Shown piece by piece: positions 1 through 64,000 of a stretch of 64,000 nt of DNA. The stretch spans positions 1 through 64,000 of the forward strand of contig NZ_FNQB01000004.1 of assembly GCF_900107455.1 (NCBI RefSeq), read 5' to 3'. This DNA is from Asanoa ishikariensis. GTDB lineage: Bacteria > Actinomycetota > Actinomycetes > Mycobacteriales > Micromonosporaceae. The notes below the pieces were generated by a model, which was not told the DNA's origin, did no database searches, and saw only the letters and a program-made list of their open reading frames with translations. The position numbers were made by a program, and so were the translations under genes. Numbering within the stretch: the first letter of the stretch is position 1; the number at the start of each line of letters is the position of its first letter.

Positions 1-158
1 ACGATCTGCGGAAGCTCGAAGAGCTCGGTCATCGCCTTGCCCTCGGCGATCCGCTCGGGGCAGAACGCCACGTCGACCGCGACACCCTTGCCGGCCAGCA
101 GTTTCTCCGTCAGTGCGGTGACGCCCGGATAGACGGTGCTGCGCAGCACTGCGGAGGC
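1..158 (-). pseudogene. Nucleotide-sugar dehydrogenase fragment (UDP-ManNAc/UDP-Glc dehydrogenase type)
   Basis: The minus-strand reading frame gives VLRSTVYPGVTALTEKLLAG followed by a stretch containing FCPERIAEGKAM and FELPQIV. This is the region after the NAD-binding fold of UDP-N-acetylmannosamine or related nucleotide-sugar 6-dehydrogenases. These enzymes oxidise the C6 hydroxyl of a UDP-sugar to a carboxylate. An in-frame TAG at 159-161 sits directly upstream and the roughly 90 expected N-terminal residues with the GxGxxG motif are absent, so the gene is 5'-truncated. The 3' part continues beyond the left edge. Family identity is fairly clear; the exact substrate cannot be told. Confidence 0.7.
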
Positions 159-388
159 CTACACCGCAGAACCACGCACCACCTTTAGATTTCCTGGTGG
201 CGCCGGGGCCGCATGGCTGACGGTCTGCCTGGTGAAGACCTGCTCGAGGCGACTTCGAAGCGACGTTGGGCCATCGCCGCAGGCGTCATCCCCTTGTGAA
301 GCATGCGTCTGGCAAGGGGTCCGACACCCAGATGAGGGCCGAGTCGTTCTGACGGAACCGATTCGGCCGCGGGTACGTCGCAGCAGGT

Positions 389-1237
389 ATGAGACCAAGC
401 CTGCTCGTACTCCTTCTCGCCGGTCTGTTCATCACACCTCTGGCCGGCTGCGCCGAACCCGCCGCTGATCCCGTCGGGTCGGAGCCGGACGGCGAGTCGG
501 CCGCGCCGGCGAGCTATCCGGGCCGCTACCGCGTCAGCGGGACCGTGTTGGAGAACGGCGAGCACGGCCCGCGGCTGTGCCGTGGTGAGGCCCCGGACTC
601 ATTGCTACCCCAGTGCGGTGGTCTCGACATCGTCGGCTGGTCCTGGGACGGCCTCGACCACGAGGACCAAGCCGAGACCCGCTGGGGCTCCTTCGAGATC
701 GTGGCGACCTTCGACGGCGAACGCCTCACGCTTGTCGAGCCGCCGCAATCGCCAACCATTCAACGGCCGAGTCCCAAGCCGAACCTCATTACCCCTTGTC
801 CGCCGCCGCCCGGCGGCTGGCGGGTCGTCGACGAGGCGAAGGCCACGGTCAACGCGTACAAGGAGGCGGCCCTGCTAGCCGACGCGGCACCCGGCGCGGC
901 CGGAAACTGGATCGACCAGAACGGCGGCACCAACGACCCACGCAGACTCGTGCTAAACGTCCGCTTTACCGGCGACTTGGCCGCGCCAGAGGCTCGGCTA
1001 CGCGCAATCTGGGGTGGCGCGCTGTGCGTATCGCATGCGGCCCGCTCTACCGTCGAACTCAACCGAATCGCTGCCGAACTATCGGTCGTGCCGGGCATCC
1101 TCAGCGCACGCGTGGCACTACCGACCAACCAAGTCGTCGCGGATGTCTATGTTGCCTCGGACGCCCGCCGCGCGGAGGTGGAGGCCCGATATGGCCCAGG
1201 CGTCGTCATGCTGACCGGTTGGCTGCAGCCGGCCTAG
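389..1237 (+). CDS. Secreted lipoprotein of unknown function
   Basis: The 282-residue product begins with a lipoprotein signal: Arg at position 2, a hydrophobic run, and a lipobox LAGC whose Cys would be acylated at about residue 21. The mature part is Pro/Ala-rich at first and then holds a folded-looking region with four further cysteines (LCRGE, PQCGG, TPCPP, ALCVS), possibly disulfide bonded outside the cell. No known enzyme motif was recognised. It lies alone between two decayed regions, so no operon context helps. It is probably a real gene, because signal, length and third-position GC are all coherent. Function is unknown. Confidence 0.7.
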   Translation: MRPSLLVLLLAGLFITPLAGCAEPAADPVGSEPDGESAAPASYPGRYRVSGTVLENGEHGPRLCRGEAPDSLLPQCGGLDIVGWSWDGLDHEDQAETRWGSFEIVATFDGERLTLVEPPQSPTIQRPSPKPNLITPCPPPPGGWRVVDEAKATVNAYKEAALLADAAPGAAGNWIDQNGGTNDPRRLVLNVRFTGDLAAPEARLRAIWGGALCVSHAARSTVELNRIAAELSVVPGILSARVALPTNQVVADVYVASDARRAEVEARYGPGVVMLTGWLQPA

Positions 1238-1479
1238 AGGTGGCGGACACATCCCAACGACCGCCTACCGGCCAGCATCACGTCGGCGACTAAGCCGCGC
1301 CCCTGGGGACAAGTAAGTCGGCAACCGCTGCGAGCGTCCGTTCACAATGGCCACCTCGAGATGCTCTATGGCTCGCTGTCCCTCACCGGATCGTACTGGC
1401 GCTATATCACCGGCGTGCACACTCTAGCCCGTGTCTGTTCGTGCTCTCCGGCCGGCGAATCGGCTCGGTCTGGCTTATC

Positions 1480-1930
1480 TAGGCGTGTTCACAGCCGCGT
1501 CAGCACTTTGGCGGCGCACTGAGTGCGACCACATGGATCCGGGCGGACGACGACTTCGTGCCAGGCCTGAGCCTGCTTTCCCTCGCCATGGTGGCGGCCA
1601 TTTTCGTGCAAGACCTCTCACGGCTGCCTTCCCGAACGGGCCTGCTGTTCTTGACATGGTCCCGGTCCGCGATGCTCATGTACGCCAGCGCGACGAGCCT
1701 TCACGTCGCCGTCCTCGAACGGCGCGGCGAGCGGGTCGAAGCCACCGTCACGAGGTTCGGCGCGGTCACGAGATGCTATCCACATATGATCGGAAGGCAG
1801 GCTCGTGCTATTACGCCCTGGCGGATCCTGAGGGAGCCCGCATTCCCGGCGAACCCGCGGGTGGAGCCCAAGACCGCAGATCCGCTTGACCGTCACTGCC
1901 GAGCTCCAGTCCTCCGTCGGACGAGGTGCG
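1480..1930 (+). pseudogene. Frameshifted membrane protein remnant (DUF3592-like)
   Basis: One frame encodes a hydrophobic stretch (LSLLSLAMVAAIFVQDL) and then VAVLERRGERVEATVTR. Near 1765 the similarity moves to a second frame reading HEMLSTYDRKAGSCYYALAD and DPEGARIPGE. Membrane segment, then G-x-x-V-x-A-x-V-T, then a Y-x-x-x-D-P-x-G-x-x-I-x-G pattern resembles DUF3592-type membrane proteins. No single frame spans the gene, so it is called a pseudogene. The family call is tentative. Confidence 0.35.
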
Positions 1931-2118
1931 GGCATGGGCGCCGATCACCCGGCACACGTCGTACGCGGACGGTTCGGGATCGACCCGCCCGTTGCCGCGA
2001 CCGAACCGCTAGCCCGCTCCGACCCGGCACCCGGACCGTCCCGGGTGCCGGATCGGCCCGTTTCCTCGAGACGTTCAGCGCTGGCGCCACCGAACCTGTT
2101 CGAGCAGACTTCCCGCCC

Positions 2119-2232
2119 ATGATCGACTTTGCGAACGGTACCGTCTTCAAGCTGCACCCCGCGCCGCCGCAGGAGCTCGGGCCGCTGGTGGCGCCGCTGC
2201 TCATCCCCCAGGAGCAGGTGGTCGCCTGCTAA
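2119..2232 (+). pseudogene. N-terminal fragment of a bacterial PH-domain protein
   Basis: The frame starts at ATG 2119 with MIDFANGTVFKL and continues to LVAPLLIPQEQVVAC before a TAA at 2230. This matches the first 35-40 residues of small bacterial PH-domain proteins, which usually begin with (I)DFxNGTVFKL and have PLLIxGE before the beta-sandwich core. The remaining roughly 90 residues are missing, so only the N-terminus survives. Confidence 0.45.
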
Positions 2233-2598
2233 CAGCAGGGCATCGTCGATGGCTGGTACGTCGACACCGACGAGCATGGCGCCGAGGACAAGTGGATCAT
2301 GGTCGCCGCCAGCAACACCGACGTGTCCGACTGGGCGGACGGCGAGCACCCATGCGAGGCGCTCGGCCCTCGTATCCAGGGCAACCCGCTGGGCTTGGAG
2401 GAACATAGGTGTGTGCCATTTAACCTGCACGTGCCCGTCCTGCCGGATGCCCCGCGCAGCTACACCGGACTGCGGGCGTATCTAGCCGCGTTGGAGAGCC
2501 GGTTCGCCCCCGGCCATCTAGCCGAGGGCATCGTGTTTCACCACCCGGATGGCCGCCGAGCCAAAATCAAGCGAAAGGACTTTCCCCGCGCCGCGTAG
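2233..2598 (+). pseudogene. C-terminal fragment of an RNA-ligase-like (DUF5565-type) protein
   Basis: After the stop of the PH-domain fragment, the same frame stays open and encodes GWYVDTDEHGAEDKW, then GPRIQGNPLGLEEH, then EGIVFHHPDGRRAKIKRKDF. The QGNP...H and EGIVxHHPDGRxAKIKRxDF blocks are typical of the C-terminal half of RNA-ligase-superfamily proteins of the DUF5565 type. The nucleotidyl-lysine motif region is missing, and no start codon with a ribosome binding site precedes it, so it is a gene remnant. It is joined in frame to an unrelated remnant upstream. Confidence 0.45.
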
Positions 2599-2881
2599 CG
2601 GGACAGGACTGCTGTGGCGGGTGCTGGCCATCGTCCATGGCGCTTTCGGCGCGCCGACCGACGAGTTCGATCCGCACCTGCTGCGTCACCTCTCCGACGA
2701 CATGCTCCGGTGGGTGAACGCGGACCCGACGAGGCAGGTCTGGATCACTCGTACCAGCGCTTAGAAAGGGCAGAGCCCGGCCGCTTCGTGCGGAACGGCC
2801 ACGGCTCCGGCGTGGTGCGCAATCAGGCGAAGTCAAAGCGATCGAGTCCCGTGACCTTCGTGCCCAACGCACGCACATCGG

Positions 2882-3238
2882 CTACGAACCGCGTACTCGT
2901 CCTGCTGGCGTCGCGAAATTCCACGCTGGGTCGCGATGTTCTCCGCTGTCCCCCCATCGTGATGCACACATCACGCGACGCGCCATGTTTGCGCCATGTT
3001 CGTCGTAAGGCTCGCCGCAGCCGAGTAGCAGATCATCGATTTCTGCCGGGTCGAGTTGCGGCACCTGTTCGAGCGCCGCATGCACCATCTCCGTGGCGAG
3101 GTCATCGGGGCGTAGTTCCGTGAGTGAACCCTTCGCCGCACGGCCGATGGGCGAGCGCACGGCAGCCACGATGACTGCCTCAGGTGCGGTCGTGTCGTGC
3201 GGCGTTCGGCGGCTCCACCCTTGCCGAAAACTCTTCAT
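2882..3238 (-). pseudogene. Truncated thiolase (acetyl-CoA acyltransferase) N-terminus
   Basis: From an ATG at 3238 the frame reads PEAVIVAAVRSPIGRAAKG, then LRPDDLATEMVHAAL, DPAEIDDLLLGCGEP and NMARRV. This is the N-terminal block of type II thiolases, which cleave or condense acyl-CoAs. Similarity stops just before the catalytic Cys that normally follows NMAR within about 20-30 residues, and the frame ends soon after in unrelated sequence. About 300 residues of a normal thiolase are missing. Confidence 0.55.
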
Positions 3239-3257
3239 CACTTCCCTGTCGACACGT

Positions 3258-4214
3258 CTACGCGGTCTCGTCTGAATACTGTGCTGTTCGCATCGAGCCC
3301 GGTGTAGCCACGTCGAGCACCGCCTTGCCGTTGACGCGGCGCTGGCGCATCGCTTCGGTCGCCTCCGCAAATCGGTCCCAGGATCCGCGCCAACCGATAC
3401 GGACCGTTAGGACACGGGTCTCCACGAGGTGAACGAGCGTCTGCAAGTCGCTGCCCGCATCGCCGGTTGTCAGGTACGAGCTCAGCGCCTTCTGCGGTCC
3501 GACCGTCGCATACGGCGCGAAGACGGCCGGTTCACCCGAGGTCCAACCGATGCTTTGGAGGCTGCCGCCGGGCGCCAGAAGGCTCCACGCCTGAACTAGT
3601 TGTGGACCGCCGACGTTGTCGAGCACAACATCGACCGGCGTGTCGATCCCCTTGAGCCCGACCACCACCTCGTCAGCACCGGCTTCGCGTGGGCCCGCTC
3701 CCCTCTCGACAGAGCCGACCGACGCGATTACGTGGGCGCCGGCCGCGGCGGCCAACTGTATGGCGAAGCTCCCCACGCCGCCGGAGGCGCCGGTGACGAG
3801 GACCCGCTTGCCAAGCAGCGAACCGCAAGCTCGCAGCGTGCGAAGGGGCGCAAGTCCCGCCACCGGCAGGGCCGCCGCGACGGAAAGGTCGACCGACGCC
3901 GGAACTGTCGCCACAGAGGCGGCGTCGACGGCGACTCGCTCCGCGAAGGCGCCTTGGGCAAGTGCGACGACACGGACCCCCTCTCGCGGTCCCGTGCCGT
4001 CCGTGGCCGCCCGCACGACCACCCCGGCGATGTCTGATCCGAGCACCCCGCCGGGGGGGATGCGCCCTGAGCGCGCGTCATTTAGATCGCCGTGGTTAAG
4101 CGACGCGTGGTGCACCTCGATCACGACTTGTCCTTGGCGGGGTACTGGCTCAGGAACCATGGTCAGGCGCATCGTCAAAGCTATCGTGGGATCGGCCACG
4201 AGTGCTCGGATCAT
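3258..4214 (-). CDS. Quinone oxidoreductase / zinc-independent MDR-family dehydrogenase
   Basis: The 318-residue product is a medium-chain dehydrogenase/reductase of the quinone-oxidoreductase branch, probably NADPH-dependent and cytosolic. Seen in the sequence: an N-terminal GroES-like fold (VPRQGQVVIEVHHASLN, GSDIAGVV), a Rossmann nucleotide-binding loop VTGASGGVGSFAIQLA near residues 138-153, and VDVVLDNVGGP. The catalytic and structural zinc-ligand cysteines of alcohol dehydrogenases are absent, as expected for this branch. ATG 4214 is preferred because GGAGA precedes it and the conserved fold starts within a few residues. Length is normal. The flanking thiolase fragment and a second MDR remnant upstream suggest the surrounding operon has decayed. 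Confidence 0.85.
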   Translation of the reverse strand: MIRALVADPTIALTMRLTMVPEPVPRQGQVVIEVHHASLNHGDLNDARSGRIPPGGVLGSDIAGVVVRAATDGTGPREGVRVVALAQGAFAERVAVDAASVATVPASVDLSVAAALPVAGLAPLRTLRACGSLLGKRVLVTGASGGVGSFAIQLAAAAGAHVIASVGSVERGAGPREAGADEVVVGLKGIDTPVDVVLDNVGGPQLVQAWSLLAPGGSLQSIGWTSGEPAVFAPYATVGPQKALSSYLTTGDAGSDLQTLVHLVETRVLTVRIGWRGSWDRFAEATEAMRQRRVNGKAVLDVATPGSMRTAQYSDETA

Positions 4215-4489
4215 TGTGAATCTCCATTGTGGCGTGTCGCAGCCCTGACCTTGCTCGCTTGACGACGCTGGCGTCACGTCGGGGCTGACAGTCGGGGGAT
4301 CTCGCATTGCTGATTGCCGTTGCCGCCGCATCTCTTGTGCGTCGGGTGCTGTAAGGGTCAGCCGGACAAGGTCGTGGACTTGGCTCCGCCTGTCGATGTG
4401 CGCTCCACGAACAGCCTCCGCATCGTGCCGATGCCTTCGATCGTCGAAGACAGCTTGTCGTTGGGTTGCAGGTATCGCTTCGGAGTCCG

Positions 4490-4638
4490 AGGGCCCAGAC
4501 AGCGGCGAGGCCGTTGGCCGGCAGGGTCGCGGCCTCGCTGGCACGAATCCCGGTGGGCGCGGCGGTCAGCCATGCGGCATCGAGGACTACAACCTTCGGA
4601 CGTGCTCCGGTAACCTGCACTCGGTAAGAGCCTTCCAC
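4490..4638 (-). pseudogene. Fragment of a second MDR dehydrogenase
   Basis: A short minus-strand frame reads VVVLDAAWLTAAPTGIRA and then EAATLPANGLAAVWAL, the segment of MDR oxidoreductases linking the catalytic and NAD(P)-binding domains (normally ...PxGxSxxEAAxLPxxGLTAxxAL). The frame then departs from the family and no flanking MDR sequence is found. It is a small remnant beside an intact member of the same family. Most of 4215-4833 otherwise holds nothing recognisable. Confidence 0.35.
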
Positions 4639-4833
4639 GCTGGGCGATCAGCGCCTTCGACAAGCCAGATCATCCCAGACAGGCAGGCGTTCCTCATTTT
4701 TGATCATGAACCACAGCTAACCTTAACAAAGGGCCGAGGCTAGGCTAGGCAAGGTTGACAGCGAACATCCCTAAATTCTCACCGGTTCGCCATTGGTTCG
4801 CTCGGCCAACGGAGCGGCGCCCGGCTCGGGTCC

Positions 4834-5430
4834 TTAGGGCGAACGATTTCCGCCTGCTTTCCAGCTCCTTCGGTCATCGCCAAGCCGGCGCATCATGCCG
4901 GCGATCAGGAGCAGTGTGGCGATGACGATGAACAGGTCACCGATGCTGACTACGACGTGAAGCGGCCCGATCGGCAACGTGTCTCCGAGTGCGGCGAGTC
5001 GCGTCTGGGAACTCAGAATCGCGTAGCGGGGTTCGCCCGATACGGCAGCGGTGTCGATGCCGACGGCGCGAAGCCCAGCGCCTGAGACAGGCATGTGCCC
5101 GTTGGCCGCGATCACTACACCGTTGAGCGCCCCACCGGTCAACGCTAGCCAGATCCCCACCCGGATATGACTAGGGCGCCCCGGGATATTTAATGCGAGT
5201 GCCAAGCCGACCGCCGCAAAGCTCACACCTGTAACCCACAATTGAGCCGGTGCCGCGGCGAGTCCGTCGATAAGCGGAACGCGAATGACGGCCTGCGCCG
5301 TCGCGGCAAGGAGCACCAACCAGAGCCCCCGGATTCGCCAACGCGCGAGGGATCCGATCCGGCCGCCGAGGAGGCGACCGACGACGACGCCGGCAATGAT
5401 CGGCCCGGCGAACAGGACCAGTTTTGTCAT
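4834..5430 (-). CDS. DUF5317-family integral membrane protein
   Basis: The 198-residue product has four to five hydrophobic segments (residues about 5-22, 37-50, 66-85, 95-112 and 163-180). Its C-terminal half reads LSSQTRLAALGDTLPI, then VSIGDLFIVIATLLLI, the hallmark of DUF5317 proteins of actinobacteria and clostridia. The function of that family is unknown. It is preceded by a 29-residue hydrophobic peptide gene on the same strand 33 bp upstream, so the two are probably cotranscribed. The positively charged C-terminus (MRRLGDDRRSWKAGG) probably lies in the cytoplasm. Confidence 0.75.
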   Translation of the reverse strand: MTKLVLFAGPIIAGVVVGRLLGGRIGSLARWRIRGLWLVLLAATAQAVIRVPLIDGLAAAPAQLWVTGVSFAAVGLALALNIPGRPSHIRVGIWLALTGGALNGVVIAANGHMPVSGAGLRAVGIDTAAVSGEPRYAILSSQTRLAALGDTLPIGPLHVVVSIGDLFIVIATLLLIAGMMRRLGDDRRSWKAGGNRSP

Positions 5431-5463
5431 CGACGTCTGTGCCGAAGATTACCTTCGCCGCGT

Positions 5464-5553
5464 TCAGCCACCGTGCTCGAACGGCGCTCCCACCGTGTAG
5501 AGCAACGAAGCGAGCGCCGTGATGGCCAATGCGATCCTGAGCTTCGCACGCAT
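5464..5553 (-). CDS. Small hydrophobic peptide upstream of the DUF5317 gene
   Basis: A 29-codon frame (ATG 5553, stop 5464-5466) encodes a basic start MRAKLRIA, a hydrophobic core LAITALASLLYTV and a short polar tail. This is a single membrane segment or signal-like peptide. GGAAGG lies about 7 bases before the ATG. It ends 33 bp before the DUF5317 start on the same strand, which suggests a two-gene operon. No family was recognised and it could be a leader peptide only. Confidence 0.45.
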   Translation of the reverse strand: MRAKLRIALAITALASLLYTVGAPFEHGG

Positions 5554-5969
5554 TGAATTTACCTTCCTATTGTAATGCTTTCCCGGTGGCCGCCACGCAA
5601 CGCCGACGACCTCTGACAGGAGGATCCTGGGGGAGGGCCCCGCTTATGTCAATCGCGGTCAACGAATTACTCGGTGGTCCGCCCGCGCTCGAGCAAGTTT
5701 ATGGTCGTTCGATGATTTATCGATGGCATATTGTCGACGGGCGAGATCGGAGTTGGGGTACGGCGACCTTGGGCAACTCATCGGCGGCGGCGCCGTTTCT
5801 CGCGTCCTGCCTGCGGCGATGGCAAACCCGTGACGAACCTGTTGAGTCGCGGCCTACCTTTGGCTGGCCAGGGTGCTCCGGGTACAGGGCAGCCGCCGGC
5901 CTAGGGATCCCCCGTTTCTCCTAGCCCGGCGGCGCGTACCGGGCGTTTGGGTGATCCCGGCGCTGCATT
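5554..5969. other. Stretch without a recognisable gene
   Basis: Open frames exist here on the plus strand (for example from 5646) but none shows family motifs or a convincing start. It probably holds the promoter of the small peptide/DUF5317 pair and decayed sequence leading into the GyrI-like remnant. Confidence 0.4.
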
Positions 5970-6330
5970 GCTGTTCGTTACCACACCTTCAACGACGCCA
6001 AGGCCGATGTCGAGGTAGGCGTCCCGGTCAGCACCGTGACCGAGGGGGCCGGGCAGGTCAGCGGAGGCGAGCTACCCGGGGGTTCGGTCGCGTTCGTTGT
6101 CCACTTCGGATCGCACGAAGGACTCGGCGAGGCGTACGAGCGGCTGCGGTCGGGTGTCAACGACGCCGGCCGGGAGGCAGCTGGTCCTGCGTAGGGGATC
6201 TATCACTGGATTGACCTCACCGTCGCACCCGATCCGGCCGCCTGGCCCGCGCCGAATGAGTGGCGTACCGACCTCGTGCAGCCGCTGGAGTCGGAGCAAC
6301 CGATAACGAACTGCACCAGCACCCGCTGCG
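5970..6330 (+). pseudogene. GyrI-like effector-binding domain remnant
   Basis: Without a start codon, one frame reads YHTFNDAKADVEVGVPV, then ELPGGSVAFVVHFGSHEGLG and EAYERLRSGVNDAG until TAG 6192-6194. Moving one frame, similarity resumes with YHWIDLTVAPDP and WRTDLVQPL. This is the order of blocks in GyrI-like/AraC effector-binding domains (E-x-G-x-PV, ELPGGxxAxxxHxGxYexL, WxTelxxPl). A stop plus a frameshift, and no N-terminus, make it a pseudogene. Confidence 0.5.
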
Positions 6331-6783
6331 CCCATGGCGTGGCGTAGGCGAGAGCGGCCACCGCGCGACGGTTCGTGAGAACAGCCGAGGATCGTGCGGT
6401 GGCCGTCCGCCAATAGCGCACCTTGCCCGTCCATCCTACGCAACCTGAAACGGCGAGGGTCTCCGTGCTCGAGTCCCCGCCCGGCGAGCCGACCGCACGT
6501 GCCACGGTCCAGCTTGGATAGCAGCCACCACGCGATCGCCGTGTACGCCCGCCACGCCACGAGTCAGGACAAGCGCGGCTGATGCCCGCTTCCACCAGGC
6601 CCAAGTCGAAGCACCGAGTCCAACATGGCTGGCCAAGCGCCGCCGTAAGCCGCGGTAACGACGCCAACTCCGACGTGTCGTGAGGCATCCGTAGGCACCT
6701 GTTGTCGATCGATGATCAACTTGGACTTGATCGTGTAATGGGGTGCCGCGCATGTCCGGTAGGGGCCGCGGAAACGGCGCGAA
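6331..6783. other. Stretch without a recognisable gene
   Basis: Overlapping frames on both strands are open by GC bias only. No conserved motif, signal or ribosome binding site could be supported. It sits between a decayed domain and IS remnants and is probably degenerate. Confidence 0.35.
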
Positions 6784-7160
6784 CAGCACCTCAGCGGCGC
6801 TCGTGTCCTCGCCGAAATCGGCGACGACCGATCACGCTTCGCTGACGCGAGAGGTCTCGAGGCCTGCGCCGGGGCAGCCCCTGTCACCCGCGCCTCCGGC
6901 AAGAGCCGGGCCGTAATCGCTCGCCGCGTCAAGAACCAGAGGCTCGCCGCCGTCGGCTATGTCTGGGCCTTCGCTGCCCTCACCCACTCCACCGGCGCCA
7001 GGGCCCACTACGACCGCCGACGGCAAGCCGGCGACCACCACACCGCCGCCCAACGCAACCTCTTCAACCGCATGATCGGGTGCCTTCATCACTGCCTCAA
7101 CAATTGCCTAACCTTCAGCGAAAGCGTCGCCTTCCACACCGCCCCCAAACCAACGACTAC
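6784..7160 (+). mobile_element. IS110-family transposase remnant (3' part)
   Basis: Read through on the plus strand, the frame gives GARVLAEIGDDRSRFADARG, then CAGAAPVTRASG, ARRVKNQRLAAVGYVWAFAA and ARAHYDRRRQAGDHH, ending near RMIGCLHHCL. These are the C-terminal blocks of the Transposase_20 domain of IS110/IS1111 elements, including the pattern AGxxPxTRxSG that contains the catalytic Ser region. The DEDD N-terminal domain is missing. The remnant abuts an oppositely oriented IS5 remnant near 7160-7195. Confidence 0.65.
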
Positions 7161-7194
7161 CTGCCGCTGCTTGACAGCACTTCCGCATCGGATG

Positions 7195-7640
7195 CCTTCT
7201 TCCCGGCGTCGTAGCCGCGCGTGTCCAGACCGACTGTGTCGGCGCCTTTGACGCTCTGGTAGTCGATGAGCCCGGCCGACGGCTCCGGTCCGCGACCCTG
7301 CACCGCGCGGGCTTCGGCCCGCAACGCGGCCAGCAGGTCCACTGTGACGCCGGCCTGCTCCCAGCGGGTGAAGTACCAATACACCGTCTGCCGAGGCGGC
7401 AGATCCGCCGGGCAGGTACCGCCACGGGCAACCCGACCGCACCACGTACAGGATCCCGTTGACGACCTCCCGCCGCGGATGCTTCTCCCGCCGGCCCTCG
7501 GTGGCCAGTTCCGGTAGCAGCGGCTCGATCAACGCCCACTGCGCATCGGTCAGATCGGACGGGTAACCACGACGGGATGACGACACCGCGGCAGCCTGCC
7601 CGCCGCGACGGTCGATGTCATGGCGCCACACCGACCACAT
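7195..7640 (-). mobile_element. IS5-family transposase remnant, frameshifted
   Basis: The minus strand encodes YPSDLTDAQWALIEPLLP and VVNGILYVVRSGCPWRYLP in one frame. After about 7390 it reads VYWYFTRWEQAGVTVDLLAA, LIDYQSVKGADTVG and RGYDAGKK in another. This is the N-terminal half of an IS5/IS1182-like DDE transposase, with the first catalytic Asp in the LIDxQSVK block. A frameshift separates the two halves and the rest of the gene is missing after GYDAGKK, so it cannot encode an active transposase. Confidence 0.65.
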
Positions 7641-8090
7641 GAGACATTCTCAAACACGCTCTTAGAGGCGTCGCAAACACGCTCGGCGGCTACCTAGCCT
7701 CCCTGGTCTGCTGAGCGGCGCCCGGTGCACGCGCCCCAAGAGTCCGAACAGGGCCGTTCGCGGTCGCCAGCTCGACCCAGACGGGGCGCCGCGTCGGTAG
7801 CGGATCCGGTCACAGGTCGACGGGTCCCACCGACGTGGTTGCCCAGTCGAGTTCGGGAGCACGAACCGAGATCGGCTAAATCAACGCAATCTTGCGCCCC
7901 ACATTCTCGGTGGAATCTGACGGCGCCTTCTTGCTAGCCGGAAAGCGTTGCGATGCGACGGGTCCCGCGGTGGGTGGCAGGGTGCCCCGCGAGGTGAGTG
8001 TGGGGCGACGTGTGAGCAAGCGTGTGAGCATAAGATCTGAATCCACCGACTTCCGTCGATGGATTCTGTCTCTGACCTGCGCAAACATTG

Positions 8091-8128
8091 GGTGGGGCGA
8101 AGGGACTCGAAACCCTGACCCCCACGAT
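8091..8128 (-). other. tRNA 3'-end-like sequence, possible attachment-site remnant
   Basis: The minus strand carries CAGGGTTTCGAGTCCCTTCG followed by CCCCACC. It looks like the T-arm and 3' acceptor strand of a tRNA with one extra T in the T-loop. No matching 5' half of a tRNA lies upstream. Integrative elements often leave such 3' tRNA fragments at their ends. The neighbourhood of IS remnants, recombinases and pseudogenes fits, but no second copy was found, so this is tentative. Confidence 0.3.
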
Positions 8129-8136
8129 GCCAGTAC

Positions 8137-8648
8137 TCACCGGTCAAGCCTGTGTCGGACATAGTCCGGGTGGGCCGCACCGACCTCGATCCGGTTCTCG
8201 TCGGGGCCGTTAACGATCCGCAAGCAGTCGCTGGCGAAGACGAACTCCACTGCCACCGTTCCAGCCGCCAGGTCTCGGTCTGACGGCCGCCCATTCGAGG
8301 AGTGCGACCTCGCCCAGTTCCTGACCGAGAAACGATTCGAGACGCTCATCGTCGCGAGACCACTGGGGCGTGAGCTCAAACCACTCCCAGCGCGATGCTC
8401 GCCGCGGTGTCAATTGTGTCCCAGCCGATCGAAAGTTCGTCGAACTTCCAGTGGCAGATTTCTACCCGGACACCGTCGAAGTCCAGTACCACCGGGCAGT
8501 CTGCCAACCAGTCCCCATCCTCGGCGAACCGCACCAGCGCAAACCGCGTCAGTCGTTTGCCGATGAGTCCCGCCAGGCGCAATCCGTGCGCCTGTCGAAC
8601 CGCGTCGACCCCGACCAGGAAGGATGGCTCGAAACCGGAAATCCCCAT
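8137..8648 (-). pseudogene. Hypothetical protein gene broken by two frameshifts
   Basis: Three consecutive minus-strand frames join into one plausible protein. ATG 8648 starts MGISGFEPSFLVGVDAV and runs to DTIDTAASIALG. The next frame has WEWFELTPQWSRDDERLESF and FLGQELGEVALLEW. The third has AAGTVAVEFVFASDCLRIVN and ENRIEVGAAHPDYVRHRL. All three segments have protein-like composition and abut at the frame changes near 8395 and 8285. I do not recognise the family. Either the gene is dead or the sequence has indel errors. Confidence 0.5.
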
Positions 8649-9288
8649 GTTCACAACGCTTGAGTCTCTCGGCCCTCGACCCAGCTGTCCAGCACATATC
8701 GACCGATAGGACCTTTGCCGCGCCACTTGACAGGCTGGATTCCATAAAACGGCGGGCGGACTCAATTCCCTGCTCCATGAACAGGGGCAGGTCGTCCCCA
8801 GCCGGACAAGCCGTCCGGCCGTCGCACCGGATGGGGGGCATCGCGGGCGCGCCAGCGGCGGACCATGCCGGTGCGACGTCGCCGCCGAGCGGGGCGGCCA
8901 GCTCGGCGGCAGTGCCCTATTCGGGGCGCTCCCAAGGCTACGACGATGGCGGAAGTGGAGAGGCGCGGCGCCCACCGCGGGATGACTCCTGCCGCCAGCG
9001 ATCACGCCGGGTGCAGCTGGTCCGGGTTGATGCCCCGCGTTGACGGGCCAGGTACCGAGGCCGTCCATCGTGGTGACCTTGGTCAGCGGCATGCCTGCGG
9101 TCGAGGGTCCGACCAGCCGGCGCACGTCGACGCGGCCTCCGTCCTTGGCGTCGACCCGCCAGACCTTGCGCTCGCGGTCGGGCGGCGCGATCCGAGCCTC
9201 CGGGCCCGGACCGTAGACCCGATCCCGCGTGTGCGCACTTGTCCGTTACCCGTCTCGGGCATTTGTCCGATTGCCCTACGCTGGCGCC
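8649..9288. other. Stretch without a recognisable gene
   Basis: Only GC-driven frames are present. No conserved motif or credible start was found on either strand. It probably holds the promoter of the following membrane-protein gene at its right end. Confidence 0.35.
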
Positions 9289-10074
9289 GTGATCGCTGCG
9301 GACGCGCCGAACGTCGCCGACTGGATGCAAGGCTGGGCTAGTCTTGGCGCGGCCGTGACGTCGCTGGTTGCCATCGTCCTAACCGGACGGTTACTCCGAC
9401 ACGAGGTCAAGGCGAGGCGCGATGATGTCGTCGAAGCATCGCGCTCCCAGGCCAAGCTCGTGACGATCGTGCCTCGGGTGCGCGGACTCAAGCTGGATTG
9501 GGAAGTCACCAATTTCAGCTCCGCACCCATCTACGGGGTTTTTGTGCTCATTCCGTCGGACCTCTGGGCGGGGGATCATGAGTCGGAGCGGCTCTGGCGT
9601 GGCGAGGACTACTACTTGCCCATGGCGCGCCTTGCTCCGGGAGAAATGAAGTCACAGATGGCTACGATCCCGGGGAGGGCTGCGCGGCTGATTGCGGCGG
9701 CCAAAGGCGGCCCTGCGTCTAATGCACGCGCTTGGACGATCTCGGTTAGATGCACGTTTGTGGACGCAGGCGGTCAGCAGTGGACGGTATGGCCGAACGG
9801 TGGCCTGCGGCAACAACGGGCCGATAGGCCACGACCCGCCTCGGTTCTCGTCGCCGAGTTGATCGCGCATTGGCTACGGCTCGATCGTGTCCGTTCCCGC
9901 GTATGGGTTTGGCGGTTCCGGCTCGACATGCGGATCCGCAACCTCCATCGCACGCAGGTGGTGCGCACCGGGTCAATTCCGGCGTCGGCAGCTGCGACTC
10001 GCGACGGCCAAGATAGAGGTCCAACTACCAGCGAGCGCGTGCCCGAGCGACCCCGTGAAGACGCGCGGGACTAG
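9289..10074 (+). CDS. Hypothetical protein with one N-terminal membrane segment
   Basis: The 261-residue product starts at GTG 9289 and has one hydrophobic segment at about residues 15-35 (WASLGAAVTSLVAIVLTG), followed by a basic stretch (RLLRHEVKARRDD). A soluble domain with beta-like content follows (LDWEVTNFSSAPIYGVFVLI) and a long basic Arg-rich tail. This architecture (short outside N-terminus, one membrane span, cytoplasmic domain) is common among unannotated actinobacterial proteins. No enzymatic motif is visible. The start is uncertain; an in-frame upstream start at 9229 is possible, but the segment before 9289 is less protein-like. Confidence 0.6.
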   Translation: MIAADAPNVADWMQGWASLGAAVTSLVAIVLTGRLLRHEVKARRDDVVEASRSQAKLVTIVPRVRGLKLDWEVTNFSSAPIYGVFVLIPSDLWAGDHESERLWRGEDYYLPMARLAPGEMKSQMATIPGRAARLIAAAKGGPASNARAWTISVRCTFVDAGGQQWTVWPNGGLRQQRADRPRPASVLVAELIAHWLRLDRVRSRVWVWRFRLDMRIRNLHRTQVVRTGSIPASAAATRDGQDRGPTTSERVPERPREDARD

Positions 10075-10572
10075 GTTGGGTCGGCCGAGCGCGCATCAGT
10101 TCAGCGGGCACAAATCGCCGTTTCGCGATGCCTCATTGGTATGGCGCTAAGGGTTGTCGAGGTCTGGGGACTTGCAGAATGCGGCCCTTCCAGAGACGCC
10201 CGTTCCTGCGCGTCGCCTACGCCACGTAGAGCGCCGAGCTGGCCCGACAGGTCGCCGGGCTCGTGCACCTCCAGCGCGCCAGCCGCCGCCTCCGCTGGGC
10301 CGGTGCCGTTCGGCGACGCCTCCTCGGGCACCTTCGACGCCCTGTTCATCGACGACCCCGCGGCGAGGCTGAGGCAATCGCGCACAGGCTCGAGCCCTAC
10401 CTTGGTGCCTTGAAACGCGCAGCGGAGCGCATGGGACATCGTGGCGGTGGGTTCGTGCGCGGCCAGGGGTGACCGTGAAACTCGCCGACGAGCACGCGCG
10501 CGTCGCGTATGCGACGAGGTGAGGGGCGCGGGCTTTGCCCGGTGGCGAGTACGACCGCTCCGATAGGCGGGG
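10075..10572. other. Stretch without a recognisable gene
   Basis: Arg/Ala-rich frames are open on both strands here but show no motif, plausible start or conserved composition. The sequence probably contains decayed coding material. Confidence 0.3.
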
Positions 10573-11322
10573 TCAGATTAGTCGGCTGCGGATGGCCTGC
10601 AAGCGGCGTCCGACGTTGTGCTCCCAGAGATGATTCGCCACTTCGCGCGGGCTGCTCCCCATCCCGCCGTGGCACAGCCGTTCCTGCAGCTGCCCGAATG
10701 CGACCGCCGCGAGTTCGACGTTGCCGAGCAGCTGCCGGGGCGTGATGGTCATGACTGGGTCGGTGCCGCTGGCTGGCGGATGGAGGCGGCGGCTCAGAAT
10801 CCCGGTCATCTCGCCATGCGCGACCCCGGAGTACAACGAGTAGACGATCGCATGTTCGCCCCGCACTGGGCCGGCGAGGACGGCCGCGACTCGGTCGGTC
10901 TTGCTTGGCAGCTGTTCTCCGCCGATGGTCGTCTTTCCCTTGGTCTTGCGGTGTCCCAGCCCTAGGTCGTCCACCCTTGTGAGTATCGATGCGAGATGCG
11001 CCTGCGCGCCCGCGATGCTTTGGGCGGAGCCGACCGCAGCTGCGTTCTTGACTGCAGTGCTGGCGGCCTCCCAGAAGTGGAGATACGTTCGCGCGACTCG
11101 CTGACGCACGGTGATCTGGGGGTCCACCAGCCAGTACGCGAACCCAGCACTTTCCAGCACCGAACGGGCGAGGACCTCCTGGCCGTATATAGGCAGCGGC
11201 GGTAATGGCGGTGCCAGGAGCTTGTCGATGCTGGTCAGGAAGTCGTCGATCGCGAAAATGCTGAGGCGGGCCATCTCGAAGGCCATCGTGGGCTCGTCCG
11301 GTCCCCACGGCTGGCCGTGCAC
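10573..11322 (-). CDS. Hypothetical helical protein, paralogue-like to the 13.9 kb gene
   Basis: The 249-residue product is predicted mostly helical and cytosolic. It holds LARSVLESAGFAYWLVDP and, near the middle, VYSLYSGVAHGEMTG. The pattern of an R-x-x-x-E-x-x-x-x-x-W-L helix followed about 100 residues later by S-x-x-A-H-G is shared with the gene at 13921-14706 (LLRAAVENFASAMWLL, CSAFAHGDPW). It resembles the layout of DUF5677-like/HEPN-like helical proteins, some of which are conflict-system proteins. I do not see a canonical HEPN R-x4-6-H motif, so nuclease activity cannot be claimed. The start is GTG 11322 or an internal ATG near 11286. Confidence 0.6.
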   Translation of the reverse strand: MHGQPWGPDEPTMAFEMARLSIFAIDDFLTSIDKLLAPPLPPLPIYGQEVLARSVLESAGFAYWLVDPQITVRQRVARTYLHFWEAASTAVKNAAAVGSAQSIAGAQAHLASILTRVDDLGLGHRKTKGKTTIGGEQLPSKTDRVAAVLAGPVRGEHAIVYSLYSGVAHGEMTGILSRRLHPPASGTDPVMTITPRQLLGNVELAAVAFGQLQERLCHGGMGSSPREVANHLWEHNVGRRLQAIRSRLI

Positions 11323-11509
11323 GCCGACCTCGCTGTTGCGCAGGTCAGCGCCGAATGGCGAGTCGGGTCGAGGAGTCCAGAACGACGGCTCGCATCGGCG
11401 CCGAGCCGAACAAACACCAAACTCGTAACACCAGCCAAAAAGTCGTTAACTTCCGCCCGGAAACTTGCGTCACTGCCCGACTCGCATCCTGCAACCACCG
11501 GGCTCCCGC

Positions 11510-11790
11510 GAATTAGCACTGTCCATCAAGTGAAGGGCGATGAAGCGGAGGCTGTTCTTGTGCTCCTTTCTAAAGGTACGAAAGGAAGGCGCGCGGAAGG
11601 TAATAGCAAAGCCGCAGCGACCATGGAAGAGTGGCTCGGCGCCGAAAACCTCTCCAGCGAAGCCATACGTGTGCTTTACGTAGCAGCCACCCGGGCCCGA
11701 CGTCTTCTCGGTATGGCCGTTCCAGCCGAATTCAGACTCAGAACAGCCGATTTCCTCAAACGCGTCGGCGTGCCGATGCAAGAACGCTGA
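11510..11790 (+). pseudogene. C-terminal fragment of a UvrD-like helicase
   Basis: The frame reads ISTVHQVKGDEAEAVLVLL and then SEAIRVLYVAATRARRLLG, matching helicase motifs V and VI of UvrD/Rep superfamily 1 helicases. The arginine-rich ATRARR segment is motif VI. Walker A and motif II are missing; sequence upstream (11317-11510) is not helicase-like. It is not a copy of the complete helicase at 24.4-26.4 kb, since the motif sequences differ (TVHQVKGDE here, TVHKSKGLE there). It is therefore a remnant of a different helicase gene. Confidence 0.6.
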
Positions 11791-12061
11791 CCGAGCACAT
11801 CGATCCGCACGGCTCTCGCAGGTGCTCCTCGGCCGCCCGGCGCCGGGTTAGTCCCAGCCACCGCGTCGAGCGAGGACCGCAAAGACGAAGCCAAGGAGTA
11901 CGTTCGCAAGTCTCTGCCGACATGGCGGCGTACGAATAGATCCGCTGGCGTCGCCTCATCTGGTGCGATGTCGGTTGCGTTTCGGCGTCCGCTCTCGGCT
12001 CGACCGCCTCTCACCGAACATCGCCACACTGATGATGATCGTGACCCGGTTGGGGAAGAGA

Positions 12062-12340
12062 ATGGCCACCCTTGAGGACCTGACACAGGCCGTGGCCGAC
12101 GTCAAGGCCGTGATCTGCGGCGCCCAGGACCGGATCGCCGCGGACGTGTAGACGCTCGATCGCCGCCCTTCCGGAACTGTCCGAGCAGGACCAGGTCGTC
12201 CTCGCGGCCGCGGTGGCTTCCGTCGCTACCCTGTCGGCGATCGACCCGGTCCCGGACGCGCCGGCCGAGCCGGAGACCCCGGGCGAGCGCGACAGCGACA
12301 AGCCGGGCGCGAGCCTGGAAGACTTGCGGAGCCCGGCCGG
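12062..12340 (+). pseudogene. Possible remnant of a small phage-type helical protein
   Basis: From ATG 12062 a frame reads MATLEDLTQAVADVKAV and ends at TAG near 12149. In another frame follows LPELSEQDQVVLAAAVASVA, then LSAIDPVPDAPAEP. An N-terminal helix followed by an A/D/P-rich tail ending IDPVPD is a style seen in small phage-associated proteins. Evidence is composition only, with a stop or frameshift between halves, so this is a weak call. Confidence 0.25.
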
Positions 12341-12407
12341 TGGGGGACCAGCCGGGCACCGCACCACTCACCTCTCGACGAGCCGGACGAGACGAGCGTC
12401 CGCCGGT

Positions 12408-13020
12408 GCCGATGTTCGCCCGCGGCGGACGGCACGCCGGCGAACACGTCATCGCGGCCGTTCGCACCCTCTACAACCGCGCGATCGCCGACGGCCTCAT
12501 CGAGCTCGGCGCGAGTCCCGCCCACAAGGGTCGCCAAACCGCGACGTCTGCCCAGCACCCGCCGCGCCCTCACGTCTGACGAACTCGCCGAGATCAACCT
12601 TGCTGCACGGTCCAGTGGCAACGGCGTAATCCTGGACGCCCTCGTCCGTCGCCTTCGCACCGAGACGGCCTGCCGCCGCGGCGGCGCTTTAGGCCTGCGG
12701 CTGATGGACCCCGAGGCCGACCGCGGAGTGGTCCGTCTTCGTGAGAAAGGTGGGACCGAGCGATGGCAACCAATCACCCTCGACCTCGCCACCGTCCTGG
12801 CGGAGCACGCGGGCTGCTGGGGCGCGGTTTTGCCGACCGATGTGCTGCTGCGGTTCCGTAGCGGTCCGGCTATCACGAGGCGTCGCTGTGACCATCTCTG
12901 GCGTCGTGTCGGTCAGCAACTGCCGTGGGTGGCGAAACGGGGAGTCTCGACCTACTGGCTGCGGCATACCACCCTGACCTGGGTCGAGCGCCACTTTGGA
13001 TACGGGGGCGCCACGCACCT
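12408..13020 (+). pseudogene. Tyrosine recombinase/integrase remnant
   Basis: One frame gives HVIAAVRTLYNRAIADGLIE (core-binding domain). After a frame change near 12530 it continues with RRALTSDELAEINLAA, TACRRGGALGLRLMD (with the first catalytic Arg), VVRLREKGGTERWQP and STYWLRHTTLTWVERHFGYG (the H-x-x-T/R block). The sequence then leaves the family before the GH/W and nucleophilic Tyr segments. With the frameshift and missing Tyr the recombinase is inactive. It marks this area as a former integrative element. Confidence 0.65.
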
Positions 13021-13066
13021 CTGGCGATCTCTGGCGTTTTCTGGCAGATCTGTTAGTGTCTGCATC

Positions 13067-13546
13067 ATGAGTTCTGAGACGATCTACGCCCGGGTGCCGA
13101 CCGCGATGAAGGAAGCGGTCGACGCGTACGCCAGCGAGCGGGGCACCAAGCTGACCGGCGCGGTGGTGGATCTGCTCGGCCGTGGGCTTGAAGCGGTTGC
13201 CGACGAGAAGTCCATCGACAACCTACGAACGAATCTGGCCCGCGTCACCGTCGAGAAGGCCGACGTGGAAGCCGAACTGGTCACCGCGCGGGCTCAGCTC
13301 GCCACGCTGGCCAACTTCGCCGATCGTGCTGGTCAGCGAGTCGGTACCTGCCCGAACTGCAAGAAGCCGATCACCGGGGCCGACCTTTTCGCGGTCACCC
13401 GCTGCCCGGCCTGCGAGCAGCCCCTGACCGACCTTCTCGCACCCAAAGCCGGCGCCGTCTCCACGCTCGATCAGCGGGAGATGCTGCTGCTGCTCGGCGC
13501 GCTCGGTGCGGTCCTTGGAATCGCCTACCTGTCCACCAAGAAGTAG
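13067..13546 (+). CDS. RHH / coiled-coil / zinc-ribbon protein with C-terminal membrane anchor
   Basis: The 159-residue product starts at ATG 13067. Residues 1-45 (SETIYARVPTAMKEAVDAYA) have the strand-helix-helix look of ribbon-helix-helix proteins. Residues about 60-95 form a coiled coil (VTVEKADVEAELVTARAQLA). Residues about 100-125 hold CPNCKKPITGADLF and CPACEQP, a two-CxxC zinc ribbon. The last 20 residues (REMLLLLGALGAVLGIAYL) are a membrane helix ending in KK. It is followed 12 bp later by a small membrane-protein gene, so they form an operon ending at a strong hairpin. A membrane-tethered DNA-binding or sensing role is a guess from architecture. Confidence 0.65.
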   Translation: MSSETIYARVPTAMKEAVDAYASERGTKLTGAVVDLLGRGLEAVADEKSIDNLRTNLARVTVEKADVEAELVTARAQLATLANFADRAGQRVGTCPNCKKPITGADLFAVTRCPACEQPLTDLLAPKAGAVSTLDQREMLLLLGALGAVLGIAYLSTKK

Positions 13547-13558
13547 AAGGAGTACCTG

Positions 13559-13723
13559 ATGAAGAAGCAGACCCTGTCGGTGCTCGCGGTCGCCACCGTC
13601 GTGTACAACACCGCGGTGCTGGTCAAGAACGTGCACCAGGCCCGCGCCAATCCGACCCTGGCCAATGTGGCCGGCCTGATCGTCGCCAGCGGTGTCCTGA
13701 TCGGCAGTCTCCGATCGTATTGA
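13559..13723 (+). CDS. Small membrane protein (54 aa)
   Basis: ATG 13559 follows a very good ribosome binding site (GAAGGAG at 13547-13553). The product begins MKKQTLSVLAVATVVYNTAV and ends VAGLIVASGVLIGSLRSY, giving two hydrophobic segments at about residues 5-20 and 36-50 around a short loop with KNVHQARANP. It is immediately downstream of the zinc-ribbon/membrane-anchor gene and before a strong hairpin, so the pair is probably a transcription unit. Function is unknown. Confidence 0.6.
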   Translation: MKKQTLSVLAVATVVYNTAVLVKNVHQARANPTLANVAGLIVASGVLIGSLRSY

Positions 13724-13756
13724 CCAAGATGATGCGAACCAGTCGCTGTGGCCCGG

Positions 13757-13790
13757 TCCGATCCTCCCCACGCATGTGGGGAGGATCGGA
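13757..13790 (+). terminator. Strong hairpin terminator, 15-bp perfect stem
   Basis: Arms 13757-13771 and 13776-13790 are perfectly complementary around the loop GCAT, followed by TTGGG. It lies 33 bp after the small membrane-protein gene and also downstream of the convergent gene ending at 13921, so it could serve both strands. Confidence 0.7.
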
Positions 13791-13920
13791 TTGGGCGGCG
13801 GACAGGCCCGCCGGGCTTGTACGACTGAGATGACCGAAGTGCGCAGGTCAATGCAGGACGGTCATGCAACCAAGCACCCCAGCGGTCGGTTGGGGTGACC
13901 ACCGAAGCGTCCCTGGCGAG

Positions 13921-14706
13921 TCACCGCGTCGCGGCGGAATCCCGGGCCGGAACACGCATGGCGTCGAAGGTTCGTAGGACGAGGTCCGCCATCGAGAGCG
14001 CCAGCTGGAGCATCGGCGTCAGGCTCGGCAATGACGCGGTCACCCGGAGCTCCACGACAGTGTCGGTGGACGTCGGCAGCTCTTCGTGGTCAAGGAACGT
14101 CCGCGATGGCCAGGGGTCACCGTGCGCGAACGCGCTGCATGTCTTCCACAGGAACTCGGCGGTGGCTTCTGTGCCAGCGCCGAAACCGAGCGACTGTACG
14201 ATTCTTCGCCAGTCGGCCCTTCGTTCCACGGCCCGCATCGTCAGCCCGTTACGGCCGGCGACCTGCCGGATCAGATCCAGCCGGCCATCTACGTCCGTGG
14301 CGCTGCGCTGCTGAGCCGCGGCCGCCAGGGCTTCGGCAATCGTGAGCGCCTTCAGGTTGGCCGCCTGGAACTGCAGTTCGCGCAGCACTCGTTCCTTGGT
14401 GTCTTCCCCGCGCAGCAGCCACATGGCCGAGGCGAAGTTCTCGACCGCTGCCCGCAGCAGGGTGAAGGCCCCGTAGGTAGGGATCGTGCCGGCGTCGACG
14501 GCCAGCAGCTTGATGGCCATCAGATGATCGATCGCGATGTCCAGGTGACGGTGGACGCCGTGCCCGACCTCGTAGGGTGTCGAAGCAGCGTTCGCGGCAA
14601 ACAGGACAGAGCCGGGATGCACCGTGTATCCGTCATCGGCTTCACGCCGTCGCGTCAGATGCTCGATCTGGTCGAACAGAGCCCTCGGCATGCCGCGATC
14701 TTTCAC
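13921..14706 (-). CDS. Hypothetical helical protein, paralogue-like to the 10.6 kb gene
   Basis: The 261-residue product is mostly helical, with no signal peptide. It contains FTLLRAAVENFASAMWLL at about residues 82-99 and FLWKTCSAFAHGDPW at about residues 185-199, the same helix/AHG arrangement as the product at 10573-11322. The two genes look distantly related. Start candidates are 14706 or 14691 (MPRALFDQIEHL). Neighbouring recombinase remnants suggest mobile cargo. A HEPN-like or DUF5677-like relationship is possible but unproven. Confidence 0.6.
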   Translation of the reverse strand: MKDRGMPRALFDQIEHLTRRREADDGYTVHPGSVLFAANAASTPYEVGHGVHRHLDIAIDHLMAIKLLAVDAGTIPTYGAFTLLRAAVENFASAMWLLRGEDTKERVLRELQFQAANLKALTIAEALAAAAQQRSATDVDGRLDLIRQVAGRNGLTMRAVERRADWRRIVQSLGFGAGTEATAEFLWKTCSAFAHGDPWPSRTFLDHEELPTSTDTVVELRVTASLPSLTPMLQLALSMADLVLRTFDAMRVPARDSAATR

Positions 14707-15064
14707 CTGTGCACCCTAAGCACCAGGACTTCAGGTCAGCGAGCGAGTTCTTCCTGGCGTGCGGTAACTGCGTCACGGTTACGTCCGTCCACGCGGCTGC
14801 TAACACCCAGGCCTGACGCGCGAGCCTGCTCGACCAGCCGGCCCACCAGCTCGGCGTCCACGCCCTCATCAGCGGGCCGGTTCTTCTTGGCATTGCGGCA
14901 GTATCCGCTGCGACCGTCATGTCCGTCATCAGGTGCTACTCCCTCGATCAGGAGCTACACCGTTCGTTTTGCAGACCCGCGTTCGCACGAGGGTTGACGG
15001 GATAGCAACGCGGCGGCCGTCGAGGACATCGACGGCGCCTGCGGCGTTGTCGACGAGCGGAGTA
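14707..15064. other. Stretch without a recognisable gene
   Basis: Nothing beyond shadow frames was found between the hypothetical gene and the att-like repeat. Confidence 0.35.
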
Positions 15065-15132
15065 ACATGCGGTTATGCGTACTCAAAGTGCGCGCATCGG
15101 CGGACTTCGAGGGCTGGCATCCCCTCGGACAC
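15065..15132 (+). repeat. Att-like repeat, copy 1, just beyond the serine recombinase stop
   Basis: This 68-bp block has a copy at 29999-30070 in the same orientation, about 80 percent identical by eye (about a dozen mismatches and a 2-bp indel). Shared runs include ACTCAAAGTGCG and GGGCTGGCATCCCC, and both end TCGGACAC. The block contains a short dyad (CGTACT-CAA-AGTGCG). Its position directly after a serine recombinase gene is where such integrases often keep an attachment site. Confidence 0.45.
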
Positions 15133-15133
15133 G

Positions 15134-16717
15134 TTAACCCCCACCAAAGGTATTCACGTTTCGTGGATGTCTTCGGTGGGGGTTTCTCGTTGGCTGCGGA
15201 ATGGTCAGGCCGGGAATGGTGAGCTGGTCCGGTTGGCGCTGGTCTCCGGCTGCTGAAGTTGGGTTGTCCCACCCGGCTTTCGGGTCGTCGAGGCCGATAT
15301 CGAGCGTGACGCTGACAGCGGTGCAGACGATCGTGATGCCGCGGACGCGTAGCTGCGCGGCGAGCCCGGCGGGGTTGCTGCCGTCGCCTCTTTCGGCGGC
15401 GCGCGGGGATAGCTGGGCGCGGGCCTGCTCGAGAAGGTGGTCCTCACGTACGTACAGAGTCTTGGGTCGGTCGGGTCGTGGGGCGTTGGCGCTCGTGTGG
15501 CCATGTCTGCAGCGGTAACGCGCCCTGCCGTGTACCCAGTGACCTTCGGCGCGACGTCCACAGATTCCGCAGATGACGAGGCCCGTCAGCTGATACCGGT
15601 TGACGTTGCCGTCGTCGGGTGCCGCGAGGGCGGTGACCTGCTGGACGCGGAGGAAGTCGGCTTCGCTGACCAGGGCTGGGTGGGCGCCGGGAGGGGAGAT
15701 TTCCCATTGGTCGCGTGGATTCCAGCCGCGGGTGGGTCTGCCGCCCCGCGACAGTCTGCTTGTGTCGCCGGGTCGGGTCTCGTGGTGGTCGACGCTTTGC
15801 CGGTTCCATACCTGTCGACCGGTGTAGCGCGGGTTCGCCAGGATTGAGGCGACGGTCCGCAGTGTCCAGGCCGTGCCGGATCGATGCGGGTTTCGGGCCC
15901 GATCGTGGGCTGATGGTGGCGGCACACCACGTGCGTTGAGGGCGCGGGCGATGCCGGCGGTGCTGTGCCCGGCGAGTCGTTGCGCGAACATCCACTCCAC
16001 GTGGGCCGCGGTGTCTGGGTCGAGGTCGAGGCGCTGCAAGCGCCGACCCCAGCGGGCGTGCTGCACGTTCGGATGCGGGCCGGCGTCGACCAACCTGTAT
16101 CCATACGGTGGGCGGCCGCCGAGGTGACGGCCCTGGGTGCGTACTTGTGCGGCCATTGCCGCGGTGGTGCGCCGGCGAGCACGCAGCACCTCCCGTTGTG
16201 CCTGATGGCCCAGCAGCTGCAGCACCGCCTGGTGGGTGCTGTCGCTCAGATCGACCGGTCCGTCGAGCTCGGCCAGCCACACACTGATCCCGTATGCGTT
16301 GAGTTGGGCTGTGATGCTGCGCGCGTGGCCGGCGGTGAAGGCCCGTTCGAATTCGCCGATCACCACGGCGTCGAAGGTGCGGTCGGGCTGGGCGGCGGAA
16401 CGTAATAGGGCGGCAGCCGCGGGGCGATGCTGCCAAGGCAGAGCACGGGAGTAGCCGATGTCAAAGAACTCGACAGTGATCTGACCATGGCCGTCGATCA
16501 GCTGGACAGCGTTGTCACGCTGCCATTCGCGCGACGACACCGGATCCTGGAACTGCTCCGTTGACGTTCGCCCGTAGAAGGCGAACCGCAACGCGCGACC
16601 CAGTACTCCCGAAAGGCGCGGGCCGCGAGTTCGAGGCCGCGCCGCGGTCTGACAGAGCCACGAGGCCAAGCGGCTGTCGCCGGTACCTGCGGCAGGCACG
16701 TGAGTGGTCGACGACAT
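15134..16717 (-). CDS. Large serine recombinase (integrase-type)
   Basis: The 527-residue product carries an N-terminal resolvase domain starting RFAFYGRTSTEQFQDPVSS, with the nucleophilic Ser in the GRTSTEQ motif. Helices with VVIGEFERAFTAGHA, HLGGRPPYGYRLVDAG and the recombinase domain with ILANPRYTGRQVWNR follow. A zinc-ribbon region (LTGLVICGICGRRAEGHW ... YRCRHG) closes the conserved part. These enzymes catalyse unidirectional attP x attB integration. ATG 16717 is chosen because the resolvase domain begins about 45 residues later; other upstream starts exist. All expected domains are present, so it may be active. The att-like repeat just beyond its stop fits this role. Confidence 0.85.
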   Translation of the reverse strand: MSSTTHVPAAGTGDSRLASWLCQTAARPRTRGPRLSGVLGRALRFAFYGRTSTEQFQDPVSSREWQRDNAVQLIDGHGQITVEFFDIGYSRALPWQHRPAAAALLRSAAQPDRTFDAVVIGEFERAFTAGHARSITAQLNAYGISVWLAELDGPVDLSDSTHQAVLQLLGHQAQREVLRARRRTTAAMAAQVRTQGRHLGGRPPYGYRLVDAGPHPNVQHARWGRRLQRLDLDPDTAAHVEWMFAQRLAGHSTAGIARALNARGVPPPSAHDRARNPHRSGTAWTLRTVASILANPRYTGRQVWNRQSVDHHETRPGDTSRLSRGGRPTRGWNPRDQWEISPPGAHPALVSEADFLRVQQVTALAAPDDGNVNRYQLTGLVICGICGRRAEGHWVHGRARYRCRHGHTSANAPRPDRPKTLYVREDHLLEQARAQLSPRAAERGDGSNPAGLAAQLRVRGITIVCTAVSVTLDIGLDDPKAGWDNPTSAAGDQRQPDQLTIPGLTIPQPTRNPHRRHPRNVNTFGGG

Positions 16718-17502
16718 GCCGGTTACCTCGATCCGTGGCTTTGTAGCGGCCGACATCGGCAGTGCCCGCGACCGGTGTGGCCACGAACCCACTACGGCCT
16801 GATGTCACCGTCAGGCCTGACGAAGTTCGCACCGTAGGTAGACGAACTCGTAGTCGCGCGGAGCGTGAGCGCGTATCGGCCATGGAGGGAACAGCAAGGT
16901 GTGCCGACTTCGGGTTGCCTGGACATCGACTCAGAGCGCCGGTTCGAGTCGTGCCTCACGACCCGAGGCGTGCGGCTGCGGGTGTCGGGTGTGGAAGCTG
17001 GCCCTCGGGCGCACAGCGAACGCCTCGAACTGTGGTGGGACCTGCGGCTCCCGGTTCTCGACTGAAGGAGCGACGGGCCGGCGACCCTCCAAAACGCGAT
17101 CCCGTAGGGCGACGCCGAGAGGGCCGCTGCCGCGGAGATGCTGCCGGCCGAGGCTGCCGTACGCGAACGCCGGCCGGTCGGCGTGGGTGTAGGCGGCAGT
17201 CGGCCGCGCTCGTCCAGCCGCTGCCGGATCTGCTCCGCGTCGGGCCGGCGCGGCGTTCGAGCAACGGCCCGACCTCGACGCGCTAGTCGTCGGTCAGCGG
17301 CGTTGACCGACTCGCGAACCACGGCCGGTCGTGGACATCGAATTGCCCGACCAAGATCGTGTACGGCGCCGACGGCCAGCCGTCACGCCGGCGATGATGG
17401 CCTCCGTGGTCTTGCGCACGCGGCTCTTCCGGCCGGCGCGGCCGAGACGGTAGCCCTGGTCGAGGCGCTTGCATCGCCGGCGCTCGAGGCAGGGCACATC
17501 TA
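16718..17502. other. Stretch without a recognisable gene
   Basis: About 785 bp with GC-driven Arg-rich frames on both strands but no motif, start or conserved block. Confidence 0.35.
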
Positions 17503-17712
17503 TCAGCGGGAGGTCGTAGGACGGGTCAAGCGTCGAAGGAGAATGATTGCGATCACGCCGGTGGTGGACGGTAGGGCGAATACCCATCCGCGCCAGTCGT
17601 CGTTGCGGGCTAGATAGACCCAGCTCAGCGCGGCGATTGCAGCGAGGATGGTGAGCACCGACCCCGCGGTGAGGATGGAGATGAGCGGGCCTCGCTGGTC
17701 GGCCGAATTCAT
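17503..17712 (-). CDS. Small two-span membrane protein (69 aa)
   Basis: From ATG 17712 the product has two hydrophobic segments: ISILTAGSVLTILAAIAALS (about residues 11-30) and WVFALPSTTGVIAIILL (about residues 42-58). They are separated by a short loop WVYLARNDDWRG, and a basic tail RRLTRPTTSR follows. The hairpin topology is clear. No family was recognised. An upstream in-frame extension to 17895 adds low-complexity sequence and is less likely. Confidence 0.5.
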   Translation of the reverse strand: MNSADQRGPLISILTAGSVLTILAAIAALSWVYLARNDDWRGWVFALPSTTGVIAIILLRRLTRPTTSR

Positions 17713-18036
17713 CGGCGGGGCCAGGCGCGTAGGGCAGTCACGTTGCTCCAGTATGTCGTCAGCATGGGTCCACCGAGAATATCGCCGGGACCATGTTGGG
17801 CCTGGCGTTTGGTCCGGCAGGTAAGGGTGAAAGTCAACGGCAAGGCAAGCCGGTAAGCAGCCGAGGCGGGCATCTGGCGAACCTTTGTTAGGCACGCGAG
17901 GGCAGCTAGGGTCTAGGTCAAGCTTAGGTTCAAATCGTCGCCGAGGACGTCTTCGCCTACTTCACCATCGCCGTGCTGGCCGACGGCAGCGAGCTGGCTA
18001 CCCGGCCGTAGAGCGAGCGCGACTAAGGTCCAGCCC
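17713..18036. other. Intergenic stretch with a short gene-end remnant
   Basis: Near 17935-18011 one frame reads IVAEDVFAYFTIAVLADGSE and ends ELATRP-stop, which looks like the tail of a lost gene. The rest is non-coding and probably contains the promoter of the AlbA_2 gene. Confidence 0.3.
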
Positions 18037-19287
18037 ATGACCTTCACTGCTCTTCACCGTGCGGTCGGGGCGGCGCCGGGACCGTTGACCGACCAACTCC
18101 TCGACGACGCCGTCGCTGCCGGTGTGATGGAGACAGACGACCTGGACTGGAAGCGCGAACTTCCACCCATGAAGGGCCTGCCGCTGACGGATTTCCCCAA
18201 GGACGTGGCTGCCATGGCGAACAGCGGCGGCGGATTGATCGTCTACGGCGTGGAAGAGGTCCAGAAGGCAGCGTCCGGGCGCGTCGACGTGAGCGACGTT
18301 GATGAAAAGTACGAGCGGTCCTTACTGAGCGCCACGATCACAGCCATCTCTCCGCCGGTGTTTGGTGTGAAGGTCCACCGTCTGTCGACCGGCGGCAAGC
18401 GGGCCGCCGTAATCGAGGTCCCCGCCAGTGTCGATGGGCCGCACCTCATCTATAAGGATCAGTTCTTCGGCGCTCCTGTACGGAACGGGGCCGACACGGT
18501 GTGGATGAAGGAACGGCAAATCGAGGCGATGTACCGAGCGCGGTTCGAGGAGCGACGGCACGCCGCTGAGGCGCTGGATGCGCTGTTCTCGGACGCGTCT
18601 GCCGGCCGGGACAATGGCAAACGGGCGTGGCTGATCGCCGTCGCTCACCCCAGGGTTCCGAACGGTCGCGAACGTCTCAGCCGTGATCGCGCCCGGCTGG
18701 CGTTCTCGGAGGCCGCGGAACTGACGCCGTCGTACGCAAGAGTCGATGGGAATCGTCCGCTTGAGAACGTCGACCGATTGAATCCTTGCCCAGGGCTTCG
18801 TCGATGGGTTGCCAGAAATACGGCAATCAGCACTAATGCGGCGTGGAGAGAGGCGTGGGCCAGCATCCACTGGGACGGCTCGGTGACGCTGGCGGTAGCG
18901 GTCGGTGCGCATCGCTCTGGCCGCGACACCTACCTCGAGGGCTGGGAGGTCGATTGCAGGGGGATTGAGCGTGCTGTCGCAGACTTCATGGCGCTCGTAC
19001 GGGCCACAGCCGAAGCCACCGGCAACGAGGATTACGACGTTCGGATTGGGATCAGTTGGACCGGGATCTCGCCCCTGATGATCTTGGCGAACGATTCCGG
19101 CTACGCCTCGGACCGCACCTCGATCCCTCTGCATCGCTACACACCGGTCGAGTCCACGGTGAACGCCGCTGAGGCCAATCCTGAATTCCACCGGCACGTT
19201 CACGATCTCGCTCTGGATTGCGTGAACCAAGGCGGAGTCTCCGACGTGTGCTTGATCCGCCTGCCGGCACCCCAGAACGAGGCGTAG
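18037..19287 (+). CDS. AlbA_2 (Schlafen-like) DNA-binding domain protein
   Basis: The 416-residue cytosolic product starts with the AlbA_2 domain. DDLDWKRELPP (the E-x-K-x-E-like helix start), FPKDVAAMANSGGGLIVYGV at about residues 52-71, and FGAPVRNGADTVWM near residue 150 are the standard blocks of this superfamily (formerly AAA_4). The C-terminal 220 residues are of unknown type (IGISWTGISPLMILANDSGY). AlbA_2 proteins occur as transcription factors and often in phage-defence loci. It lies tail-to-tail with the giant nuclease-like gene, with 149 bp between stops, so it has its own promoter. A defence role is inferred from neighbours only. Confidence 0.75.
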   Translation: MTFTALHRAVGAAPGPLTDQLLDDAVAAGVMETDDLDWKRELPPMKGLPLTDFPKDVAAMANSGGGLIVYGVEEVQKAASGRVDVSDVDEKYERSLLSATITAISPPVFGVKVHRLSTGGKRAAVIEVPASVDGPHLIYKDQFFGAPVRNGADTVWMKERQIEAMYRARFEERRHAAEALDALFSDASAGRDNGKRAWLIAVAHPRVPNGRERLSRDRARLAFSEAAELTPSYARVDGNRPLENVDRLNPCPGLRRWVARNTAISTNAAWREAWASIHWDGSVTLAVAVGAHRSGRDTYLEGWEVDCRGIERAVADFMALVRATAEATGNEDYDVRIGISWTGISPLMILANDSGYASDRTSIPLHRYTPVESTVNAAEANPEFHRHVHDLALDCVNQGGVSDVCLIRLPAPQNEA

Positions 19288-19436
19288 CGCTCGTCTCGAA
19301 GCCCGCTTGGCGGCAAGGTGCGCGCTCGTGGTCTCCACGGTGGACCGTTCCGCTGACCTGTCGGCGAGGGTAGAAAGCAACGACCGCGTCGGCTGCGACA
19401 AGCACCGTTGGGCGAGAACCCCCTGACAGCCGGAGG

Positions 19437-22400
19437 TCAAGGCGTGTCGGCGGTCGGGTTCTTTCGGCGTGACCAGCTGCTGGGTACGGGTAGGTTGCCG
19501 TTGATGACGAGGGTGACTACGACGTTGGGTGAATGTGGGTTGGTCATGCCGTGTTGCTTGGGGCCAAGGACGAAGAGGTAGTTCTCGGGAGTGCCGACGG
19601 GGAGGACTTTCCGGCTCATATCGAGGATGACGAGGATGGAGAGCCGTGTTCCGTCGGCGGCGGCGTACTGGGTTGGTTGGCCTATGTATTTCGTTGCTGA
19701 TTGGGGTGTCACGGGTTGATCTCGTGCGACCTTCAGTTCGGCGGTGATGCCGTCGTGTCGGGTGTCGAGGAATCCGTGGGCGAGCGCGGTGCCGCGTTCG
19801 ACGCGCCCTCCGAGAGTCGGGTCGGCGAGTAGCGCTGCGTGTAGGTCGTCGTGGAACTGACGTTCCTTGACGTACTGGCCGCGGCGGTACTTTTTGTTCC
19901 AGGTCATGGCGAGGCCGGCGCGGGAGATGGCGTTGAGCAGCCGCGCGAATGCTTGGAGCTGGTTGTGGGGGTAGCCGGCGGCAGCAAGTTTTTCGTAGAT
20001 GGCGAGGAGGTGTTCGTCGAACACCTCGTACTGGGTGCTGGCGTCCCGGGCGGAGTCGTACGGGCGGACGCGGAACTCGCGGTGGCCGGCGACGTCGAGG
20101 GGTTGGTTCCTCGGTTTGCCGTCCTCGTCGACGCCGCGCCAGGTAAGGCGGATGAGGACGGGTGGCGCATGCTGGGTGGTGGGCACGGCGTAGCGAACGT
20201 GAAGCGTGCCGGATCCTTCGTAGGTGTTCGGGTCGTCGGTGTGTTCGTGCCGTTGCCAAGTCAACACGGGCCGTTGGAGTTCAGTGTCGTTCAGCGTGCT
20301 GATCAATTCGGAGTCCAGGCGCTGCGCCCAGGCGGGCCACGGGTCCGTCTGGACCTGGAGGCTAAGGGTGTGAGTAAGGCCAGGGTCTACGACGGCCGGT
20401 CCGGTGAGGAGTTTGTCGTCAATGGAGACGAGTGCGACTGCGACGGTGGGGCTGTCGGGTTCGGGGTCGGCTGGCGGCCTCCACGGGCCGGCTGCGTGTC
20501 CGCGCTGCGGAGCTCTGATGAACAGTAATGGCGCTGGAAGCGCCGCCGCCATCGCGAGGACTTGTTTCACGTCGGGAGGCCTCGCCATGTCGGTTGGGGC
20601 GACGAGAAGAGCGTGGAGTTCGTGCGCGCGAGGCAACAGCGGGTCGTCGTCTCGGTGAGCGGCAAGGTCGACTGCCCCAGCCCTGCGATGGGCTGCAGTC
20701 CGGTGTGCCGCAGCTTGGGCGAGGTCGGCGTTCAGGTCTGCGGCCTCGGCATCGAGTAGTTGCGCGACACTGTCGAGCAACTGGGCGGTGATGGTCACAC
20801 CGGTGTGGGTGGCAGTGCCGGTGGATCTCCCGCCGGTTCGCAGGGTCTTGGTGAGGGCGCGTAGGCCCTTGGCGCGGCTGGTGAGCTTCTCTGCCGGATC
20901 AGTCGACTCCTGGTGCGCGGCGCCGCGTTCGGTTGGGGTGTCGGCGACCGCTGCGGTGACGTCTCTGGGGGTGGGGACGTCGAGCAGCTCGCAGATGATT
21001 GCGGCGCGCACCGCGGCAGCTTGGGCAAACGGCCACAGCCAACGCAAGTCGTCCTCGGAGTGGCCCAAGCAGTCGGCGATAGCGGCGCCGACGTCGTCGA
21101 TTGCCGCACCCACCGTCGCGCTGTCTACGCCTTCACCCGTTTCGGATCCGACAGTGACCTGGAGCCGTGCGAACGCAAGTGCGAGAGCGGTGAGCGCACG
21201 CTGGCTGCCACGCGCCGGTTCGTGCGGAACGCGTTCCAGCGCAGCATGGAGGAGCGTGACGACGTCATGGCGTCGTTCGGCGCGGGCGAGTACCTCCGCG
21301 TACTCCATCGATCCGTAGTGCGATTCTGGCGAGTGCCGGGCCCCGATGTCGATGATGTCGGCGGCGGGCAGACCTAGCAGGCCAGCGCCGCAGTCGAGAA
21401 GTCCGTTGAGTGCTTCTTCGGCTTCGTCGCGTTGCCGCCACCCGTAGGTGCTGCGCGGGGCGAGTGCCAGCCAGAGCGCCGCGAGCTCGGGAGCGACGCG
21501 AGCGTCCGGCTGCCACGGCTGGTCAGTGAGTTTTGTGGCCTGATGCCATTCCATCGCGGGAACTCGCGTCAGCGCGCGCTTCTCCAGGACGGAGAGCACA
21601 TGCGGGTCGGAGACGTGACTGCGAAGTGCGCCCAGTGCTGCGAGAAAGGTCTCGAGGTGTTCCGTGACGTCGATGCCCTCGATCACCCGGTTTGCGTATA
21701 AGGCCAATTGGGCTCTGGCTTCGGGCACGGTCCACGACAGCTGGCGGGCGGCGTCGAGGACAGCGTCGATCACGACGACGTAGGTGTCGCCGATCAACGC
21801 CGGCAGCAGATCTGCGACTGTGGAGGGGAGCGCGTGCCTTCCGCCGATGGTCGTCCATGCCTTCAGCGCAGCCGAACGTGAACCGGGGTCCGTGTCGACC
21901 AGGTAGGTGTGCAGCGTCGGCAGGCTCGCCTGGAGCACCCCTGGTTGGTCGCCGTGCTGGCTGCCAACCTCGCCGAGCGTGGCGAGAAGTGGCACGACCA
22001 CCTCGGTGCCGAGGTCGTTGTCACGTTCGTTTGTGATGAGCGCGGTCACGGTTCGGATCACTTTTAGCGGGTCGGTCCCGGACGCCGACTCGACCGCGCT
22101 GAGAAGCCGCCGCGCGGACTGGTACAGGGTGTTCTTCCGCGACCATTCCTCCATCCCGGCCAACGGGTCTGGTGGTGCGGTGGAGGTGAGCGCACTACTC
22201 GGGACTTTCTCCCGCTGCCGGGTCAGCGTGACGAACGCGCCGAGGGTTGCATCTAGACGGTCGGACAAGCTACCCCCGTGCCAGCGGCCCATTCGCTCGA
22301 TGGCCTCGGCCGCAGAGAATGTGACCCCATGCCCCCAAGACTCGTCGGTGCGAGCAAGCAGGAACGCGAACGCCGCCTCGGAGACTGCGGCAACCACCTC

Positions 22401-23780
22401 GGGGTTGGTGACGGGGTCGTGGGCACGCCGGTGCACGTACTCGGTGTCGACCATGTCGACCGCATCGCGGACCGCACCGACAAGCCCGTCACGGATCTTC
22501 TCCGAAGCGTGCTTCCCGGCGTCCTCAAGCATTTCGACCACCCGAGCTGGCGAGGCGACAAGCATCCTCCCCAGCGCACGCTCCGCAGTCCCAACCGTGC
22601 CCGGGTCGTAGCTGTCCTCCGGAGGAACGCCGAGCGACACCGCCAGATTTGGGAGCAGCTCGAGCGCAACCTCCAGGTGGGTGCTGGCGAGATGCTCGAT
22701 CGCCCCTGCTGCTGCACGCCGGTCGAAGTCTGAAACTGGGTGCGGCCGATGGTGGGGCGCCATGATGATGCTCGTCACCACAGGACGTGGAAGCATCGCT
22801 GCCAACCGCTCGACCACAGCCTCACGGGCCAAGTCGGCCAGGACCCGCAACGGGCCGGGGTCGTTCGCCTGGACCACCGGCGTTGGGCCGGAGAAGTGGT
22901 GGTCCTCCGACGTCTTCGACCCGGCCAACGCCACGGCCGACCAGATCACGGCGCCATCGACAGCTGCCGGATCGATCAAGCTTGCGTGGTCGGTCAGGCA
23001 ACGTCCAGCCTCGATACTCGGCTTGCTTCGCAGCTCTGCCAACGCAGCCGTAACTAGCCGATCCCCAAGCTCGGGGCGCTGAGACGCGAGATGCCGCAGC
23101 GGCTCCAATAGCTCACTCACACCGACCTTCTCCACCAAATCGAACAGCTCGTCGATGATGGCGAGGTCGAACCGGTCGCTTGCGCGTCCCGCGATCGTGG
23201 TCAAACGTCGACGCGCACCCTTCGTCGCATCGAGATCTCCGTCGGCTGCAGGGTCGGGATCGAGCACATCGAGGTCGTCCAAGATTCCAGAACTCACCGG
23301 GTCTTCCATCGCCCGCAAGCTCCGCCGGCGCTCCGAACGTTCAGCACGCGCGACGACCCGCAACCGAAGGGCCTCGGCCTCCTCAGCTTCCGCGACCGCT
23401 GCCCGCTCCCGGCGAGCGTGGGCCTCGGTCTCTAGGTTCGGAAGCCGGCCAGTCGGGCTCCGCATCTCACAGCCACCACAGTGCTCGGCATAGAAGTCAA
23501 ACGTGAGATGGTCCAACCGCATGCCCGATGTGTTGCCAATGGCGACCGGGCACTCGACCCGACGCATGTTCAGCGGCAGTCCGGTTACGTCCTCGAGCAT
23601 CCCGCGGCCGCCCGACTCTACGAACCGCATGTGCCGGCAATGGTTTGTCGCCAGCTCCATGACGCGGGCATTCTCATGACCCAACTCGAGGCGCTTGGCG
23701 AACTCTGCTTCCTCCAAGATCCAACTTTCGCTAGCAGGGGTGGAATCAGCCTCCAGTCTCCCGCAAGCCACCGACGCCAT
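19437..23780 (-). CDS. Giant helical-repeat protein with N-terminal Cys cluster and C-terminal PD-(D/E)XK-like nuclease motif
   Basis: From ATG 23780 the product has 1447 residues. Residues about 40-110 contain TNHCRHMRF, GRGMLEDVTGLPLNMRRVEC and FYAEHCGGCEMRSPTGRLPN, a probable zinc-binding module. A charged helix follows (RRERAAVAEAEEAEALRLR). About 1000 residues of alanine/leucine-rich helices then look like HEAT/ARM-type repeats. The C-terminus has KERQFHDDLHAALLADP and LDTRHDGITAELKVARDQP. Asp1343, Glu1348 and Lys1350 make a D-x4-E-x-K motif as in PD-(D/E)XK nucleases, followed by QPTQYAAADG. It sits beside an AlbA_2 gene and a Gabija-like pair. I do not know a named system with this architecture. 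The exact start is uncertain; the frame stays open to 24158. Confidence 0.7.
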   Translation of the reverse strand: MASVACGRLEADSTPASESWILEEAEFAKRLELGHENARVMELATNHCRHMRFVESGGRGMLEDVTGLPLNMRRVECPVAIGNTSGMRLDHLTFDFYAEHCGGCEMRSPTGRLPNLETEAHARRERAAVAEAEEAEALRLRVVARAERSERRRSLRAMEDPVSSGILDDLDVLDPDPAADGDLDATKGARRRLTTIAGRASDRFDLAIIDELFDLVEKVGVSELLEPLRHLASQRPELGDRLVTAALAELRSKPSIEAGRCLTDHASLIDPAAVDGAVIWSAVALAGSKTSEDHHFSGPTPVVQANDPGPLRVLADLAREAVVERLAAMLPRPVVTSIIMAPHHRPHPVSDFDRRAAAGAIEHLASTHLEVALELLPNLAVSLGVPPEDSYDPGTVGTAERALGRMLVASPARVVEMLEDAGKHASEKIRDGLVGAVRDAVDMVDTEYVHRRAHDPVTNPEVVAAVSEAAFAFLLARTDESWGHGVTFSAAEAIERMGRWHGGSLSDRLDATLGAFVTLTRQREKVPSSALTSTAPPDPLAGMEEWSRKNTLYQSARRLLSAVESASGTDPLKVIRTVTALITNERDNDLGTEVVVPLLATLGEVGSQHGDQPGVLQASLPTLHTYLVDTDPGSRSAALKAWTTIGGRHALPSTVADLLPALIGDTYVVVIDAVLDAARQLSWTVPEARAQLALYANRVIEGIDVTEHLETFLAALGALRSHVSDPHVLSVLEKRALTRVPAMEWHQATKLTDQPWQPDARVAPELAALWLALAPRSTYGWRQRDEAEEALNGLLDCGAGLLGLPAADIIDIGARHSPESHYGSMEYAEVLARAERRHDVVTLLHAALERVPHEPARGSQRALTALALAFARLQVTVGSETGEGVDSATVGAAIDDVGAAIADCLGHSEDDLRWLWPFAQAAAVRAAIICELLDVPTPRDVTAAVADTPTERGAAHQESTDPAEKLTSRAKGLRALTKTLRTGGRSTGTATHTGVTITAQLLDSVAQLLDAEAADLNADLAQAAAHRTAAHRRAGAVDLAAHRDDDPLLPRAHELHALLVAPTDMARPPDVKQVLAMAAALPAPLLFIRAPQRGHAAGPWRPPADPEPDSPTVAVALVSIDDKLLTGPAVVDPGLTHTLSLQVQTDPWPAWAQRLDSELISTLNDTELQRPVLTWQRHEHTDDPNTYEGSGTLHVRYAVPTTQHAPPVLIRLTWRGVDEDGKPRNQPLDVAGHREFRVRPYDSARDASTQYEVFDEHLLAIYEKLAAAGYPHNQLQAFARLLNAISRAGLAMTWNKKYRRGQYVKERQFHDDLHAALLADPTLGGRVERGTALAHGFLDTRHDGITAELKVARDQPVTPQSATKYIGQPTQYAAADGTRLSILVILDMSRKVLPVGTPENYLFVLGPKQHGMTNPHSPNVVVTLVINGNLPVPSSWSRRKNPTADTP

Positions 23781-24448
23781 CCCAACCGCCGAACGGCCAG
23801 CGCCCAGCCTCGGTTGGCTGTTGGGACACCTACGCCTTAACGGGCGGCGCTGCGGCCACCCCCACAATGCGGTAGTCGACTGACGACACTGGCTGGCTGC
23901 CAACGTCGCGCACGCCCGAGCGCCGCGCTCGGACGACGGCCGGGTCTGCCGGGAATCACCACCGACTCGCATGGTCTGATCATCATCAGGCGTGACAACC
24001 CCGACGACAGCGGGAGCAGACCGCGCATGGAACTGTCCGCGACAGGCGCGTCGAGGCGCGCACCTACGACTGGCTGCTGCGAGCGGCCAACCACGTACAT
24101 CCGCTTGGCTGGGGATTGCTCGGGGTTGAACCTTTCGGTGAGGGACGACTACTCCCAAGACCTCGTCGTCCTAGGGCGCGCTCGACCGACGACGCGTAAA
24201 CGCCTGGCCGGCGCCATGTCGGCGGTTGAGGCGCCCAAGACGTCAGGATCCGGGCGAGCGCGGTTCGGCAATGCCGGTCTCGCTGGGCCCGTTTGCGGAG
24301 GCAATTCGCTCGGGTCGTGCCGGCGCGCTCCGCGAACGTGGGTCGCCGTCCGCGGCCGAACCTGACCGTATGGGATTTCTTGCGGGACGGCGGCTTGTGG
24401 ATTTCGCGGTCCACCGTGCGCGTTGGGCCCGGCACCCGAGCCCTGAGC
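23781..24448. other. Intergenic stretch, nothing recognised
   Basis: About 670 bp between the giant gene's start and the helicase stop. Frames here show no motif. It probably contains the promoter of the giant gene and the end of the helicase transcript. Confidence 0.4.
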
Positions 24449-26365
24449 CTACCTACCGCTCAGGGCTGGAACGGTCAGGTCTGTCTCAGGAACGCCCGCC
24501 CTCCGTAGCAGGTCAAAGAGCGGAGCAACCTGCGCGCGGGAGCCTCGCTGCGAGCAGTGTGTGATCACGACGCGTTGCTTGGCGCGCGATACCGCCACAA
24601 AGAACGTGGCCAACCCTTCAGGATTGTCGGGGGTGTAGCTCCACCATGTCTTGTCGTCCAGGCCGATCATCACCATGGTGTCGAACTCAAGTCCTTTGCT
24701 CTTGTGGACTGTCATGAGGGGAACGCAGTCCGTGCCTTCGAATGCGTCGAGCACATCGACCCAAGCCAGGCACGAGGTCGCAGACCTCACGAGGTGGAGC
24801 TGCATCGCCTCTCGCACAATCGAAAGCGTGTCCGCGCTGCGGTACATAGGGAAGGCCTTGGCGACGGACTCCAGGTCAACGAACTCGTCGATCTTTGTCA
24901 ACAAGAGCTCACAGGTTTCCTTGCCAACCGGAGTGCTAGATAGGTGCGTGCGCAGATCTCTGACGAACGCGGCCAGGCGCCTGCCAAGGACCGGGCCAGC
25001 ACTTTCTGCGCCGGGGTCGTGAGCCCGTAGGTGTCGGATGGTCTCAGCGACAACGAGCCACGTATCGCGATCGCGCTTTCGGGTCGCCAGTCGGAGAAGG
25101 CCGAGATAAAGCGCCACTAGTGGCTCGATGACTAGGTCCTGCAGAGTGGTGCGTCCGAGGCGCTGAGCCTCGTTACGCACCCTGAGACCCACGTTGGCGA
25201 ACTCGTGCGCCAGTAGCGGTTCGAAGTCCCCTGCCCTCTGCCGGACAAGCAACCCGTAGTCGCGAGGACGTAGTGCGCGGCGGGCCATGTCCCTGCTTAC
25301 GTGTTCGGCGACATACCGGGCCTCGCTCTGCGTCGAGTCGAGGCTCCAGATTCCGGCGGCATCCCGAACATCGATGGCGGCAACCTGGCGGGATTGGGCG
25401 GCCTCAACAGACGAGTCGAGGGCTTGGGCCAGCACGTGCTGGATCCGAACGAGTTCGGGGCTCGATCTGTAGTTGCAAAGTAGCTGGATGGGCTCGGTAT
25501 CGAAGTCCTTCCGCAGTCTTGCGAATACATCTGGCACCGCGCCGGCCCATTCCATGATCTTCTGCTTCTCGTCTCCGACGGCCGTGACGCAAACACCGAG
25601 AACGCCGAAGACCGACAACAGGAAGTCGTATTGAGCGAAACTCGTGTCCTGGCATTCGTCTATGAAGACGTAAGGGTAGGTTTGCCTGAGCGCTCGAAGG
25701 ATGAGCGGATTGTGGCGCAGGATCAGTTCGGCCAGCCGGTTAAGCATGGTGAAGGACAGGTTGGCCGGCTCCGCGCCGCGACCCCGAAGTTGATCAAACC
25801 ACCACCAGTTAGCCACGAACTCAGTAGCGTTCTGGCTGTCGGACTGCTCGACGGGCAGCCGCCATTGACCAAGCACCGTGCTCTCGAAGGCTGCGGGATC
25901 CATCGCGGCGATCGAACGGCCCCACGCTGGGGAATTAGCGTGACGGCTGAGGAACCCCTTGACCCTCACCTTGTCGATCGCAGAGACGTCACCGTATCCG
26001 TTTGGAAGTCGCCAGCGTGCAGGTAGCGCCGATGCGAATCGGTCAACCAGGCCTTTGGTGAACGCGTCAAACGTGACAGAGGTGAACCTGCGGCTCAGCC
26101 CTGGGGGGCATCGCTTCCCGACTCGGGCCTGCAGGTTCTCCGCGGCATCGCGTTTGAACGAGATGGCCAGGATCCTCGAGGGGTAACGGCATTGGCCGGT
26201 CTCCAGAAGGAACGTTGCCCGTTGCGCGAGCAATTCGGTCTTGCCGGCACCGGGACCGGCAACCACACAGGCGCTGCGCCCGGCACGCACGGCGGCCCAG
26301 GCCGCCTGTTCGAGGTCGTCCACACCCGACGGAAGCCACTTGTCCACAGGGGTTCTTCGCATCAC
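24449..26365 (-). CDS. UvrD/Rep-family helicase, partner of an OLD nuclease (Gabija GajB-like)
   Basis: The 638-residue product has superfamily 1 helicase motifs in order: Walker A ACVVAGPGAGKTELLAQ (about residues 33-49), ILAISFKRDAAENLQ (Ia), VFIDECQDTSFAQYDFL (motif II, DECQD), LLCNYRSSPELVR (IV), VPLMTVHKSKGLEF (V) and FFVAVSRAKQRVVITHC (VI). It probably unwinds or senses DNA ends using ATP. Its start GTG 26365 overlaps the stop of the upstream OLD-type gene by 4 bp (GTGA), so the two are translationally coupled. An OLD-TOPRIM nuclease followed by a UvrD helicase is the layout of Gabija and of class 2 OLD systems. It is longer than typical GajB (about 500 aa). Confidence 0.85.
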   Translation of the reverse strand: MMRRTPVDKWLPSGVDDLEQAAWAAVRAGRSACVVAGPGAGKTELLAQRATFLLETGQCRYPSRILAISFKRDAAENLQARVGKRCPPGLSRRFTSVTFDAFTKGLVDRFASALPARWRLPNGYGDVSAIDKVRVKGFLSRHANSPAWGRSIAAMDPAAFESTVLGQWRLPVEQSDSQNATEFVANWWWFDQLRGRGAEPANLSFTMLNRLAELILRHNPLILRALRQTYPYVFIDECQDTSFAQYDFLLSVFGVLGVCVTAVGDEKQKIMEWAGAVPDVFARLRKDFDTEPIQLLCNYRSSPELVRIQHVLAQALDSSVEAAQSRQVAAIDVRDAAGIWSLDSTQSEARYVAEHVSRDMARRALRPRDYGLLVRQRAGDFEPLLAHEFANVGLRVRNEAQRLGRTTLQDLVIEPLVALYLGLLRLATRKRDRDTWLVVAETIRHLRAHDPGAESAGPVLGRRLAAFVRDLRTHLSSTPVGKETCELLLTKIDEFVDLESVAKAFPMYRSADTLSIVREAMQLHLVRSATSCLAWVDVLDAFEGTDCVPLMTVHKSKGLEFDTMVMIGLDDKTWWSYTPDNPEGLATFFVAVSRAKQRVVITHCSQRGSRAQVAPLFDLLRRAGVPETDLTVPALSGR

Positions 26366-28370
26366 GCAGCCGAATCTGCGCCCAGGGACTCGCCGGCTCC
26401 GTCCATCCGTTGGTCTCGGCCAGGTGGAAGCACCCGGTCGGCGACGTGGCGGACCAGCGATTGCAGCACTTCGGGAGCGTCCTTCGCAAGTTGGTCATCG
26501 GTCACGCGGGCGAGCGCATGAACGTGGGTGTTCGGCTTGCCCCGTCCGAGGAACAGGTAGCGGTACCAAATGAAGTCCTCGGCCCAGTCCGCGCCGAGGT
26601 ATGAATTGGAATCGCCTTCGCTGCCGAGAACCGCCGCAGCTGCGTCACCACGACGCTGTGGGCCCATCCGACCGGCTGGGAGATGAGTGTAGTGCTCCCG
26701 CAGAGCACGCAGCATCGCCATGTCGAGGTCGAGCGGCTCACAGAAGTAGACGCCAAACGGCGGAGTCCGTCCAACCACGCTCGCAGGTCGTCTCCGGAGC
26801 CGGATGGTTCAGCACCTAATCCCGCCACCAGTACCTGGGCGTCATGCTCGGCGGCATCGTCGCCAAAAAGATCCTTTGCGGTAATGCCGATCGCCAACAG
26901 CTGCCGGCAGGCATTTTGGACGCGTCCCCACCCGCCGCCGTCCCGGCCTCTGTCGAGGTCTAGGAGGGTGGCATATGGAATACCCAATCCGCTGAGGAGC
27001 CGCCAGAGGTGGTTCACATGTCGACCCCCGAGGGGAACAACGGCCACGAACGACCGGTCAATCTCAACACCCGTAGCCTCGGCGATCCGCGGGATGACGA
27101 CCTCCTCGGAGCTTCCCTCGCCAAGGATGACGAAGCTGGCGAAATAGAGCTCGGGATATGTCCGCACCGCTTCACGTACATACTTCGCTGCGTCGTCGGG
27201 GTCTGCCGGCAACTCAATGCTTCGGACCTGGGCCTTGCGCCCACTGTCAACGCGGAAATGCCGGACCTGGCTAGGATCGATTCTCGCAAGAATGCTCGGG
27301 GAGTGGCTTGAGATGATCGCCTGTACACCGGGCTGGCCCGCTATGTCCTGAAGCTGACGGATGATTCGCGACAGGTAGAAGGGAGAGAGGTTGTTCTCCG
27401 GCTCCTCGACGGCTACAACTGTCAGAAAGGGCTTGATCAGCTTGTCGGTGTCCCAAGCATCGTCCATGTCAGTGACACCCGACTCGATGTCCAGCGCAGC
27501 TGCGGTCATCGAGATATGGAACAGCGATCGCTGCCCGTCGCTCAGCTCGCTGAGCGGCCGGTCGCCGCCCAACTCGTCCGGTCGGAACTTCATCTGAACT
27601 CCGCGGACGAACTCACCCAGACGTACGTCGATCGGTGCGAGCACCGGCGTGCTGTCGGTGCCTCCGCCGTAGAGGCCGCTCCATCGCTCGGCAGTCTGAG
27701 CTGACACACGCGCCACCCCTGGCTCTGCCAGAAAGGCGTTGTTAAGCGTTGCTCCAGTCATCGCCAGGGTCTCGCGGAGGTCATCGCTCCACCTCATCGC
27801 GCGCCAAAGCCGACCACGCAAAAAATCGGCCATGTGCGACGTGCCGTCCCGTACTGCAGGCACATAGACCATCCGGAGGTGAGCACGATCCTCGGCACCG
27901 AACCGCAGAAGCCTCTCGACGTCGCTTGACGCGGGTTCTGGCGGCAAGACCACATAATGCTGCTGATCGATCACTCCGTCATGGGTGCCATCGTCCACCC
28001 AGGTCGCCTCGAGCCGCAGGCGACACACCGGCGCGCGATCGCCGTCGCCGTCGACCGTCATCTGATTGAAGAATTCGGGAACGGCTACGGTGTCGGAGCC
28101 CTCGTCCATCAACTCGGGAAACACCAACTTCAGCTCGACGCTGAGGGTTCGCTTGTCCGGCGCGTCCACTTCGTCCGGTGGCACATGGAAGTCTTGCCGG
28201 ACGATGGACTGTCGCCCCGCCCCCAGGACTCGCAGCAGCGACAACATTAAGGCCGTCTTGCCGGACCCGTTGTCCCCGATGAACACGGTCAGGCCGGCAT
28301 CGAGCTCAACCGTCGTCGGTGTCGGTCCGAAGCACCGGAATCCCTTAAGCACAACATGGCTGATTAGCAC
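26362..28370 (-). pseudogene. OLD-family ATPase/TOPRIM nuclease (Gabija GajA-like), one frameshift near its 3' end
   Basis: From GTG 28370 (GGAGA 4 bases upstream) the product starts VLISHVVLKGFRCFG. It carries Walker A FIGDNGSGKTALMLSLLR and the ABC signature-like LSELSDGQRSLFHISM. Walker B/D-loop sequences follow (VVAVEEPENNLSPFYLSRII, AIISSHSPSILARI). The TOPRIM domain has VILGEGSSEEVVIPRIAE and YATLLDLDRGRDGG with the D-x-D metal ligands. Near 26755-26765 the frame must shift by one base: the family-like tail VYFCEPLDLDMAMLRALREH to the stop at 26362 lies in another frame, and it overlaps the helicase start perfectly. Without the shift the protein reads unrelated residues and ends at 26502. 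Either a sequencing indel or an inactivating mutation. Confidence 0.7.
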
Positions 28371-29998
28371 TGATCTCCACTCGCCGATCGCCATCGCCAC
28401 CATACGATGCACACGGCACGCAGATTTGACCCCTTGGCGTGCTGGTGCCGTCGTCGCTGTCTTTGGCTTGGTCAATTGAGGGCACGCTCGCCCGAGCGGG
28501 CGGCTTAGTGGTCGCCTTCGCGATGCAAGGCGACGGCCTTCCGGGTAGGACGACGCCAGAGGCATCGCCTGGCCGAAAAACATCGCCACCCATGACGGTC
28601 CCCTCTCGCTCGTCAGTGGTTATCGTCGGAGCGATCGGTAGGATCGACGAAGCGCATCGCACCTTTGCAACTCGATGGTGCGTTCGAGCATGATCCCCAA
28701 TCATTGAACGCGAGCCGTCCGCGGAGATCTAGGTCTGGTCACCCGTTCGGGGGGACCATCGACCACATCGTCCATGGCACTGACAACAAGCAGAGCGGCG
28801 GAGCGGATGTTGGGTGAGGGCGCGTTCTGGTCGAGGGGTTCGTCCTCGAGGTGGGTACTGGCCCACGAGTCGGGTTGTCGTTTGGCGTGACGTTTGTCGC
28901 CGTCTGCGAGGCACTTGGTCAACGAGAGGTCGTTCATGTCGAGGAGCCGCGATTGACGCTGTGACGTTCGATGATCCGTCGTTGTTGCCGGAGGCGCTCA
29001 ACTCCAACAGGCGACTTATGCGACGTGCACTGATCACGATCGGGAGGTTCACGCGCAGCACATGCGAGGAGGCACGTCGCGAAAGCCGCGAGCTCGTCGA
29101 CGGGCCCGCATTCATCCGACTCCTCGGCCCGAGCTTCGGTCGGCCCTGGGCGAAGGGCCGTGCCGGGACCTGCCGGGCTCGTCGACAGTCCTGCCCGTAT
29201 GGGAGGTGGCAGCGGTGACCGTCAGCGTTCACGTCCCGTGGCGGCTCGGCTGCCGAAACCGCGACGCCGCCCGGCAGTGGGTGTCCGCCCGCTGGGCCAA
29301 GCACTCCGCAAAGCCAACGGCGGCACGTTTGTTGTCGCCGACGGGGACGTTTGGACACGCCCCGTCGTCGGTAGAGCTCGCCGTTGCGAACGTCCGCGCC
29401 GGCGTCCGCCCGTGGGCGGTCCCGCACTGGGACTTTGCGCCAGCTGACCGAGGGTGCGACCGGTATGGTCGTCCTGCCCGACCTTTCACAACGAGGTGCC
29501 GCTCGAGTCCCGCTTCCGCGGCTGGGCGGCGAAGACGAGGCGTGGGGCACCGCCGTACACACGATCGCCGGCTACCCGTGGCGCGGCCTCCTCCCGCTCT
29601 TCCATCTCAGGCACCTGCCGCAGCAGCGGATCAACCGGCACATCGGCTCCGGGCCGAGCAACGAGCTGTGGGTCCGCTACACGTACGCCGCTGGCGTCCG
29701 CCGGACGTCTAGATGGCGACAAACATCTACTCACCAAATCCCGCGGCAGTGGGAACGACTCCGCGATCGGGTAGAACTCGCCGTGGACTCCTCCTCCGGC
29801 TGCCCGACCGAGTCGAACTCGCCGCAGCCGGCGTAGCTCAGCTCATGAGGGATGCACCCACCGCTCCGCTGTCACCGGGGGGAATCGGTCGCGCCGGGAA
29901 CCGCGTGAGTGCGTCGTAGCTATTGTCCATGATGGAGCCTTAGAAGCGTTGCCAGAGTGACGCGTCGGCCTTGGGCGCCGTCCTGTTGGCCGTAGGGG
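28371..29998. other. Long stretch without a supportable gene
   Basis: About 1.6 kb. Several frames are open (for example VTFDDPSLLPEALNSNRRLM near 28965 and RLGGEDEAWGTAVHTIAGYP near 29520 on the plus strand) but none extends into a coherent protein with a start. It is probably decayed cargo between the defence genes and the second att-like repeat. Confidence 0.35.
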
Positions 29999-30070
29999 TA
30001 GCATGCGCTTATGCGCACTCAAAGTGCGTTCCAGCGCGGACGTTGGGGGCTGGCATCCCCCCTCGGACAC
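29999..30070 (+). repeat. Att-like repeat, copy 2, overlapping the end of a decayed serine recombinase
   Basis: This copy of the 15065-15132 block has a perfect dyad CGCACT-CAA-AGTGCG and GGGGGCTGGCATCCCCCC, and ends TCGGACAC. It overlaps the last codons of the recombinase remnant on the minus strand, and lies 14.9 kb from copy 1 in the same orientation. Confidence 0.45.
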
Positions 30071-30632
30071 AAACCGATTGCCAACGGTGCGGCTCAAGAT
30101 CGATTTGGGCGCGCACCGTTCTTGTTTGTGGGTCATAGGTCAGGTGGAGGCCGAGCTCGCGGTAACGTCGAGCTTGTGCTCGGGTTCGGCGTCGCGTATC
30201 GCGGTGACCAGGTCGCCGAGTTCCTCGATGATCGCGGTGATCTGTTCTTGGGCCGGCTGGGTGGCGTCGTTGCTCTCTCGCTAGCGGAGCATGCTGGTGT
30301 TCCCGCTGGGCTTGTTCGCGTTCGGCTTCGGTTTCGGCGATCCACGCAGTGGCCACAGCCGGGGATGCGCCGGCGTCGAGGGCGGCCCGGTAGCGCGCGA
30401 GTTCCGCATTGCACTCGGCCACGGTGGGTCCGAGTGGCTGGGCGTAAGCACGCCTATGCGCGCTTGTCGCCGGCCCTGCGTGCGAGCAGCCGCCGATGTC
30501 GAACAGATGAGGAGACGATTCGACAGTTTGCGTAGGCGGACCGGTTTCGCCGCTCGGGTCGTATGTAGCGAGTGCGGCTCGGTAGTGGGCATCGGCAACC
30601 CGGCGGAGGTTCGTCGGCGACGACACGGTCAA
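30009..30632 (-). pseudogene. Serine recombinase C-terminal remnant
   Basis: The frame holds AECNAELARYRAALDAGASP, then ATAWIAETEAEREQAQ, typical of the coiled-coil/C-terminal region of large serine recombinases. After a stretch that reads correctly only in another frame, YRELGLHLTYDPQTRTVRAQ and DLEPHRW follow. The resolvase catalytic domain is absent. It is thus a frameshifted, N-terminally deleted integrase of a different type from the intact one at 15.1-16.7 kb. Confidence 0.65.
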
Positions 30633-30783
30633 TCGGCGTGAGGCTGCGCAGTGGTAGTAGAGGCGTCCGTGCCGACGTCGAGCCGCGACCGGTGGCTGGA
30701 GGAAAGTAGAGGCCTAGGGTGGCTGGACGCTGCGCACCACACCGTTACCACGGGCCCGTCCGAGTGGGGCAGGCCCGTGGACG

Positions 30784-32097
30784 TCAGATCAGGAACGCGC
30801 CACCGCGGGTGAACACGACCTGGACCTCGCCGGTCGCCCGCAGCACAGTGCGCCGGTCGCCGGTCACCGGGTCGAGCGTCTCCAGCCGCGTAGTCATCCA
30901 CGGTGAACGGTCGTCGTTCGCGCTCAGCAGGAAGCCGTCCGCACCGACCGCGATTAGCCGCAGGACGTACTTCTCGCTCCCCGGCGCAGGCAGCCGGAAC
31001 CGCCGCAGCGGCAGGCCGGTGCCGGGGTCGACCTCGTAGACGTCGGCGGGCGAGTACGTCCTGGACTCGCTTGCTGGGACGCGCACCTGTGGCTGGAACA
31101 CCAGCCCGCCGGTGTCCGGACGGACGCGGATCGCCTCGTCGACCCCACCGTGCCAGCCGAACGGGTCGGTCAGGCCGAGCGTGTTGGCGAGCACCGAGAC
31201 CGAGCGGCTCGTCTGGTCGACAGGGTCGACGAAGCCGACGCCGAAGCCGAGGTCGCTCGGCGGGAGCGAGAGTGTCCCAGGGGGCGGAGCGGGCGACTCG
31301 GTGGTCACGGGCAGGTCCGGCTGCGGGGTCGCCGACGCGTCCAGCGACAACCCGGGGATGGCGCTCAACGGCACGTCTTGCCGAACGGTGTCCAGCCGCC
31401 GGGGCATCAGCAACAGCTCACCGTCGGCGGACATCCCGCGCGGCGACCACCACGCCGGGTCCGGCACCGGCACCGTCTGGTTCCTGCCGTCCTCGGGCCG
31501 GTAGACGGTCGCGACCTCCGGCGGCCGAACGTCGGGCCGGCGCCGCGCCAGCACGGCCAGTGTGCCGTCGACCGACCACCCGGCGACATCGCTGTCCACC
31601 ACCCTGCGGGTCCGGCCGTCGACCAGCGAGTGGAACACCAGGTCGCCGCCGGCCTCGTACGCCAGCCAGCGTCCGTCCGGCGACATCCCGCGGGCATCGC
31701 CCGGGACCTGGTAGCTCTTGCCGTCGCTGGTCAGCAGGCTCTGGGCCGCGCCGGGGGTCGCCGTGCGGTAGACCAGTGCACCCGGGCCGACACCCCGGTC
31801 GGTCGGCAGCACGGGCTGCTGGGCGGGTTCCGACGGGATTAACGTCGGCGGCAGCCAGTCGAGCCGGCCCGTCGTGGCCGGCCGGGTGGCGTCGACGGTC
31901 TCGTAGTCCGGTGCCGGCGTGCCGCGGTCGCTCGTCACCGCCACCGCCGCCGTTCCGGCGGCGAGCAGGGCCGCTGCGGCCGCGACGCCTCGGGTGATCA
32001 GGTTGTGCCGCCGGGCGCGGCGCATCGCCGCCCCGGTCACGTCGTAGTGCTTGGCCCGGTCGGCGGTCTCGGCGAAGTGCTCGCGCAACCCGGTCAT
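30784..32097 (-). CDS. Membrane-anchored beta-propeller-like protein, partner of the SigE-type sigma factor
   Basis: The 437-residue product has an N-terminal cytoplasmic stretch of about 35 residues, one membrane helix (about residues 36-55, TRGVAAAAALLAAGTAAVAV) and a large exported domain. The domain has repeated WD40/TolB-like strands (GMSPDGRWLAYEAGGDL, VAGWSVDGTLAVLARR, GMSADGELLLMPRR). Its ATG overlaps the sigma-factor stop (ATGA), which points to translational coupling. Proteins in this position next to SigE-type ECF sigma factors usually act as membrane regulators or sensors. An anti-sigma role is inferred from position; no ZAS zinc motif is visible. Confidence 0.7.
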   Translation of the reverse strand: MTGLREHFAETADRAKHYDVTGAAMRRARRHNLITRGVAAAAALLAAGTAAVAVTSDRGTPAPDYETVDATRPATTGRLDWLPPTLIPSEPAQQPVLPTDRGVGPGALVYRTATPGAAQSLLTSDGKSYQVPGDARGMSPDGRWLAYEAGGDLVFHSLVDGRTRRVVDSDVAGWSVDGTLAVLARRRPDVRPPEVATVYRPEDGRNQTVPVPDPAWWSPRGMSADGELLLMPRRLDTVRQDVPLSAIPGLSLDASATPQPDLPVTTESPAPPPGTLSLPPSDLGFGVGFVDPVDQTSRSVSVLANTLGLTDPFGWHGGVDEAIRVRPDTGGLVFQPQVRVPASESRTYSPADVYEVDPGTGLPLRRFRLPAPGSEKYVLRLIAVGADGFLLSANDDRSPWMTTRLETLDPVTGDRRTVLRATGEVQVVFTRGGAFLI

Positions 32098-32676
32098 CGG
32101 CCGGCCTCCTCAACGGTCAGTTCGGCCAGATGTGGGGCGATGACCCGCAGCCGGCCGAGGGCGTACGCGGTCTGGCTCTTCACGGTGCCCTCGGTGACAC
32201 CGAGGATCTCGGCGGCCTCGGCCACCGACCGGTCGTCGTAGAAACGCAGCACCAGCACCGCCCGCTGGCGCGGAGTGAGCCTGGCGAGGGCCGCGTCGAC
32301 GGCCAGCCGGCGGGTGGCGTCGTCGATCGGGTCGTCGGGCGCGGGACGGTCTGGCAGGTCGTCGAGCGACCACTCACCGCGCTTGCGCCACAGCGAGATG
32401 GCGGCGTGGTAGATCGCCCGGCGGACCCAGGCCTGCGGTTTGCTCGTAGCGCCGGATCCGGTGCCAACTCTTCGCGGCCTTGAACAGGGCGGTTTGCAGC
32501 AGGTCCTCTGCCGCCGTGTGGTTGCCGGCGAGCACGAACGCCAGCCGCGACCACGCGCCGTTATGGGTCTCTACGAACTCACGGAAGCCGTCGAAGCCGG
32601 TCACTCCCGTAAACACGCTCCGGCTCCCGAACCGGTTGGAACGAATCTCTAAGTGCACGGCCCCGTCGCGGGCCAC
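32094..32676 (-). pseudogene. SigE-family RNA polymerase sigma factor with one-base frameshift
   Basis: The first frame (GTG 32676 or an internal GTG) encodes FREFVETHNGAWSRLAFVLA, GNHTAAEDLLQTALFKAAKS and WHRIRRYEQ (region 2). About 32437-32442 the family sequence moves one base: PQAWVRRAIYHAAISLWRKR, then ALARLTPRQRAVLVLRFYDD, RSVAEAAEILGVTEGTVKSQ (region 4 helix-turn-helix) and a stop at 32094 overlapping the next gene. Together these would make a normal SigE-type ECF sigma factor of about 170 residues. The perfect ATGA overlap downstream argues for a recent mutation or a sequencing indel. Confidence 0.7.
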
Positions 32677-33100
32677 CGGCGCTCGTCGGGCCTGGCGGCC
32701 CAGACTCGACGCCGAACAGCACGCCCTCCGGGACCACCCTGACTATGACGGGTCACGATCCCCAGGTAGCGGCGGGCGGTTGCCCAGTCGCGCGCTGGCC
32801 CGAGGCGAGCCGTCGGCGACATGATCTGGCCGTGGCGGAAGAGCAGCCGCAAGTAGTGGCTATCGACGCGACGCTGCTGGTTGGTGCTCGGCGCTGAGGC
32901 GCGCATTGGACGACACCGGCAACGATGAGCGACCCGGACCCGGCGCACTCGATCCAGGCTGGCGACGACTTGAAAGTGGTGACGACGGCGGCACTACGCT
33001 GACGGCATCCCCAATCATGGCCATGGGACCGCGCGGCGTTACCTCCTTCGTGGCGCGGGTTGGACTTGAGGCGGTGCGTCGAGCGCGGGACACTGCGCGC

Positions 33101-33277
33101 ATGGGTGGAACAGTTCTCGGCGGCCAGGACCGCCCGCCGCCGCAGCGTTGGGGTTGGGACGACAAGCGGGCGTTCGGCCGGGCGCTGGCGACTCAGGCCG
33201 GAGGTAAGGCCGCCGAACCGGAGGCGAACGCGCAGGAGCGCGCCACGGACACGGAGAAGTCAGCCGAGGCCGAGTAG
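33101..33277 (+). CDS. Small acidic hypothetical protein (58 aa)
   Basis: From ATG 33101 the product has PPPQRWGWDDKRAFGRALAT and an acidic Ala/Glu-rich tail (EANAQERATDTEKSAEAE). Third codon positions are strongly GC-rich, as in real genes of this DNA. A hairpin followed by TTTT lies 138 bp downstream. An in-frame upstream start at 33017 is possible. No family was recognised. Confidence 0.4.
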   Translation: MGGTVLGGQDRPPPQRWGWDDKRAFGRALATQAGGKAAEPEANAQERATDTEKSAEAE

Positions 33278-33415
33278 GTGCGTTCTTCGATAACTCCCTA
33301 CCCGTGACCGCGAGAGTCATCACGGTTGAGCGGGCCTGGATTCGTGCGACCGCGTCTGCGGTGCGGCGGATGCGGTGTTGACGGTACAACTACGCGCTGG
33401 TGCGCAAATTCAGGT

Positions 33416-33445
33416 GTGCGTGTTCAGAGACATTTGAACACGCAC
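33416..33445 (+). terminator. Rho-independent terminator
   Basis: Perfect 11-bp arms (33416-33426 GTGCGTGTTCA, 33435-33445) around an 8-base loop, followed by TTTTG. It probably ends the transcript of the small upstream gene. Confidence 0.6.
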
Positions 33446-33799
33446 TTTTGCATGTGACGGTGCCGTCGATTGTTGCTCGGTGGCAGGGGTGGTCCTCGTG
33501 ATCGCCCCTCTGCCTGCTGTCGGCTAATCCGCCACGCATAGACCAGACGGCCTCAACCAGGTCATGCACCTGCCCCGACGGTGAGTCCCTGACTCGAAAT
33601 CCGTGCGGCGCGCAGGAGGTCCACGACGCCGGGCCGCGTACCGACCGGATTTGAGTTCGCCAAGACGTCTTGCAGTGGACCTTTCAGGTCGGGTCCCGGA
33701 AGTTCATCGATGATCTGCCCACGGTGAACTGCGGCAGCGGGGCGATGGACGATGTCCTCGCGCGCCATCCGATGGGTGGCTCTTCGAAGGGATCGGGAC
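33446..33799. other. Intergenic stretch, nothing recognised
   Basis: About 350 bp with no supportable gene. It probably includes the promoter of the alpha/beta hydrolase gene. Confidence 0.4.
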
Positions 33800-34669
33800 A
33801 TGACGACGATTTCCACTCGGGACGGCCGGTTGCTCGACGTGGAGGTAAGCGGCACCGCCGATGGTGTACCGCTGGTCTTCCACCACGGAACCCCTGGGTC
33901 GGCTTGGCCGTTGCGTTACATGCAGCGGTGCGTGCACGAGCGGGGCCTGCGGCTCGTGACGTTCTCCCGGGCCGGTTACGCCGGCTCTACGCGCGCTGCG
34001 GGCCGGGCTGTGGTGGACGTGGTCGCGGATGTGCGGGACGTGCTCGACCACGTCGGCGCTGCGCGCTGCCTGGTGGCGGGCTGGTCCGGGGGCGGGCCGC
34101 ACGCCCTCGCGACGGCCGCGCGGCTGCCGGAGCGGGTGGTGTCGGCGCTGGTGATCGCCGGGGTCGCGCCGTACGACGCCGAGGGCCTGGATTTTCTCGC
34201 CGGGATGGGCGAGGACAACGTCACGGAGTTCGGCGCGGCGGCGCGGGGGGAGCAGGACCTGCGCCCGTACCTGGAGAAGGAGGCCGAGGGGCTGCGCGAC
34301 ACTGACGCCGCGGGTCTGATCGCCGGGTTGTCGAGTTTGCTGCCGCCCGTGGACCGGGCCGTGCTGACCGACGAGTTCGGCGTGGATCTGACGATCGGCT
34401 TCGCGGAGGGGCTGCGTCTGGGCGTCGACGGCTGGCTCGACGACGACCTCGCCTTCACCAGGGACTGGGGTTTCGAGCTGGCCGAGATCGCCGTGCCGAC
34501 GTACGTGTGGCAGGGCAGCGAGGACCTGATGGTGCCGTACGCCCACGGCAAGTGGCTCGCCGCGCACGTGCCGGGGGTGACCGCCCACCTGGAGCAAGGG
34601 GAGGGACACCTGTCGGTGGCGGTCGGGGCTTTCGACCACATGCTCGACGAACTCGTTGCCGCGCTGTGA
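33800..34669 (+). CDS. Alpha/beta hydrolase
   Basis: The 289-residue cytosolic product has the alpha/beta-hydrolase blocks: oxyanion loop [10 protein letters not shown] near residues 27-36, nucleophile elbow [19 protein letters not shown] with the catalytic Ser in GWSGGG (about residue 97), an Asp in [15 protein letters not shown] and the His in [10 protein letters not shown]. The substrate is unknown. ATG 33800 is preferred over the longer frame because GGGA precedes it and the fold starts directly ([17 protein letters not shown]). The gene stands alone, with opposite-strand neighbours downstream. Confidence 0.85.
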
Positions 34670-34737
34670 TGCCGCGCGATCTCCGATCCGGCCGCTGAGA
34701 ATGCCGCCTGGGTGCACGGGGCCGGCCCAAGCTTGGA

Positions 34738-35169
34738 TCAGGTCGATGTAACGATCGAGCCAGATTTACGATCATCGACTAGAGGAACGCTCAGTTGACC
34801 ATGGCCGCCCGGCCCGATCTGGGTGCTGCCGCTGTACAGCCGCATCGCCGCGCCGCACGTCTGGCGGTTGATCGCGTAGCCCCAGTCCATCCAGTTACTC
34901 AAGTTGTAGTAGCCGTAGTTGTAGAACTGGAAGTAGTGCCGCCATTCCCTGTCCCCGTCGACGATGACGAGGGCGCAGGCGTACCCGGTCGGGCAGACCG
35001 GCACGAAGCCGTTGTACGCGAAGTTCTCGACTACCGGCGAGGTCGAGGGTCGTACGACCGCCGCGGCGGCCCTGGTGACGGTCGCTTGCGCCGGGGTGGG
35101 CGCTGTCACCACCGCCAGCGACGCCATCACGACGCCGAGCAGTCCGATGCTGAGGATTTTCCGTCTCAT
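34738..35169 (-). CDS. Small secreted protein, I36 peptidase-inhibitor-like
   Basis: ATG 35169 follows GGAGGG. The 143-residue product has a classic Sec signal (MRRKILSIGLLGVVMASLAV, cleavage near AQA-T at about residue 29). The mature part holds CPTGYACALVIVDGD, YFQFYNYGYYNLSNWMDWGY and RQTCGAAMRLYSGS. The C-P-x-G-x-x-C then Y/F-x-N-L-S-x-W arrangement resembles small secreted peptidase inhibitors of family I36 (beta/gamma-crystallin-like), common in actinomycetes. It has only three cysteines. The neighbouring secreted proteases may be relevant, though distance and strand argue against an operon. Confidence 0.6.
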   Translation of the reverse strand: MRRKILSIGLLGVVMASLAVVTAPTPAQATVTRAAAAVVRPSTSPVVENFAYNGFVPVCPTGYACALVIVDGDREWRHYFQFYNYGYYNLSNWMDWGYAINRQTCGAAMRLYSGSTQIGPGGHGQLSVPLVDDRKSGSIVTST

Positions 35170-35626
35170 TCCGACCCTCCTGTTTCGAGTCCCGTACCGG
35201 TCGAAGCACCCCCGTTGGTGACGTGCCGGTCCGACTCCCATCTCGCCGACGCTCTGGCGTTGGACGGTGCCGATCGGGAGCGGCTCTTCGGCGACTACAA
35301 CGCGTGGCCGTGACGTTTGGAGCGATGTGTTGACGCCGGCGCGGCGACACCGGGACGGCGCATGTGGAGAGAGCCCGTCTGAGCTGCCGGACAGTCTCGC
35401 GCGTTATCGAGCCTCGGGCTGCCTGCAACCTGTCGACGGCATCCGGTCCGTGACCACCCGGCGTGAGCACAGGTAACGGCGAGATAACTCAGGGATACAG
35501 AACCGCCAATGATCATTAGCATCGAGGCCAACCAAGCGGCCTCGTCTGGCCATCCACGATGGACGAATCGACGTACCGCGAAGATCATCCGATGTTTGGG
35601 TCTGATCATTCAGGGAGATCGCGGAG
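35170..35626. other. Intergenic stretch, probably two divergent promoters
   Basis: About 460 bp between divergently transcribed secreted-protein genes. No gene is supportable. It must hold both promoters. Confidence 0.45.
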
Positions 35627-38557
35627 ATGCGGAAGAAGCCTCTTGCTCTGACACTTGCCATGTCATTGCTCCTGTCCATGGGTGTGCCGGCTGCCGCGTC
35701 CGCCACGAGCTCCGGCAACAAGCGCTTCCAGCCCGGTGTCACCTACGACCTGTCCGTGACCGACGCCGAGCGCGACGCGATTCACGCGGAAGTCGAGGCG
35801 TTGGCTGGACGCGTCAACAGCGCCAGGGCGGGGGACGGCAGCTACGACCCGCTCAGTCTGATCGGGGCGATGCTGGACGGGTCGAGCTATGACTCCATCT
35901 CCCGAGGCGGCACGGCCGCGACGGCGTACCCCTTCCCGGTCAGCAACACCGAAGCCAACCAGAACGAGTACGACCGCAAGGTCGCCAAGCTCGCCTGGGT
36001 GGTCAAGCTGGCCACCGATCTGGGGTTCCCGGTGGTCGTCCAACGTCAACCCGACAAGTACGTCTACGCGGAGATCGGTGACCCGGACGCCCCCGAGATG
36101 GTCATGGCGTTGAGCCACCTCGACTCGCCGACGGCTTCCGTTTCGGCGGCCCAGCTCGCGCGCTGGCGGGACGCCGATGGCAACCTCGGCACTCCTGGCG
36201 CCTACCACTCTCCCTACGTCCAGGACGGCTGGGTCTACGGGGCGGGCATCCAGGACGACAGCGGCCCGACGCTGGCGACGCTGCTCGCGGCCAAGGCGCT
36301 GCTCGAGGCCGGGTTGCCCATCGACCGACGCATCCGCATCGTCATGGGGATCTACGAAGACGGCGGTCCCGGCACGCCGTCGACGACGAACACCGCCACC
36401 TTCCAGTCCATCCCGTACAACTCGAACCCGAGCTTCTACGACAACTGGGCCTACAAGAACCTCAACCGCGAAGAGATGCCGATCGCGGCGTACACCTCGG
36501 ACTCGCGGTTCCCGGTCATCGTCGGCAACTCCGGAGCGGTGACCCCGGCGGTGTCGATGAGCCTGTCCGCGGACAGCGCCAAGGCCTTCCGGCTGACGGG
36601 TGCCACGGCCGGCGTCACTCTCCGCGAATGCGACCCGACGCTCAAGGACATCGCGTACGGCAGCACCACGCAGATCGCCTCTCGGGCCATTTTCACCCTC
36701 GATGTGGCAGGGGCGAGCTCCGCCGAGCGCCGCCGGTTCGTGTCGGCGATCACCGACGCCGCGAAGTCGAAGCGTTGGCTCCCGGCTGCTCGCGGCACCA
36801 CGCCCAAGGTGCAGACCACGATCACTGGCGATGCGCTCACGCTGGAGATCAACACCGATGTGGCGATGGAGATGCCGACCCCGCAGTACGGCAAGAACGC
36901 CGTCGTGTGGGGGATGTACCTGCTCTCCAAGGGACTCGGCGCGGTGAGCGTCTCGGCCGCCGACATGCAGTTGAAGAAGGCCGCTGACGGCATCGCCGAC
37001 CTGTTCTTCCGCGACGGTGTCGAAGGCGAGGCCTACATCGGCAAGTACATGGGCATCCCGGCGAACCTGTTGCGCAACCCGAGCAACGGCACGCCGAACC
37101 TGACCTTCGCCCTCATGGGCGGCATCAACTCAGAGACTCCGACGAGCTTCTACACCGACGCCACCGGAAGCCTCAACATCCCGATGTACGTGCGCAGCAT
37201 GCACGTCACCGCGGCTGACTCCAGCCAGGCGACGGCGGCGGTCACAGCCGCCTTCCAGGCGAAGGGGTTCGCCATCGGCGACCTCGGCTCGCCGGTCGGC
37301 GCCGGCTTGTACGTCGATCACGACAACCCGCTGACGGCTCTTCAGTTCGGCAGCTACCGCGCCTCGGTCGAGGGCAATCCGAAGGAGTTCGCGGATCCGA
37401 ACTCCCTCAAGGACGTGGTCTATCCGCAGGGCACGACCGGCGGCACCCTGGCCAGCAGCTACCGCAACAAGATGACCGCTTTCGGCGCCGTCATCCCGGG
37501 CAACGAGCGCTGGTGGCACACCGCCAACGAGCGGATGAAGGTCGACTCGGCAGTGCAGATGACCAAGATCATGGCCGACGGGATGCTGGAGATGGCCCGG
37601 TACTCAGGGCCCGCCGGTGCCAAGTTCATGTCGGCCAACATCCCAGGGCTGAACGCCGACCGGTCGGACCTCGACCTGCTCGACGTCACGATCGGAACCT
37701 TCAAGGACGCGTCGGCCGCGGTCGGCACGAGCCAGTTGGGCAGCCAGGCCCTGCTCGGCGCCACGACGTTCAACGTTCCGATGTGGAACGTGCGCGGAAA
37801 CTCGGCTCCGACGGCGTCGGCTTTCGCGCTGGGGCACGCCCCGGGCGGGGTCTACCTGCCGCTGACCGACACCGATTACCTGAACAGCACGTACGTGGCA
37901 CCGATGCGGCTGGAGTTCAAGGTGGAGCGTCCCGGCTACATGTCGGACCCGGCTTGGGCGAAGTTCGTCGCCGGCGGCTACGGCGACTTCCAGTTCAACA
38001 TTCTCGTCCGCGACACGGTTGTGCCGCTGGCAGTTCCCGCGGGGCAGAGTGCGGACAAGTACTTCTCCTCGCGCATCTCGGCCAACAACCCCGACGCCAT
38101 CTACCTGTCGGTGAACCTCGCGATCACCGATGCGCCGTACACCGGGGTGCAGCCCATCCTCGCGGATTCCAAGACGGACCTCTACACGGTCAACCCGACG
38201 TACCTGGCCTCGAACCCGGATCCGTTCCCCGGGCGCGGTGCCATCGAGCAGCGTGGCTTCTTCCAGTTCGGTGACGGGCAGAAGAACGCGGAGTTCTCCT
38301 CACCCGACGCCGTGTACGTGACAGTCGCCAACGCGGTCGTCGGTGCGAAACCGTCGGCTGTGGTGAAGAAGCTGAAGGGCAATACGAACGAGTTGACCAT
38401 CACGGTGAAGCAGACCCATGTCGACGGCAGCGAGACTCCCGTGGCGGCCACGTTCACCATCAAGAACAACGCTGCTGGCACCTACCAGGTCGGCGATTAC
38501 CAGGTGTACGTCGAAATCAAGGGCAACACCCAGGTGCGGTCGATCTTCCTCGTGTGA
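35627..38557 (+). CDS. Secreted M20-family (PepV/Sapep-like) dipeptidase with long C-terminal extension
   Basis: The 976-residue product has a Sec signal (MRKKPLALTLAMSLLLSMGV, cleavage near ASA). It then has the metallopeptidase blocks of the PepV/Sapep branch of family M20: MVMALSHLDSPTAS with His164, GAGIQDDSGPTLATLLAAKA with Asp210 as the bridging metal ligand, and IRIVMGIYEDGG, where the usual EE/EES catalytic pair reads ED. After the roughly 600-residue catalytic part come beta-rich sequences (LEFKVERPGYM, NELTITVKQTHVDG). Cytosolic relatives are about 470 residues, so the extension and export are unusual. It lies 43 bp upstream of the S8 protease gene and is probably cotranscribed with it. 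Confidence 0.75.
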   Translation: MRKKPLALTLAMSLLLSMGVPAAASATSSGNKRFQPGVTYDLSVTDAERDAIHAEVEALAGRVNSARAGDGSYDPLSLIGAMLDGSSYDSISRGGTAATAYPFPVSNTEANQNEYDRKVAKLAWVVKLATDLGFPVVVQRQPDKYVYAEIGDPDAPEMVMALSHLDSPTASVSAAQLARWRDADGNLGTPGAYHSPYVQDGWVYGAGIQDDSGPTLATLLAAKALLEAGLPIDRRIRIVMGIYEDGGPGTPSTTNTATFQSIPYNSNPSFYDNWAYKNLNREEMPIAAYTSDSRFPVIVGNSGAVTPAVSMSLSADSAKAFRLTGATAGVTLRECDPTLKDIAYGSTTQIASRAIFTLDVAGASSAERRRFVSAITDAAKSKRWLPAARGTTPKVQTTITGDALTLEINTDVAMEMPTPQYGKNAVVWGMYLLSKGLGAVSVSAADMQLKKAADGIADLFFRDGVEGEAYIGKYMGIPANLLRNPSNGTPNLTFALMGGINSETPTSFYTDATGSLNIPMYVRSMHVTAADSSQATAAVTAAFQAKGFAIGDLGSPVGAGLYVDHDNPLTALQFGSYRASVEGNPKEFADPNSLKDVVYPQGTTGGTLASSYRNKMTAFGAVIPGNERWWHTANERMKVDSAVQMTKIMADGMLEMARYSGPAGAKFMSANIPGLNADRSDLDLLDVTIGTFKDASAAVGTSQLGSQALLGATTFNVPMWNVRGNSAPTASAFALGHAPGGVYLPLTDTDYLNSTYVAPMRLEFKVERPGYMSDPAWAKFVAGGYGDFQFNILVRDTVVPLAVPAGQSADKYFSSRISANNPDAIYLSVNLAITDAPYTGVQPILADSKTDLYTVNPTYLASNPDPFPGRGAIEQRGFFQFGDGQKNAEFSSPDAVYVTVANAVVGAKPSAVVKKLKGNTNELTITVKQTHVDGSETPVAATFTIKNNAAGTYQVGDYQVYVEIKGNTQVRSIFLV

Positions 38558-38600
38558 GAAGCGGCCGTCAGAGATATCGACCCCTCGTGAAGGAGCCGCA

Positions 38601-41120
38601 ATGAGCATGATGTCCACGAGTCGGCGACAGTTCCTGCAACGACTGGGAGGCGCCATTGCTGCCGGAGCAGGCGTCACGTTGATTCCGGTCGGGTTCGCCT
38701 CGGCATCGCCCAACACCGGCCAGGCGTTGACTCCTGGCGATGCTGGCAGCGTGCCGACGTACCCGGGAGACCCCGGCTTTGTCGCCAGGAGTCCAGAGGA
38801 ACTGGCTGCCGCCAAAGCCAGTTGGGAAACGCCGGAATATGGCTACTACACCGGGCACAATCCCGCGAATCCCGGCACAGCGGTTGATTCCCCATGGCAG
38901 CTCGTCGCGGTGAACGCGTCCACCGCGTACGCCCTGGGCTACTTCGGGCAGGGCGTCGCGCTGGGCATGATGGATTCGGGCTACCGGACTACACACGAAG
39001 CATTTCAGACCGGGCTGATCGTTCCGGTGAGAGCGGAGGGTGTCTACGGCACGTCCGGCTTCGGGTATCGAAACGCAGCGACCCCGGGGAACCCGTTCAC
39101 CGCGGGGGAGCCGTTCACTGTGGCCGGTGATCAGGCGAGAACGACCGACTACAGCCACGGGACCGGCATGCTCGGAGTTACCTCCGGCATACGTGATGCC
39201 AAAGACCAGCACGGCATCGCCTTCGGATCGACGATGTATGTGGCCAAGACCGGCGGTTCCGACACCCAGTCGCACGGTCCCTTCCACGACTACGTCTACT
39301 GGCATACGGCCAACAAGGCACTGGTCGGTGCGGGCGCCCAGGTCATCAACAGCAGTTGGGGCTCTTTTGTCCAGACCATCGACAGAGCCCGCTTCGACGG
39401 TCGCGGAAACGATCTTGGGGTCAACGGCAACCTCGCCAACGCTTACCAAGTAGCTGGCAAAGACAGCGTCAGCCCCACGGCGATGGCGACCATTGTCCCC
39501 AACGAGTACCTGAAGGATCTGGAGTACCAGTACTTCTTCTTCCTGAAGAGTTATTCAAGAGGCGGCATTCAATATAATCCGCACCACCCCGGACTTTCCT
39601 TCATGGACGCCATCTGGGACGCCATCAAGGACAGCGGCACCGTCAACGTGCGGTCGTCCGGGAACAACGACTGGAGCAACCCGTATTTCCGCCCGGCGTA
39701 CCCCCTCTTCAATCCTGCGGCGGAAGGGCAGTGGGTAGCCGTTGGCGGGGTGCAACCGCCCACGGCCAGCAATCCCGAATACACCAAGCAGTCCGGGTTC
39801 AACGAGGCTGGGCTCGCCAAATGGTGGACCGTGTCGACCCCTTCGAACAGCGTTCGGACCACGAGTAGCGGTGGCGACACCAACTATTCGAACTCGAGCG
39901 GCACGTCACCGGCGACGCCCGTTGCGACGGCGGTGATGGGGGTTCTGCTCTCCCGCTATCCGAATATGGACGCCATGCAGGTGCGTGAGCTGATGTTCAC
40001 CACGGCGAACAACAAGATGTCCGACGGCGTGAGGTTCCTCGGCACCGGGCAAACCTCCCCCTCCGGGGCATCCATCGCCTGGACCGCTCCCGACGGTCTT
40101 CCGGACGATCGCTGGGGCTGGGGGATTCCCGATCTGGCCAAGGGCATGTACGGCCCCGGCCAGTTCCTGAGCCCCATGACGTACGACATGGACAAGGCGC
40201 CCCTGGACGTCTGGTCGAACGACATCAGCCAGATCGCGATCAAGGAAAGGGAAAAGGAAGATCTGCGGTGGCTGGCGGCCTACAAGAAGGAGGGCATCGC
40301 CTACGCCGGTGAGTTCAGCCCCAACGTGCTGAACCGGGACGGCACGCTTGACGAGCAGGCCTTCGTGCTTCAGGGCATTTTGGCCGATCCTGCCGTTCAA
40401 GCCATCACCGACGGCCATCCCGAGTTGTACGACAAGATCTCCTATGTGGACGCTGTCAAGTGGCGCAAGCGATGGATGGATGCGCGCGCGGCCCACATTC
40501 AGCACAAGATCCGCCACAACCTCTACACGGCTTCTCTGGTCAAGCAAGGCCGTGGCACGCTGATCATGACCGGCGACAACACCTTCAAGGGCCGCACGAC
40601 GGTCGAAGGCGGCAAGCTCGCGATCAACGGCTCGCACGCGAGCTCCGTCGACGTCAAGCGCGGCACGCTCAGCGGCACCGGTTTCGTGGCGGGCAGCGTC
40701 GACGTCCACAGTGGTGTGTTGGAGCCTGGCCTGTCGGCTGAGGAAGCGGCGTCCGCGGCGTCCCTCACCCTCACCGACGTCGTGCCCGGCAACGTCCTGA
40801 AGGTCGGCGGCGACGTGACCGTCGGCCGCGCGGGTAGCCTCGCCATCACCGTCTCCGGCGACCATGACTACACGAGCGTGCGGGCCGAGGGTGACCTGGT
40901 GCTGGGCGGCGAACTCGACCTGGACATTCGCGCGCGCCTCACTCCGGGCACGGTTCTGACGATCATGAGCGGCGACTCGATCAAGGGCAACTTCCATTCC
41001 CTGCCGGAACGGCGGGTCCTGAACGCAGGCCGCCACCTGCTCAGGGTGTCCTATCGGCACGGCGATGTGACGCTGACCGTCGTGCGGACGCTGCCCGGGG
41101 CAGGGTCCGACCGCGTCTAG
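38601..41120 (+). CDS. Tat-exported S8 subtilisin-like protease with autotransporter-type beta repeats
   Basis: ATG 38601 follows AAGGAG. The 839-residue product has a twin-arginine signal (RRQFLQRLGGAIAAGAG, Arg8-Arg9). The S8 triad is visible: Asp125 in LGMMDSGYRT, His186 in TDYSHGTGM and Ser436 in SSGTSPATPVATAVMG. After residue about 640 come GTLIMTGDNTFKGRTTVEGG, KLAINGSHASSVDVKRGTLS and GVLEPG, the beta-strand repeat seen in passenger domains of Gram-negative autotransporters. There is no outer-membrane barrel. A strong terminator follows. It probably acts outside the cell together with the upstream M20-like peptidase. Confidence 0.85.
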   Translation: MSMMSTSRRQFLQRLGGAIAAGAGVTLIPVGFASASPNTGQALTPGDAGSVPTYPGDPGFVARSPEELAAAKASWETPEYGYYTGHNPANPGTAVDSPWQLVAVNASTAYALGYFGQGVALGMMDSGYRTTHEAFQTGLIVPVRAEGVYGTSGFGYRNAATPGNPFTAGEPFTVAGDQARTTDYSHGTGMLGVTSGIRDAKDQHGIAFGSTMYVAKTGGSDTQSHGPFHDYVYWHTANKALVGAGAQVINSSWGSFVQTIDRARFDGRGNDLGVNGNLANAYQVAGKDSVSPTAMATIVPNEYLKDLEYQYFFFLKSYSRGGIQYNPHHPGLSFMDAIWDAIKDSGTVNVRSSGNNDWSNPYFRPAYPLFNPAAEGQWVAVGGVQPPTASNPEYTKQSGFNEAGLAKWWTVSTPSNSVRTTSSGGDTNYSNSSGTSPATPVATAVMGVLLSRYPNMDAMQVRELMFTTANNKMSDGVRFLGTGQTSPSGASIAWTAPDGLPDDRWGWGIPDLAKGMYGPGQFLSPMTYDMDKAPLDVWSNDISQIAIKEREKEDLRWLAAYKKEGIAYAGEFSPNVLNRDGTLDEQAFVLQGILADPAVQAITDGHPELYDKISYVDAVKWRKRWMDARAAHIQHKIRHNLYTASLVKQGRGTLIMTGDNTFKGRTTVEGGKLAINGSHASSVDVKRGTLSGTGFVAGSVDVHSGVLEPGLSAEEAASAASLTLTDVVPGNVLKVGGDVTVGRAGSLAITVSGDHDYTSVRAEGDLVLGGELDLDIRARLTPGTVLTIMSGDSIKGNFHSLPERRVLNAGRHLLRVSYRHGDVTLTVVRTLPGAGSDRV

Positions 41121-41130
41121 CCACGTGGCT

Positions 41131-41170
41131 TGGCCAGACAGGCTCAGGTTCGCCTGAGTCTGTCTGGCCA
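41131..41170 (+). terminator. Strong hairpin terminator with UUCG tetraloop
   Basis: 18-bp arms 41131-41148 and 41153-41170, with one G-T wobble, close on TTCG and are followed by GGCGTCTTTCTCG. It lies 11 bp after the S8 protease stop. Confidence 0.8.
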
Positions 41171-41482
41171 GGCGTCTTTCTCGCGCGGCGAAACCCGGAT
41201 GTCGAACCGACCGTTTCCCCGGCGAGGTCACCCCTGGCGGCTTCAGCGGGTCCGCGCACAAAAGACTCCCGTAGAGCTCGATGGCGGCCGAGACGTTCGC
41301 GGCCATGGGCACGATGACAGCCCGGACGCTCGTGCCCTCCCACGTGGGGCGCCTTCCGCGGACGAACCTCGAGATGGCCGACCTCGACGGGGAGGCGCAC
41401 CGCGGCGTCGAACGCATCTTTCCGCGATCGTTCAGATGCCTCGCTATGGCCCGGACCCGCTGCGACCTGGGACCCACAGCTC

Positions 41483-41540
41483 TTGACAGGGAGGGCGGGC
41501 CCGGCGTCTAATCCATGTCGTGACATACATGTCACGACAT
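41483..41540 (+). promoter_or_regulatory. Promoter with perfect 12+12 bp palindromic operator (MarR-type)
   Basis: TTGACA (41483-41488) and TCTAAT (41507-41512) are separated by 18 bp. Immediately downstream, ATGTCGTGACAT (41515-41526) and its exact reverse complement (41529-41540) flank two bases. This covers the expected start of transcription. The ribosome binding site AAGGAG and ATG 41554 follow. The MarR gene is the second gene of this transcript, so autorepression is the likely logic. Confidence 0.8.
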
Positions 41541-41553
41541 CTAAGGAGTCGCG

Positions 41554-42429
41554 ATGGCAGGCGTCACCCGGGTTGCGGTCGTCAGCACCGGCACCGTCCA
41601 GATCCGCCCCGAACACCGCGAGACGAACGGCACCCCGCTGATGTGGTGGCTCAACACGTCTCGCCGATGGACCGACCCCCTACCGATCAATGTGTACGTG
41701 ATCGAGCACGACAAAGGGCTCGTGCTGTTCGACACCGGCCAGGACCGCCGCTCGGTCACCGACCCGGGGTACTTCCCCGGCGGTCCGGCCGGCCACATCT
41801 ACCGCCGGCTTGCCAAGTTCGACGTTCCTGCGGGGGCAACCCTGACCGACCGCCTTCGCGAACAGGGCTACAACATCGGCGACGTGCGCGTTGCCGTCCT
41901 CTCCCACCTGCACCAGGACCACATCGGCGGCCTACGGGAGCTGCCCAGATCAGCGAAGATTCTGGTTCATGCCGCCGAGCTCGCGGCGGTCGACAAGAAG
42001 CTCGCAGTCTTCGCCGGCCTGATGCGGGAACACATCCGCGTGCCGGGCGTCAGCTTCACGGCCGTCACTCCGCAGCGCGTCGAGGACCCGGACCTCGCGC
42101 CGTTCTCCCACGCGCACGACGTCATGGGTGACGGCTCACTTATGCTGCTGCCCACCCCCGGGCATACGCCCGGGTCGATGTCGCTGCTGTTACGCGACCA
42201 GGGTCTGCCGCCCATGCTGTTCGTCGGCGACGTCACCTACGACGTGCAGCGCCTCGCAGCCGACCGCATCCCCGGCGTCGGCGACCCCACCGGACTGCAC
42301 GAGGTCACCCGGCGAGTCAACCTGTTGGCCGCCCGCCACCCGGGCATGCCGGTTCTCGCCGCGCACGACCCCGCCGCGGCCGGGCTCCTGGCCACGGCGG
42401 TGCGGGAACACGGCACGATGCGGGGGTGA
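41554..42429 (+). CDS. Metallo-beta-lactamase-fold hydrolase (lactonase-like)
   Basis: The 291-residue product has the MBL metal-binding motif SHLHQDHIGGL (H-x-H-x-D-H) at about residue 113, preceded by VIEHDKGLVLFDTGQD. LMLLPTPGHTPGSMSLLL follows, whose His is a further zinc ligand, then FVGDVTYDVQ. The layout matches the N-acyl-homoserine-lactonase-like branch of the family, but the substrate is not determined. ATG 41554 has AAGGAG 6 bases upstream. Its stop overlaps the GTG of the MarR gene (GTGA), so the two are translationally coupled. Expression is probably induced by a MarR ligand. Confidence 0.85.
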   Translation: MAGVTRVAVVSTGTVQIRPEHRETNGTPLMWWLNTSRRWTDPLPINVYVIEHDKGLVLFDTGQDRRSVTDPGYFPGGPAGHIYRRLAKFDVPAGATLTDRLREQGYNIGDVRVAVLSHLHQDHIGGLRELPRSAKILVHAAELAAVDKKLAVFAGLMREHIRVPGVSFTAVTPQRVEDPDLAPFSHAHDVMGDGSLMLLPTPGHTPGSMSLLLRDQGLPPMLFVGDVTYDVQRLAADRIPGVGDPTGLHEVTRRVNLLAARHPGMPVLAAHDPAAAGLLATAVREHGTMRG

Positions 42430-42899
42430 GAACAGCCGAGCAGCTTCGCTACTTCATCCTCGCCGCACAACGGGAAGGCAACCGCCAGCTGACCGTGATG
42501 CTGTCCGAGGTCGGCGTCACACCGGCGCAGTCGGAGGCATTGCGCATCCTCGCCGATCACGGCCCGCTCGCGCTCAAGGATCTCGGTGAGATGCTCGTCT
42601 GCGACACCGGCGCCAGCCCGAGCCGCATCGTCGATCGACTCGTCGCCGCAGCCCTCGTGGAAAAGACCACCGGCGAACAGGACCGGCGGCAGGTCAAGCT
42701 CACGCTCACCACGCAGGGCCGGGAGAAAGCCGCCCGCGTCGCGGAGATCGAGAACCAGCTCTACGACCTGCTCGACCGCGCTGGCGAGGGAGCGGACATG
42801 GGCGCCTTCATCAGCTTCCTTCGCGGGTTCACCCGGCAATCACCCGCCGGACTCGCCCTGGCGAACCGCCTCGACGCCGAAAAGAAGCACACGGAATGA
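42426..42899 (+). CDS. MarR-family transcriptional regulator
   Basis: The 157-residue product has the winged helix of MarR proteins: VTPAQSEALRILADHG, LALKDLGEMLVCDTGASPSR (recognition helix), IVDRLVAAALVEKTTGEQDR and the wing QDRRQVKLTLTTQGREKA. Start GTG 42426 overlaps the MBL gene stop. It probably binds the palindrome at 41515-41540 as a dimer and represses its own operon until a small molecule releases it. The SRPBCC gene 37 bp downstream is probably in the same transcript. Confidence 0.85.
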   Translation: MRTAEQLRYFILAAQREGNRQLTVMLSEVGVTPAQSEALRILADHGPLALKDLGEMLVCDTGASPSRIVDRLVAAALVEKTTGEQDRRQVKLTLTTQGREKAARVAEIENQLYDLLDRAGEGADMGAFISFLRGFTRQSPAGLALANRLDAEKKHTE

Positions 42900-42936
42900 C
42901 CGCGTCGCACAATGCGACATTCGCACGGGGGATTCA

Positions 42937-43383
42937 ATGACCTTCCAGCTACGCCTGGACATCGCTGCCCCAGCCGACAGAGTATTCGACTTCGTAGCCG
43001 ACTTCACGACCATGCCGATGTGGTATTCGGCGGTGCAACGCGTGGAGCGGGTCGAAGGCGTCGGCGGCCTCGGCACCCGGTATCGCGTATATCGGAACCT
43101 TCCCAACGGGCCCGCCCGCAACGAAGTGTCGATCACCAGTTACACCCAAGACCAGGAAGTCACCTTCACCTCGTTGAGCGGGCCAACCCCGTTCACCTAT
43201 CGCTACCTGGTCCAGCCTGGAGGCGGCACCACGAGACTCATCCTCGAGGGAACCATCAGCGCATCAGGGCTGACCGGCCCCGCCGCACTCCTGGGGCCGC
43301 TCGCCGAGCGACTCTTCAAAGCCGGGATGCGGGACAACCTCGGCCAGCTCAAGCAGCTCCTGGAGCAATCCCGTAACCCATGA
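42937..43383 (+). CDS. SRPBCC (START-like) family protein
   Basis: The 148-residue product begins MTFQLRLDIAAPADRVFDFV, the standard start of polyketide-cyclase/SRPBCC hydrophobic-pocket proteins. DFTTMPMWYSAVQRVERV follows, with WxxxV, then GTRYRVYR, and a C-terminal helix (LAERLFKAGMRDNLGQLKQL). Such proteins bind small hydrophobic ligands. GGGGG precedes ATG 42937. It follows the MarR gene with 37 bp between them and ends convergent with the lanB gene on the other strand, which marks the left edge of the RiPP cluster. Confidence 0.8.
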   Translation: MTFQLRLDIAAPADRVFDFVADFTTMPMWYSAVQRVERVEGVGGLGTRYRVYRNLPNGPARNEVSITSYTQDQEVTFTSLSGPTPFTYRYLVQPGGGTTRLILEGTISASGLTGPAALLGPLAERLFKAGMRDNLGQLKQLLEQSRNP

Positions 43384-43429
43384 CAGGTGATGGAACGATG
43401 GGGACGGATTCCGGGGCCAACGCCGACGG

Positions 43430-46400
43430 TCAGTTTCGGCGTCGATCTGCCCCGTGGCGGTCCTGTTCCAGCTTCGACCGGATCGCGTTTCCCGCCAGAG
43501 CGAGCACGTCGCTTTCGCGTCGACGATCAGTGCCGAAGACGCGATTGCAATGCAGGTGAGCGAACGACAGAGCTATCCGTTCGAGCTCTGCGGGAGCAGG
43601 GTCTGTGGCCTCGAGCCGAGTCACGTAGCCGCGGGCGCTGTCCCGCCGTCTCGCCCACGCGTCCAGAACGCTGCCGCAGCCCGGAAGGGCGGCGACGCCC
43701 GGCCGGTCCGCGCGCGTGTCGATCAGCTCCAGGATCTCGGCTCGCGAGGAGCGGAACGCTGCCCGTTGTGTTGGCTCGTTGCTCCATGCGGCCAGCCATC
43801 GCGCGATGGTCTCGGCGGGGCCAAAGGTGAGCAGCAGGTCGACGGCGCTGGCCGTCACGAGTCGGGTCCGGCCCGGCTCGTCCCCCCGCGTCAGGTCCAA
43901 CTCGGCGACCGCGGCGTCGCTGTCGGCCTGGAACACCCGCTCGGCCGCGTCGAGCACCTCCGCTCCGCCGTACCGTTCCTGCTCCGGGTCGTAGCTGTCG
44001 AGCACCAGGCGCTGACTCAGCCCGGCGCTCCAGTCGTGGAGCACCGCCAGCCCGGCCGACCAGAGGGCGGCCGATTCGCCTTTCACCCGGATCCGTAGAT
44101 GCGGTTCGGGGTCGGCGTAGCGCAGGTAGAACCAGCGGTCGAGCGAAACGGCGCGGCCGATCAGAGAGATCAGGTCGGGTAGGTGGTCGCGAATCACGTC
44201 ATCCTGACGTGCGGCGGCGCAGTAGACCTTGGCGTAGAGCCACTCGCCGCCCGGGCGGTGGAGCTGTTCACCGGTGCGCACCCTGGCGGTCGAGAGCGAC
44301 GGTTCCGAGTGGGGCTGCCGCCCCACGAGCGGGACGACCACCTCGCAGAGGTGCGGGCCGCGGTGGCCGAGCAGCCAGCCGTCACGGTAGTCCTCTCCGC
44401 CGGGAAGCTCGGTGATCACCGGTGGGGCCCGACGCACCTGCCGCCGCAGGATTCGGAGGTGTATCTCGTCGTCGAGGCACAGCGGGATACGCCGATCACG
44501 GTCTGCCAACAGGACCCTGTCGGGGATGCCTTCCTCGGCCTGCCAGCGACGTACCGCTTCGGTCCAGCGGCCCGGCTCGGCGTGGGCGGCGGATACCAGC
44601 GCCGTGCCGGCGGTGTTCCAGGACGCGGAGGACAGGATGGCGCGGCCGAGTCGCACCCGGGGCAGGAAGGGTGCGTGGCGAGTGGGACCCCAGCTCCACG
44701 GGAGCATCGCCCGCACCCCGTCGTCGCCGAGATCGCGCAGGAAGCGGACCACAGCGGGCAGGACGCCGTCCGCGCGGAGCAGGTCGAAGATGACGGGTCG
44801 GACGGCACGGCCGTCGGATAGCGAGACCAGGAACAAGCTTGCGGCGGTCGCACCGACGGCGAGCCGCCGCAGCGGTAGCTCGCCGGGTCGCCGCGGCGCG
44901 GTCGGCACGGAGACCGGGATCCGGCGGCACAACCACGACGGTGCCGCGGCGACGTTCGCTGCCCGGCCGGCGAGCGGCCGGTACTCCACTGTCGCGTCGG
45001 TGCGGCCGTCGCTGGCCGCCCGTACCACTTCCTCGATCTCGGTGCGAACGTTGTCGGGGAAGAGGTGGGTGAACCGTGCGAATGCCGTGCCCACCGGGTG
45101 GGTACCGAGATCGGGCGCGACGACGAGCCGGAAGTCGCCGGCGGACAGGGCATCGGCAGTGGGTGCCATCAGCCGGCCGTACAGCTCGAGAGACGCGGGA
45201 GCGGCGCCCCACGTGTCGTCCGCGAGCGTCGCGACGTCGTCCTCGGTGAGGACGACCTCGCGGTTGCGCTGTCGCGCCGCGTCGGTGACCAGCCGGGCCA
45301 GTAGGGCGCAGCGCGCGGGGTGTGGGTCGGGCGCGGGTTCGGGCCGGCCGCGCGACGGTGGTCCGAGACCGTGGTCCGGGGAGAGTAGCTCCAGCACCGG
45401 GACGAGCCGTTCGGTCCCGTACCGGTCGAGGAAACGTCGATGGTAGGCCGCCAACGGTCGCCAAGGCCGGCTCGGGGAGATCCGCCACAGCGCGTCGGCC
45501 GCTCGGGCGGCTTCTTGTGCGACCTCGCGAGGCAGCTCGATCGTCGCGTCGATCGCCAGGTCTACCTGGATCGGTGTGTCAGTCTGGTGCAGCGCGAGCA
45601 TCGGTTCGCTGGCCTGCCGCAACAGCGTGCTGCCGGTTCCCGGCGGTTGGCGGTCGTACGCGTCCAGGCGGCCCTTGATGTCGGCGAACACGCCGGCCCA
45701 CTGTGTGGTGGGCACGCGGTCCGCCCGGCCGACGACATGCTCCATGGGGTCCTGGCAGGCGCTGGTCGGTTCCAGGTCGGTCAACAGGAAGCGCAGCTCC
45801 ACCAGTCTGGCGATCAGGTCCGTGAGGCGCTCCCGCGGTACGACCGGAAAGGCGGTCGCAACCCGGTCCACCAGGTGACGGCAGTGGACGGGGTGCGCGG
45901 CGGCGGCCAGGACGGCGGCCACGACGGGTGTACGCCGCACGGAGGTCTCGGCCAGCTCGCCGGATCCAATGAGGACCACCCGGTCGCCGATCACCGAGTA
46001 CGCGTCGTCGGCGGTCAACCGCAACGCGGGCAGCAGCTCTCGCTCCATCCGCCGCAGCGCATGGCGCAACCACTCCCGGTCCGGTCGGCTGACCGTTCTG
46101 TGCCGGTCGCCGAGACGGACGCGCGCCTGGTCGGCCAGCCGGGCGGTGGCGACCCCGGCCAGCAAGCCGAACGGGGTCGCACGGGCGGCTGCCCGCAGGT
46201 GGTAGCCGGTGACCGACATGGCGATCCGCCACAGTTCGGCGGTGGGCGGAGGAGCCCCGCTCTGGTCGGTTGCCCGTGACCAGGCATCGGCGAGGCTTCG
46301 GCTGGCTACCTCGACCGCCTCCCGCAGCAGCGGGTCCCGGGCCAGAGCGCGCAGCCGGTCCACGAGCGCCGATCGGTCGTCGAGACCTGCCCGGTCCGGT

Positions 46401-46492
46401 GGCGGTGGCAGGTCGGAAGGCAGCGTCGGTACGCGCACGAGCATGAGGTCGAGGGCCCGGAACCTCAACGGCGACGGAATGGGATCGGGCAC
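43430..46492 (-). CDS. LanB-type lantibiotic dehydratase 1 (full length)
   Basis: The 1020-residue product starts at GTG 46492 (AGGAGG 4 bases upstream). Residues about 10-680 form the glutamylation (Lant_dehydr_N) domain, with FRALDLMLVRVPTLP, GYHLRAAARATPFGLLAGVA and RFLDRYGTERLVPVLELL. Residues about 720-1010 form the elimination (SpaB_C) domain: EWLYAKVYCAAARQDDVIRD, WFYLRYADPEPHLRIRVKG and LVLDSYDPEQERYGGAEVL. The family transfers glutamate from Glu-tRNA to Ser/Thr and eliminates it to give dehydroamino acids. The gene lies directly downstream of the Cys-free PIHETTLA precursor gene, separated by a strong hairpin. Its likely substrate is that peptide. No cyclase gene is adjacent. Confidence 0.9.
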   Translation of the reverse strand: MPDPIPSPLRFRALDLMLVRVPTLPSDLPPPPDRAGLDDRSALVDRLRALARDPLLREAVEVASRSLADAWSRATDQSGAPPPTAELWRIAMSVTGYHLRAAARATPFGLLAGVATARLADQARVRLGDRHRTVSRPDREWLRHALRRMERELLPALRLTADDAYSVIGDRVVLIGSGELAETSVRRTPVVAAVLAAAAHPVHCRHLVDRVATAFPVVPRERLTDLIARLVELRFLLTDLEPTSACQDPMEHVVGRADRVPTTQWAGVFADIKGRLDAYDRQPPGTGSTLLRQASEPMLALHQTDTPIQVDLAIDATIELPREVAQEAARAADALWRISPSRPWRPLAAYHRRFLDRYGTERLVPVLELLSPDHGLGPPSRGRPEPAPDPHPARCALLARLVTDAARQRNREVVLTEDDVATLADDTWGAAPASLELYGRLMAPTADALSAGDFRLVVAPDLGTHPVGTAFARFTHLFPDNVRTEIEEVVRAASDGRTDATVEYRPLAGRAANVAAAPSWLCRRIPVSVPTAPRRPGELPLRRLAVGATAASLFLVSLSDGRAVRPVIFDLLRADGVLPAVVRFLRDLGDDGVRAMLPWSWGPTRHAPFLPRVRLGRAILSSASWNTAGTALVSAAHAEPGRWTEAVRRWQAEEGIPDRVLLADRDRRIPLCLDDEIHLRILRRQVRRAPPVITELPGGEDYRDGWLLGHRGPHLCEVVVPLVGRQPHSEPSLSTARVRTGEQLHRPGGEWLYAKVYCAAARQDDVIRDHLPDLISLIGRAVSLDRWFYLRYADPEPHLRIRVKGESAALWSAGLAVLHDWSAGLSQRLVLDSYDPEQERYGGAEVLDAAERVFQADSDAAVAELDLTRGDEPGRTRLVTASAVDLLLTFGPAETIARWLAAWSNEPTQRAAFRSSRAEILELIDTRADRPGVAALPGCGSVLDAWARRRDSARGYVTRLEATDPAPAELERIALSFAHLHCNRVFGTDRRRESDVLALAGNAIRSKLEQDRHGADRRRN

Positions 46493-46515
46493 ATCGCCTC
46501 CTGGTGGGTGACCGG

Positions 46516-46546
46516 GGCGGGTGCGGGCCGCAGGCCCGCACCCGCC
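46516..46546 (-). terminator. Very strong hairpin between precursor 1 and lanB1 (partial terminator or mRNA stabiliser)
   Basis: 14-bp perfect arms (46516-46529, 46533-46546) around a three-base loop lie in the 64-bp gap between the precursor stop and the dehydratase start. No T-run follows. Such hairpins commonly keep precursor mRNA in excess over enzyme mRNA. Confidence 0.65.
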
Positions 46547-46556
46547 GGTGGTGCGG

Positions 46557-46688
46557 TCAGTGGCGGGGCGCGAGGGTGGTCTCGTGAATCGGGCCGGCCA
46601 GGGTGGTCTCGTGGATCGGCTCCTGCTCGCCGGTCGACGCCGTGCGCTCGTCGAGGTGGAGCAGGTCGTCGATGTCCGTGCTGTTCAT
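46557..46688 (-). CDS. RiPP precursor peptide 1 with tandem PIHETTLA repeats
   Basis: The 43-residue peptide starts at ATG 46688 with AAAGGGG about 8 bases upstream. The first 20 residues are acidic (MNSTDIDDLLHLDERTASTG) and contain LHLD, resembling the F/L-x-L-D recognition box of class I leaders. The C-terminal part reads EPIHETTLAG then PIHETTLAPRH: two nearly identical units with Thr pairs at 28-29 and 37-38. There is no Cys, so (methyl)lanthionine cannot form within it. Pro24, Pro33 and Pro41 flank the units. Its place upstream of lanB1 on the same strand makes it the likely substrate. Translation and modification are inferred. Confidence 0.75.
   Translation of the reverse strand: MNSTDIDDLLHLDERTASTGEQEPIHETTLAGPIHETTLAPRH
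46573..46620 (-). repeat. 27-bp tandem repeat inside precursor 1
   Basis: Two copies of a block beginning AGGGTGGTCTCGTG start at 46573 and 46600 on the plus strand and encode the duplicated PIHETTLA unit, with a nine-codon period. Near identity at DNA level points to a recent duplication. Confidence 0.8.
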
Positions 46689-46830
46689 CTCGGTGTCCCC
46701 TTTCGCTGTCGTCGGTGGTGGTCGTGCCTCCGGATGGCACGCAGCCGAGGTTGGCATCGGGTTCTACGCGAGACGTACACGCGTCGTCGACGAGCAGAGC
46801 GTGTGTAGGCAGCCGCGATTGGCTTGCAGG
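46689..46830. promoter_or_regulatory. Divergent promoter region between precursor 1 and the exporter
   Basis: This 142-bp gap separates the precursor gene (leftward) from the MFS gene (rightward) and must hold both promoters. No clear -35/-10 pair or SARP heptamer repeat was found by eye. Confidence 0.45.
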
Positions 46831-48108
46831 ATGCCCACTCGCAACGACATCGCGGTGCGGGAGCGCGGCCGCGTGCGACGCCTCGTTTCCGGGCTTGGCT
46901 GGTGGGATGCGCTGGCAACACCCGGCACCGGCCGGATGCTCGCGCTCAACGCACTGATCGACTCGGCGGGCACCGGCTTGGCCGCCGTCAGCCTGCCCGT
47001 CTACCTGCTGCGCGTGGTGCACCTGTCACCGTCTGAGTTCGCCCTCGTGCTCGCCGCCGGCGGCGTCGCCGAGCTGGCCATGTCCGTGCCGGCCGGCAGT
47101 CTGGCCGGCCGCCTCGGGCTGTGGCGGTACGCGATCGCGACGCGATGGTCGCGCGCGGTGCTGTACGCCGTTTTCGCCTGTACGACCTCGATGTGGCTCT
47201 TGTTGGCGCTCTCGGTGACGATCGGCGCCCTGCGAGCGGCCGGCAACGGGCTCAACCAGAGCATGACCGCCGAGGTGGTGGGGCCCGAGCAGCGGGGCGA
47301 CACCCTGGCCGTGACCCGCGCCGTCCGCAACCTCGGTTACCTGGTCTCCGGTGGCCTCGGAGTGCTCGTTCTCGCTGCACCGTCCGATGTGCCTCTGCGC
47401 ATCGCGTTGGTCGCCAACGGGTTGTCCTTCGTCGTCGGCGCGTTGCTGCTGACGCGCATCCGCCCTCGGCCCGGGTCGCCGGCGGGCGGTCAGGCAGTGC
47501 CCGGCCGGCAGATGGACTTCTCCGTGCTGCGCGATCTTCGCTATCTCGGTCTCATCGCCTCCGCCGCCGTGTTCGCCAGCACGATTCGCGTCCTGGACGT
47601 CGCGTTGCCTTTGTTCGTTCTCCGGGAGGCCGGGGTCCCCTTGGGGATCGTCGCCGGCATCGTCATGCTGAACACCCTGCTGGTGGTGTTGTTGCAACAC
47701 CGCTTCTCCCGTTGGGTCACCGATCTGCCCACCGCGTTGCGCGCCTTGCGGTGGAGCGCGCTGAGCCTGGCCGCGATGGCGATCGTGCTCGCTGTGCTGC
47801 CCGGTCGGCCCGCCGCGGCGGTGGCCGTCGGTCTGACGCTGGCGGGGTTGCTGCTGACCATCGGCGAGCTGACCGAATCGCCCGCCTGGTGGACGCTGTC
47901 CTTCTCGTTCGCGCCCGCCGGCCGCTCCAGCGAGTACCTGGCGGCCTTCGACCTCAACTACGCCCTCCTGAACATCCTCGGCCCGCCGTTGCTGGTCGTG
48001 GTCGTGGAGCACGGCACGGCGGGTTGGTTGGGCTACGCCTGCGCGGTGGCGGCAGCGACACAGCTGGCACATGTCTTGGCCCGCCGTCAGCCGGCGGCGG
48101 GTCGCTAA
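46831..48108 (+). CDS. MFS efflux transporter
   Basis: The 425-residue product from ATG 46831 has about 12 membrane helices, with NALIDSAGTGLAAVSLPVYL as the first and the MFS loop motif GSLAGRLGLWRYAIATRWSR between helices 2 and 3. Further helices include FVVGALLLTRIRP and LTLAGLLLTIGEL. It resembles the macrolide-efflux-type MFS branch. Divergent from precursor 1 and 17 bp upstream of the methyltransferase gene, it probably exports the mature peptide product or gives self-resistance. No ABC transporter with a peptidase domain is present in the cluster, so processing and export would be separate steps. The frame is open to 46603 but lacks hydrophobic or family sequence there. Confidence 0.85.
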   Translation: MPTRNDIAVRERGRVRRLVSGLGWWDALATPGTGRMLALNALIDSAGTGLAAVSLPVYLLRVVHLSPSEFALVLAAGGVAELAMSVPAGSLAGRLGLWRYAIATRWSRAVLYAVFACTTSMWLLLALSVTIGALRAAGNGLNQSMTAEVVGPEQRGDTLAVTRAVRNLGYLVSGGLGVLVLAAPSDVPLRIALVANGLSFVVGALLLTRIRPRPGSPAGGQAVPGRQMDFSVLRDLRYLGLIASAAVFASTIRVLDVALPLFVLREAGVPLGIVAGIVMLNTLLVVLLQHRFSRWVTDLPTALRALRWSALSLAAMAIVLAVLPGRPAAAVAVGLTLAGLLLTIGELTESPAWWTLSFSFAPAGRSSEYLAAFDLNYALLNILGPPLLVVVVEHGTAGWLGYACAVAAATQLAHVLARRQPAAGR

Positions 48109-48125
48109 CCGCAGAAGGGGGACAG

Positions 48126-48860
48126 GTGCTCCGCGACGACCACACGTACCAAGCCGACCTCGCGCTCGTACACGACCTGGGTTTCGGGTTTCACGGCGAC
48201 CGCTGCGCACCGGGCATCCGCGATCTGCTCGAGCCGGTACGCCGACGCGGCGGACTGGTGCTCGAGCTCGGCTGCGGCAGCGGTTCGTTGACCCGACACC
48301 TGCTGGCGGCCGGGCACCGCGTGCTCGCCACGGACGGTTCGCCGGCCATGGTCGCCCGGGCCCGGGCCGCCGTGCCCGCGGCGCAGGTTCGCCGGCTCGT
48401 CCTGCCGGAAGACCCGCTTCCTTCCGTCGACGCCGTCGTGGGTGTGGGCAACGTCCTCAACTACCTGCGTGACGAGTCCGAAGTGGAGCGGGCGCTGACG
48501 GCGATCGCCGCGGCGCTGCGGCCCGACGGAGTGCTCGCCCTCGACCTCGTCGACCGTCGGTGGGGTGAAGATCCCCGGCACCTGGCGCCGATGGGTCGGG
48601 TACGGCCGAGCTGGGCGGTCTTCGCGACGTCCGCGCTGCCCGATCCTGGGCTGCTGGTCCGGGACTTCACCACGTTCGTGCGCGCGGAGGACGGTGGCTG
48701 GCGCCGGGCCGACGAACGCCACGAGATCCGGCTGCTGCAGGGGCAGCGGGTGGCCGACCACCTGCGCGCAGGCGGTGTGGAAGCCACGGTCAACCCGTCG
48801 TTCGGCGCCGAGCGGCTGCGGGCCGGCATGGTCGCCGTCATCGGTCGTCGCACCGGGTGA
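48126..48860 (+). CDS. SAM-dependent class I methyltransferase
   Basis: Start GTG 48126 has GGGGGA upstream (48115-48120). The 244-residue product has motif I GLVLELGCGSGSLTRHLLA (about residues 38-56), ATDGSPAMVARARAAVPAA (motif II region), VDAVVGVGNVLNYL and ALDLVDRRWGEDP. This is a cytosolic Rossmann-fold methyltransferase, target unknown. It follows the MFS gene by 17 bp and is convergent with the glycosyltransferase gene. In this cluster it could methylate the N-terminus, a side chain or a sugar of the peptide product. Confidence 0.85.
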   Translation: MLRDDHTYQADLALVHDLGFGFHGDRCAPGIRDLLEPVRRRGGLVLELGCGSGSLTRHLLAAGHRVLATDGSPAMVARARAAVPAAQVRRLVLPEDPLPSVDAVVGVGNVLNYLRDESEVERALTAIAAALRPDGVLALDLVDRRWGEDPRHLAPMGRVRPSWAVFATSALPDPGLLVRDFTTFVRAEDGGWRRADERHEIRLLQGQRVADHLRAGGVEATVNPSFGAERLRAGMVAVIGRRTG

Positions 48861-48908
48861 CGCGCGGCGGGGGCCCGGCGCCTGCCGGGCCCCCGCCGGG
48901 GAAGCGGA

Positions 48909-50849
48909 CTACAGCCGTATCGCGCGCAGGTCGACCAGGTCGAGCAGCATGCGCTCGACGGCCGCTTCGTCGATGCCGTACTGGTCCACCAGACGAGCCG
49001 TGATGTCGGCGATGCGGGTTTGCCCGTCGCACAGGCGCAGCACTTCCTCGGTGGCCGTGCTGATGCGGACCACCTTGCCGTCGAGGTCGCCCCGTTTGAG
49101 GAAGAGGAAGGTCGCTTGTTGGTCGTCGGCGGCGTCGTAGGGCGCGCCGGCACGGACGGCGGCGAGCAGGGTTTCGACGTCGCGGCGGTGGGGCCGGATG
49201 CGAATGGTGTTGCTGGCCACGGGCGCGCGGGTGCCCCATGACACCGGGTCGGAAAGGACGAGGGGGGCGGCTCCTCTGCGGGGGAACATCGTCGCGCCGT
49301 GCAGGCTTTCGAGGTCGAGGTGGCTCCAGAGCAGGTCGCGTTCGAAGAGGGCGGCGGGCTCGGCGACCGGCGGCAGGCCGGCGTCGGGCTCGCCGACGGC
49401 GTCGACGATCGCGTTGGCGGCCGCGTAGGCCCGATGGGCCTCCGAGACGGCGGGCCTGGTGATCGCCTCGCGGACGATGCCGTCGACCGCGTCGCCGAGC
49501 AGGGCCACCGTGGCCGGCATGAACCGGTTGACCAAACGCTGCCAGGCGGGCACGTCGTCCGTGGTCGATGGCGCCGCGCCAGCCTTGGCGGCGATCGCCC
49601 GCTCGAACAAGCGCACGAACGCCTCGCCGAGACCTTCGTCGGCGGTGGCGTCCGGGCCCTGCGCGACGGCCGCCCCGGCTTTGCCGATGGCCCGCGCCGC
49701 CTCCGGATCCGTGATGATCCGATCCAGGACACGGCTGAGCTCGTCGGTGTCGACGGGGTTCTCGACGACGAGAACGTTCTCGCCGTGCCGGAGCTCGTCG
49801 CGGTTGTACTGCTTGTCGGCGATCTCCCGGGAGACGACGAGACACGTGCCCGCCGCCATCACCTCCCGCGGAATTCCGGGACTGTGGATGGGGACCGGGA
49901 AGTCGCGCTCCAGGAAGCAGCCGGCGGTCAGGGCGCGCAGGAACTCGGGCACCCGCCAGGGCGGCATGAAGGGCAGCGTCCACGTCGTCTCCGCGAGGCC
50001 GGCGGTGTCGACGGCCCGCAGGAACCGCTCGCGCTGGTACCCGCCGGACATCACGAGCAGGTTGAACCGCCGGCCGGACTCTTTGCACCGGCGCAGCGCC
50101 GCCACCAGGTCGTAGCTGCCCTTGAACTCGCTGAGCTTGCCGTAGATGCCGATGGTGGGCAGCTCGTCGGGCATCGGTGCGGTGTTGGTGATCCACGGAT
50201 GGCCGGCCGCGGCCAGCGCCGCGATCCTCGCGTTGACGTCGAGCGGCGTCACGTTCGGATCACTGAACCCCACGGGCGCACCGCGGGGCGGCATCGAGGC
50301 GACCCGTTCGGCGGGGATGCCGTACCCCTCGATCGTGCCCGGATTGGCGACGATGAGATCCGCTCGCCGCAGCACCTCCCGGTAGGCCATCGAGAGGTCC
50401 GGGTGGGCGAGGAGCCGGGTCCGGTCGCTGCCCGCATGCTGCACGACGTGCGGGCGCCCGGTCCACGCGGCGGCGAGGTGGGCGGCCAGGCCGTACGGCT
50501 CCAGGTAGTAGGAGAAGACGACATCGGCGTCGATGCGCCGGATCTCCTCGGTGGCCAGGGCCGCCAGCTTGGTGGCGAAGGGCTTGTGGTCCGGGATGTG
50601 CGCGGCGTGCTTGCGGCCCAGCGGTGAGGTCGCGACCAGCGTCACCGACCCCCCGTTGGGAAAGGTCGCCTCCAGCTTGGCCCTGTCGGCCGGCTCCATC
50701 CAGATCCGGTAGTCGTCTTCGACCTCGTCGGCGTTCGTCACCACGCTGACCTGGTGACCCGCAGCGGCCAGGGACATCACCAGCCGGTAGCTCAACGCGC
50801 TGACCCCGCCCTGGATCGGTGGGTACTTCACGACGGCGCAGATACGCAT
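48909..50849 (-). CDS. GT-B (family 4-like) glycosyltransferase fused to a C-terminal PqqD-like (RRE) domain
   Basis: The 646-residue product starts at ATG 50849 with AGGAA upstream, 10 bp after the preceding gene's stop. Residues about 1-180 (RICAVVKYPPIQGGVSALSY, VVQHAGSDRTRLL) and 220-400 (PTIGIYGKLSEFKGSYDLVA, HSPGIPREVMAAGTCLVVSR) are the two Rossmann halves of a GT-B glycosyltransferase. After a helical linker, residues about 565-646 read TFLFLKRGDLDGKVVRISTA, EEVLRLCDGQTRIADITARL and AVERMLLDLVDLRAIRL, the strand-helix pattern of PqqD-like proteins that bind RiPP leader peptides. It is the last gene of the precursor-2/MNIO operon, so it probably glycosylates a leader-bound peptide. Confidence 0.8.
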   Translation of the reverse strand: MRICAVVKYPPIQGGVSALSYRLVMSLAAAGHQVSVVTNADEVEDDYRIWMEPADRAKLEATFPNGGSVTLVATSPLGRKHAAHIPDHKPFATKLAALATEEIRRIDADVVFSYYLEPYGLAAHLAAAWTGRPHVVQHAGSDRTRLLAHPDLSMAYREVLRRADLIVANPGTIEGYGIPAERVASMPPRGAPVGFSDPNVTPLDVNARIAALAAAGHPWITNTAPMPDELPTIGIYGKLSEFKGSYDLVAALRRCKESGRRFNLLVMSGGYQRERFLRAVDTAGLAETTWTLPFMPPWRVPEFLRALTAGCFLERDFPVPIHSPGIPREVMAAGTCLVVSREIADKQYNRDELRHGENVLVVENPVDTDELSRVLDRIITDPEAARAIGKAGAAVAQGPDATADEGLGEAFVRLFERAIAAKAGAAPSTTDDVPAWQRLVNRFMPATVALLGDAVDGIVREAITRPAVSEAHRAYAAANAIVDAVGEPDAGLPPVAEPAALFERDLLWSHLDLESLHGATMFPRRGAAPLVLSDPVSWGTRAPVASNTIRIRPHRRDVETLLAAVRAGAPYDAADDQQATFLFLKRGDLDGKVVRISTATEEVLRLCDGQTRIADITARLVDQYGIDEAAVERMLLDLVDLRAIRL

Positions 50850-50859
50850 CTCTGGTTCC

Positions 50860-51690
50860 TCATTCGCGCGTGACGGACAGGACGGTGAGGCCCGCGAGGC
50901 CTCGAAGGGTCGCGAGGGCGCCTTCCCGGTGGCCGGCGTCGTCCCCGGCCACCTGGTCGAGCAGTTGGTCGACGGTGTGCCGGCCGTCGCAGCGCAGCAG
51001 CAGCTCGACGGTGGCCACGCCGATCCGGTGGAACAGCGGGCGGGGCTGGTCCCAGACCTTGCGCAGCAGGACACCCCCTGGTCGTGGTGGCGCGGCGGCG
51101 AGGGCGGCCAGTGTCGTCTCCGCGGGCAGCGCCAACACGTCGATGCTCGCCGCCACGACGCGGACGTCGGCGGTCATCCAGGGGCGTGCCTCGCCGCCGA
51201 GGTCGGCACCGCCGGCGCCGGCCGTCACCGCCTTGTCGCGGGCGGCCGAGGCCGCCGCGTTGTCGCTGCGCAGGTCGGCGATCGCGAGCTCGAAGCGCGC
51301 GAGATCGAGCAGCCGGGGCGGGATCCGAGCCTCCTGCCGCGTCAGCCAGGCCACGAAGTCGGTGCCGTGCGTCGCCGGCCGGAGCATGTCGAGGTCGGGG
51401 CGCAGTAAGGCGTCGTCCACATAGGTGCCAACCAGCCGGTAACCGTCGAACTCCCGGAGAACGGCCATGGTCTGCGGAAGGCTCTGCTCGAGGACCGCGT
51501 GGCGTTTGCCCCTGATGATGCCCTGGCTGAGCTGGATGGTGGCCGGGGACGCCGAGCGCAACAGCTCCAGCTCGTCCGCGTTGAGGCCGTACGTGGTCCG
51601 GACCCGGTCCGGATCCCGGTACAGCGCGATCAGCAAGCTCTGGGAGACGAGCACGTTCGCGTACGCCTCGTAGAAGGCCGGCCCGATCAT
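50860..51690 (-). CDS. MNIO partner protein with PqqD-like C-terminus
   Basis: The 276-residue product starts at ATG 51690, overlapping the MNIO stop (ATGA). The N-terminal 120 residues are helical (FYEAYANVLVSQSLLIALYR, LNADELELLRSASPATIQLS). The last 80 residues read RPLFHRIGVATVELLLRCDG and RHTVDQLLDQVAGDDAGHRE, a PqqD/RRE-like winged-helix pattern. MNIO enzymes act with a partner that recognises the substrate leader (as TglH with TglI, MbnB with MbnC). Position, coupling and fold make this the partner. It shares no obvious sequence motif with MbnC. Confidence 0.7.
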   Translation of the reverse strand: MIGPAFYEAYANVLVSQSLLIALYRDPDRVRTTYGLNADELELLRSASPATIQLSQGIIRGKRHAVLEQSLPQTMAVLREFDGYRLVGTYVDDALLRPDLDMLRPATHGTDFVAWLTRQEARIPPRLLDLARFELAIADLRSDNAAASAARDKAVTAGAGGADLGGEARPWMTADVRVVAASIDVLALPAETTLAALAAAPPRPGGVLLRKVWDQPRPLFHRIGVATVELLLRCDGRHTVDQLLDQVAGDDAGHREGALATLRGLAGLTVLSVTRE

Positions 51691-52523
51691 GCGGGCGCCG
51701 CCGCTCGCATGGCGGATCGGGCCCGCTCGACCTCGCCGAGCAACTCGCCGAAGTCGTCGGGGAAGTCCTGGTCGCGTTCGATCAGCGACGCCTTCAGCGG
51801 TGCGCGCCGCAGCAACTCGTCGAAGAGCGCCCAGACCGGCTCGGGTACGGGCGAGGAGTGCGAGTCGAGCAACGTCTCGTGTGCCTCCGTGCCCCCGGCC
51901 AGATGCACCTGGACCACGCGCTCGGTCGGGATGGCGTCGAGGAAGCCCGCGGCGTCGTAGCCGTGGTTGCGCGCGTTGGTGTGCAGGTTGGTCAGGTCCA
52001 GCAGCAGCCCGCACTCGCAGTGCTCGCAGAGCTCGGCGATGAACTCGGCTTCGGTCAGCTCGGTGCGCAGGTCGACGTGGTAGGTGATGTTCTCCAGGAT
52101 GAAGGGCACACCGACCCGCTCCTGGATCCGTTGGGCCTTGCGGCCGAGCTCCTTGGCCAGCGCCCGGGAACGGGGGAGGGGTGTCAGCGAGCCCAGCGAG
52201 ACGCCGCCGGCCCGGGTGAAGCAGAGATGGTCGCTGAAGTACGGCGCGTCGATCTCCTCCACCAGCGCGGCCAGTGCGTCGAGGTAGTCCTCGTCCACCT
52301 CGCCGGGAGTGCCGATCGACATCTCGATGCCGTGCGGCACGATCGGGAACGCCGCGCTGAGCTCCGCCAGGCGTTCGCGGCCCTGTACCGAGGCGAAGAG
52401 GTAGTGCTCGCTGATCACCTCGAGCCAATCGATCCGGTCGCGGTGCTCCATTGTCGGCTGGTGGATCTCGCGCCGGTAGCCGAGTCCGCTACCCAGGTGC
52501 GGTAGGTCATGCAGGGGTGTCAC
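51687..52523 (-). CDS. MNIO (DUF692) multinuclear iron-dependent oxidase
   Basis: The 278-residue product from GTG 52523 has the TIM-barrel blocks of DUF692: GSGLGYRREIHQPTM, DWLEVISEHYLFAS, FPIVPHGIEMSIGTPGEVDE, YFSDHLCFTRAGGVS, VPFILENITYHV, LLLDLTNLHTNARNHGYDA, RVVQVHLAGGTEAHETLLDS, HSSPVPEPVWALFDELL and LIERDQDFPD. The His, Asp and Glu residues in these blocks bind two or three irons. Known members oxidise peptide cysteines (oxazolone/thioamide in methanobactin, beta-carbon excision by TglH). The gene lies directly downstream of the six-Cys precursor 2, making those cysteines the probable target. Length is typical for the family. Confidence 0.9.
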   Translation of the reverse strand: MTPLHDLPHLGSGLGYRREIHQPTMEHRDRIDWLEVISEHYLFASVQGRERLAELSAAFPIVPHGIEMSIGTPGEVDEDYLDALAALVEEIDAPYFSDHLCFTRAGGVSLGSLTPLPRSRALAKELGRKAQRIQERVGVPFILENITYHVDLRTELTEAEFIAELCEHCECGLLLDLTNLHTNARNHGYDAAGFLDAIPTERVVQVHLAGGTEAHETLLDSHSSPVPEPVWALFDELLRRAPLKASLIERDQDFPDDFGELLGEVERARSAMRAAAPA

Positions 52524-52565
52524 GGGATACCGCCTTTCGCGGCTGGTCGACCGACGGTAGGGCGC

Positions 52566-52613
52566 CCGGCCGGCGGGTCCACGCCCGCGCGGCGCGCGCC
52601 GCCCACCGGCCGG
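52566..52613 (-). terminator. Hairpin between precursor 2 and the MNIO gene
   Basis: 12-bp arms 52566-52577 and 52602-52613 (one G-U wobble) with a GC-rich 24-base loop lie in the 102-bp gap between precursor stop and MNIO start. It is the counterpart of the hairpin downstream of precursor 1. Confidence 0.55.
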
Positions 52614-52625
52614 ACGGTCGGGGAC

Positions 52626-52823
52626 TCAGATCTCCAGCACGGTGTGACCGGTCGAGATGATCGTGCAGCACGAGCCGCACAGTCCGCCCTGGCAGGACCC
52701 GTAGCAGTTGCAGGTCAGGGCGACCGGGCCGTCGCCCGAACCCCCGATGAGCGTCTCGGTGGCGACCGTTTCCAGCAGGAACGGTTCCTGCCCGGCAGTT
52801 GCCCCCGTCTTGGCGATGGTCAT
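52626..52823 (-). CDS. RiPP precursor peptide 2, six-cysteine core
   Basis: The 65-residue peptide starts at ATG 52823 with GGGAGG 6 bases upstream. Residues 1-33 look like a leader (QEPFLLETVATETLIGG, ending GDGP) and include PFLLE, an F-x-L-(D/E)-like box. The rest begins VALTCNCYGSCQGGLCGSCC and ends STGHTVLEI. Cysteines are at 38, 40, 44, 49, 52 and 53, with Thr37, Ser43, Ser51, Thr54, Ser57, Thr58 and Thr61 nearby. It heads the operon precursor-MNIO-partner-GT. Both LanB dehydration of Ser/Thr and MNIO oxidation of Cys are possible. I do not recognise the core as a known family. Confidence 0.8.
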   Translation of the reverse strand: MTIAKTGATAGQEPFLLETVATETLIGGSGDGPVALTCNCYGSCQGGLCGSCCTIISTGHTVLEI

Positions 52824-52933
52824 TACTACCTCCCTCGATAGTGCGGATGCGGCACCGGCCCGAGGCCGGCGCCAGACAACGTCCCAGGCGGACCTACACG
52901 TCGCGCACACAGCGCCGGCCGTGGGCGTAGCAG

Positions 52934-54898
52934 GTGTGTAGCTCGGCCCGTGATGCTCCAGCGGTGTTCACCACGGCGACCGGGGAGGCGCTCGCTCCGT
53001 GCTTCGTGGCGCCGCGGGTTCGTGGGTTGGCCGTGGCGCCCGACGGCGACCGGTATGCCCTGGAGATCGACACGATGACCTCGTCCGGTGGCCGGCTGCC
53101 ACCAGCGGTGTGGTTGGGCCGGATCGGCACGCCGCCCCGGCCGGCGTTCGTGGGTCGCCAGGTCACCTTGCTCTCCGGCGGGGTGGCCCTGTACCGGGCG
53201 CGCTCGGTGGAACGGCCCGGCCGCGACGCGCTGTGGCGCCGCGACGAAACAGCGGCGGCGGAGGAGATCGCCGCGCCGCCCGGAGGCGTCGCCGGCTACC
53301 GTGCCGCCACGCGGTCCGGGGTTGTCGTCTATGCCACCCGGACGCCCCACAGCGCCGATGCCGTGCTCTTCGACGGCGGGCAACCGGTTGGGTCGTTGCG
53401 CGGCGACGGCGGGGGGCGGCCGCGGCTCGTGCTGCTGCGGCCCGGGTGCGAGCCGACCGCGCTACCCGATCCCCCTGATGGCGTCTTGGACGGAGCGTTC
53501 GACCTCAGCGCGGACGGCACGCGGATCGTGGCCACCTGCCGCCTGCGCGGTGGAACCGCCTACCGAACCGTCCTGCTCGTGGCCGAGTGCGACCGGCACG
53601 ACCGCTGGCGGTGGCGAACCGTGCTCGACGACCCGGAGGGCTCGTTCGCCCATCCGGTCCTGAGCCCGGACGGCCGCAGGATCGTCTGCATGCGCGGCGA
53701 CAGCGGCCGCAGGCGCTCCGGAAACAACGCGGGCACACCCCCGGACACCGCCCTCTGGATCGCCGACCTGGACCCTCCGGGTGGCGCCCGCCGGGTGGCA
53801 GCGGAACTGGAGTGCCGGGCCGGCGAGGCGGCCTGGTCTCCGGACGGAGAGCGGCTCTACGTCTGCGCGGACCGCTGCGGCAACCGCCCGGTCTACGAGA
53901 TCACCGTCGACGGCGGCTACCGGCGTCTCACCGCCGTCGGCGCGTTCGAACAGGTCGCAGCGGCCGGGGACGCGGTGTACGCACTGCGTTCCGCGCTGGA
54001 CTCACCGCCGGCTCCCGTCGTGATCCGGGCGTCGGCCGTTCCCGGACGGCGAGGGCCGTACCCGCTGGGAATGCCGGCGGCGGCGGGTCGGCCGGGCACC
54101 CTGGAGCGTGTCTCGGTGGTGACGGAGGACGGGCACCGCGTTCACGGATGGCTTTGCCGGCCGCCGAGCACCGGCCGAAAGGTGCCGTTGCAGGTCTGGC
54201 TGCACGGCGGCCCGTACGCGAGCTGGGCGGCCTGGTCGTGGCGCTGGAACCCCTGGCTGGCCGTGCGGCGCGGCTACGCCGTCCTGCTACCTGATCCGGC
54301 ACCGTCCATTGGGTACGGACGGGCCTTCCGGCGCAGGGCATGGGGCGACTGGTCAGGCGCGCCGCGTACCGACGTGTTGTCGATCGTGGCCGAGGTGCGT
54401 GGACGTCCCGGCATCGACGCGTCCCGCGTGGCCGTGCTGGGCTCCTCGTTCGGCGGTTTCCTGGTCAACCTGCTGGTGACGCGCTCCGACGCCTTCCAGG
54501 CGGCGGTCAGTCACGCGGGGATGTGGGACCTCGCCGCCTTTGCCAGCGGCAGTGTGGTCGCGGCGCCGTTCATCGCCGAGTTCGGGCATCCGGTCGATCC
54601 GGCGGGAGCGGGCTACGCGGCGCACTCGCCCCGGACCGGTGCGGCGGCCGTCCGGACGCCGATCCTCGTCAGCCACGGCAGCCGGGACGACAAGGTGCCC
54701 TACACAGAGGCGCTTGCCCAGTACGCCGACCTGTGCCACCTCGGCAAACCCGTGCGGCTACTGCTTCTTTCCGACGAGGGCCACGAAATCGCCCGGGCGG
54801 CGAACGTCCAGCTGTGGTACGAGTGTGTCTTCGCGTTCCTGGCCCACGTCCTCGACGGGGTGCCCTTCGAGGTGCCGGGTCCGCTGCGGCGGGCTTGA
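52934..54898 (+). CDS. S9-family (prolyl-oligopeptidase-type) serine peptidase
   Basis: The 654-residue product (GTG 52934; a GTG at 52964 is also possible) has no signal peptide, so it is cytosolic. Residues about 20-390 are a beta-propeller (GAFDLSADGTRIVATC, PVLSPDGRRIVCMRGD, AWSPDGERLYVCADRC). The catalytic domain has Ser505 in VAVLGSSFGGFLVNLL, Asp585 in SHGSRDDKVPYTEAL and His617 in SDEGHEIARA. Family S9 enzymes cleave after Pro or basic residues in short peptides. It is transcribed divergently from precursor 2, 110 bp away, which suggests coordinated expression. It is the only protease in the cluster and thus the candidate leader or core-releasing peptidase. Confidence 0.85.
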   Translation: MCSSARDAPAVFTTATGEALAPCFVAPRVRGLAVAPDGDRYALEIDTMTSSGGRLPPAVWLGRIGTPPRPAFVGRQVTLLSGGVALYRARSVERPGRDALWRRDETAAAEEIAAPPGGVAGYRAATRSGVVVYATRTPHSADAVLFDGGQPVGSLRGDGGGRPRLVLLRPGCEPTALPDPPDGVLDGAFDLSADGTRIVATCRLRGGTAYRTVLLVAECDRHDRWRWRTVLDDPEGSFAHPVLSPDGRRIVCMRGDSGRRRSGNNAGTPPDTALWIADLDPPGGARRVAAELECRAGEAAWSPDGERLYVCADRCGNRPVYEITVDGGYRRLTAVGAFEQVAAAGDAVYALRSALDSPPAPVVIRASAVPGRRGPYPLGMPAAAGRPGTLERVSVVTEDGHRVHGWLCRPPSTGRKVPLQVWLHGGPYASWAAWSWRWNPWLAVRRGYAVLLPDPAPSIGYGRAFRRRAWGDWSGAPRTDVLSIVAEVRGRPGIDASRVAVLGSSFGGFLVNLLVTRSDAFQAAVSHAGMWDLAAFASGSVVAAPFIAEFGHPVDPAGAGYAAHSPRTGAAAVRTPILVSHGSRDDKVPYTEALAQYADLCHLGKPVRLLLLSDEGHEIARAANVQLWYECVFAFLAHVLDGVPFEVPGPLRRA

Positions 54899-54904
54899 CG
54901 TGTC

Positions 54905-57900
54905 CTATGTGCTTGGTTGGTGATGGCGGGCGCGGTCCGCGTGGGCCCGCATCGCGCCGCGGGCGATAGCCACCGCCGCGTGCTCCGCCTCGGTGTCGAG
55001 CCCGAGGAGCCGGTTGCAGTGCAGGTGGACCAGGCTGGCGGCGACACCGGCGGGCCGTTCGGTGAGATGAAGCCGGCGGCCCAACTCGGCCAGGGCCGAC
55101 CGGCGCCGTGTCCAACTGGCCACCAGAGCGTCCCCAGCGGGTAGAGCGCGGATCGAGGCGAAGTCGTCCGCTGGGTCGACGAGCGCTACGGCCGAGCGGC
55201 GCATGGAGGTGAACACGGCGCGCCCGGCCGCGCTGACCGGTCGGGCGGACCACGCCGCGGTGAGCTCCGGGTCACCCAGCGAGCGCACGAGGTCGACGAT
55301 GCCGGCAGCGGCGACCAGGAGAGGCTCGGCGCCGACCGGAGCGGAGCGCAACTCGTCCAGCACGGTCAGGCTGTCGGCGGTGAAAACGCGCTCGGCGGCC
55401 GCGATCGCGTGGAGGCCCCCATACCGCTCGATCTCGGGCTCGTACCCGTCGAGCAGCAGTTCGCCGGCGAGCCCTCGCCGGCGCAACATCTCCGTCCAGT
55501 CCCGGACGGCCGAGAGGCCGGCGCTCCACAGCCGCTCGTCCGTGGAACGGAAGCGGAGCCGCAGGTGCGAGGCCGGATCCGCGAACCGGACGAAGTGCCA
55601 AGCGTCCACGTGGAGAGGACCGAGGAGCGCGTCGAGCAGGCCGGGCAGGTGCTCGCGCAGAACGATCAGCTCTGTCGATCGGGGTACGTAGAGCCGGGCA
55701 GAGAGCCACGAGCCGCCCGGCAGGACGAGCCGGTCGGAGCGTGGCGGGGCGCCGCGTACGGAAACGGGCTCGGGCGGTGCCGGTCGGGGCCCGGTCAACG
55801 GGATCACCAACTCGACCGTGTGTGCGCCATCGGGTCCGGTGAACCACCCGTCCGGGCAGTCCTCACCGCCGGGCAGTTCCAGCAGGCATGCCCCGGCCGT
55901 GCGAGCGACCTGCTGGCGCAGCATCCGAAGATGCAGGGGATCGGTGAGGTTCACTGGAATGTACTGGTCGTCCGCCGTACGCAGCAGCGCGGCGTCGGGG
56001 AGCCGGACGGCCTCTCGCCAGCGGGCGAACCGGTCTGCCCAGGACGCCGCGTCCGCTGCCGGCCCGGTGAGTGCGGGACTGAGGTTCCAGCGGGCCGATG
56101 ACAGGACGGTACGACCGAGGCGGATCCGCGGCAGGAAGGGCGCCTCGTCCAGCCCGGCCCAGTCCCAGCCGGTGAGCTCACCGCGGTAGCCGGTGGCGAG
56201 CTCGTCGAGGAGACGAGCGACAGGCGATTCGAGCGCGCCGGGATGCAGCAGGTCGAACCGGATGGGCACGACGTCGCGTCCGTCGTCGAGCGTGACCAGC
56301 CGGAGCCGGTGCTCGGTCGCGGTGACCCCCAACGCCGACAGGGGCAGTTCGCCGCCACCGCGGAGCCCAGGGCCGACGCCGACGCGAATGTGGCGGTCCA
56401 TCCAGTCGGGGGCGGCGCCGCAGTTCGCCGCCTCCTCGCCCGCCGTGCGGCAGACGAGGACGGCATGCCGCACGGCGCCATCGGTGTACGCCGCCCGCAC
56501 CGCTTCGCGCACCGGGCCCGCCGCCTGGCCGAGGAGCGCCGAGAACCGACCGAACGACGCACCGAGCCGACGGGTCCCCAGCGACCTACCTAGGACCAGG
56601 CGGAAGTCGCCAGCGTCCAAATGGGACGGTGATGCGGCACGGAGGACCGCGTACAGCTCTACTTCGGCGGGAGCGTCGACGTCGCGGTCCTGGTTGGCCA
56701 GGCGAGCCACGGCCGCCTGGTCGAGGACGATCTCACGGGCACCTTCCGCCACTGCTGCGTGCACGTACTCGGCGAGGAGCCGGCGCCGGCCCGGCAGCGG
56801 CGTGGCGGGTGCGCGGTTCCGGCCAGTGATCGGACCGAGCCCGGTGGCGCCGAGCAGCTCGGCGAGCGGCACCACCCGTCGAGGGCCGTAGCGGTGGAAG
56901 AAGCGCCGGTGGTAGGCGGCCAACGGCGAACGCCGCGCCGGGCCGGACATCCGCCAGATCGCCTCGACCGCCCGTGCCGCCTCGTCGACGACACCGTGGG
57001 GCAGCCGCACCTCCGCGTCCAGCCGCAGGTCGACGCGGATGGGCCGATCGGCCGCTTGGAGCGACCGCATCGTCGCGCTGACACGGTCGAAGATCGCCGC
57101 CCTTCGTGACGGGATCGCCGCCTCGTACTCGCGGAGCCCGGAACGGATGTGCCGCAAGACCGGATTCGCTGGGTGGTCCGGCCGATGGGCCAGCCGGTCG
57201 AGCACGTGGCCAAGGCCGTCGTCCACCTCGGAGGTCGGTGTGAGGTCGGAGTGGAGGAAGCCCAGCGTGACCAACCGTCCGATCAGTTCGGGCAGGAAGC
57301 GGGTCGGCGAGTCCGGCAGGGCGTTGGCAGCCTCCTCCAGCAGGCGTGCGAAGCCGATCGGAGCGCTCGCCGTGCGCAGTAGCGTCCGAATGGGCTCGGT
57401 GGCCTGGACGACTGTCTCCACCCCACGTCGCGGTAACACCAGGTGGTCACCGCGCTCGTGGACGGTCGCGTCAGCGACCAGCCGCGCTCGCGCCAGCAGG
57501 TCCGGCTCCCGCTCCAGCCGGGCGGCCACGGAGAGCAGCCAGGACGCGTCCGGCCGGGCGTGGTGGTGGTGCCGCACGCCGACGCGGACCCGGGCGCTGT
57601 CCCCGATGGTCCCGATCGCGATCCCCGCGAACAGCCCTGACGGCGTGGGTCGGTGACTCATCCGCAACGCGTAGCCGGTCAGGCCGGTGGCCAGTCGGAC
57701 AAGGCGCGAGCCGCTCGCCGAGTCACTGCGTTCGGCTGCCTCTGAGAGGCTCGGGCTGGCGAGCCGAACCGCATCGAGCAGCTCGGGTCGGCCGACCAGG
57801 TCCCGCACGTACCGTCGCAGGTGGACGTCCGAGACTCCACCGGGCGGCGGTGGCGCGGAAGCCCGCGGCAACGCGGGTGCGCGCACGAGGACGAACCCGG

Positions 57901-57934
57901 TCGCGGTGAAGCGTGGCTGCTGGTGGCCGACCAT
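54905..57934 (-). CDS. LanB-type lantibiotic dehydratase 2 (full length)
   Basis: The 1009-residue product from ATG 57934 has the same architecture as LanB1. The glutamylation domain has ATGFVLVRAPALPRASA, GYALRMSHRPTPSGLFAGIA and RFFHRYGPRRVVPLAELLGA. The C-terminal SpaB_C domain has SWLSARLYVPRSTELIVLRE, WHFVRFADPASHLRLRFRS and LLLDGYEPEIERYGGLHAI. The two dehydratases are clearly distinct paralogues. The start codon lies 3 bp after the stop of the SARP gene, so they form an operon. Its stop is 6 bp from the convergent peptidase stop. The substrate is unclear; precursor 2, with many Ser/Thr, is the leading candidate. Confidence 0.9.
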   Translation of the reverse strand: MVGHQQPRFTATGFVLVRAPALPRASAPPPPGGVSDVHLRRYVRDLVGRPELLDAVRLASPSLSEAAERSDSASGSRLVRLATGLTGYALRMSHRPTPSGLFAGIAIGTIGDSARVRVGVRHHHHARPDASWLLSVAARLEREPDLLARARLVADATVHERGDHLVLPRRGVETVVQATEPIRTLLRTASAPIGFARLLEEAANALPDSPTRFLPELIGRLVTLGFLHSDLTPTSEVDDGLGHVLDRLAHRPDHPANPVLRHIRSGLREYEAAIPSRRAAIFDRVSATMRSLQAADRPIRVDLRLDAEVRLPHGVVDEAARAVEAIWRMSGPARRSPLAAYHRRFFHRYGPRRVVPLAELLGATGLGPITGRNRAPATPLPGRRRLLAEYVHAAVAEGAREIVLDQAAVARLANQDRDVDAPAEVELYAVLRAASPSHLDAGDFRLVLGRSLGTRRLGASFGRFSALLGQAAGPVREAVRAAYTDGAVRHAVLVCRTAGEEAANCGAAPDWMDRHIRVGVGPGLRGGGELPLSALGVTATEHRLRLVTLDDGRDVVPIRFDLLHPGALESPVARLLDELATGYRGELTGWDWAGLDEAPFLPRIRLGRTVLSSARWNLSPALTGPAADAASWADRFARWREAVRLPDAALLRTADDQYIPVNLTDPLHLRMLRQQVARTAGACLLELPGGEDCPDGWFTGPDGAHTVELVIPLTGPRPAPPEPVSVRGAPPRSDRLVLPGGSWLSARLYVPRSTELIVLREHLPGLLDALLGPLHVDAWHFVRFADPASHLRLRFRSTDERLWSAGLSAVRDWTEMLRRRGLAGELLLDGYEPEIERYGGLHAIAAAERVFTADSLTVLDELRSAPVGAEPLLVAAAGIVDLVRSLGDPELTAAWSARPVSAAGRAVFTSMRRSAVALVDPADDFASIRALPAGDALVASWTRRRSALAELGRRLHLTERPAGVAASLVHLHCNRLLGLDTEAEHAAVAIARGAMRAHADRARHHQPST

Positions 57935-57937
57935 CGG

Positions 57938-58732
57938 CTACCGTCCGAAGGCGGGGGACAGCCAGGGGGAGGGGTCTCCGTTGGAGAGGGCGGGGTCACG
58001 ATCGAGAATCGCCCGTTGGATCCCGGCCAGCAGCGGGCCCGGCTCCAGACCGAGCTCTTCGGCGAGGGTGTGGCGGGCGTCGGCGAACGCGTTGAGGGCC
58101 TCACCGACCCGTCCGGCCCGGTAGAGCGCGATGATGAGCTGAGCGCGTACGCGTTCGCAGAGCGGATCCGCGTCGACCGAGGCCCGTAACCCGCCTACCA
58201 GCTCGTCGTCGAGGCCCAGCCGGAGCCGTGCGTCCGTCCAGTCGCGCACCGCGGACCGGTGTTGCTCCTGCAGGCAGTCGATCCAGCGGTCGATCGCCGG
58301 GGTCGTCGGCAGGTCGGCCAGGGGTTGGCCCCGCCACAACGTGACCGCGCGGCGGATCGACTCGGCCCCCTCGGCCACGTCGCCGCGCCGCAGTTCGTCC
58401 CGTCCCTGGTTGGTCAGCTGCTGGTGCGCGAGCGCGTCAAGCTCGCCAGCGTCGATCGCCAGCCGGTAGCCGGTGGTGGTGCAGCTGAGCCGGTGGCTGG
58501 AGCCGTCGACGGCCAGGGTGTTACGGATCGCCCAGACATAGGTGTAGAGGTTGGCGGCAGCGGATGCCGGGGGCTGCTGACCCCAGAGCTCGTCGACCAG
58601 CATGGACCGGGACACGAGCTGATTGGCGTTGGCAAGCAAGAGCGCGAGCACAACCTTCGGCTTGACCCGGTGAAGATGCTGCACGGTCGCGCCGCGACGG
58701 ATCTCTAGTTGCCCCAGGACGGAGAACCTCAC
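57938..58732 (-). CDS. SARP-family (BTAD) transcriptional activator 1
   Basis: The 264-residue product from GTG 58732 (GAGAGGG upstream) has an OmpR-type DNA-binding domain (VRFSVLGQLEIRRGATVQHL, VSRSMLVDELWGQQPPASAA) and a bacterial transcriptional activation domain (AVTLWRGQPLADLPTTPAID, LIIALYRAGRVGEALNAFAD, LAEELGLEPGPLLAGIQRAI). Small SARPs are typical cluster-situated activators. It is directly upstream of lanB2 (3 bp between stop and start) and divergent from SARP 2. A longer start at ATG 58795 is possible but lacks a ribosome binding site. Confidence 0.85.
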   Translation of the reverse strand: MRFSVLGQLEIRRGATVQHLHRVKPKVVLALLLANANQLVSRSMLVDELWGQQPPASAAANLYTYVWAIRNTLAVDGSSHRLSCTTTGYRLAIDAGELDALAHQQLTNQGRDELRRGDVAEGAESIRRAVTLWRGQPLADLPTTPAIDRWIDCLQEQHRSAVRDWTDARLRLGLDDELVGGLRASVDADPLCERVRAQLIIALYRAGRVGEALNAFADARHTLAEELGLEPGPLLAGIQRAILDRDPALSNGDPSPWLSPAFGR

Positions 58733-58817
58733 CAAGCGATCCCTCTCGTCTGCCCGATAAGATGGCGTGCGATGGCTGACCAGGTCATGGCGCATGGCCG
58801 AAACGCTAGAGCAGGGC

Positions 58818-58835
58818 GCTTATCGACCGCTTAGC
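58818..58835 (+). promoter_or_regulatory. Possible SARP-type heptamer direct repeats
   Basis: GCTTATC (58818-58824) and GCTTAGC (58829-58835) are spaced with an 11-bp period, the spacing typical for SARP binding. CGATAAG at 58755-58761 is a similar element on the other strand. Both lie between the divergent SARP genes. Only two copies are seen, so the call is weak. Confidence 0.3.
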
Positions 58836-58884
58836 ATCCATGGATCAGGGCCTATACAGCGCCGCCCACAGGGGGAGTCATCCA

Positions 58885-61674
58885 GTGAAGCTGCGCCTGC
58901 TCGGACCGGTCGAAGCCTGGAACGGCGACGTCCCAGTGCCACTCGGGCCACCTCAGCAGCGCTGCCTGGTGGCGATGCTCGCGATGGAGGTCAACCGGGT
59001 TGTCCCGGTCGAGCGGCTCGCCGGTGTCCTGTGGACCGGTGAGCCCCCGAAATCGGCCCGTAACGCGGTTCAGGTGGGCATTTCGCGATTGCGTCGACTC
59101 TTCTCGCAGCATTCCGACGACGGCCCGGTGCGACTGGTCACCAAGGCACCCGGCTACCTGTTGGAAGCCAACCCCGACGACATCGATCTGCATCGGTTCA
59201 ATCGGCTGGTCGCATCCGCCTGGGACACCGACGACGACGAGGCGCGGGCGAAGGTGCTGCACGAAGCGCTCGCGCTCTGGAACGGGCCTGCCCTGGCGGA
59301 CCTCGATCCCGCCGTACGCGAGCACCTGGCTCCCGGACTCGACGAGGCGCGTTGGTCGGCGATCGAGGAACGGGTCGCCGCCCAGCTGCGTCTCGGCCAC
59401 CATGACGGCCAGCTCATCGACGAGTTGCGCGAACTGGTCCGGATGCAGCCGACCCGGGAGTGTCTTGCCAGCCAGTACCTCACCGCGCTGCATCGGGGCG
59501 GCCAGCGTGTCGCGGCGCTCGACCATTACCGTCGGGTGGTTGACCAGCTCGCTCAGGAGCTCGGGGTGCGGCCAGGCGACCGGTTGCAGCGAGTCCACGA
59601 CGCCATCCTGCGCGGTGAGCCACTCGGTCCACCCGTCCGGAAGCCGGCACGACCGGCCGCCGTGGCACCTGCGCAACTTCCCGCCAACACGCCGTCGTTC
59701 GCCGGGCGGGTAGCCGCCCTCACCTGGCTCGACGACCTGCTGGACGCCGGCCCGAGCGCATCGGCCATGGCGATCGCGGCCGTATCCGGCACAGCCGGCG
59801 TCGGCAAGACCACGCTGGCCATCCACTGGGCGCATCGGGTGTCCGACCGATTCCCGGACGGCACTCTGTACGTCAACCTGAACGGCTTCGGTCCGGCTGG
59901 CCAGGCACTGGATCCCGCCGAGGTGTTGCGGCGCTTCCTCGACGCGCTCGGCGTACCGGCCGCGGAGATCTCCCACGGCCTGGACGCCCGAGTGGCGCAG
60001 TATCGAAGCGTGATCCGCGGCCGCCGGATGCTCGTCGTCCTGGACAACGCCCGCGATGCCGACCACGTCCGCCCGCTGCTGCCGGACACGACCACCGCCG
60101 CCGTCCTCGTCACCAGCCGGCATCAGTTGACGGGTCTGGTTGTCACCGAATGGGCGCGCCCGCTCCAACTCGGACTGATGTCGCCAGCTGAGTCACACGA
60201 GCTGCTGATCGGCCGGCTCGGTCCCGACCGGGTACGGCAGCAGCCGGGCATGGCGGAGCGAATCGTCACGTGGTGTGCCGGGCTGCCGCTCGCCTTGGCC
60301 ATCGTCGGCGCACGAGCCCAGCAGACCGAGTTCCCGCTCACGGCAGTAGCGGACGAGCTGGCCGCAGCCGACCGGCCGCTGGACGCGCTGGACGGCGGAG
60401 ACTCGATGACCCGGATCCGGGCCGTCTTCTCCTGGTCCTACCACGCCCTCACACCAGGCGCGGCCCGTCTGTTCCGGCTGCTCGGCCTGAACCCCGGTGG
60501 CGACATTGGACTCTCCGCGGCGGCGAGCCTCGCCGGGCTGTCGGAGACCGAGGTGCGCGTTCAGTTGAGCGAGCTCATGTGGGCCTCTCTGCTCGCGGAG
60601 CCAAACCCGAGCCGGTACGCGCTGCATGATCTGCTCCGCGGCTACGCCACGGAACTCGCGTGTGACGAAGAAGATCCCGATCGGCGGCGAGATGCCTTCG
60701 GGAGGCTTCTCGACCACTACCTGCACACCGCGGTCGCGGCGGACCGGCAACTGAGCCCGCGGCGTCGGCCCAGCCTGATCCCATTGGGCGACCCGGCTCC
60801 GCACACCAATGTCGGCCGGTTCATCGAACCTCTCGCCTGGTTCGCCGCGGAGCGCACCAACCTGCTCGCCGTGCTCGGCCGGGCCAGCGACCTGGGAATC
60901 TCGACGCAGGCCTGGCAGCTCGCGTGGGCCGCCGACTCGGCTTTGGAACGGCAAGGTCACTGGTCGGATTTCGCCCATGCGTGGCAGCTCGCGCTCTCCG
61001 TCGCGGGGACGCTGCCGGACGTGCGAGCGCAGGCGTTCGCGCACCGCCGGCTCGCCTACGCGTGCATGCTGCTCGGCCACGACGACAACGCCGGCGCCCA
61101 ACTGAGCCAGGCACTGCGCCTGTACGAGAGCTCCGGGGACGCGTTCGGGCAGTCGGTCGTCCACCACTCGCTGTCCAATCTCTACGACCACAGGCAAGAC
61201 CCGACACGCGCACTCCACCATGCCGAGCAAGCGTTGACGTGGGCCGAGCAAGCCGAAGACGCCAACGAGCAGGCCGCCGCGCTCAACGCCATCGGCTGGT
61301 GTCACGCACAACTCGGCCACCACGTCGAGGCGCTGACCTATTGCCAACGAGCACTGCGTCTCATCGACCCCAACAACCACCGCGCGATGGCGGACACCTG
61401 GGACAGCATCGGGTTCGCGCATCACCACCTCAGCGACTTCGCTCAGGCGGCGGACGCCTACCGCCACGCACTGACGCTGGCCCGCCAAGCCGGGGCCCGC
61501 CATCTCGAGGCCACCGTACTGACGCACCTGGGCGACACCCACCACGCCGCCGGCGAACAGGCGGCAGCCCACGACGCCTGGGAGCCGGCCCTGAAGATCA
61601 TGGTCGACATCGACGAAACGGCGGCCGACGAGATCCGCGACCGCATTGCCGTCGCCGCGGACCGGCGTCCGTGA
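58885..61674 (+). CDS. Large SARP regulator (AfsR-type: BTAD + NB-ARC + TPR)
   Basis: GTG 58885 has GGGGGAG 7 bases upstream and begins the OmpR-like domain directly (VKLRLLGPVEAWNGDVPVPL); ATG 58840 would add 15 residues without a ribosome binding site. The 929-residue product has a BTAD segment (LVRMQPTRECLASQYLTALH), an ATPase with Walker A AVSGTAGVGKTTLAIHWAH at about residue 305 and RMLVVLDNARDADHV as Walker B. Tetratricopeptide-like repeats fill the C-terminus (AEQALTWAEQAEDANEQAAA, YCQRALRLIDPNNHRAMADT). This is the AfsR-like architecture, in which nucleotide state and effector proteins control DNA binding. Divergent from SARP 1. Confidence 0.88.
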   Translation: MKLRLLGPVEAWNGDVPVPLGPPQQRCLVAMLAMEVNRVVPVERLAGVLWTGEPPKSARNAVQVGISRLRRLFSQHSDDGPVRLVTKAPGYLLEANPDDIDLHRFNRLVASAWDTDDDEARAKVLHEALALWNGPALADLDPAVREHLAPGLDEARWSAIEERVAAQLRLGHHDGQLIDELRELVRMQPTRECLASQYLTALHRGGQRVAALDHYRRVVDQLAQELGVRPGDRLQRVHDAILRGEPLGPPVRKPARPAAVAPAQLPANTPSFAGRVAALTWLDDLLDAGPSASAMAIAAVSGTAGVGKTTLAIHWAHRVSDRFPDGTLYVNLNGFGPAGQALDPAEVLRRFLDALGVPAAEISHGLDARVAQYRSVIRGRRMLVVLDNARDADHVRPLLPDTTTAAVLVTSRHQLTGLVVTEWARPLQLGLMSPAESHELLIGRLGPDRVRQQPGMAERIVTWCAGLPLALAIVGARAQQTEFPLTAVADELAAADRPLDALDGGDSMTRIRAVFSWSYHALTPGAARLFRLLGLNPGGDIGLSAAASLAGLSETEVRVQLSELMWASLLAEPNPSRYALHDLLRGYATELACDEEDPDRRRDAFGRLLDHYLHTAVAADRQLSPRRRPSLIPLGDPAPHTNVGRFIEPLAWFAAERTNLLAVLGRASDLGISTQAWQLAWAADSALERQGHWSDFAHAWQLALSVAGTLPDVRAQAFAHRRLAYACMLLGHDDNAGAQLSQALRLYESSGDAFGQSVVHHSLSNLYDHRQDPTRALHHAEQALTWAEQAEDANEQAAALNAIGWCHAQLGHHVEALTYCQRALRLIDPNNHRAMADTWDSIGFAHHHLSDFAQAADAYRHALTLARQAGARHLEATVLTHLGDTHHAAGEQAAAHDAWEPALKIMVDIDETAADEIRDRIAVAADRRP

Positions 61675-61699
61675 GGCCCTTGAGCCTGCCGCTGCGGGC

Positions 61700-63001
61700 T
61701 CACGCGAGATCGCCCTTCGGGCAGCCGGCCAGGTCGACGACGGCGAGGTCACGCAGGAACTCCGCCCATACCGCGGCGGCGTTGTCCACCAGCCGTCGCT
61801 CCGCGATGTCCATCAGGCCGCTCACGCTGGTCACGACGGCGGTCAGGGCGCCGTCGGAGCGGCGGATCATCGACTGGACGAGCCGGACGACCTTCGGGGC
61901 CGGGTACTCGAAGCGGGTGATGACGTCGACCTCGTCCCCGAGGACCAACTCGTGCAGGTACTTGATCGACACGTCCAGCTCCACCGGCCCGAGGCCCGCC
62001 GCCGTCAGGTCTTTGATCGACAGGCCGGCGTCGGTGAGAGCGGCCCACCTCGCCCGGATCGAATAGTCGAGGTACCGCGGGCTCCGGACACTCCCGTTGG
62101 CGCCGATGTCGTCGCTGCCGACGGTGATGGACGTCGTGTGTGTCACGCCGTCGTAGTGGGAGGACGACGTCCGGCTGGGCGGGACGACCGTGTGGGGTGG
62201 GGTGTCCTTCGTCCGTGCGCTGGATCGCTCGAGAATGGAGCGATAGGCCGCTTGAACCTCGGCGCCGGGGTCGACGCCCAGTTCGTCGTGCAGCTTCCGG
62301 CGCAGCGAGTGGTAGCGGGCGATCGCCTCAGCCTGCTGGCCGGCGGCCGACAACACCAACATCAACCTGGCCTGGAGCGTTTCGTCGAAGAAGTGGTACG
62401 TCGCCACCCGTCTCAACGTGCCGAGCACGGAGCGACCGCCATCGAGACGAAGCGATAGATCGGCTGCCTTGACGGCGGAAACGGCGCACTCGTGGTCGAT
62501 GGCACTGAATGGCGCCAATTGATCGGCCAACAGGTCCGCAGCTCCGGCACACGGTCCCCGCCACAATTCCAGGGCTTTCGCATAGGCCGACACCGCCGCT
62601 TCTGGATCGCCGGTGCTGACGGACGCACGAGCCTCCTCGGCAAGCTTACGAAAAGCCAGCAGATCCAGGTTGTTCTCGTCGGCCATGACGCGGTAGCCGC
62701 CTGCGTCGGAGGTGATCCAGCGTCCCTGGACCCGGGGTGCGATGTCCGGTTCGAAAAGCCGGCGCAGGTTGCCTATATAGCGGTGGACAATGTTCTTGGC
62801 ACTTGCAGGGGGCTGGTTCCCCCACAACATCGAGGTCACCTCCGGGGTGCTCACCTGTTCGCCGGCCCGGGTCAGCAGGAGCGCCAGAATCAGGCGCTGC
62901 TGACGGGGGCCAAGATCGAGTTCCTGGCCATACCGCCGCACCCGGACCGGGCCCAGGATCTCGAACAGTAGGGGCGGGGACCTGTCGCCGAGATCAGCCA
63001 T
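61700..63001 (-). CDS. SARP regulator fused to a hotdog-fold thioesterase-like domain
   Basis: ATG 63001 is preceded by AAAGG. The 433-residue product has an OmpR-like DNA-binding domain (LLFEILGPVRVRRYGQELDL, VTSMLWGNQPPASAKNIVHR) and a BTAD domain (LELWRGPCAGAADLLADQLA, LHDELGVDPGAEVQAAYRSI) up to about residue 255. After a Ser/Thr-rich linker comes a hotdog domain (about residues 290-433): SVRSPRYLDYSIRARWAALT, VELDVSIKYLHELVLGDEVD and VQSMIRRSDGALTAVVTSVS. This matches YbgC/4HBT acyl-thioesterase folds. The fusion suggests a regulator that senses, or is controlled by, an acyl thioester or similar ligand. It is convergent with SARP 2 (25 bp between stops). Confidence 0.8.
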   Translation of the reverse strand: MADLGDRSPPLLFEILGPVRVRRYGQELDLGPRQQRLILALLLTRAGEQVSTPEVTSMLWGNQPPASAKNIVHRYIGNLRRLFEPDIAPRVQGRWITSDAGGYRVMADENNLDLLAFRKLAEEARASVSTGDPEAAVSAYAKALELWRGPCAGAADLLADQLAPFSAIDHECAVSAVKAADLSLRLDGGRSVLGTLRRVATYHFFDETLQARLMLVLSAAGQQAEAIARYHSLRRKLHDELGVDPGAEVQAAYRSILERSSARTKDTPPHTVVPPSRTSSSHYDGVTHTTSITVGSDDIGANGSVRSPRYLDYSIRARWAALTDAGLSIKDLTAAGLGPVELDVSIKYLHELVLGDEVDVITRFEYPAPKVVRLVQSMIRRSDGALTAVVTSVSGLMDIAERRLVDNAAAVWAEFLRDLAVVDLAGCPKGDLA

Positions 63002-63415
63002 GGCTTGACCTTTCCGCCGCGCGGAGGCGGGCGGCCCTGACCCGCACGTGCTCGACCCGACGCCGGCATCCGGGCCTGGCCAGGGCGCCCGGACCGATCT
63101 CGCCGACGACCGATGGCGGCCGTTGCATGGTGTACTCCCCCCGAGGCGCCCGAGCCGGCGCCGTCGGTTACCAGGTTCGAGTCCGGGGCGTCCTCGTGCA
63201 TCAGTCAAATGCACCTGATTCCAAGGCGGCGCCGCGCGATACCGATGCGCGGCGGCCCGAATGTCCGATCTTTGCCGGGCCGACGGCGTCGGGACCGGAC
63301 GTGGCCAGAGTTCCTGAAGCGGTCAGGGTTAGGTCGTTTGACTCAAGACGCAGCCACCAGCCGTCGACCATGCAATAGGCTCGTACGTCAGTGCTGAGCC
63401 GATCGGGGCGTTGCC
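63002..63415. promoter_or_regulatory. Divergent intergenic region between SARP 3 and the LuxR/LAL gene
   Basis: This 414-bp gap must contain promoters in both directions. No ORF with family features was seen and no clear operator was found by eye. Confidence 0.4.
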
Positions 63416-64000
63416 ATGGGAGGTCTCTTCGGGCGGGAAGCCGAGCTCGCGCACATCGAGCGCTTCCTGGAGTCGGTTCGCTCCGGCGGCGACATCCGCA
63501 TGCTTCGGGGCGACGCGGGAATCGGCAAGTCCGCACTCCTCGCCACGACCGCCGAACTGGCGGCCGACAAGGGCATGCGGGTGTTGCGGGCGTCCGGCTC
63601 GGAGTTCGAGGCGACCATCAGCTACTCCGTCCTCCACCAGTTGCTGGTGCCGCTGCGCGAGGAGATCGAGCACCTTCCTCCCGGCCTCCGTGACGCGCTG
63701 ACGGTCGCGCTGGGCCTCGGCCCCGGAGCGGCGCCGGCCGCCCTGCTGGTCTGCAACGCCGCTCTGTCGTTGCTGGCAACTGTCGCCGAGCAGACGCCGA
63801 TCCTCCTGCTGGTGGACGACGTGCAGTGGGCCGACCGTCCGAGCGCCGTCGCGTTGGGTTTCATCGCGCGACGTGTCCAGCGTTCACCGATCGGCGTTGT
63901 GGTGTCCTCCCGCACCGGCACCGGTAGTCATCTCGATTGGCGCGGCCTGGCTGAGTTGGAGGCACAGCCGCTCACCGAAGAGGCGGCCGCACGGCTGGTG
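63416..64000 (+). CDS. LuxR/LAL-family regulator, N-terminal ATPase part (runs off right edge)
   Basis: From ATG 63416 the frame is open to the window end (195 codons). It starts MGGLFGREAELAHIERFLES and has Walker A MLRGDAGIGKSALLATTAEL at about residues 28-47 and Walker B TPILLLVDDVQWADRPSAVA at about residues 128-147, the AAA_16/NACHT-like ATPase of large LuxR regulators. The TPR and C-terminal helix-turn-helix lie beyond the window. It is divergent from SARP 3 and completes a group of four regulators beside the RiPP cluster. Confidence 0.75.
   Translation, partial: MGGLFGREAELAHIERFLESVRSGGDIRMLRGDAGIGKSALLATTAELAADKGMRVLRASGSEFEATISYSVLHQLLVPLREEIEHLPPGLRDALTVALGLGPGAAPAALLVCNAALSLLATVAEQTPILLLVDDVQWADRPSAVALGFIARRVQRSPIGVVVSSRTGTGSHLDWRGLAELEAQPLTEEAAARLV

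Follow-up and report, generated by a model that had tools for sequence, protein, structure and literature searches.

The hallmark of the pearlins, among the described systems closest to the present locus, is a small LanB-like ligase that has no elimination domain; TglB is LanB-related, and we know of no PEARL that carries the elimination domain PF14028. The glycosyltransferases of glycocins, such as those of sublancin and glycocin F, belong to GT2. Fusions of a RiPP recognition element (RRE) to a glycosyltransferase are noted in the accessible text of PMC12710340, where the glycosyltransferase family is PF00535, and the same text gives FxLD/LxLD as a lanthipeptide leader class. Further, the accessible part of PMC7794033 links sprH3/sprPT (class V lanthipeptide) pairs with a DUF692 gene in four cases. 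A search of article text, outside which lay figures and most subscription papers, found no described family with the gene set reported here, and the statement to that effect in the initial annotation stands as far as the literature could be searched.

The cluster lies in the window, i.e. the whole 64,000-nucleotide stretch of DNA of the soil actinomycete Asanoa ishikariensis that was analysed. As listed in Table 1, its named genes are open reading frames, with frames backed by codon-position GC, and the GC content is 71–73% across 44–58 kb compared with 63–71% in the preceding 2-kb bins (before 44 kb). The LanB pair, the MNIO, the MFS exporter, the class I methyltransferase and the S9 peptidase that had been proposed for the locus were all matched by Pfam; both of the two unlike precursor genes are present, and the MNIO gene is coupled to its partner gene by a 4-base overlap (51687–51690). 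SARP regulators are indeed attached, and there are two of them, but the original end of the cluster (58732) falls inside the first, and the second lies outside that span. We infer the roles given below to the S9 peptidase, the methyltransferase and the MFS exporter. The methyltransferase was also considered as a daptide enzyme (daptide_MTase) and rejected at 64.8 bits (cut-off 175).

Table 1. Genes of the cluster, with their positions in the window.
Feature	Coordinates	Strand	Basis
lanB1, full-length LanB dehydratase, both domains	43430..46492	-	Pfam PF04738 1-649/649 + PF14028
Precursor 1, 43 aa, no Cys	46557..46688	-	Sequence; AAAGGGG preceding ATG
MFS exporter, start codon uncertain	46831..48108	+	PF07690 (MFS_1) 1e-22, query from 46828
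Class I methyltransferase, GTG start chosen by analyst	48126..48860	+	Methyltransf_12 1e-14, query from 48105
GT4 glycosyltransferase fused to MNIO-partner-like helical domain + RRE	48909..50849	-	Pfam, profile comparison, AF2, Foldseek
MNIO partner protein, TglI-like (PME-type 2 kind)	50860..51690	-	AF2 model + Foldseek
MNIO (formerly DUF692) oxidase	51687..52523	-	PF05114 1.2e-80
Precursor 2, 65 aa, six Cys, PFLLE leader motif, core CNCYGSCQGGLCGSCC	52626..52823	-	Sequence; homologues in G792, G808
S9 peptidase, uncertain start, alignment to homologues from residue 21	52934..54898	+	PF00326 (Peptidase_S9) 2e-36
lanB2, full-length LanB dehydratase, both domains	54905..57934	-	PF04738 2-649/649 + PF14028
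SARP regulator	57938..58795	-	BTAD 2e-33
Large SARP-type regulator (BTAD, NB-ARC, TPR)	58840..61674	+	Pfam

The most interesting feature of the cluster is the fusion of the glycosyltransferase to a partner-like domain. The MNIO scores 271 bits against PF05114 (cut-off 25) and aligns with 3bww and TglH; its best NCBIfam match is BufB at 235.9 bits (cut-off 310), and HvfB gives 198.7 (cut-off 360), under the cut-off in both cases. The MNIO partner matched no Pfam family and bears no DUF2063 signature; the best Foldseek match of its AF2 model (pLDDT 84.9) is TglI (8hi7_A, E 2.7e-6), followed by 3dee (3e-3). Judged by this model, the protein adjoining the MNIO is an RRE-bearing partner. The glycosyltransferase matches GT4 families in Pfam, together with a weak PqqD match (24.0 bits, cut-off 23.4), and its AF2 model (pLDDT 88.3) matches BshA and MshA in Foldseek; a PDB sequence search gave one weak, irrelevant match only. 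Queries with this protein started two codons upstream (48909–50855), and their residue numbers are accordingly 2 higher. In profile comparisons, the N part of the partner matched only the middle of the glycosyltransferase (95.7%, E 1e-8) and the C part only its end (99.2%, E 1e-19), with no more than 1.1% in each of the remaining four partner/glycosyltransferase pairings. By homology, the MNIO partner is present a second time, in large part, within the GT4 enzyme, with the helical part as well as the RRE; the earlier label of a PqqD-fused glycosyltransferase fell short of what the fusion contains.

Counterparts of all twelve genes are grouped, in a different order, in two other Asanoa genomes, G792 (A. 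iriomotensis) and G808, with proteins ~29–74% identical (tblastn). Identity to these two genomes is 70–72% for the MNIO, 59–60% for the glycosyltransferase, 44–46% for the S9 peptidase, 54–55% for the SARP regulator and 58% for the large SARP-type regulator; the orthology of the MFS exporter is weak because its match reaches only 29–32%. In three further Asanoa genomes the glycosyltransferase had no match and the only MNIO is a different one, 40–41% identical to that of the cluster; genome G752, which is 69% complete, has LanBs of the cluster kind without glycosyltransferase or MNIO. The LanBs and the MNIO operon were thus not found at separate loci in relatives but together, as the initial annotation had anticipated for one system rather than chance neighbours, and the cluster is most likely one co-inherited unit. 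The gene content, the domain make-up, the recurrence of the set and the homology between glycosyltransferase and partner are direct observations.

Both LanBs matched Lant_dehydr_N over its full length (lanB1, 2e-165; lanB2, 9e-147) and also Lant_dehydr_C in Pfam. Both match the elimination domain PF14028, which sets them apart from the small pearlin-type ligase, and keep the HLR and H..NR motifs, which are catalytic. The nearest solved relative of lanB1 is MibB (5ehk, E 1e-143), to which lanB2 aligns at 4e-104. No LanC (PF05147) was found on the cluster's contig (C5), the matches within the same genome being confined to C6 and C3. In a LanB tree of 15 retained rows (L106, a wrong ORF, and G762_2, a long branch, were removed), AU tests on groups named after viewing a first tree rejected one-to-one orthology between the window LanBs and those of G792/G808 (p 1.6e-4 for lanB2+LanBb, 4e-69 for lanB1+LanBa and 1e-5 for lanB1+LanBb) and also a single clade of all six (p 7e-7), the LanBs of G752 falling among them; a clade of lanB1 and lanB2 was neither rejected nor demonstrated (AU p 0.40).

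The core of precursor 1 contains PIHETTLA twice, and its leader motif is LHLD; with its counterparts, the motifs read LHLD, FVLD, FALD or LALD, of the FxLD/LxLD lanthipeptide class. Both G792 and G808 have a counterpart that resembles precursor 1 in build, position and leader; tblastn with the window peptide found nothing in these genomes, and the cores are dissimilar in sequence. Between G792 and G808, the precursor 1 counterparts differ by 8 non-synonymous and 3 synonymous codon changes. Precursor 2 has homologues in G792 (44.7%, 7e-9) and G808 (42.9%, 1e-9) and encodes Ser/Thr besides Cys; inspection of its 65 residues by eye revealed no Sec signal peptide and no EGKCG or Lys-Cys motif.

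Beyond Asanoa, the cassette of MNIO, partner and glycosyltransferase is widespread and occurs in LanB-free form in about five phyla. An MNIO lies nearby in 16 of the 18 named loci whose glycosyltransferase match reaches the RRE, and the median gap between the two genes is 792 bases (40 loci holding both). LanB was absent from 78 of 79 scanned cassette loci; among the 40 that include an MNIO, 39 had no LanB. LanB-less cassette precursors of Sorangium, two Nocardia and Actinosynnema retain the P[FY]L[FL]E leader motif, and no precursor was found in the Microtetraspora cassette (MNIO 67% identical); these precursor families are the analyst's reading of a plus-strand screen with ad hoc filters (Cys/Arg content and codon-position GC) that includes false ORFs, and the locus gene lists come from a simple custom script. 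The partner, used as a probe, matched in 5 of the 397 genomes searched in the order at E ≤ 1e-3, the source genome included; the glycosyltransferase at E ≤ 1e-40 matched only in the source genome and one other (G613) among 394 genomes of the class. PLSDB plasmids yielded just 2 partial matches (~30% identity).

Overall, the results lean towards one co-inherited, SARP-regulated RiPP cluster with two modules that make two peptides, a model in which we infer every chemical step and every assignment of an enzyme to a peptide. The initial annotation had offered one multiply modified peptide or two related products; two are the more likely because the leaders differ, the LanB-side precursor has no Cys, LanC is missing from the contig, and the MNIO-partner-glycosyltransferase cassette stands independently elsewhere. 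In the first module, two proteins would bind the PFLLE leader of precursor 2, the TglI-like partner through its RRE and the GT4 enzyme through its fused homologous domain. The MNIO, an iron oxidase, would oxidize Cys of the CNCYGSC-type core, after which the glycosyltransferase would attach a sugar, most likely to a sulfur or oxygen that the MNIO has uncovered; the donor would be a nucleotide sugar, and the likeness in fold to BshA and MshA suggests UDP-GlcNAc or similar. A sugar on the mature peptide is predicted from the glycosyltransferase fold and the peptide-binding domain. In the second module, the F/LxLD leader of precursor 1 would be bound by LanB, and the two LanBs would dehydrate Thr of the repeated core; because there is neither Cys nor LanC, the product would stay an open-chain dehydropeptide. 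The S9 peptidase may remove leaders or split the repeats, the methyltransferase may cap one product, and the MFS pump would export.

A credible though clearly less probable reading is a single product, in which the LanBs also (or mainly) dehydrate Thr/Ser of precursor 2, with precursor 1 as a second substrate of the same enzymes; precursor 2 would then carry dehydration, Cys oxidation, a sugar and a methyl group, and thioether rings might form in it even in the absence of LanC. Consistent with this, a LanB in G792 directly follows the glycosyltransferase gene in the same direction, ~60 bases apart. Further, the Cys-rich cores of three LanB clusters contain 3, 6 and 6 Thr, whereas five LanB-less relatives have no Thr there, a pattern indicating that LanB acts on precursor 2 too; however, two of the three are almost the same sequence, the analyst chose the five relatives (one core has 5 residues), and Thr does occur in other cassette precursors. 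A faint IHxT likeness joins precursor 1 of the window to precursor 2 of A. iriomotensis (score reached by 23 of 500 shuffles), but a core motif common to both precursors was rejected, the other two pairings being equalled by 132 and 296 of 500 shuffles. The differing leader motifs and the missing LanC also argue against a single product.

With rather more reserve, the fusion of GT4 enzyme and partner could be the mark of glycosylated MNIO peptides as a large family not yet described: a glycosyltransferase that acquired a copy of the partner would thereby have reached the MNIO substrate and would cap the group that the MNIO makes (e.g. a thiooxazole thiol). In Asanoa, this cassette would have joined up with two LanBs that also remove water from Thr in the tail of that peptide, and the product would be a dehydrated, Cys-oxidized, glycosylated hybrid. 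It is improbable that two unrelated RiPP clusters sharing nothing are neighbours by accident: LanB is absent from nearly all cassette loci elsewhere, and G752 holds same-group LanBs without the cassette, but the full set is found in three genomes despite differences in gene order and much sequence divergence, with a LanB inserted between the glycosyltransferase operon and the methyltransferase-MFS pair in G792 and G808, and chance neighbourhood is rejected because two further genomes carry the set. Least probable is that the LanBs act as PEARLs, like TglB, adding residues from aminoacyl-tRNA for modification by the MNIO: pearlins do pair a LanB-related enzyme with the MNIO TglH and its partner TglI (accessible text of PMC11002830), and TglI is the best structural match of the cluster's partner, but both LanBs retain PF14028 with the HLR and H..NR motifs, and Cys is already encoded in precursor 2.

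If the two-peptide model is true, the cluster would be a case of a tailoring enzyme joining a RiPP pathway through fusion to a copy of the substrate-carrier protein, with free and fused partner copies side by side in one operon. Widespread Cys-rich MNIO precursors would then probably be glycosylated, a modification for which our search turned up no description in MNIO pathways; the second module would be a LanB system that lacks LanC and has a Cys-free substrate. In the Asanoa clusters it could also be tested whether different leader codes separate two RiPP pathways in one cluster.

Compared with known systems, the cluster resembles captophorins and bufferins (5-thiooxazole; PMC12668002, PMC12452194) in an MNIO closest to BufB/HvfB, an RRE-bearing partner and a Cys-rich precursor, but its MNIO scores under the family cut-offs, its partner has no DUF2063 signature, its precursor has no EGKCG or Lys-Cys motif, and a glycosyltransferase lies inside the operon. 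It shares an RRE-glycosyltransferase fusion with those noted in the accessible text of PMC12710340, whereas here the enzyme is GT4 and the helical partner part is fused too. The sprH3/sprPT loci also have lanthipeptide-type genes beside an MNIO, but use other dehydration enzymes, and the accessible account describes no LanB pair or glycosyltransferase-partner fusion. Class I lanthipeptides (LanB, LanC) have the same two-domain LanB, and precursor 1 has an F/LxLD-type leader; unlike them, the cluster has two LanBs, no LanC on its contig and no Cys in precursor 1. The pearlin (3-thiaglutamate) pathway (TglA, TglB, TglHI) likewise combines a LanB-related enzyme with an MNIO and a partner, and the model of the cluster's partner resembles TglI; however, TglB appends Cys to the end of the peptide, whereas the cluster has encoded Cys, two full-length LanBs with elimination domains and a GT4-partner fusion, and no small TglA-type carrier peptide was seen in it. 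Finally, as in glycocins, a glycosylated Cys-bearing RiPP is expected here, but in place of a GT2 enzyme the cluster has a glycosyltransferase of GT4 families, with the BshA/MshA fold and a partner domain, beside an MNIO.

Reading frames picked by codon-position GC, with Pfam as support, bore out the gene positions of the initial annotation, and the genes lie in the order LanB1-precursor 1-MFS-MT-GT-partner-MNIO-precursor 2-S9-LanB2-SARP-regulator.

Features of the two-LanB/MNIO cluster of A. ishikariensis
Feature	Position	Strand	Support and remarks
lanB1, full-length LanB	43430-46492	minus	Pfam
Precursor 1 gene, good candidate (Cys-free)	46557-46688		MNSTDIDDLLHLDERTASTGEQEPIHETTLAGPIHETTLAPRH
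MFS exporter	46831-48108	plus	Pfam; start codon chosen by us
Class I methyltransferase (MT)	48126-48860	plus	Pfam; start codon chosen by us
Glycosyltransferase (GT) with PqqD-like end	48909-50849	minus	Pfam
Partner protein	50860-51690	minus	Without Pfam match
MNIO	51687-52523	minus	Pfam
Precursor 2 gene, good candidate (Cys-rich)	52626-52823		MTIAKTGATAGQEPFLLETVATETLIGGSGDGPVALTCNCYGSCQGGLCGSCCTIISTGHTVLEI
S9 peptidase	52934-54898	plus	Pfam
lanB2, full-length LanB	54905-57934	minus	Pfam
SARP	57938-58795	minus	Pfam
Large SARP/NB-ARC/TPR regulator, adjoins SARP	58840-61674	plus	Pfam

At E ≤ 1e-100, lanB1 matched in 12 of 200 genomes of the family, its own included, and two genomes of the same genus, A. 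iriomotensis (G792) and G808, each carry two LanBs within 9 kb. As determined by tblastn of the window proteins over the 34 kb and 38 kb around these pairs, counterparts are present for S9 (44-46% identity), precursor 2 (43-45%), MNIO (70-72%), partner (42-45%), GT (59-60%), SARP (54-55%) and the large regulator (58%); the two LanBs are 37-42% identical to the window LanBs, the methyltransferase 59% (in G808 as two pieces, 74 and 43%, split between stretches) and the MFS exporter only 29-32%. Window precursor 1 as a tblastn query gave no match in these stretches; a counterpart adjoining a LanB was found by eye in A. iriomotensis, and its sequence as query retrieved that of G808 (83%). Both clusters read regulator-SARP-ABC ATPase gene-LanBb-precursor 1-MFS-MT-LanBa-GT-partner-MNIO-precursor 2-S9, the ABC ATPase gene (Pfam) being without counterpart in the window.

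Chance neighbourhood of separable loci was weighed against a single system. In a PF05114 search of six genomes, three further Asanoa genomes (G762, G822 and G833) each encode a single MNIO that shares only 40-41% identity with the cluster MNIO, and G792 and G808 have two each, one of them 70-72% identical. The GT query matched none of five genomes (G762, G822, G833, G752 and G811; E ≤ 1e-20) in a search run without a built-in positive control; in another search, the same query did detect the GT of its own genome. No LanB was found in G822 or G833 (lanB1 query, E ≤ 1e-100), and the LanBs of G762 are other ones than the cluster's. Among six Asanoa genomes, GT and cluster-type MNIO thus occur only where the LanB pair occurs, which supports the initial view of one system rather than separable loci. 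A counter-case is G752, of another genus, whose two LanBs, on small contigs, belong to the same group; no GT (E ≤ 1e-20) or MNIO (PF05114) was found in this genome, which is 69% complete and in 1,080 contigs. On one of these contigs (C242, 1-4084), a gene for a 40-aa precursor that lacks Cys and has an LALD leader stands directly before the LanB and a glutamine-amidotransferase/asparagine-synthase-type gene (Pfam) follows it; this locus is possibly a LanB-only relative of the precursor 1 module. Overall, the results confirm a coherent cluster of two RiPP modules. A second MNIO of A. ishikariensis (contig C2, ~3007296-3008072) is 39% identical to the cluster MNIO, and its neighbour resembles a membrane protein, with an ABC transporter nearby (both by eye); an MNIO with 40-41% identity to that of the cluster is likewise present in five further Asanoa genomes.

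Both window LanBs retain both domains (Pfam), have MibB as nearest solved relative and hold motifs that are catalytic in NisB. In a 15-row tree, they group with one G752 LanB (90/92; 95/96 in a first tree), and the four LanBs of G792 and G808 group with the other (100/100). Orthology between window and Asanoa LanBs was rejected in three tests (p at most 1.6e-4), and therefore either LanB duplication took place separately in each lineage or genes were replaced. LanC occurs in the A. ishikariensis genome on contigs C6 and C3 only; a separate LanB and LanC pair on C6 (413421-417562) resembles a conventional class I lanthipeptide locus. Elsewhere in the family, two LanBs of G762 and one of G877 are also followed by a LanC-like gene (by eye).

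The main interest lies in the GT-partner fusion and its spread. The initial annotation had described a GT-B/PqqD fusion; the PqqD-like end stands, and profile-profile alignment shows in addition that a partner copy is built into the GT. The profiles of seven partners and of 21 GTs gave a single alignment, which spans most of the partner (99.2%, E 1.7e-19). The N-terminal part of the partner (1-165) matched only the GT middle (400-545; 95.7%, E 1e-8) and the C-terminal part (166-276) only the GT end (530-648; 99.2%, E 1.2e-19), the other four pairings reaching ≤1.1%. Because the former match spans partner residues 57-148, the first some 56 residues are unsupported in the fusion. In the AF2 model of the GT (pLDDT 88.3, pTM 0.87), a two-domain GT extends to about residue 400, followed by helices (406-510) and then by strands and helices in RRE-like order (551-642); by Foldseek, its catalytic part resembles BshA, MshA and GlgM. 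The partner model (pLDDT 84.9) best matched TglI (2.7e-6, TM 0.59), followed by NGO1945 (3dee; 3e-3) and GdmN chains, with PqqD and further RREs ranking lower (E ≥ 0.09). Partners of the TglI kind are termed PME-type 2 in a portion of PMC12452194.

Scanning 84,980 species, each represented by one genome, with a three-GT alignment yielded 81 relatives, of which 80 were kept, equal to 79 loci; the scan relied on two exact peptide patterns, so that variant GTs were missed, many flanks are short, and row L016 of the query duplicates the record of locus L036. MNIO was present in 40 of the 79 loci (tblastn with window proteins) at a median of 792 bases from the GT (largest gap 5,225), on the same strand in 35 of the 40; two MNIOs in the 9.09 Mb window genome correspond to about 0.4% per 20 kb. 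Where the match reached GT residue 560 or beyond (18 loci), 16 have an MNIO, and the two others are a 4.7 kb contig (L020) and a true miss in 20 kb (L031). By record titles, the 16 comprise 10 Actinomycetota, 2 Myxococcota, 2 Acidobacteriota, 1 Pseudomonadota and 1 Chloroflexota. LanB was found in one of the 79 loci, that of A. iriomotensis. In the Nocardia, Actinosynnema and Plesiocystis loci inspected, the genes that flank the precursor, MNIO, partner region and GT appear to be unrelated. A further GT of this kind, in G277 (L010), has no MNIO within 19 kb.

Several loci deserve separate mention. Asparagine-synthase-type genes adjoin the cassette in Sorangium, in an Acidobacteria MAG and in Nocardioides, with Pfam support for the last. 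The Nocardioides aequoreus cassette (L016/L036, 2693-19849) has two Cys-rich precursors and two such genes, and in addition another GT-type gene and carbamoyltransferase-type genes resembling NodU; Pfam supports one of these assignments. A Thermoanaerobaculia MAG (L030, 12110-19024) has one MNIO with two GT4-RRE genes around it, along with a row of about eight short ORFs that are rich in Cys, have a GG-type leader end and bear cores resembling CTGCEGCDRCNGC. GT4-RRE genes lacking an MNIO in the available stretch are those of G277 (7556-9598), adjoining another GT-like and a sulfotransferase-like gene by eye, and of the Mycobacterium MAG L031 (8520-10574). A different kind of precursor, with hydrophobic cores that resemble CIVCFVCFVC, accompanies the MNIO and GT genes of five loci (L034, L037, L038, L044 and L054; records of Chloroflexota, Acetobacteraceae, Bryobacteraceae and Streptomyces).

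Precursor 2 of the window, A. iriomotensis and G808 shares PFLLE, GPVA and TCNC[YF]GSC, and in cassettes without LanB, Cys-rich cores are preceded by PFLFE (Sorangium) or PYLFE (two Nocardia, Actinosynnema). From the first Cys onward, the three LanB-associated cores, two of them near-identical, contain 3, 6 and 6 Thr and five LanB-less cores, chosen by us and one only 5 residues long, contain none; as Thr is also present in other cassette precursors, this contrast is only a hint. Between G792 and G808, precursor 2 differs at 14 of 71 codons (6 non-synonymous). For precursor 1 the count is 11 of 49 (8 non-synonymous), and its two TGTGTAP stretches are conserved. The precursors 1 of the window, G792, G808 and G752 are Cys-free and carry LHLD, FVLD, FALD or LALD, and the core is repeated twice in those of the window, G792 and G808; FxLD is a lanthipeptide leader motif with FxLD-to-LxLD variation, according to a section of PMC12710340.

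We propose that two leader codes would feed two modules inside a single regulated cluster. The sugar donor, the attachment atom, the MNIO chemistry and the roles of S9, MT and MFS are all inferred. BufB and HvfB are the best-scoring families for the MNIO, though below both cut-offs, and a thiooxazole product would be a guess. As modified Lys-Cys motifs of fontiphorin can be alkylated with iodoacetamide (part of PMC12668002), such a sulfur could serve a GT.

In the literature searched, figures excepted, we recognised no description of a GT-partner fusion and, in agreement with the initial annotation, no described family with a LanB pair, MNIO and GT; GT neighbours of MNIOs may have been noticed earlier in paper figures. 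PMC13381572 reportedly deals with RREs that keep co-localised RiPP pathways apart. Among known systems, RREs fused to PF00535 glycosyltransferases are already mentioned in an excerpt of PMC12710340, and an excerpt of PMC7794033 already gives four cases in which a lanthipeptide-type gene pair is linked to DUF692.
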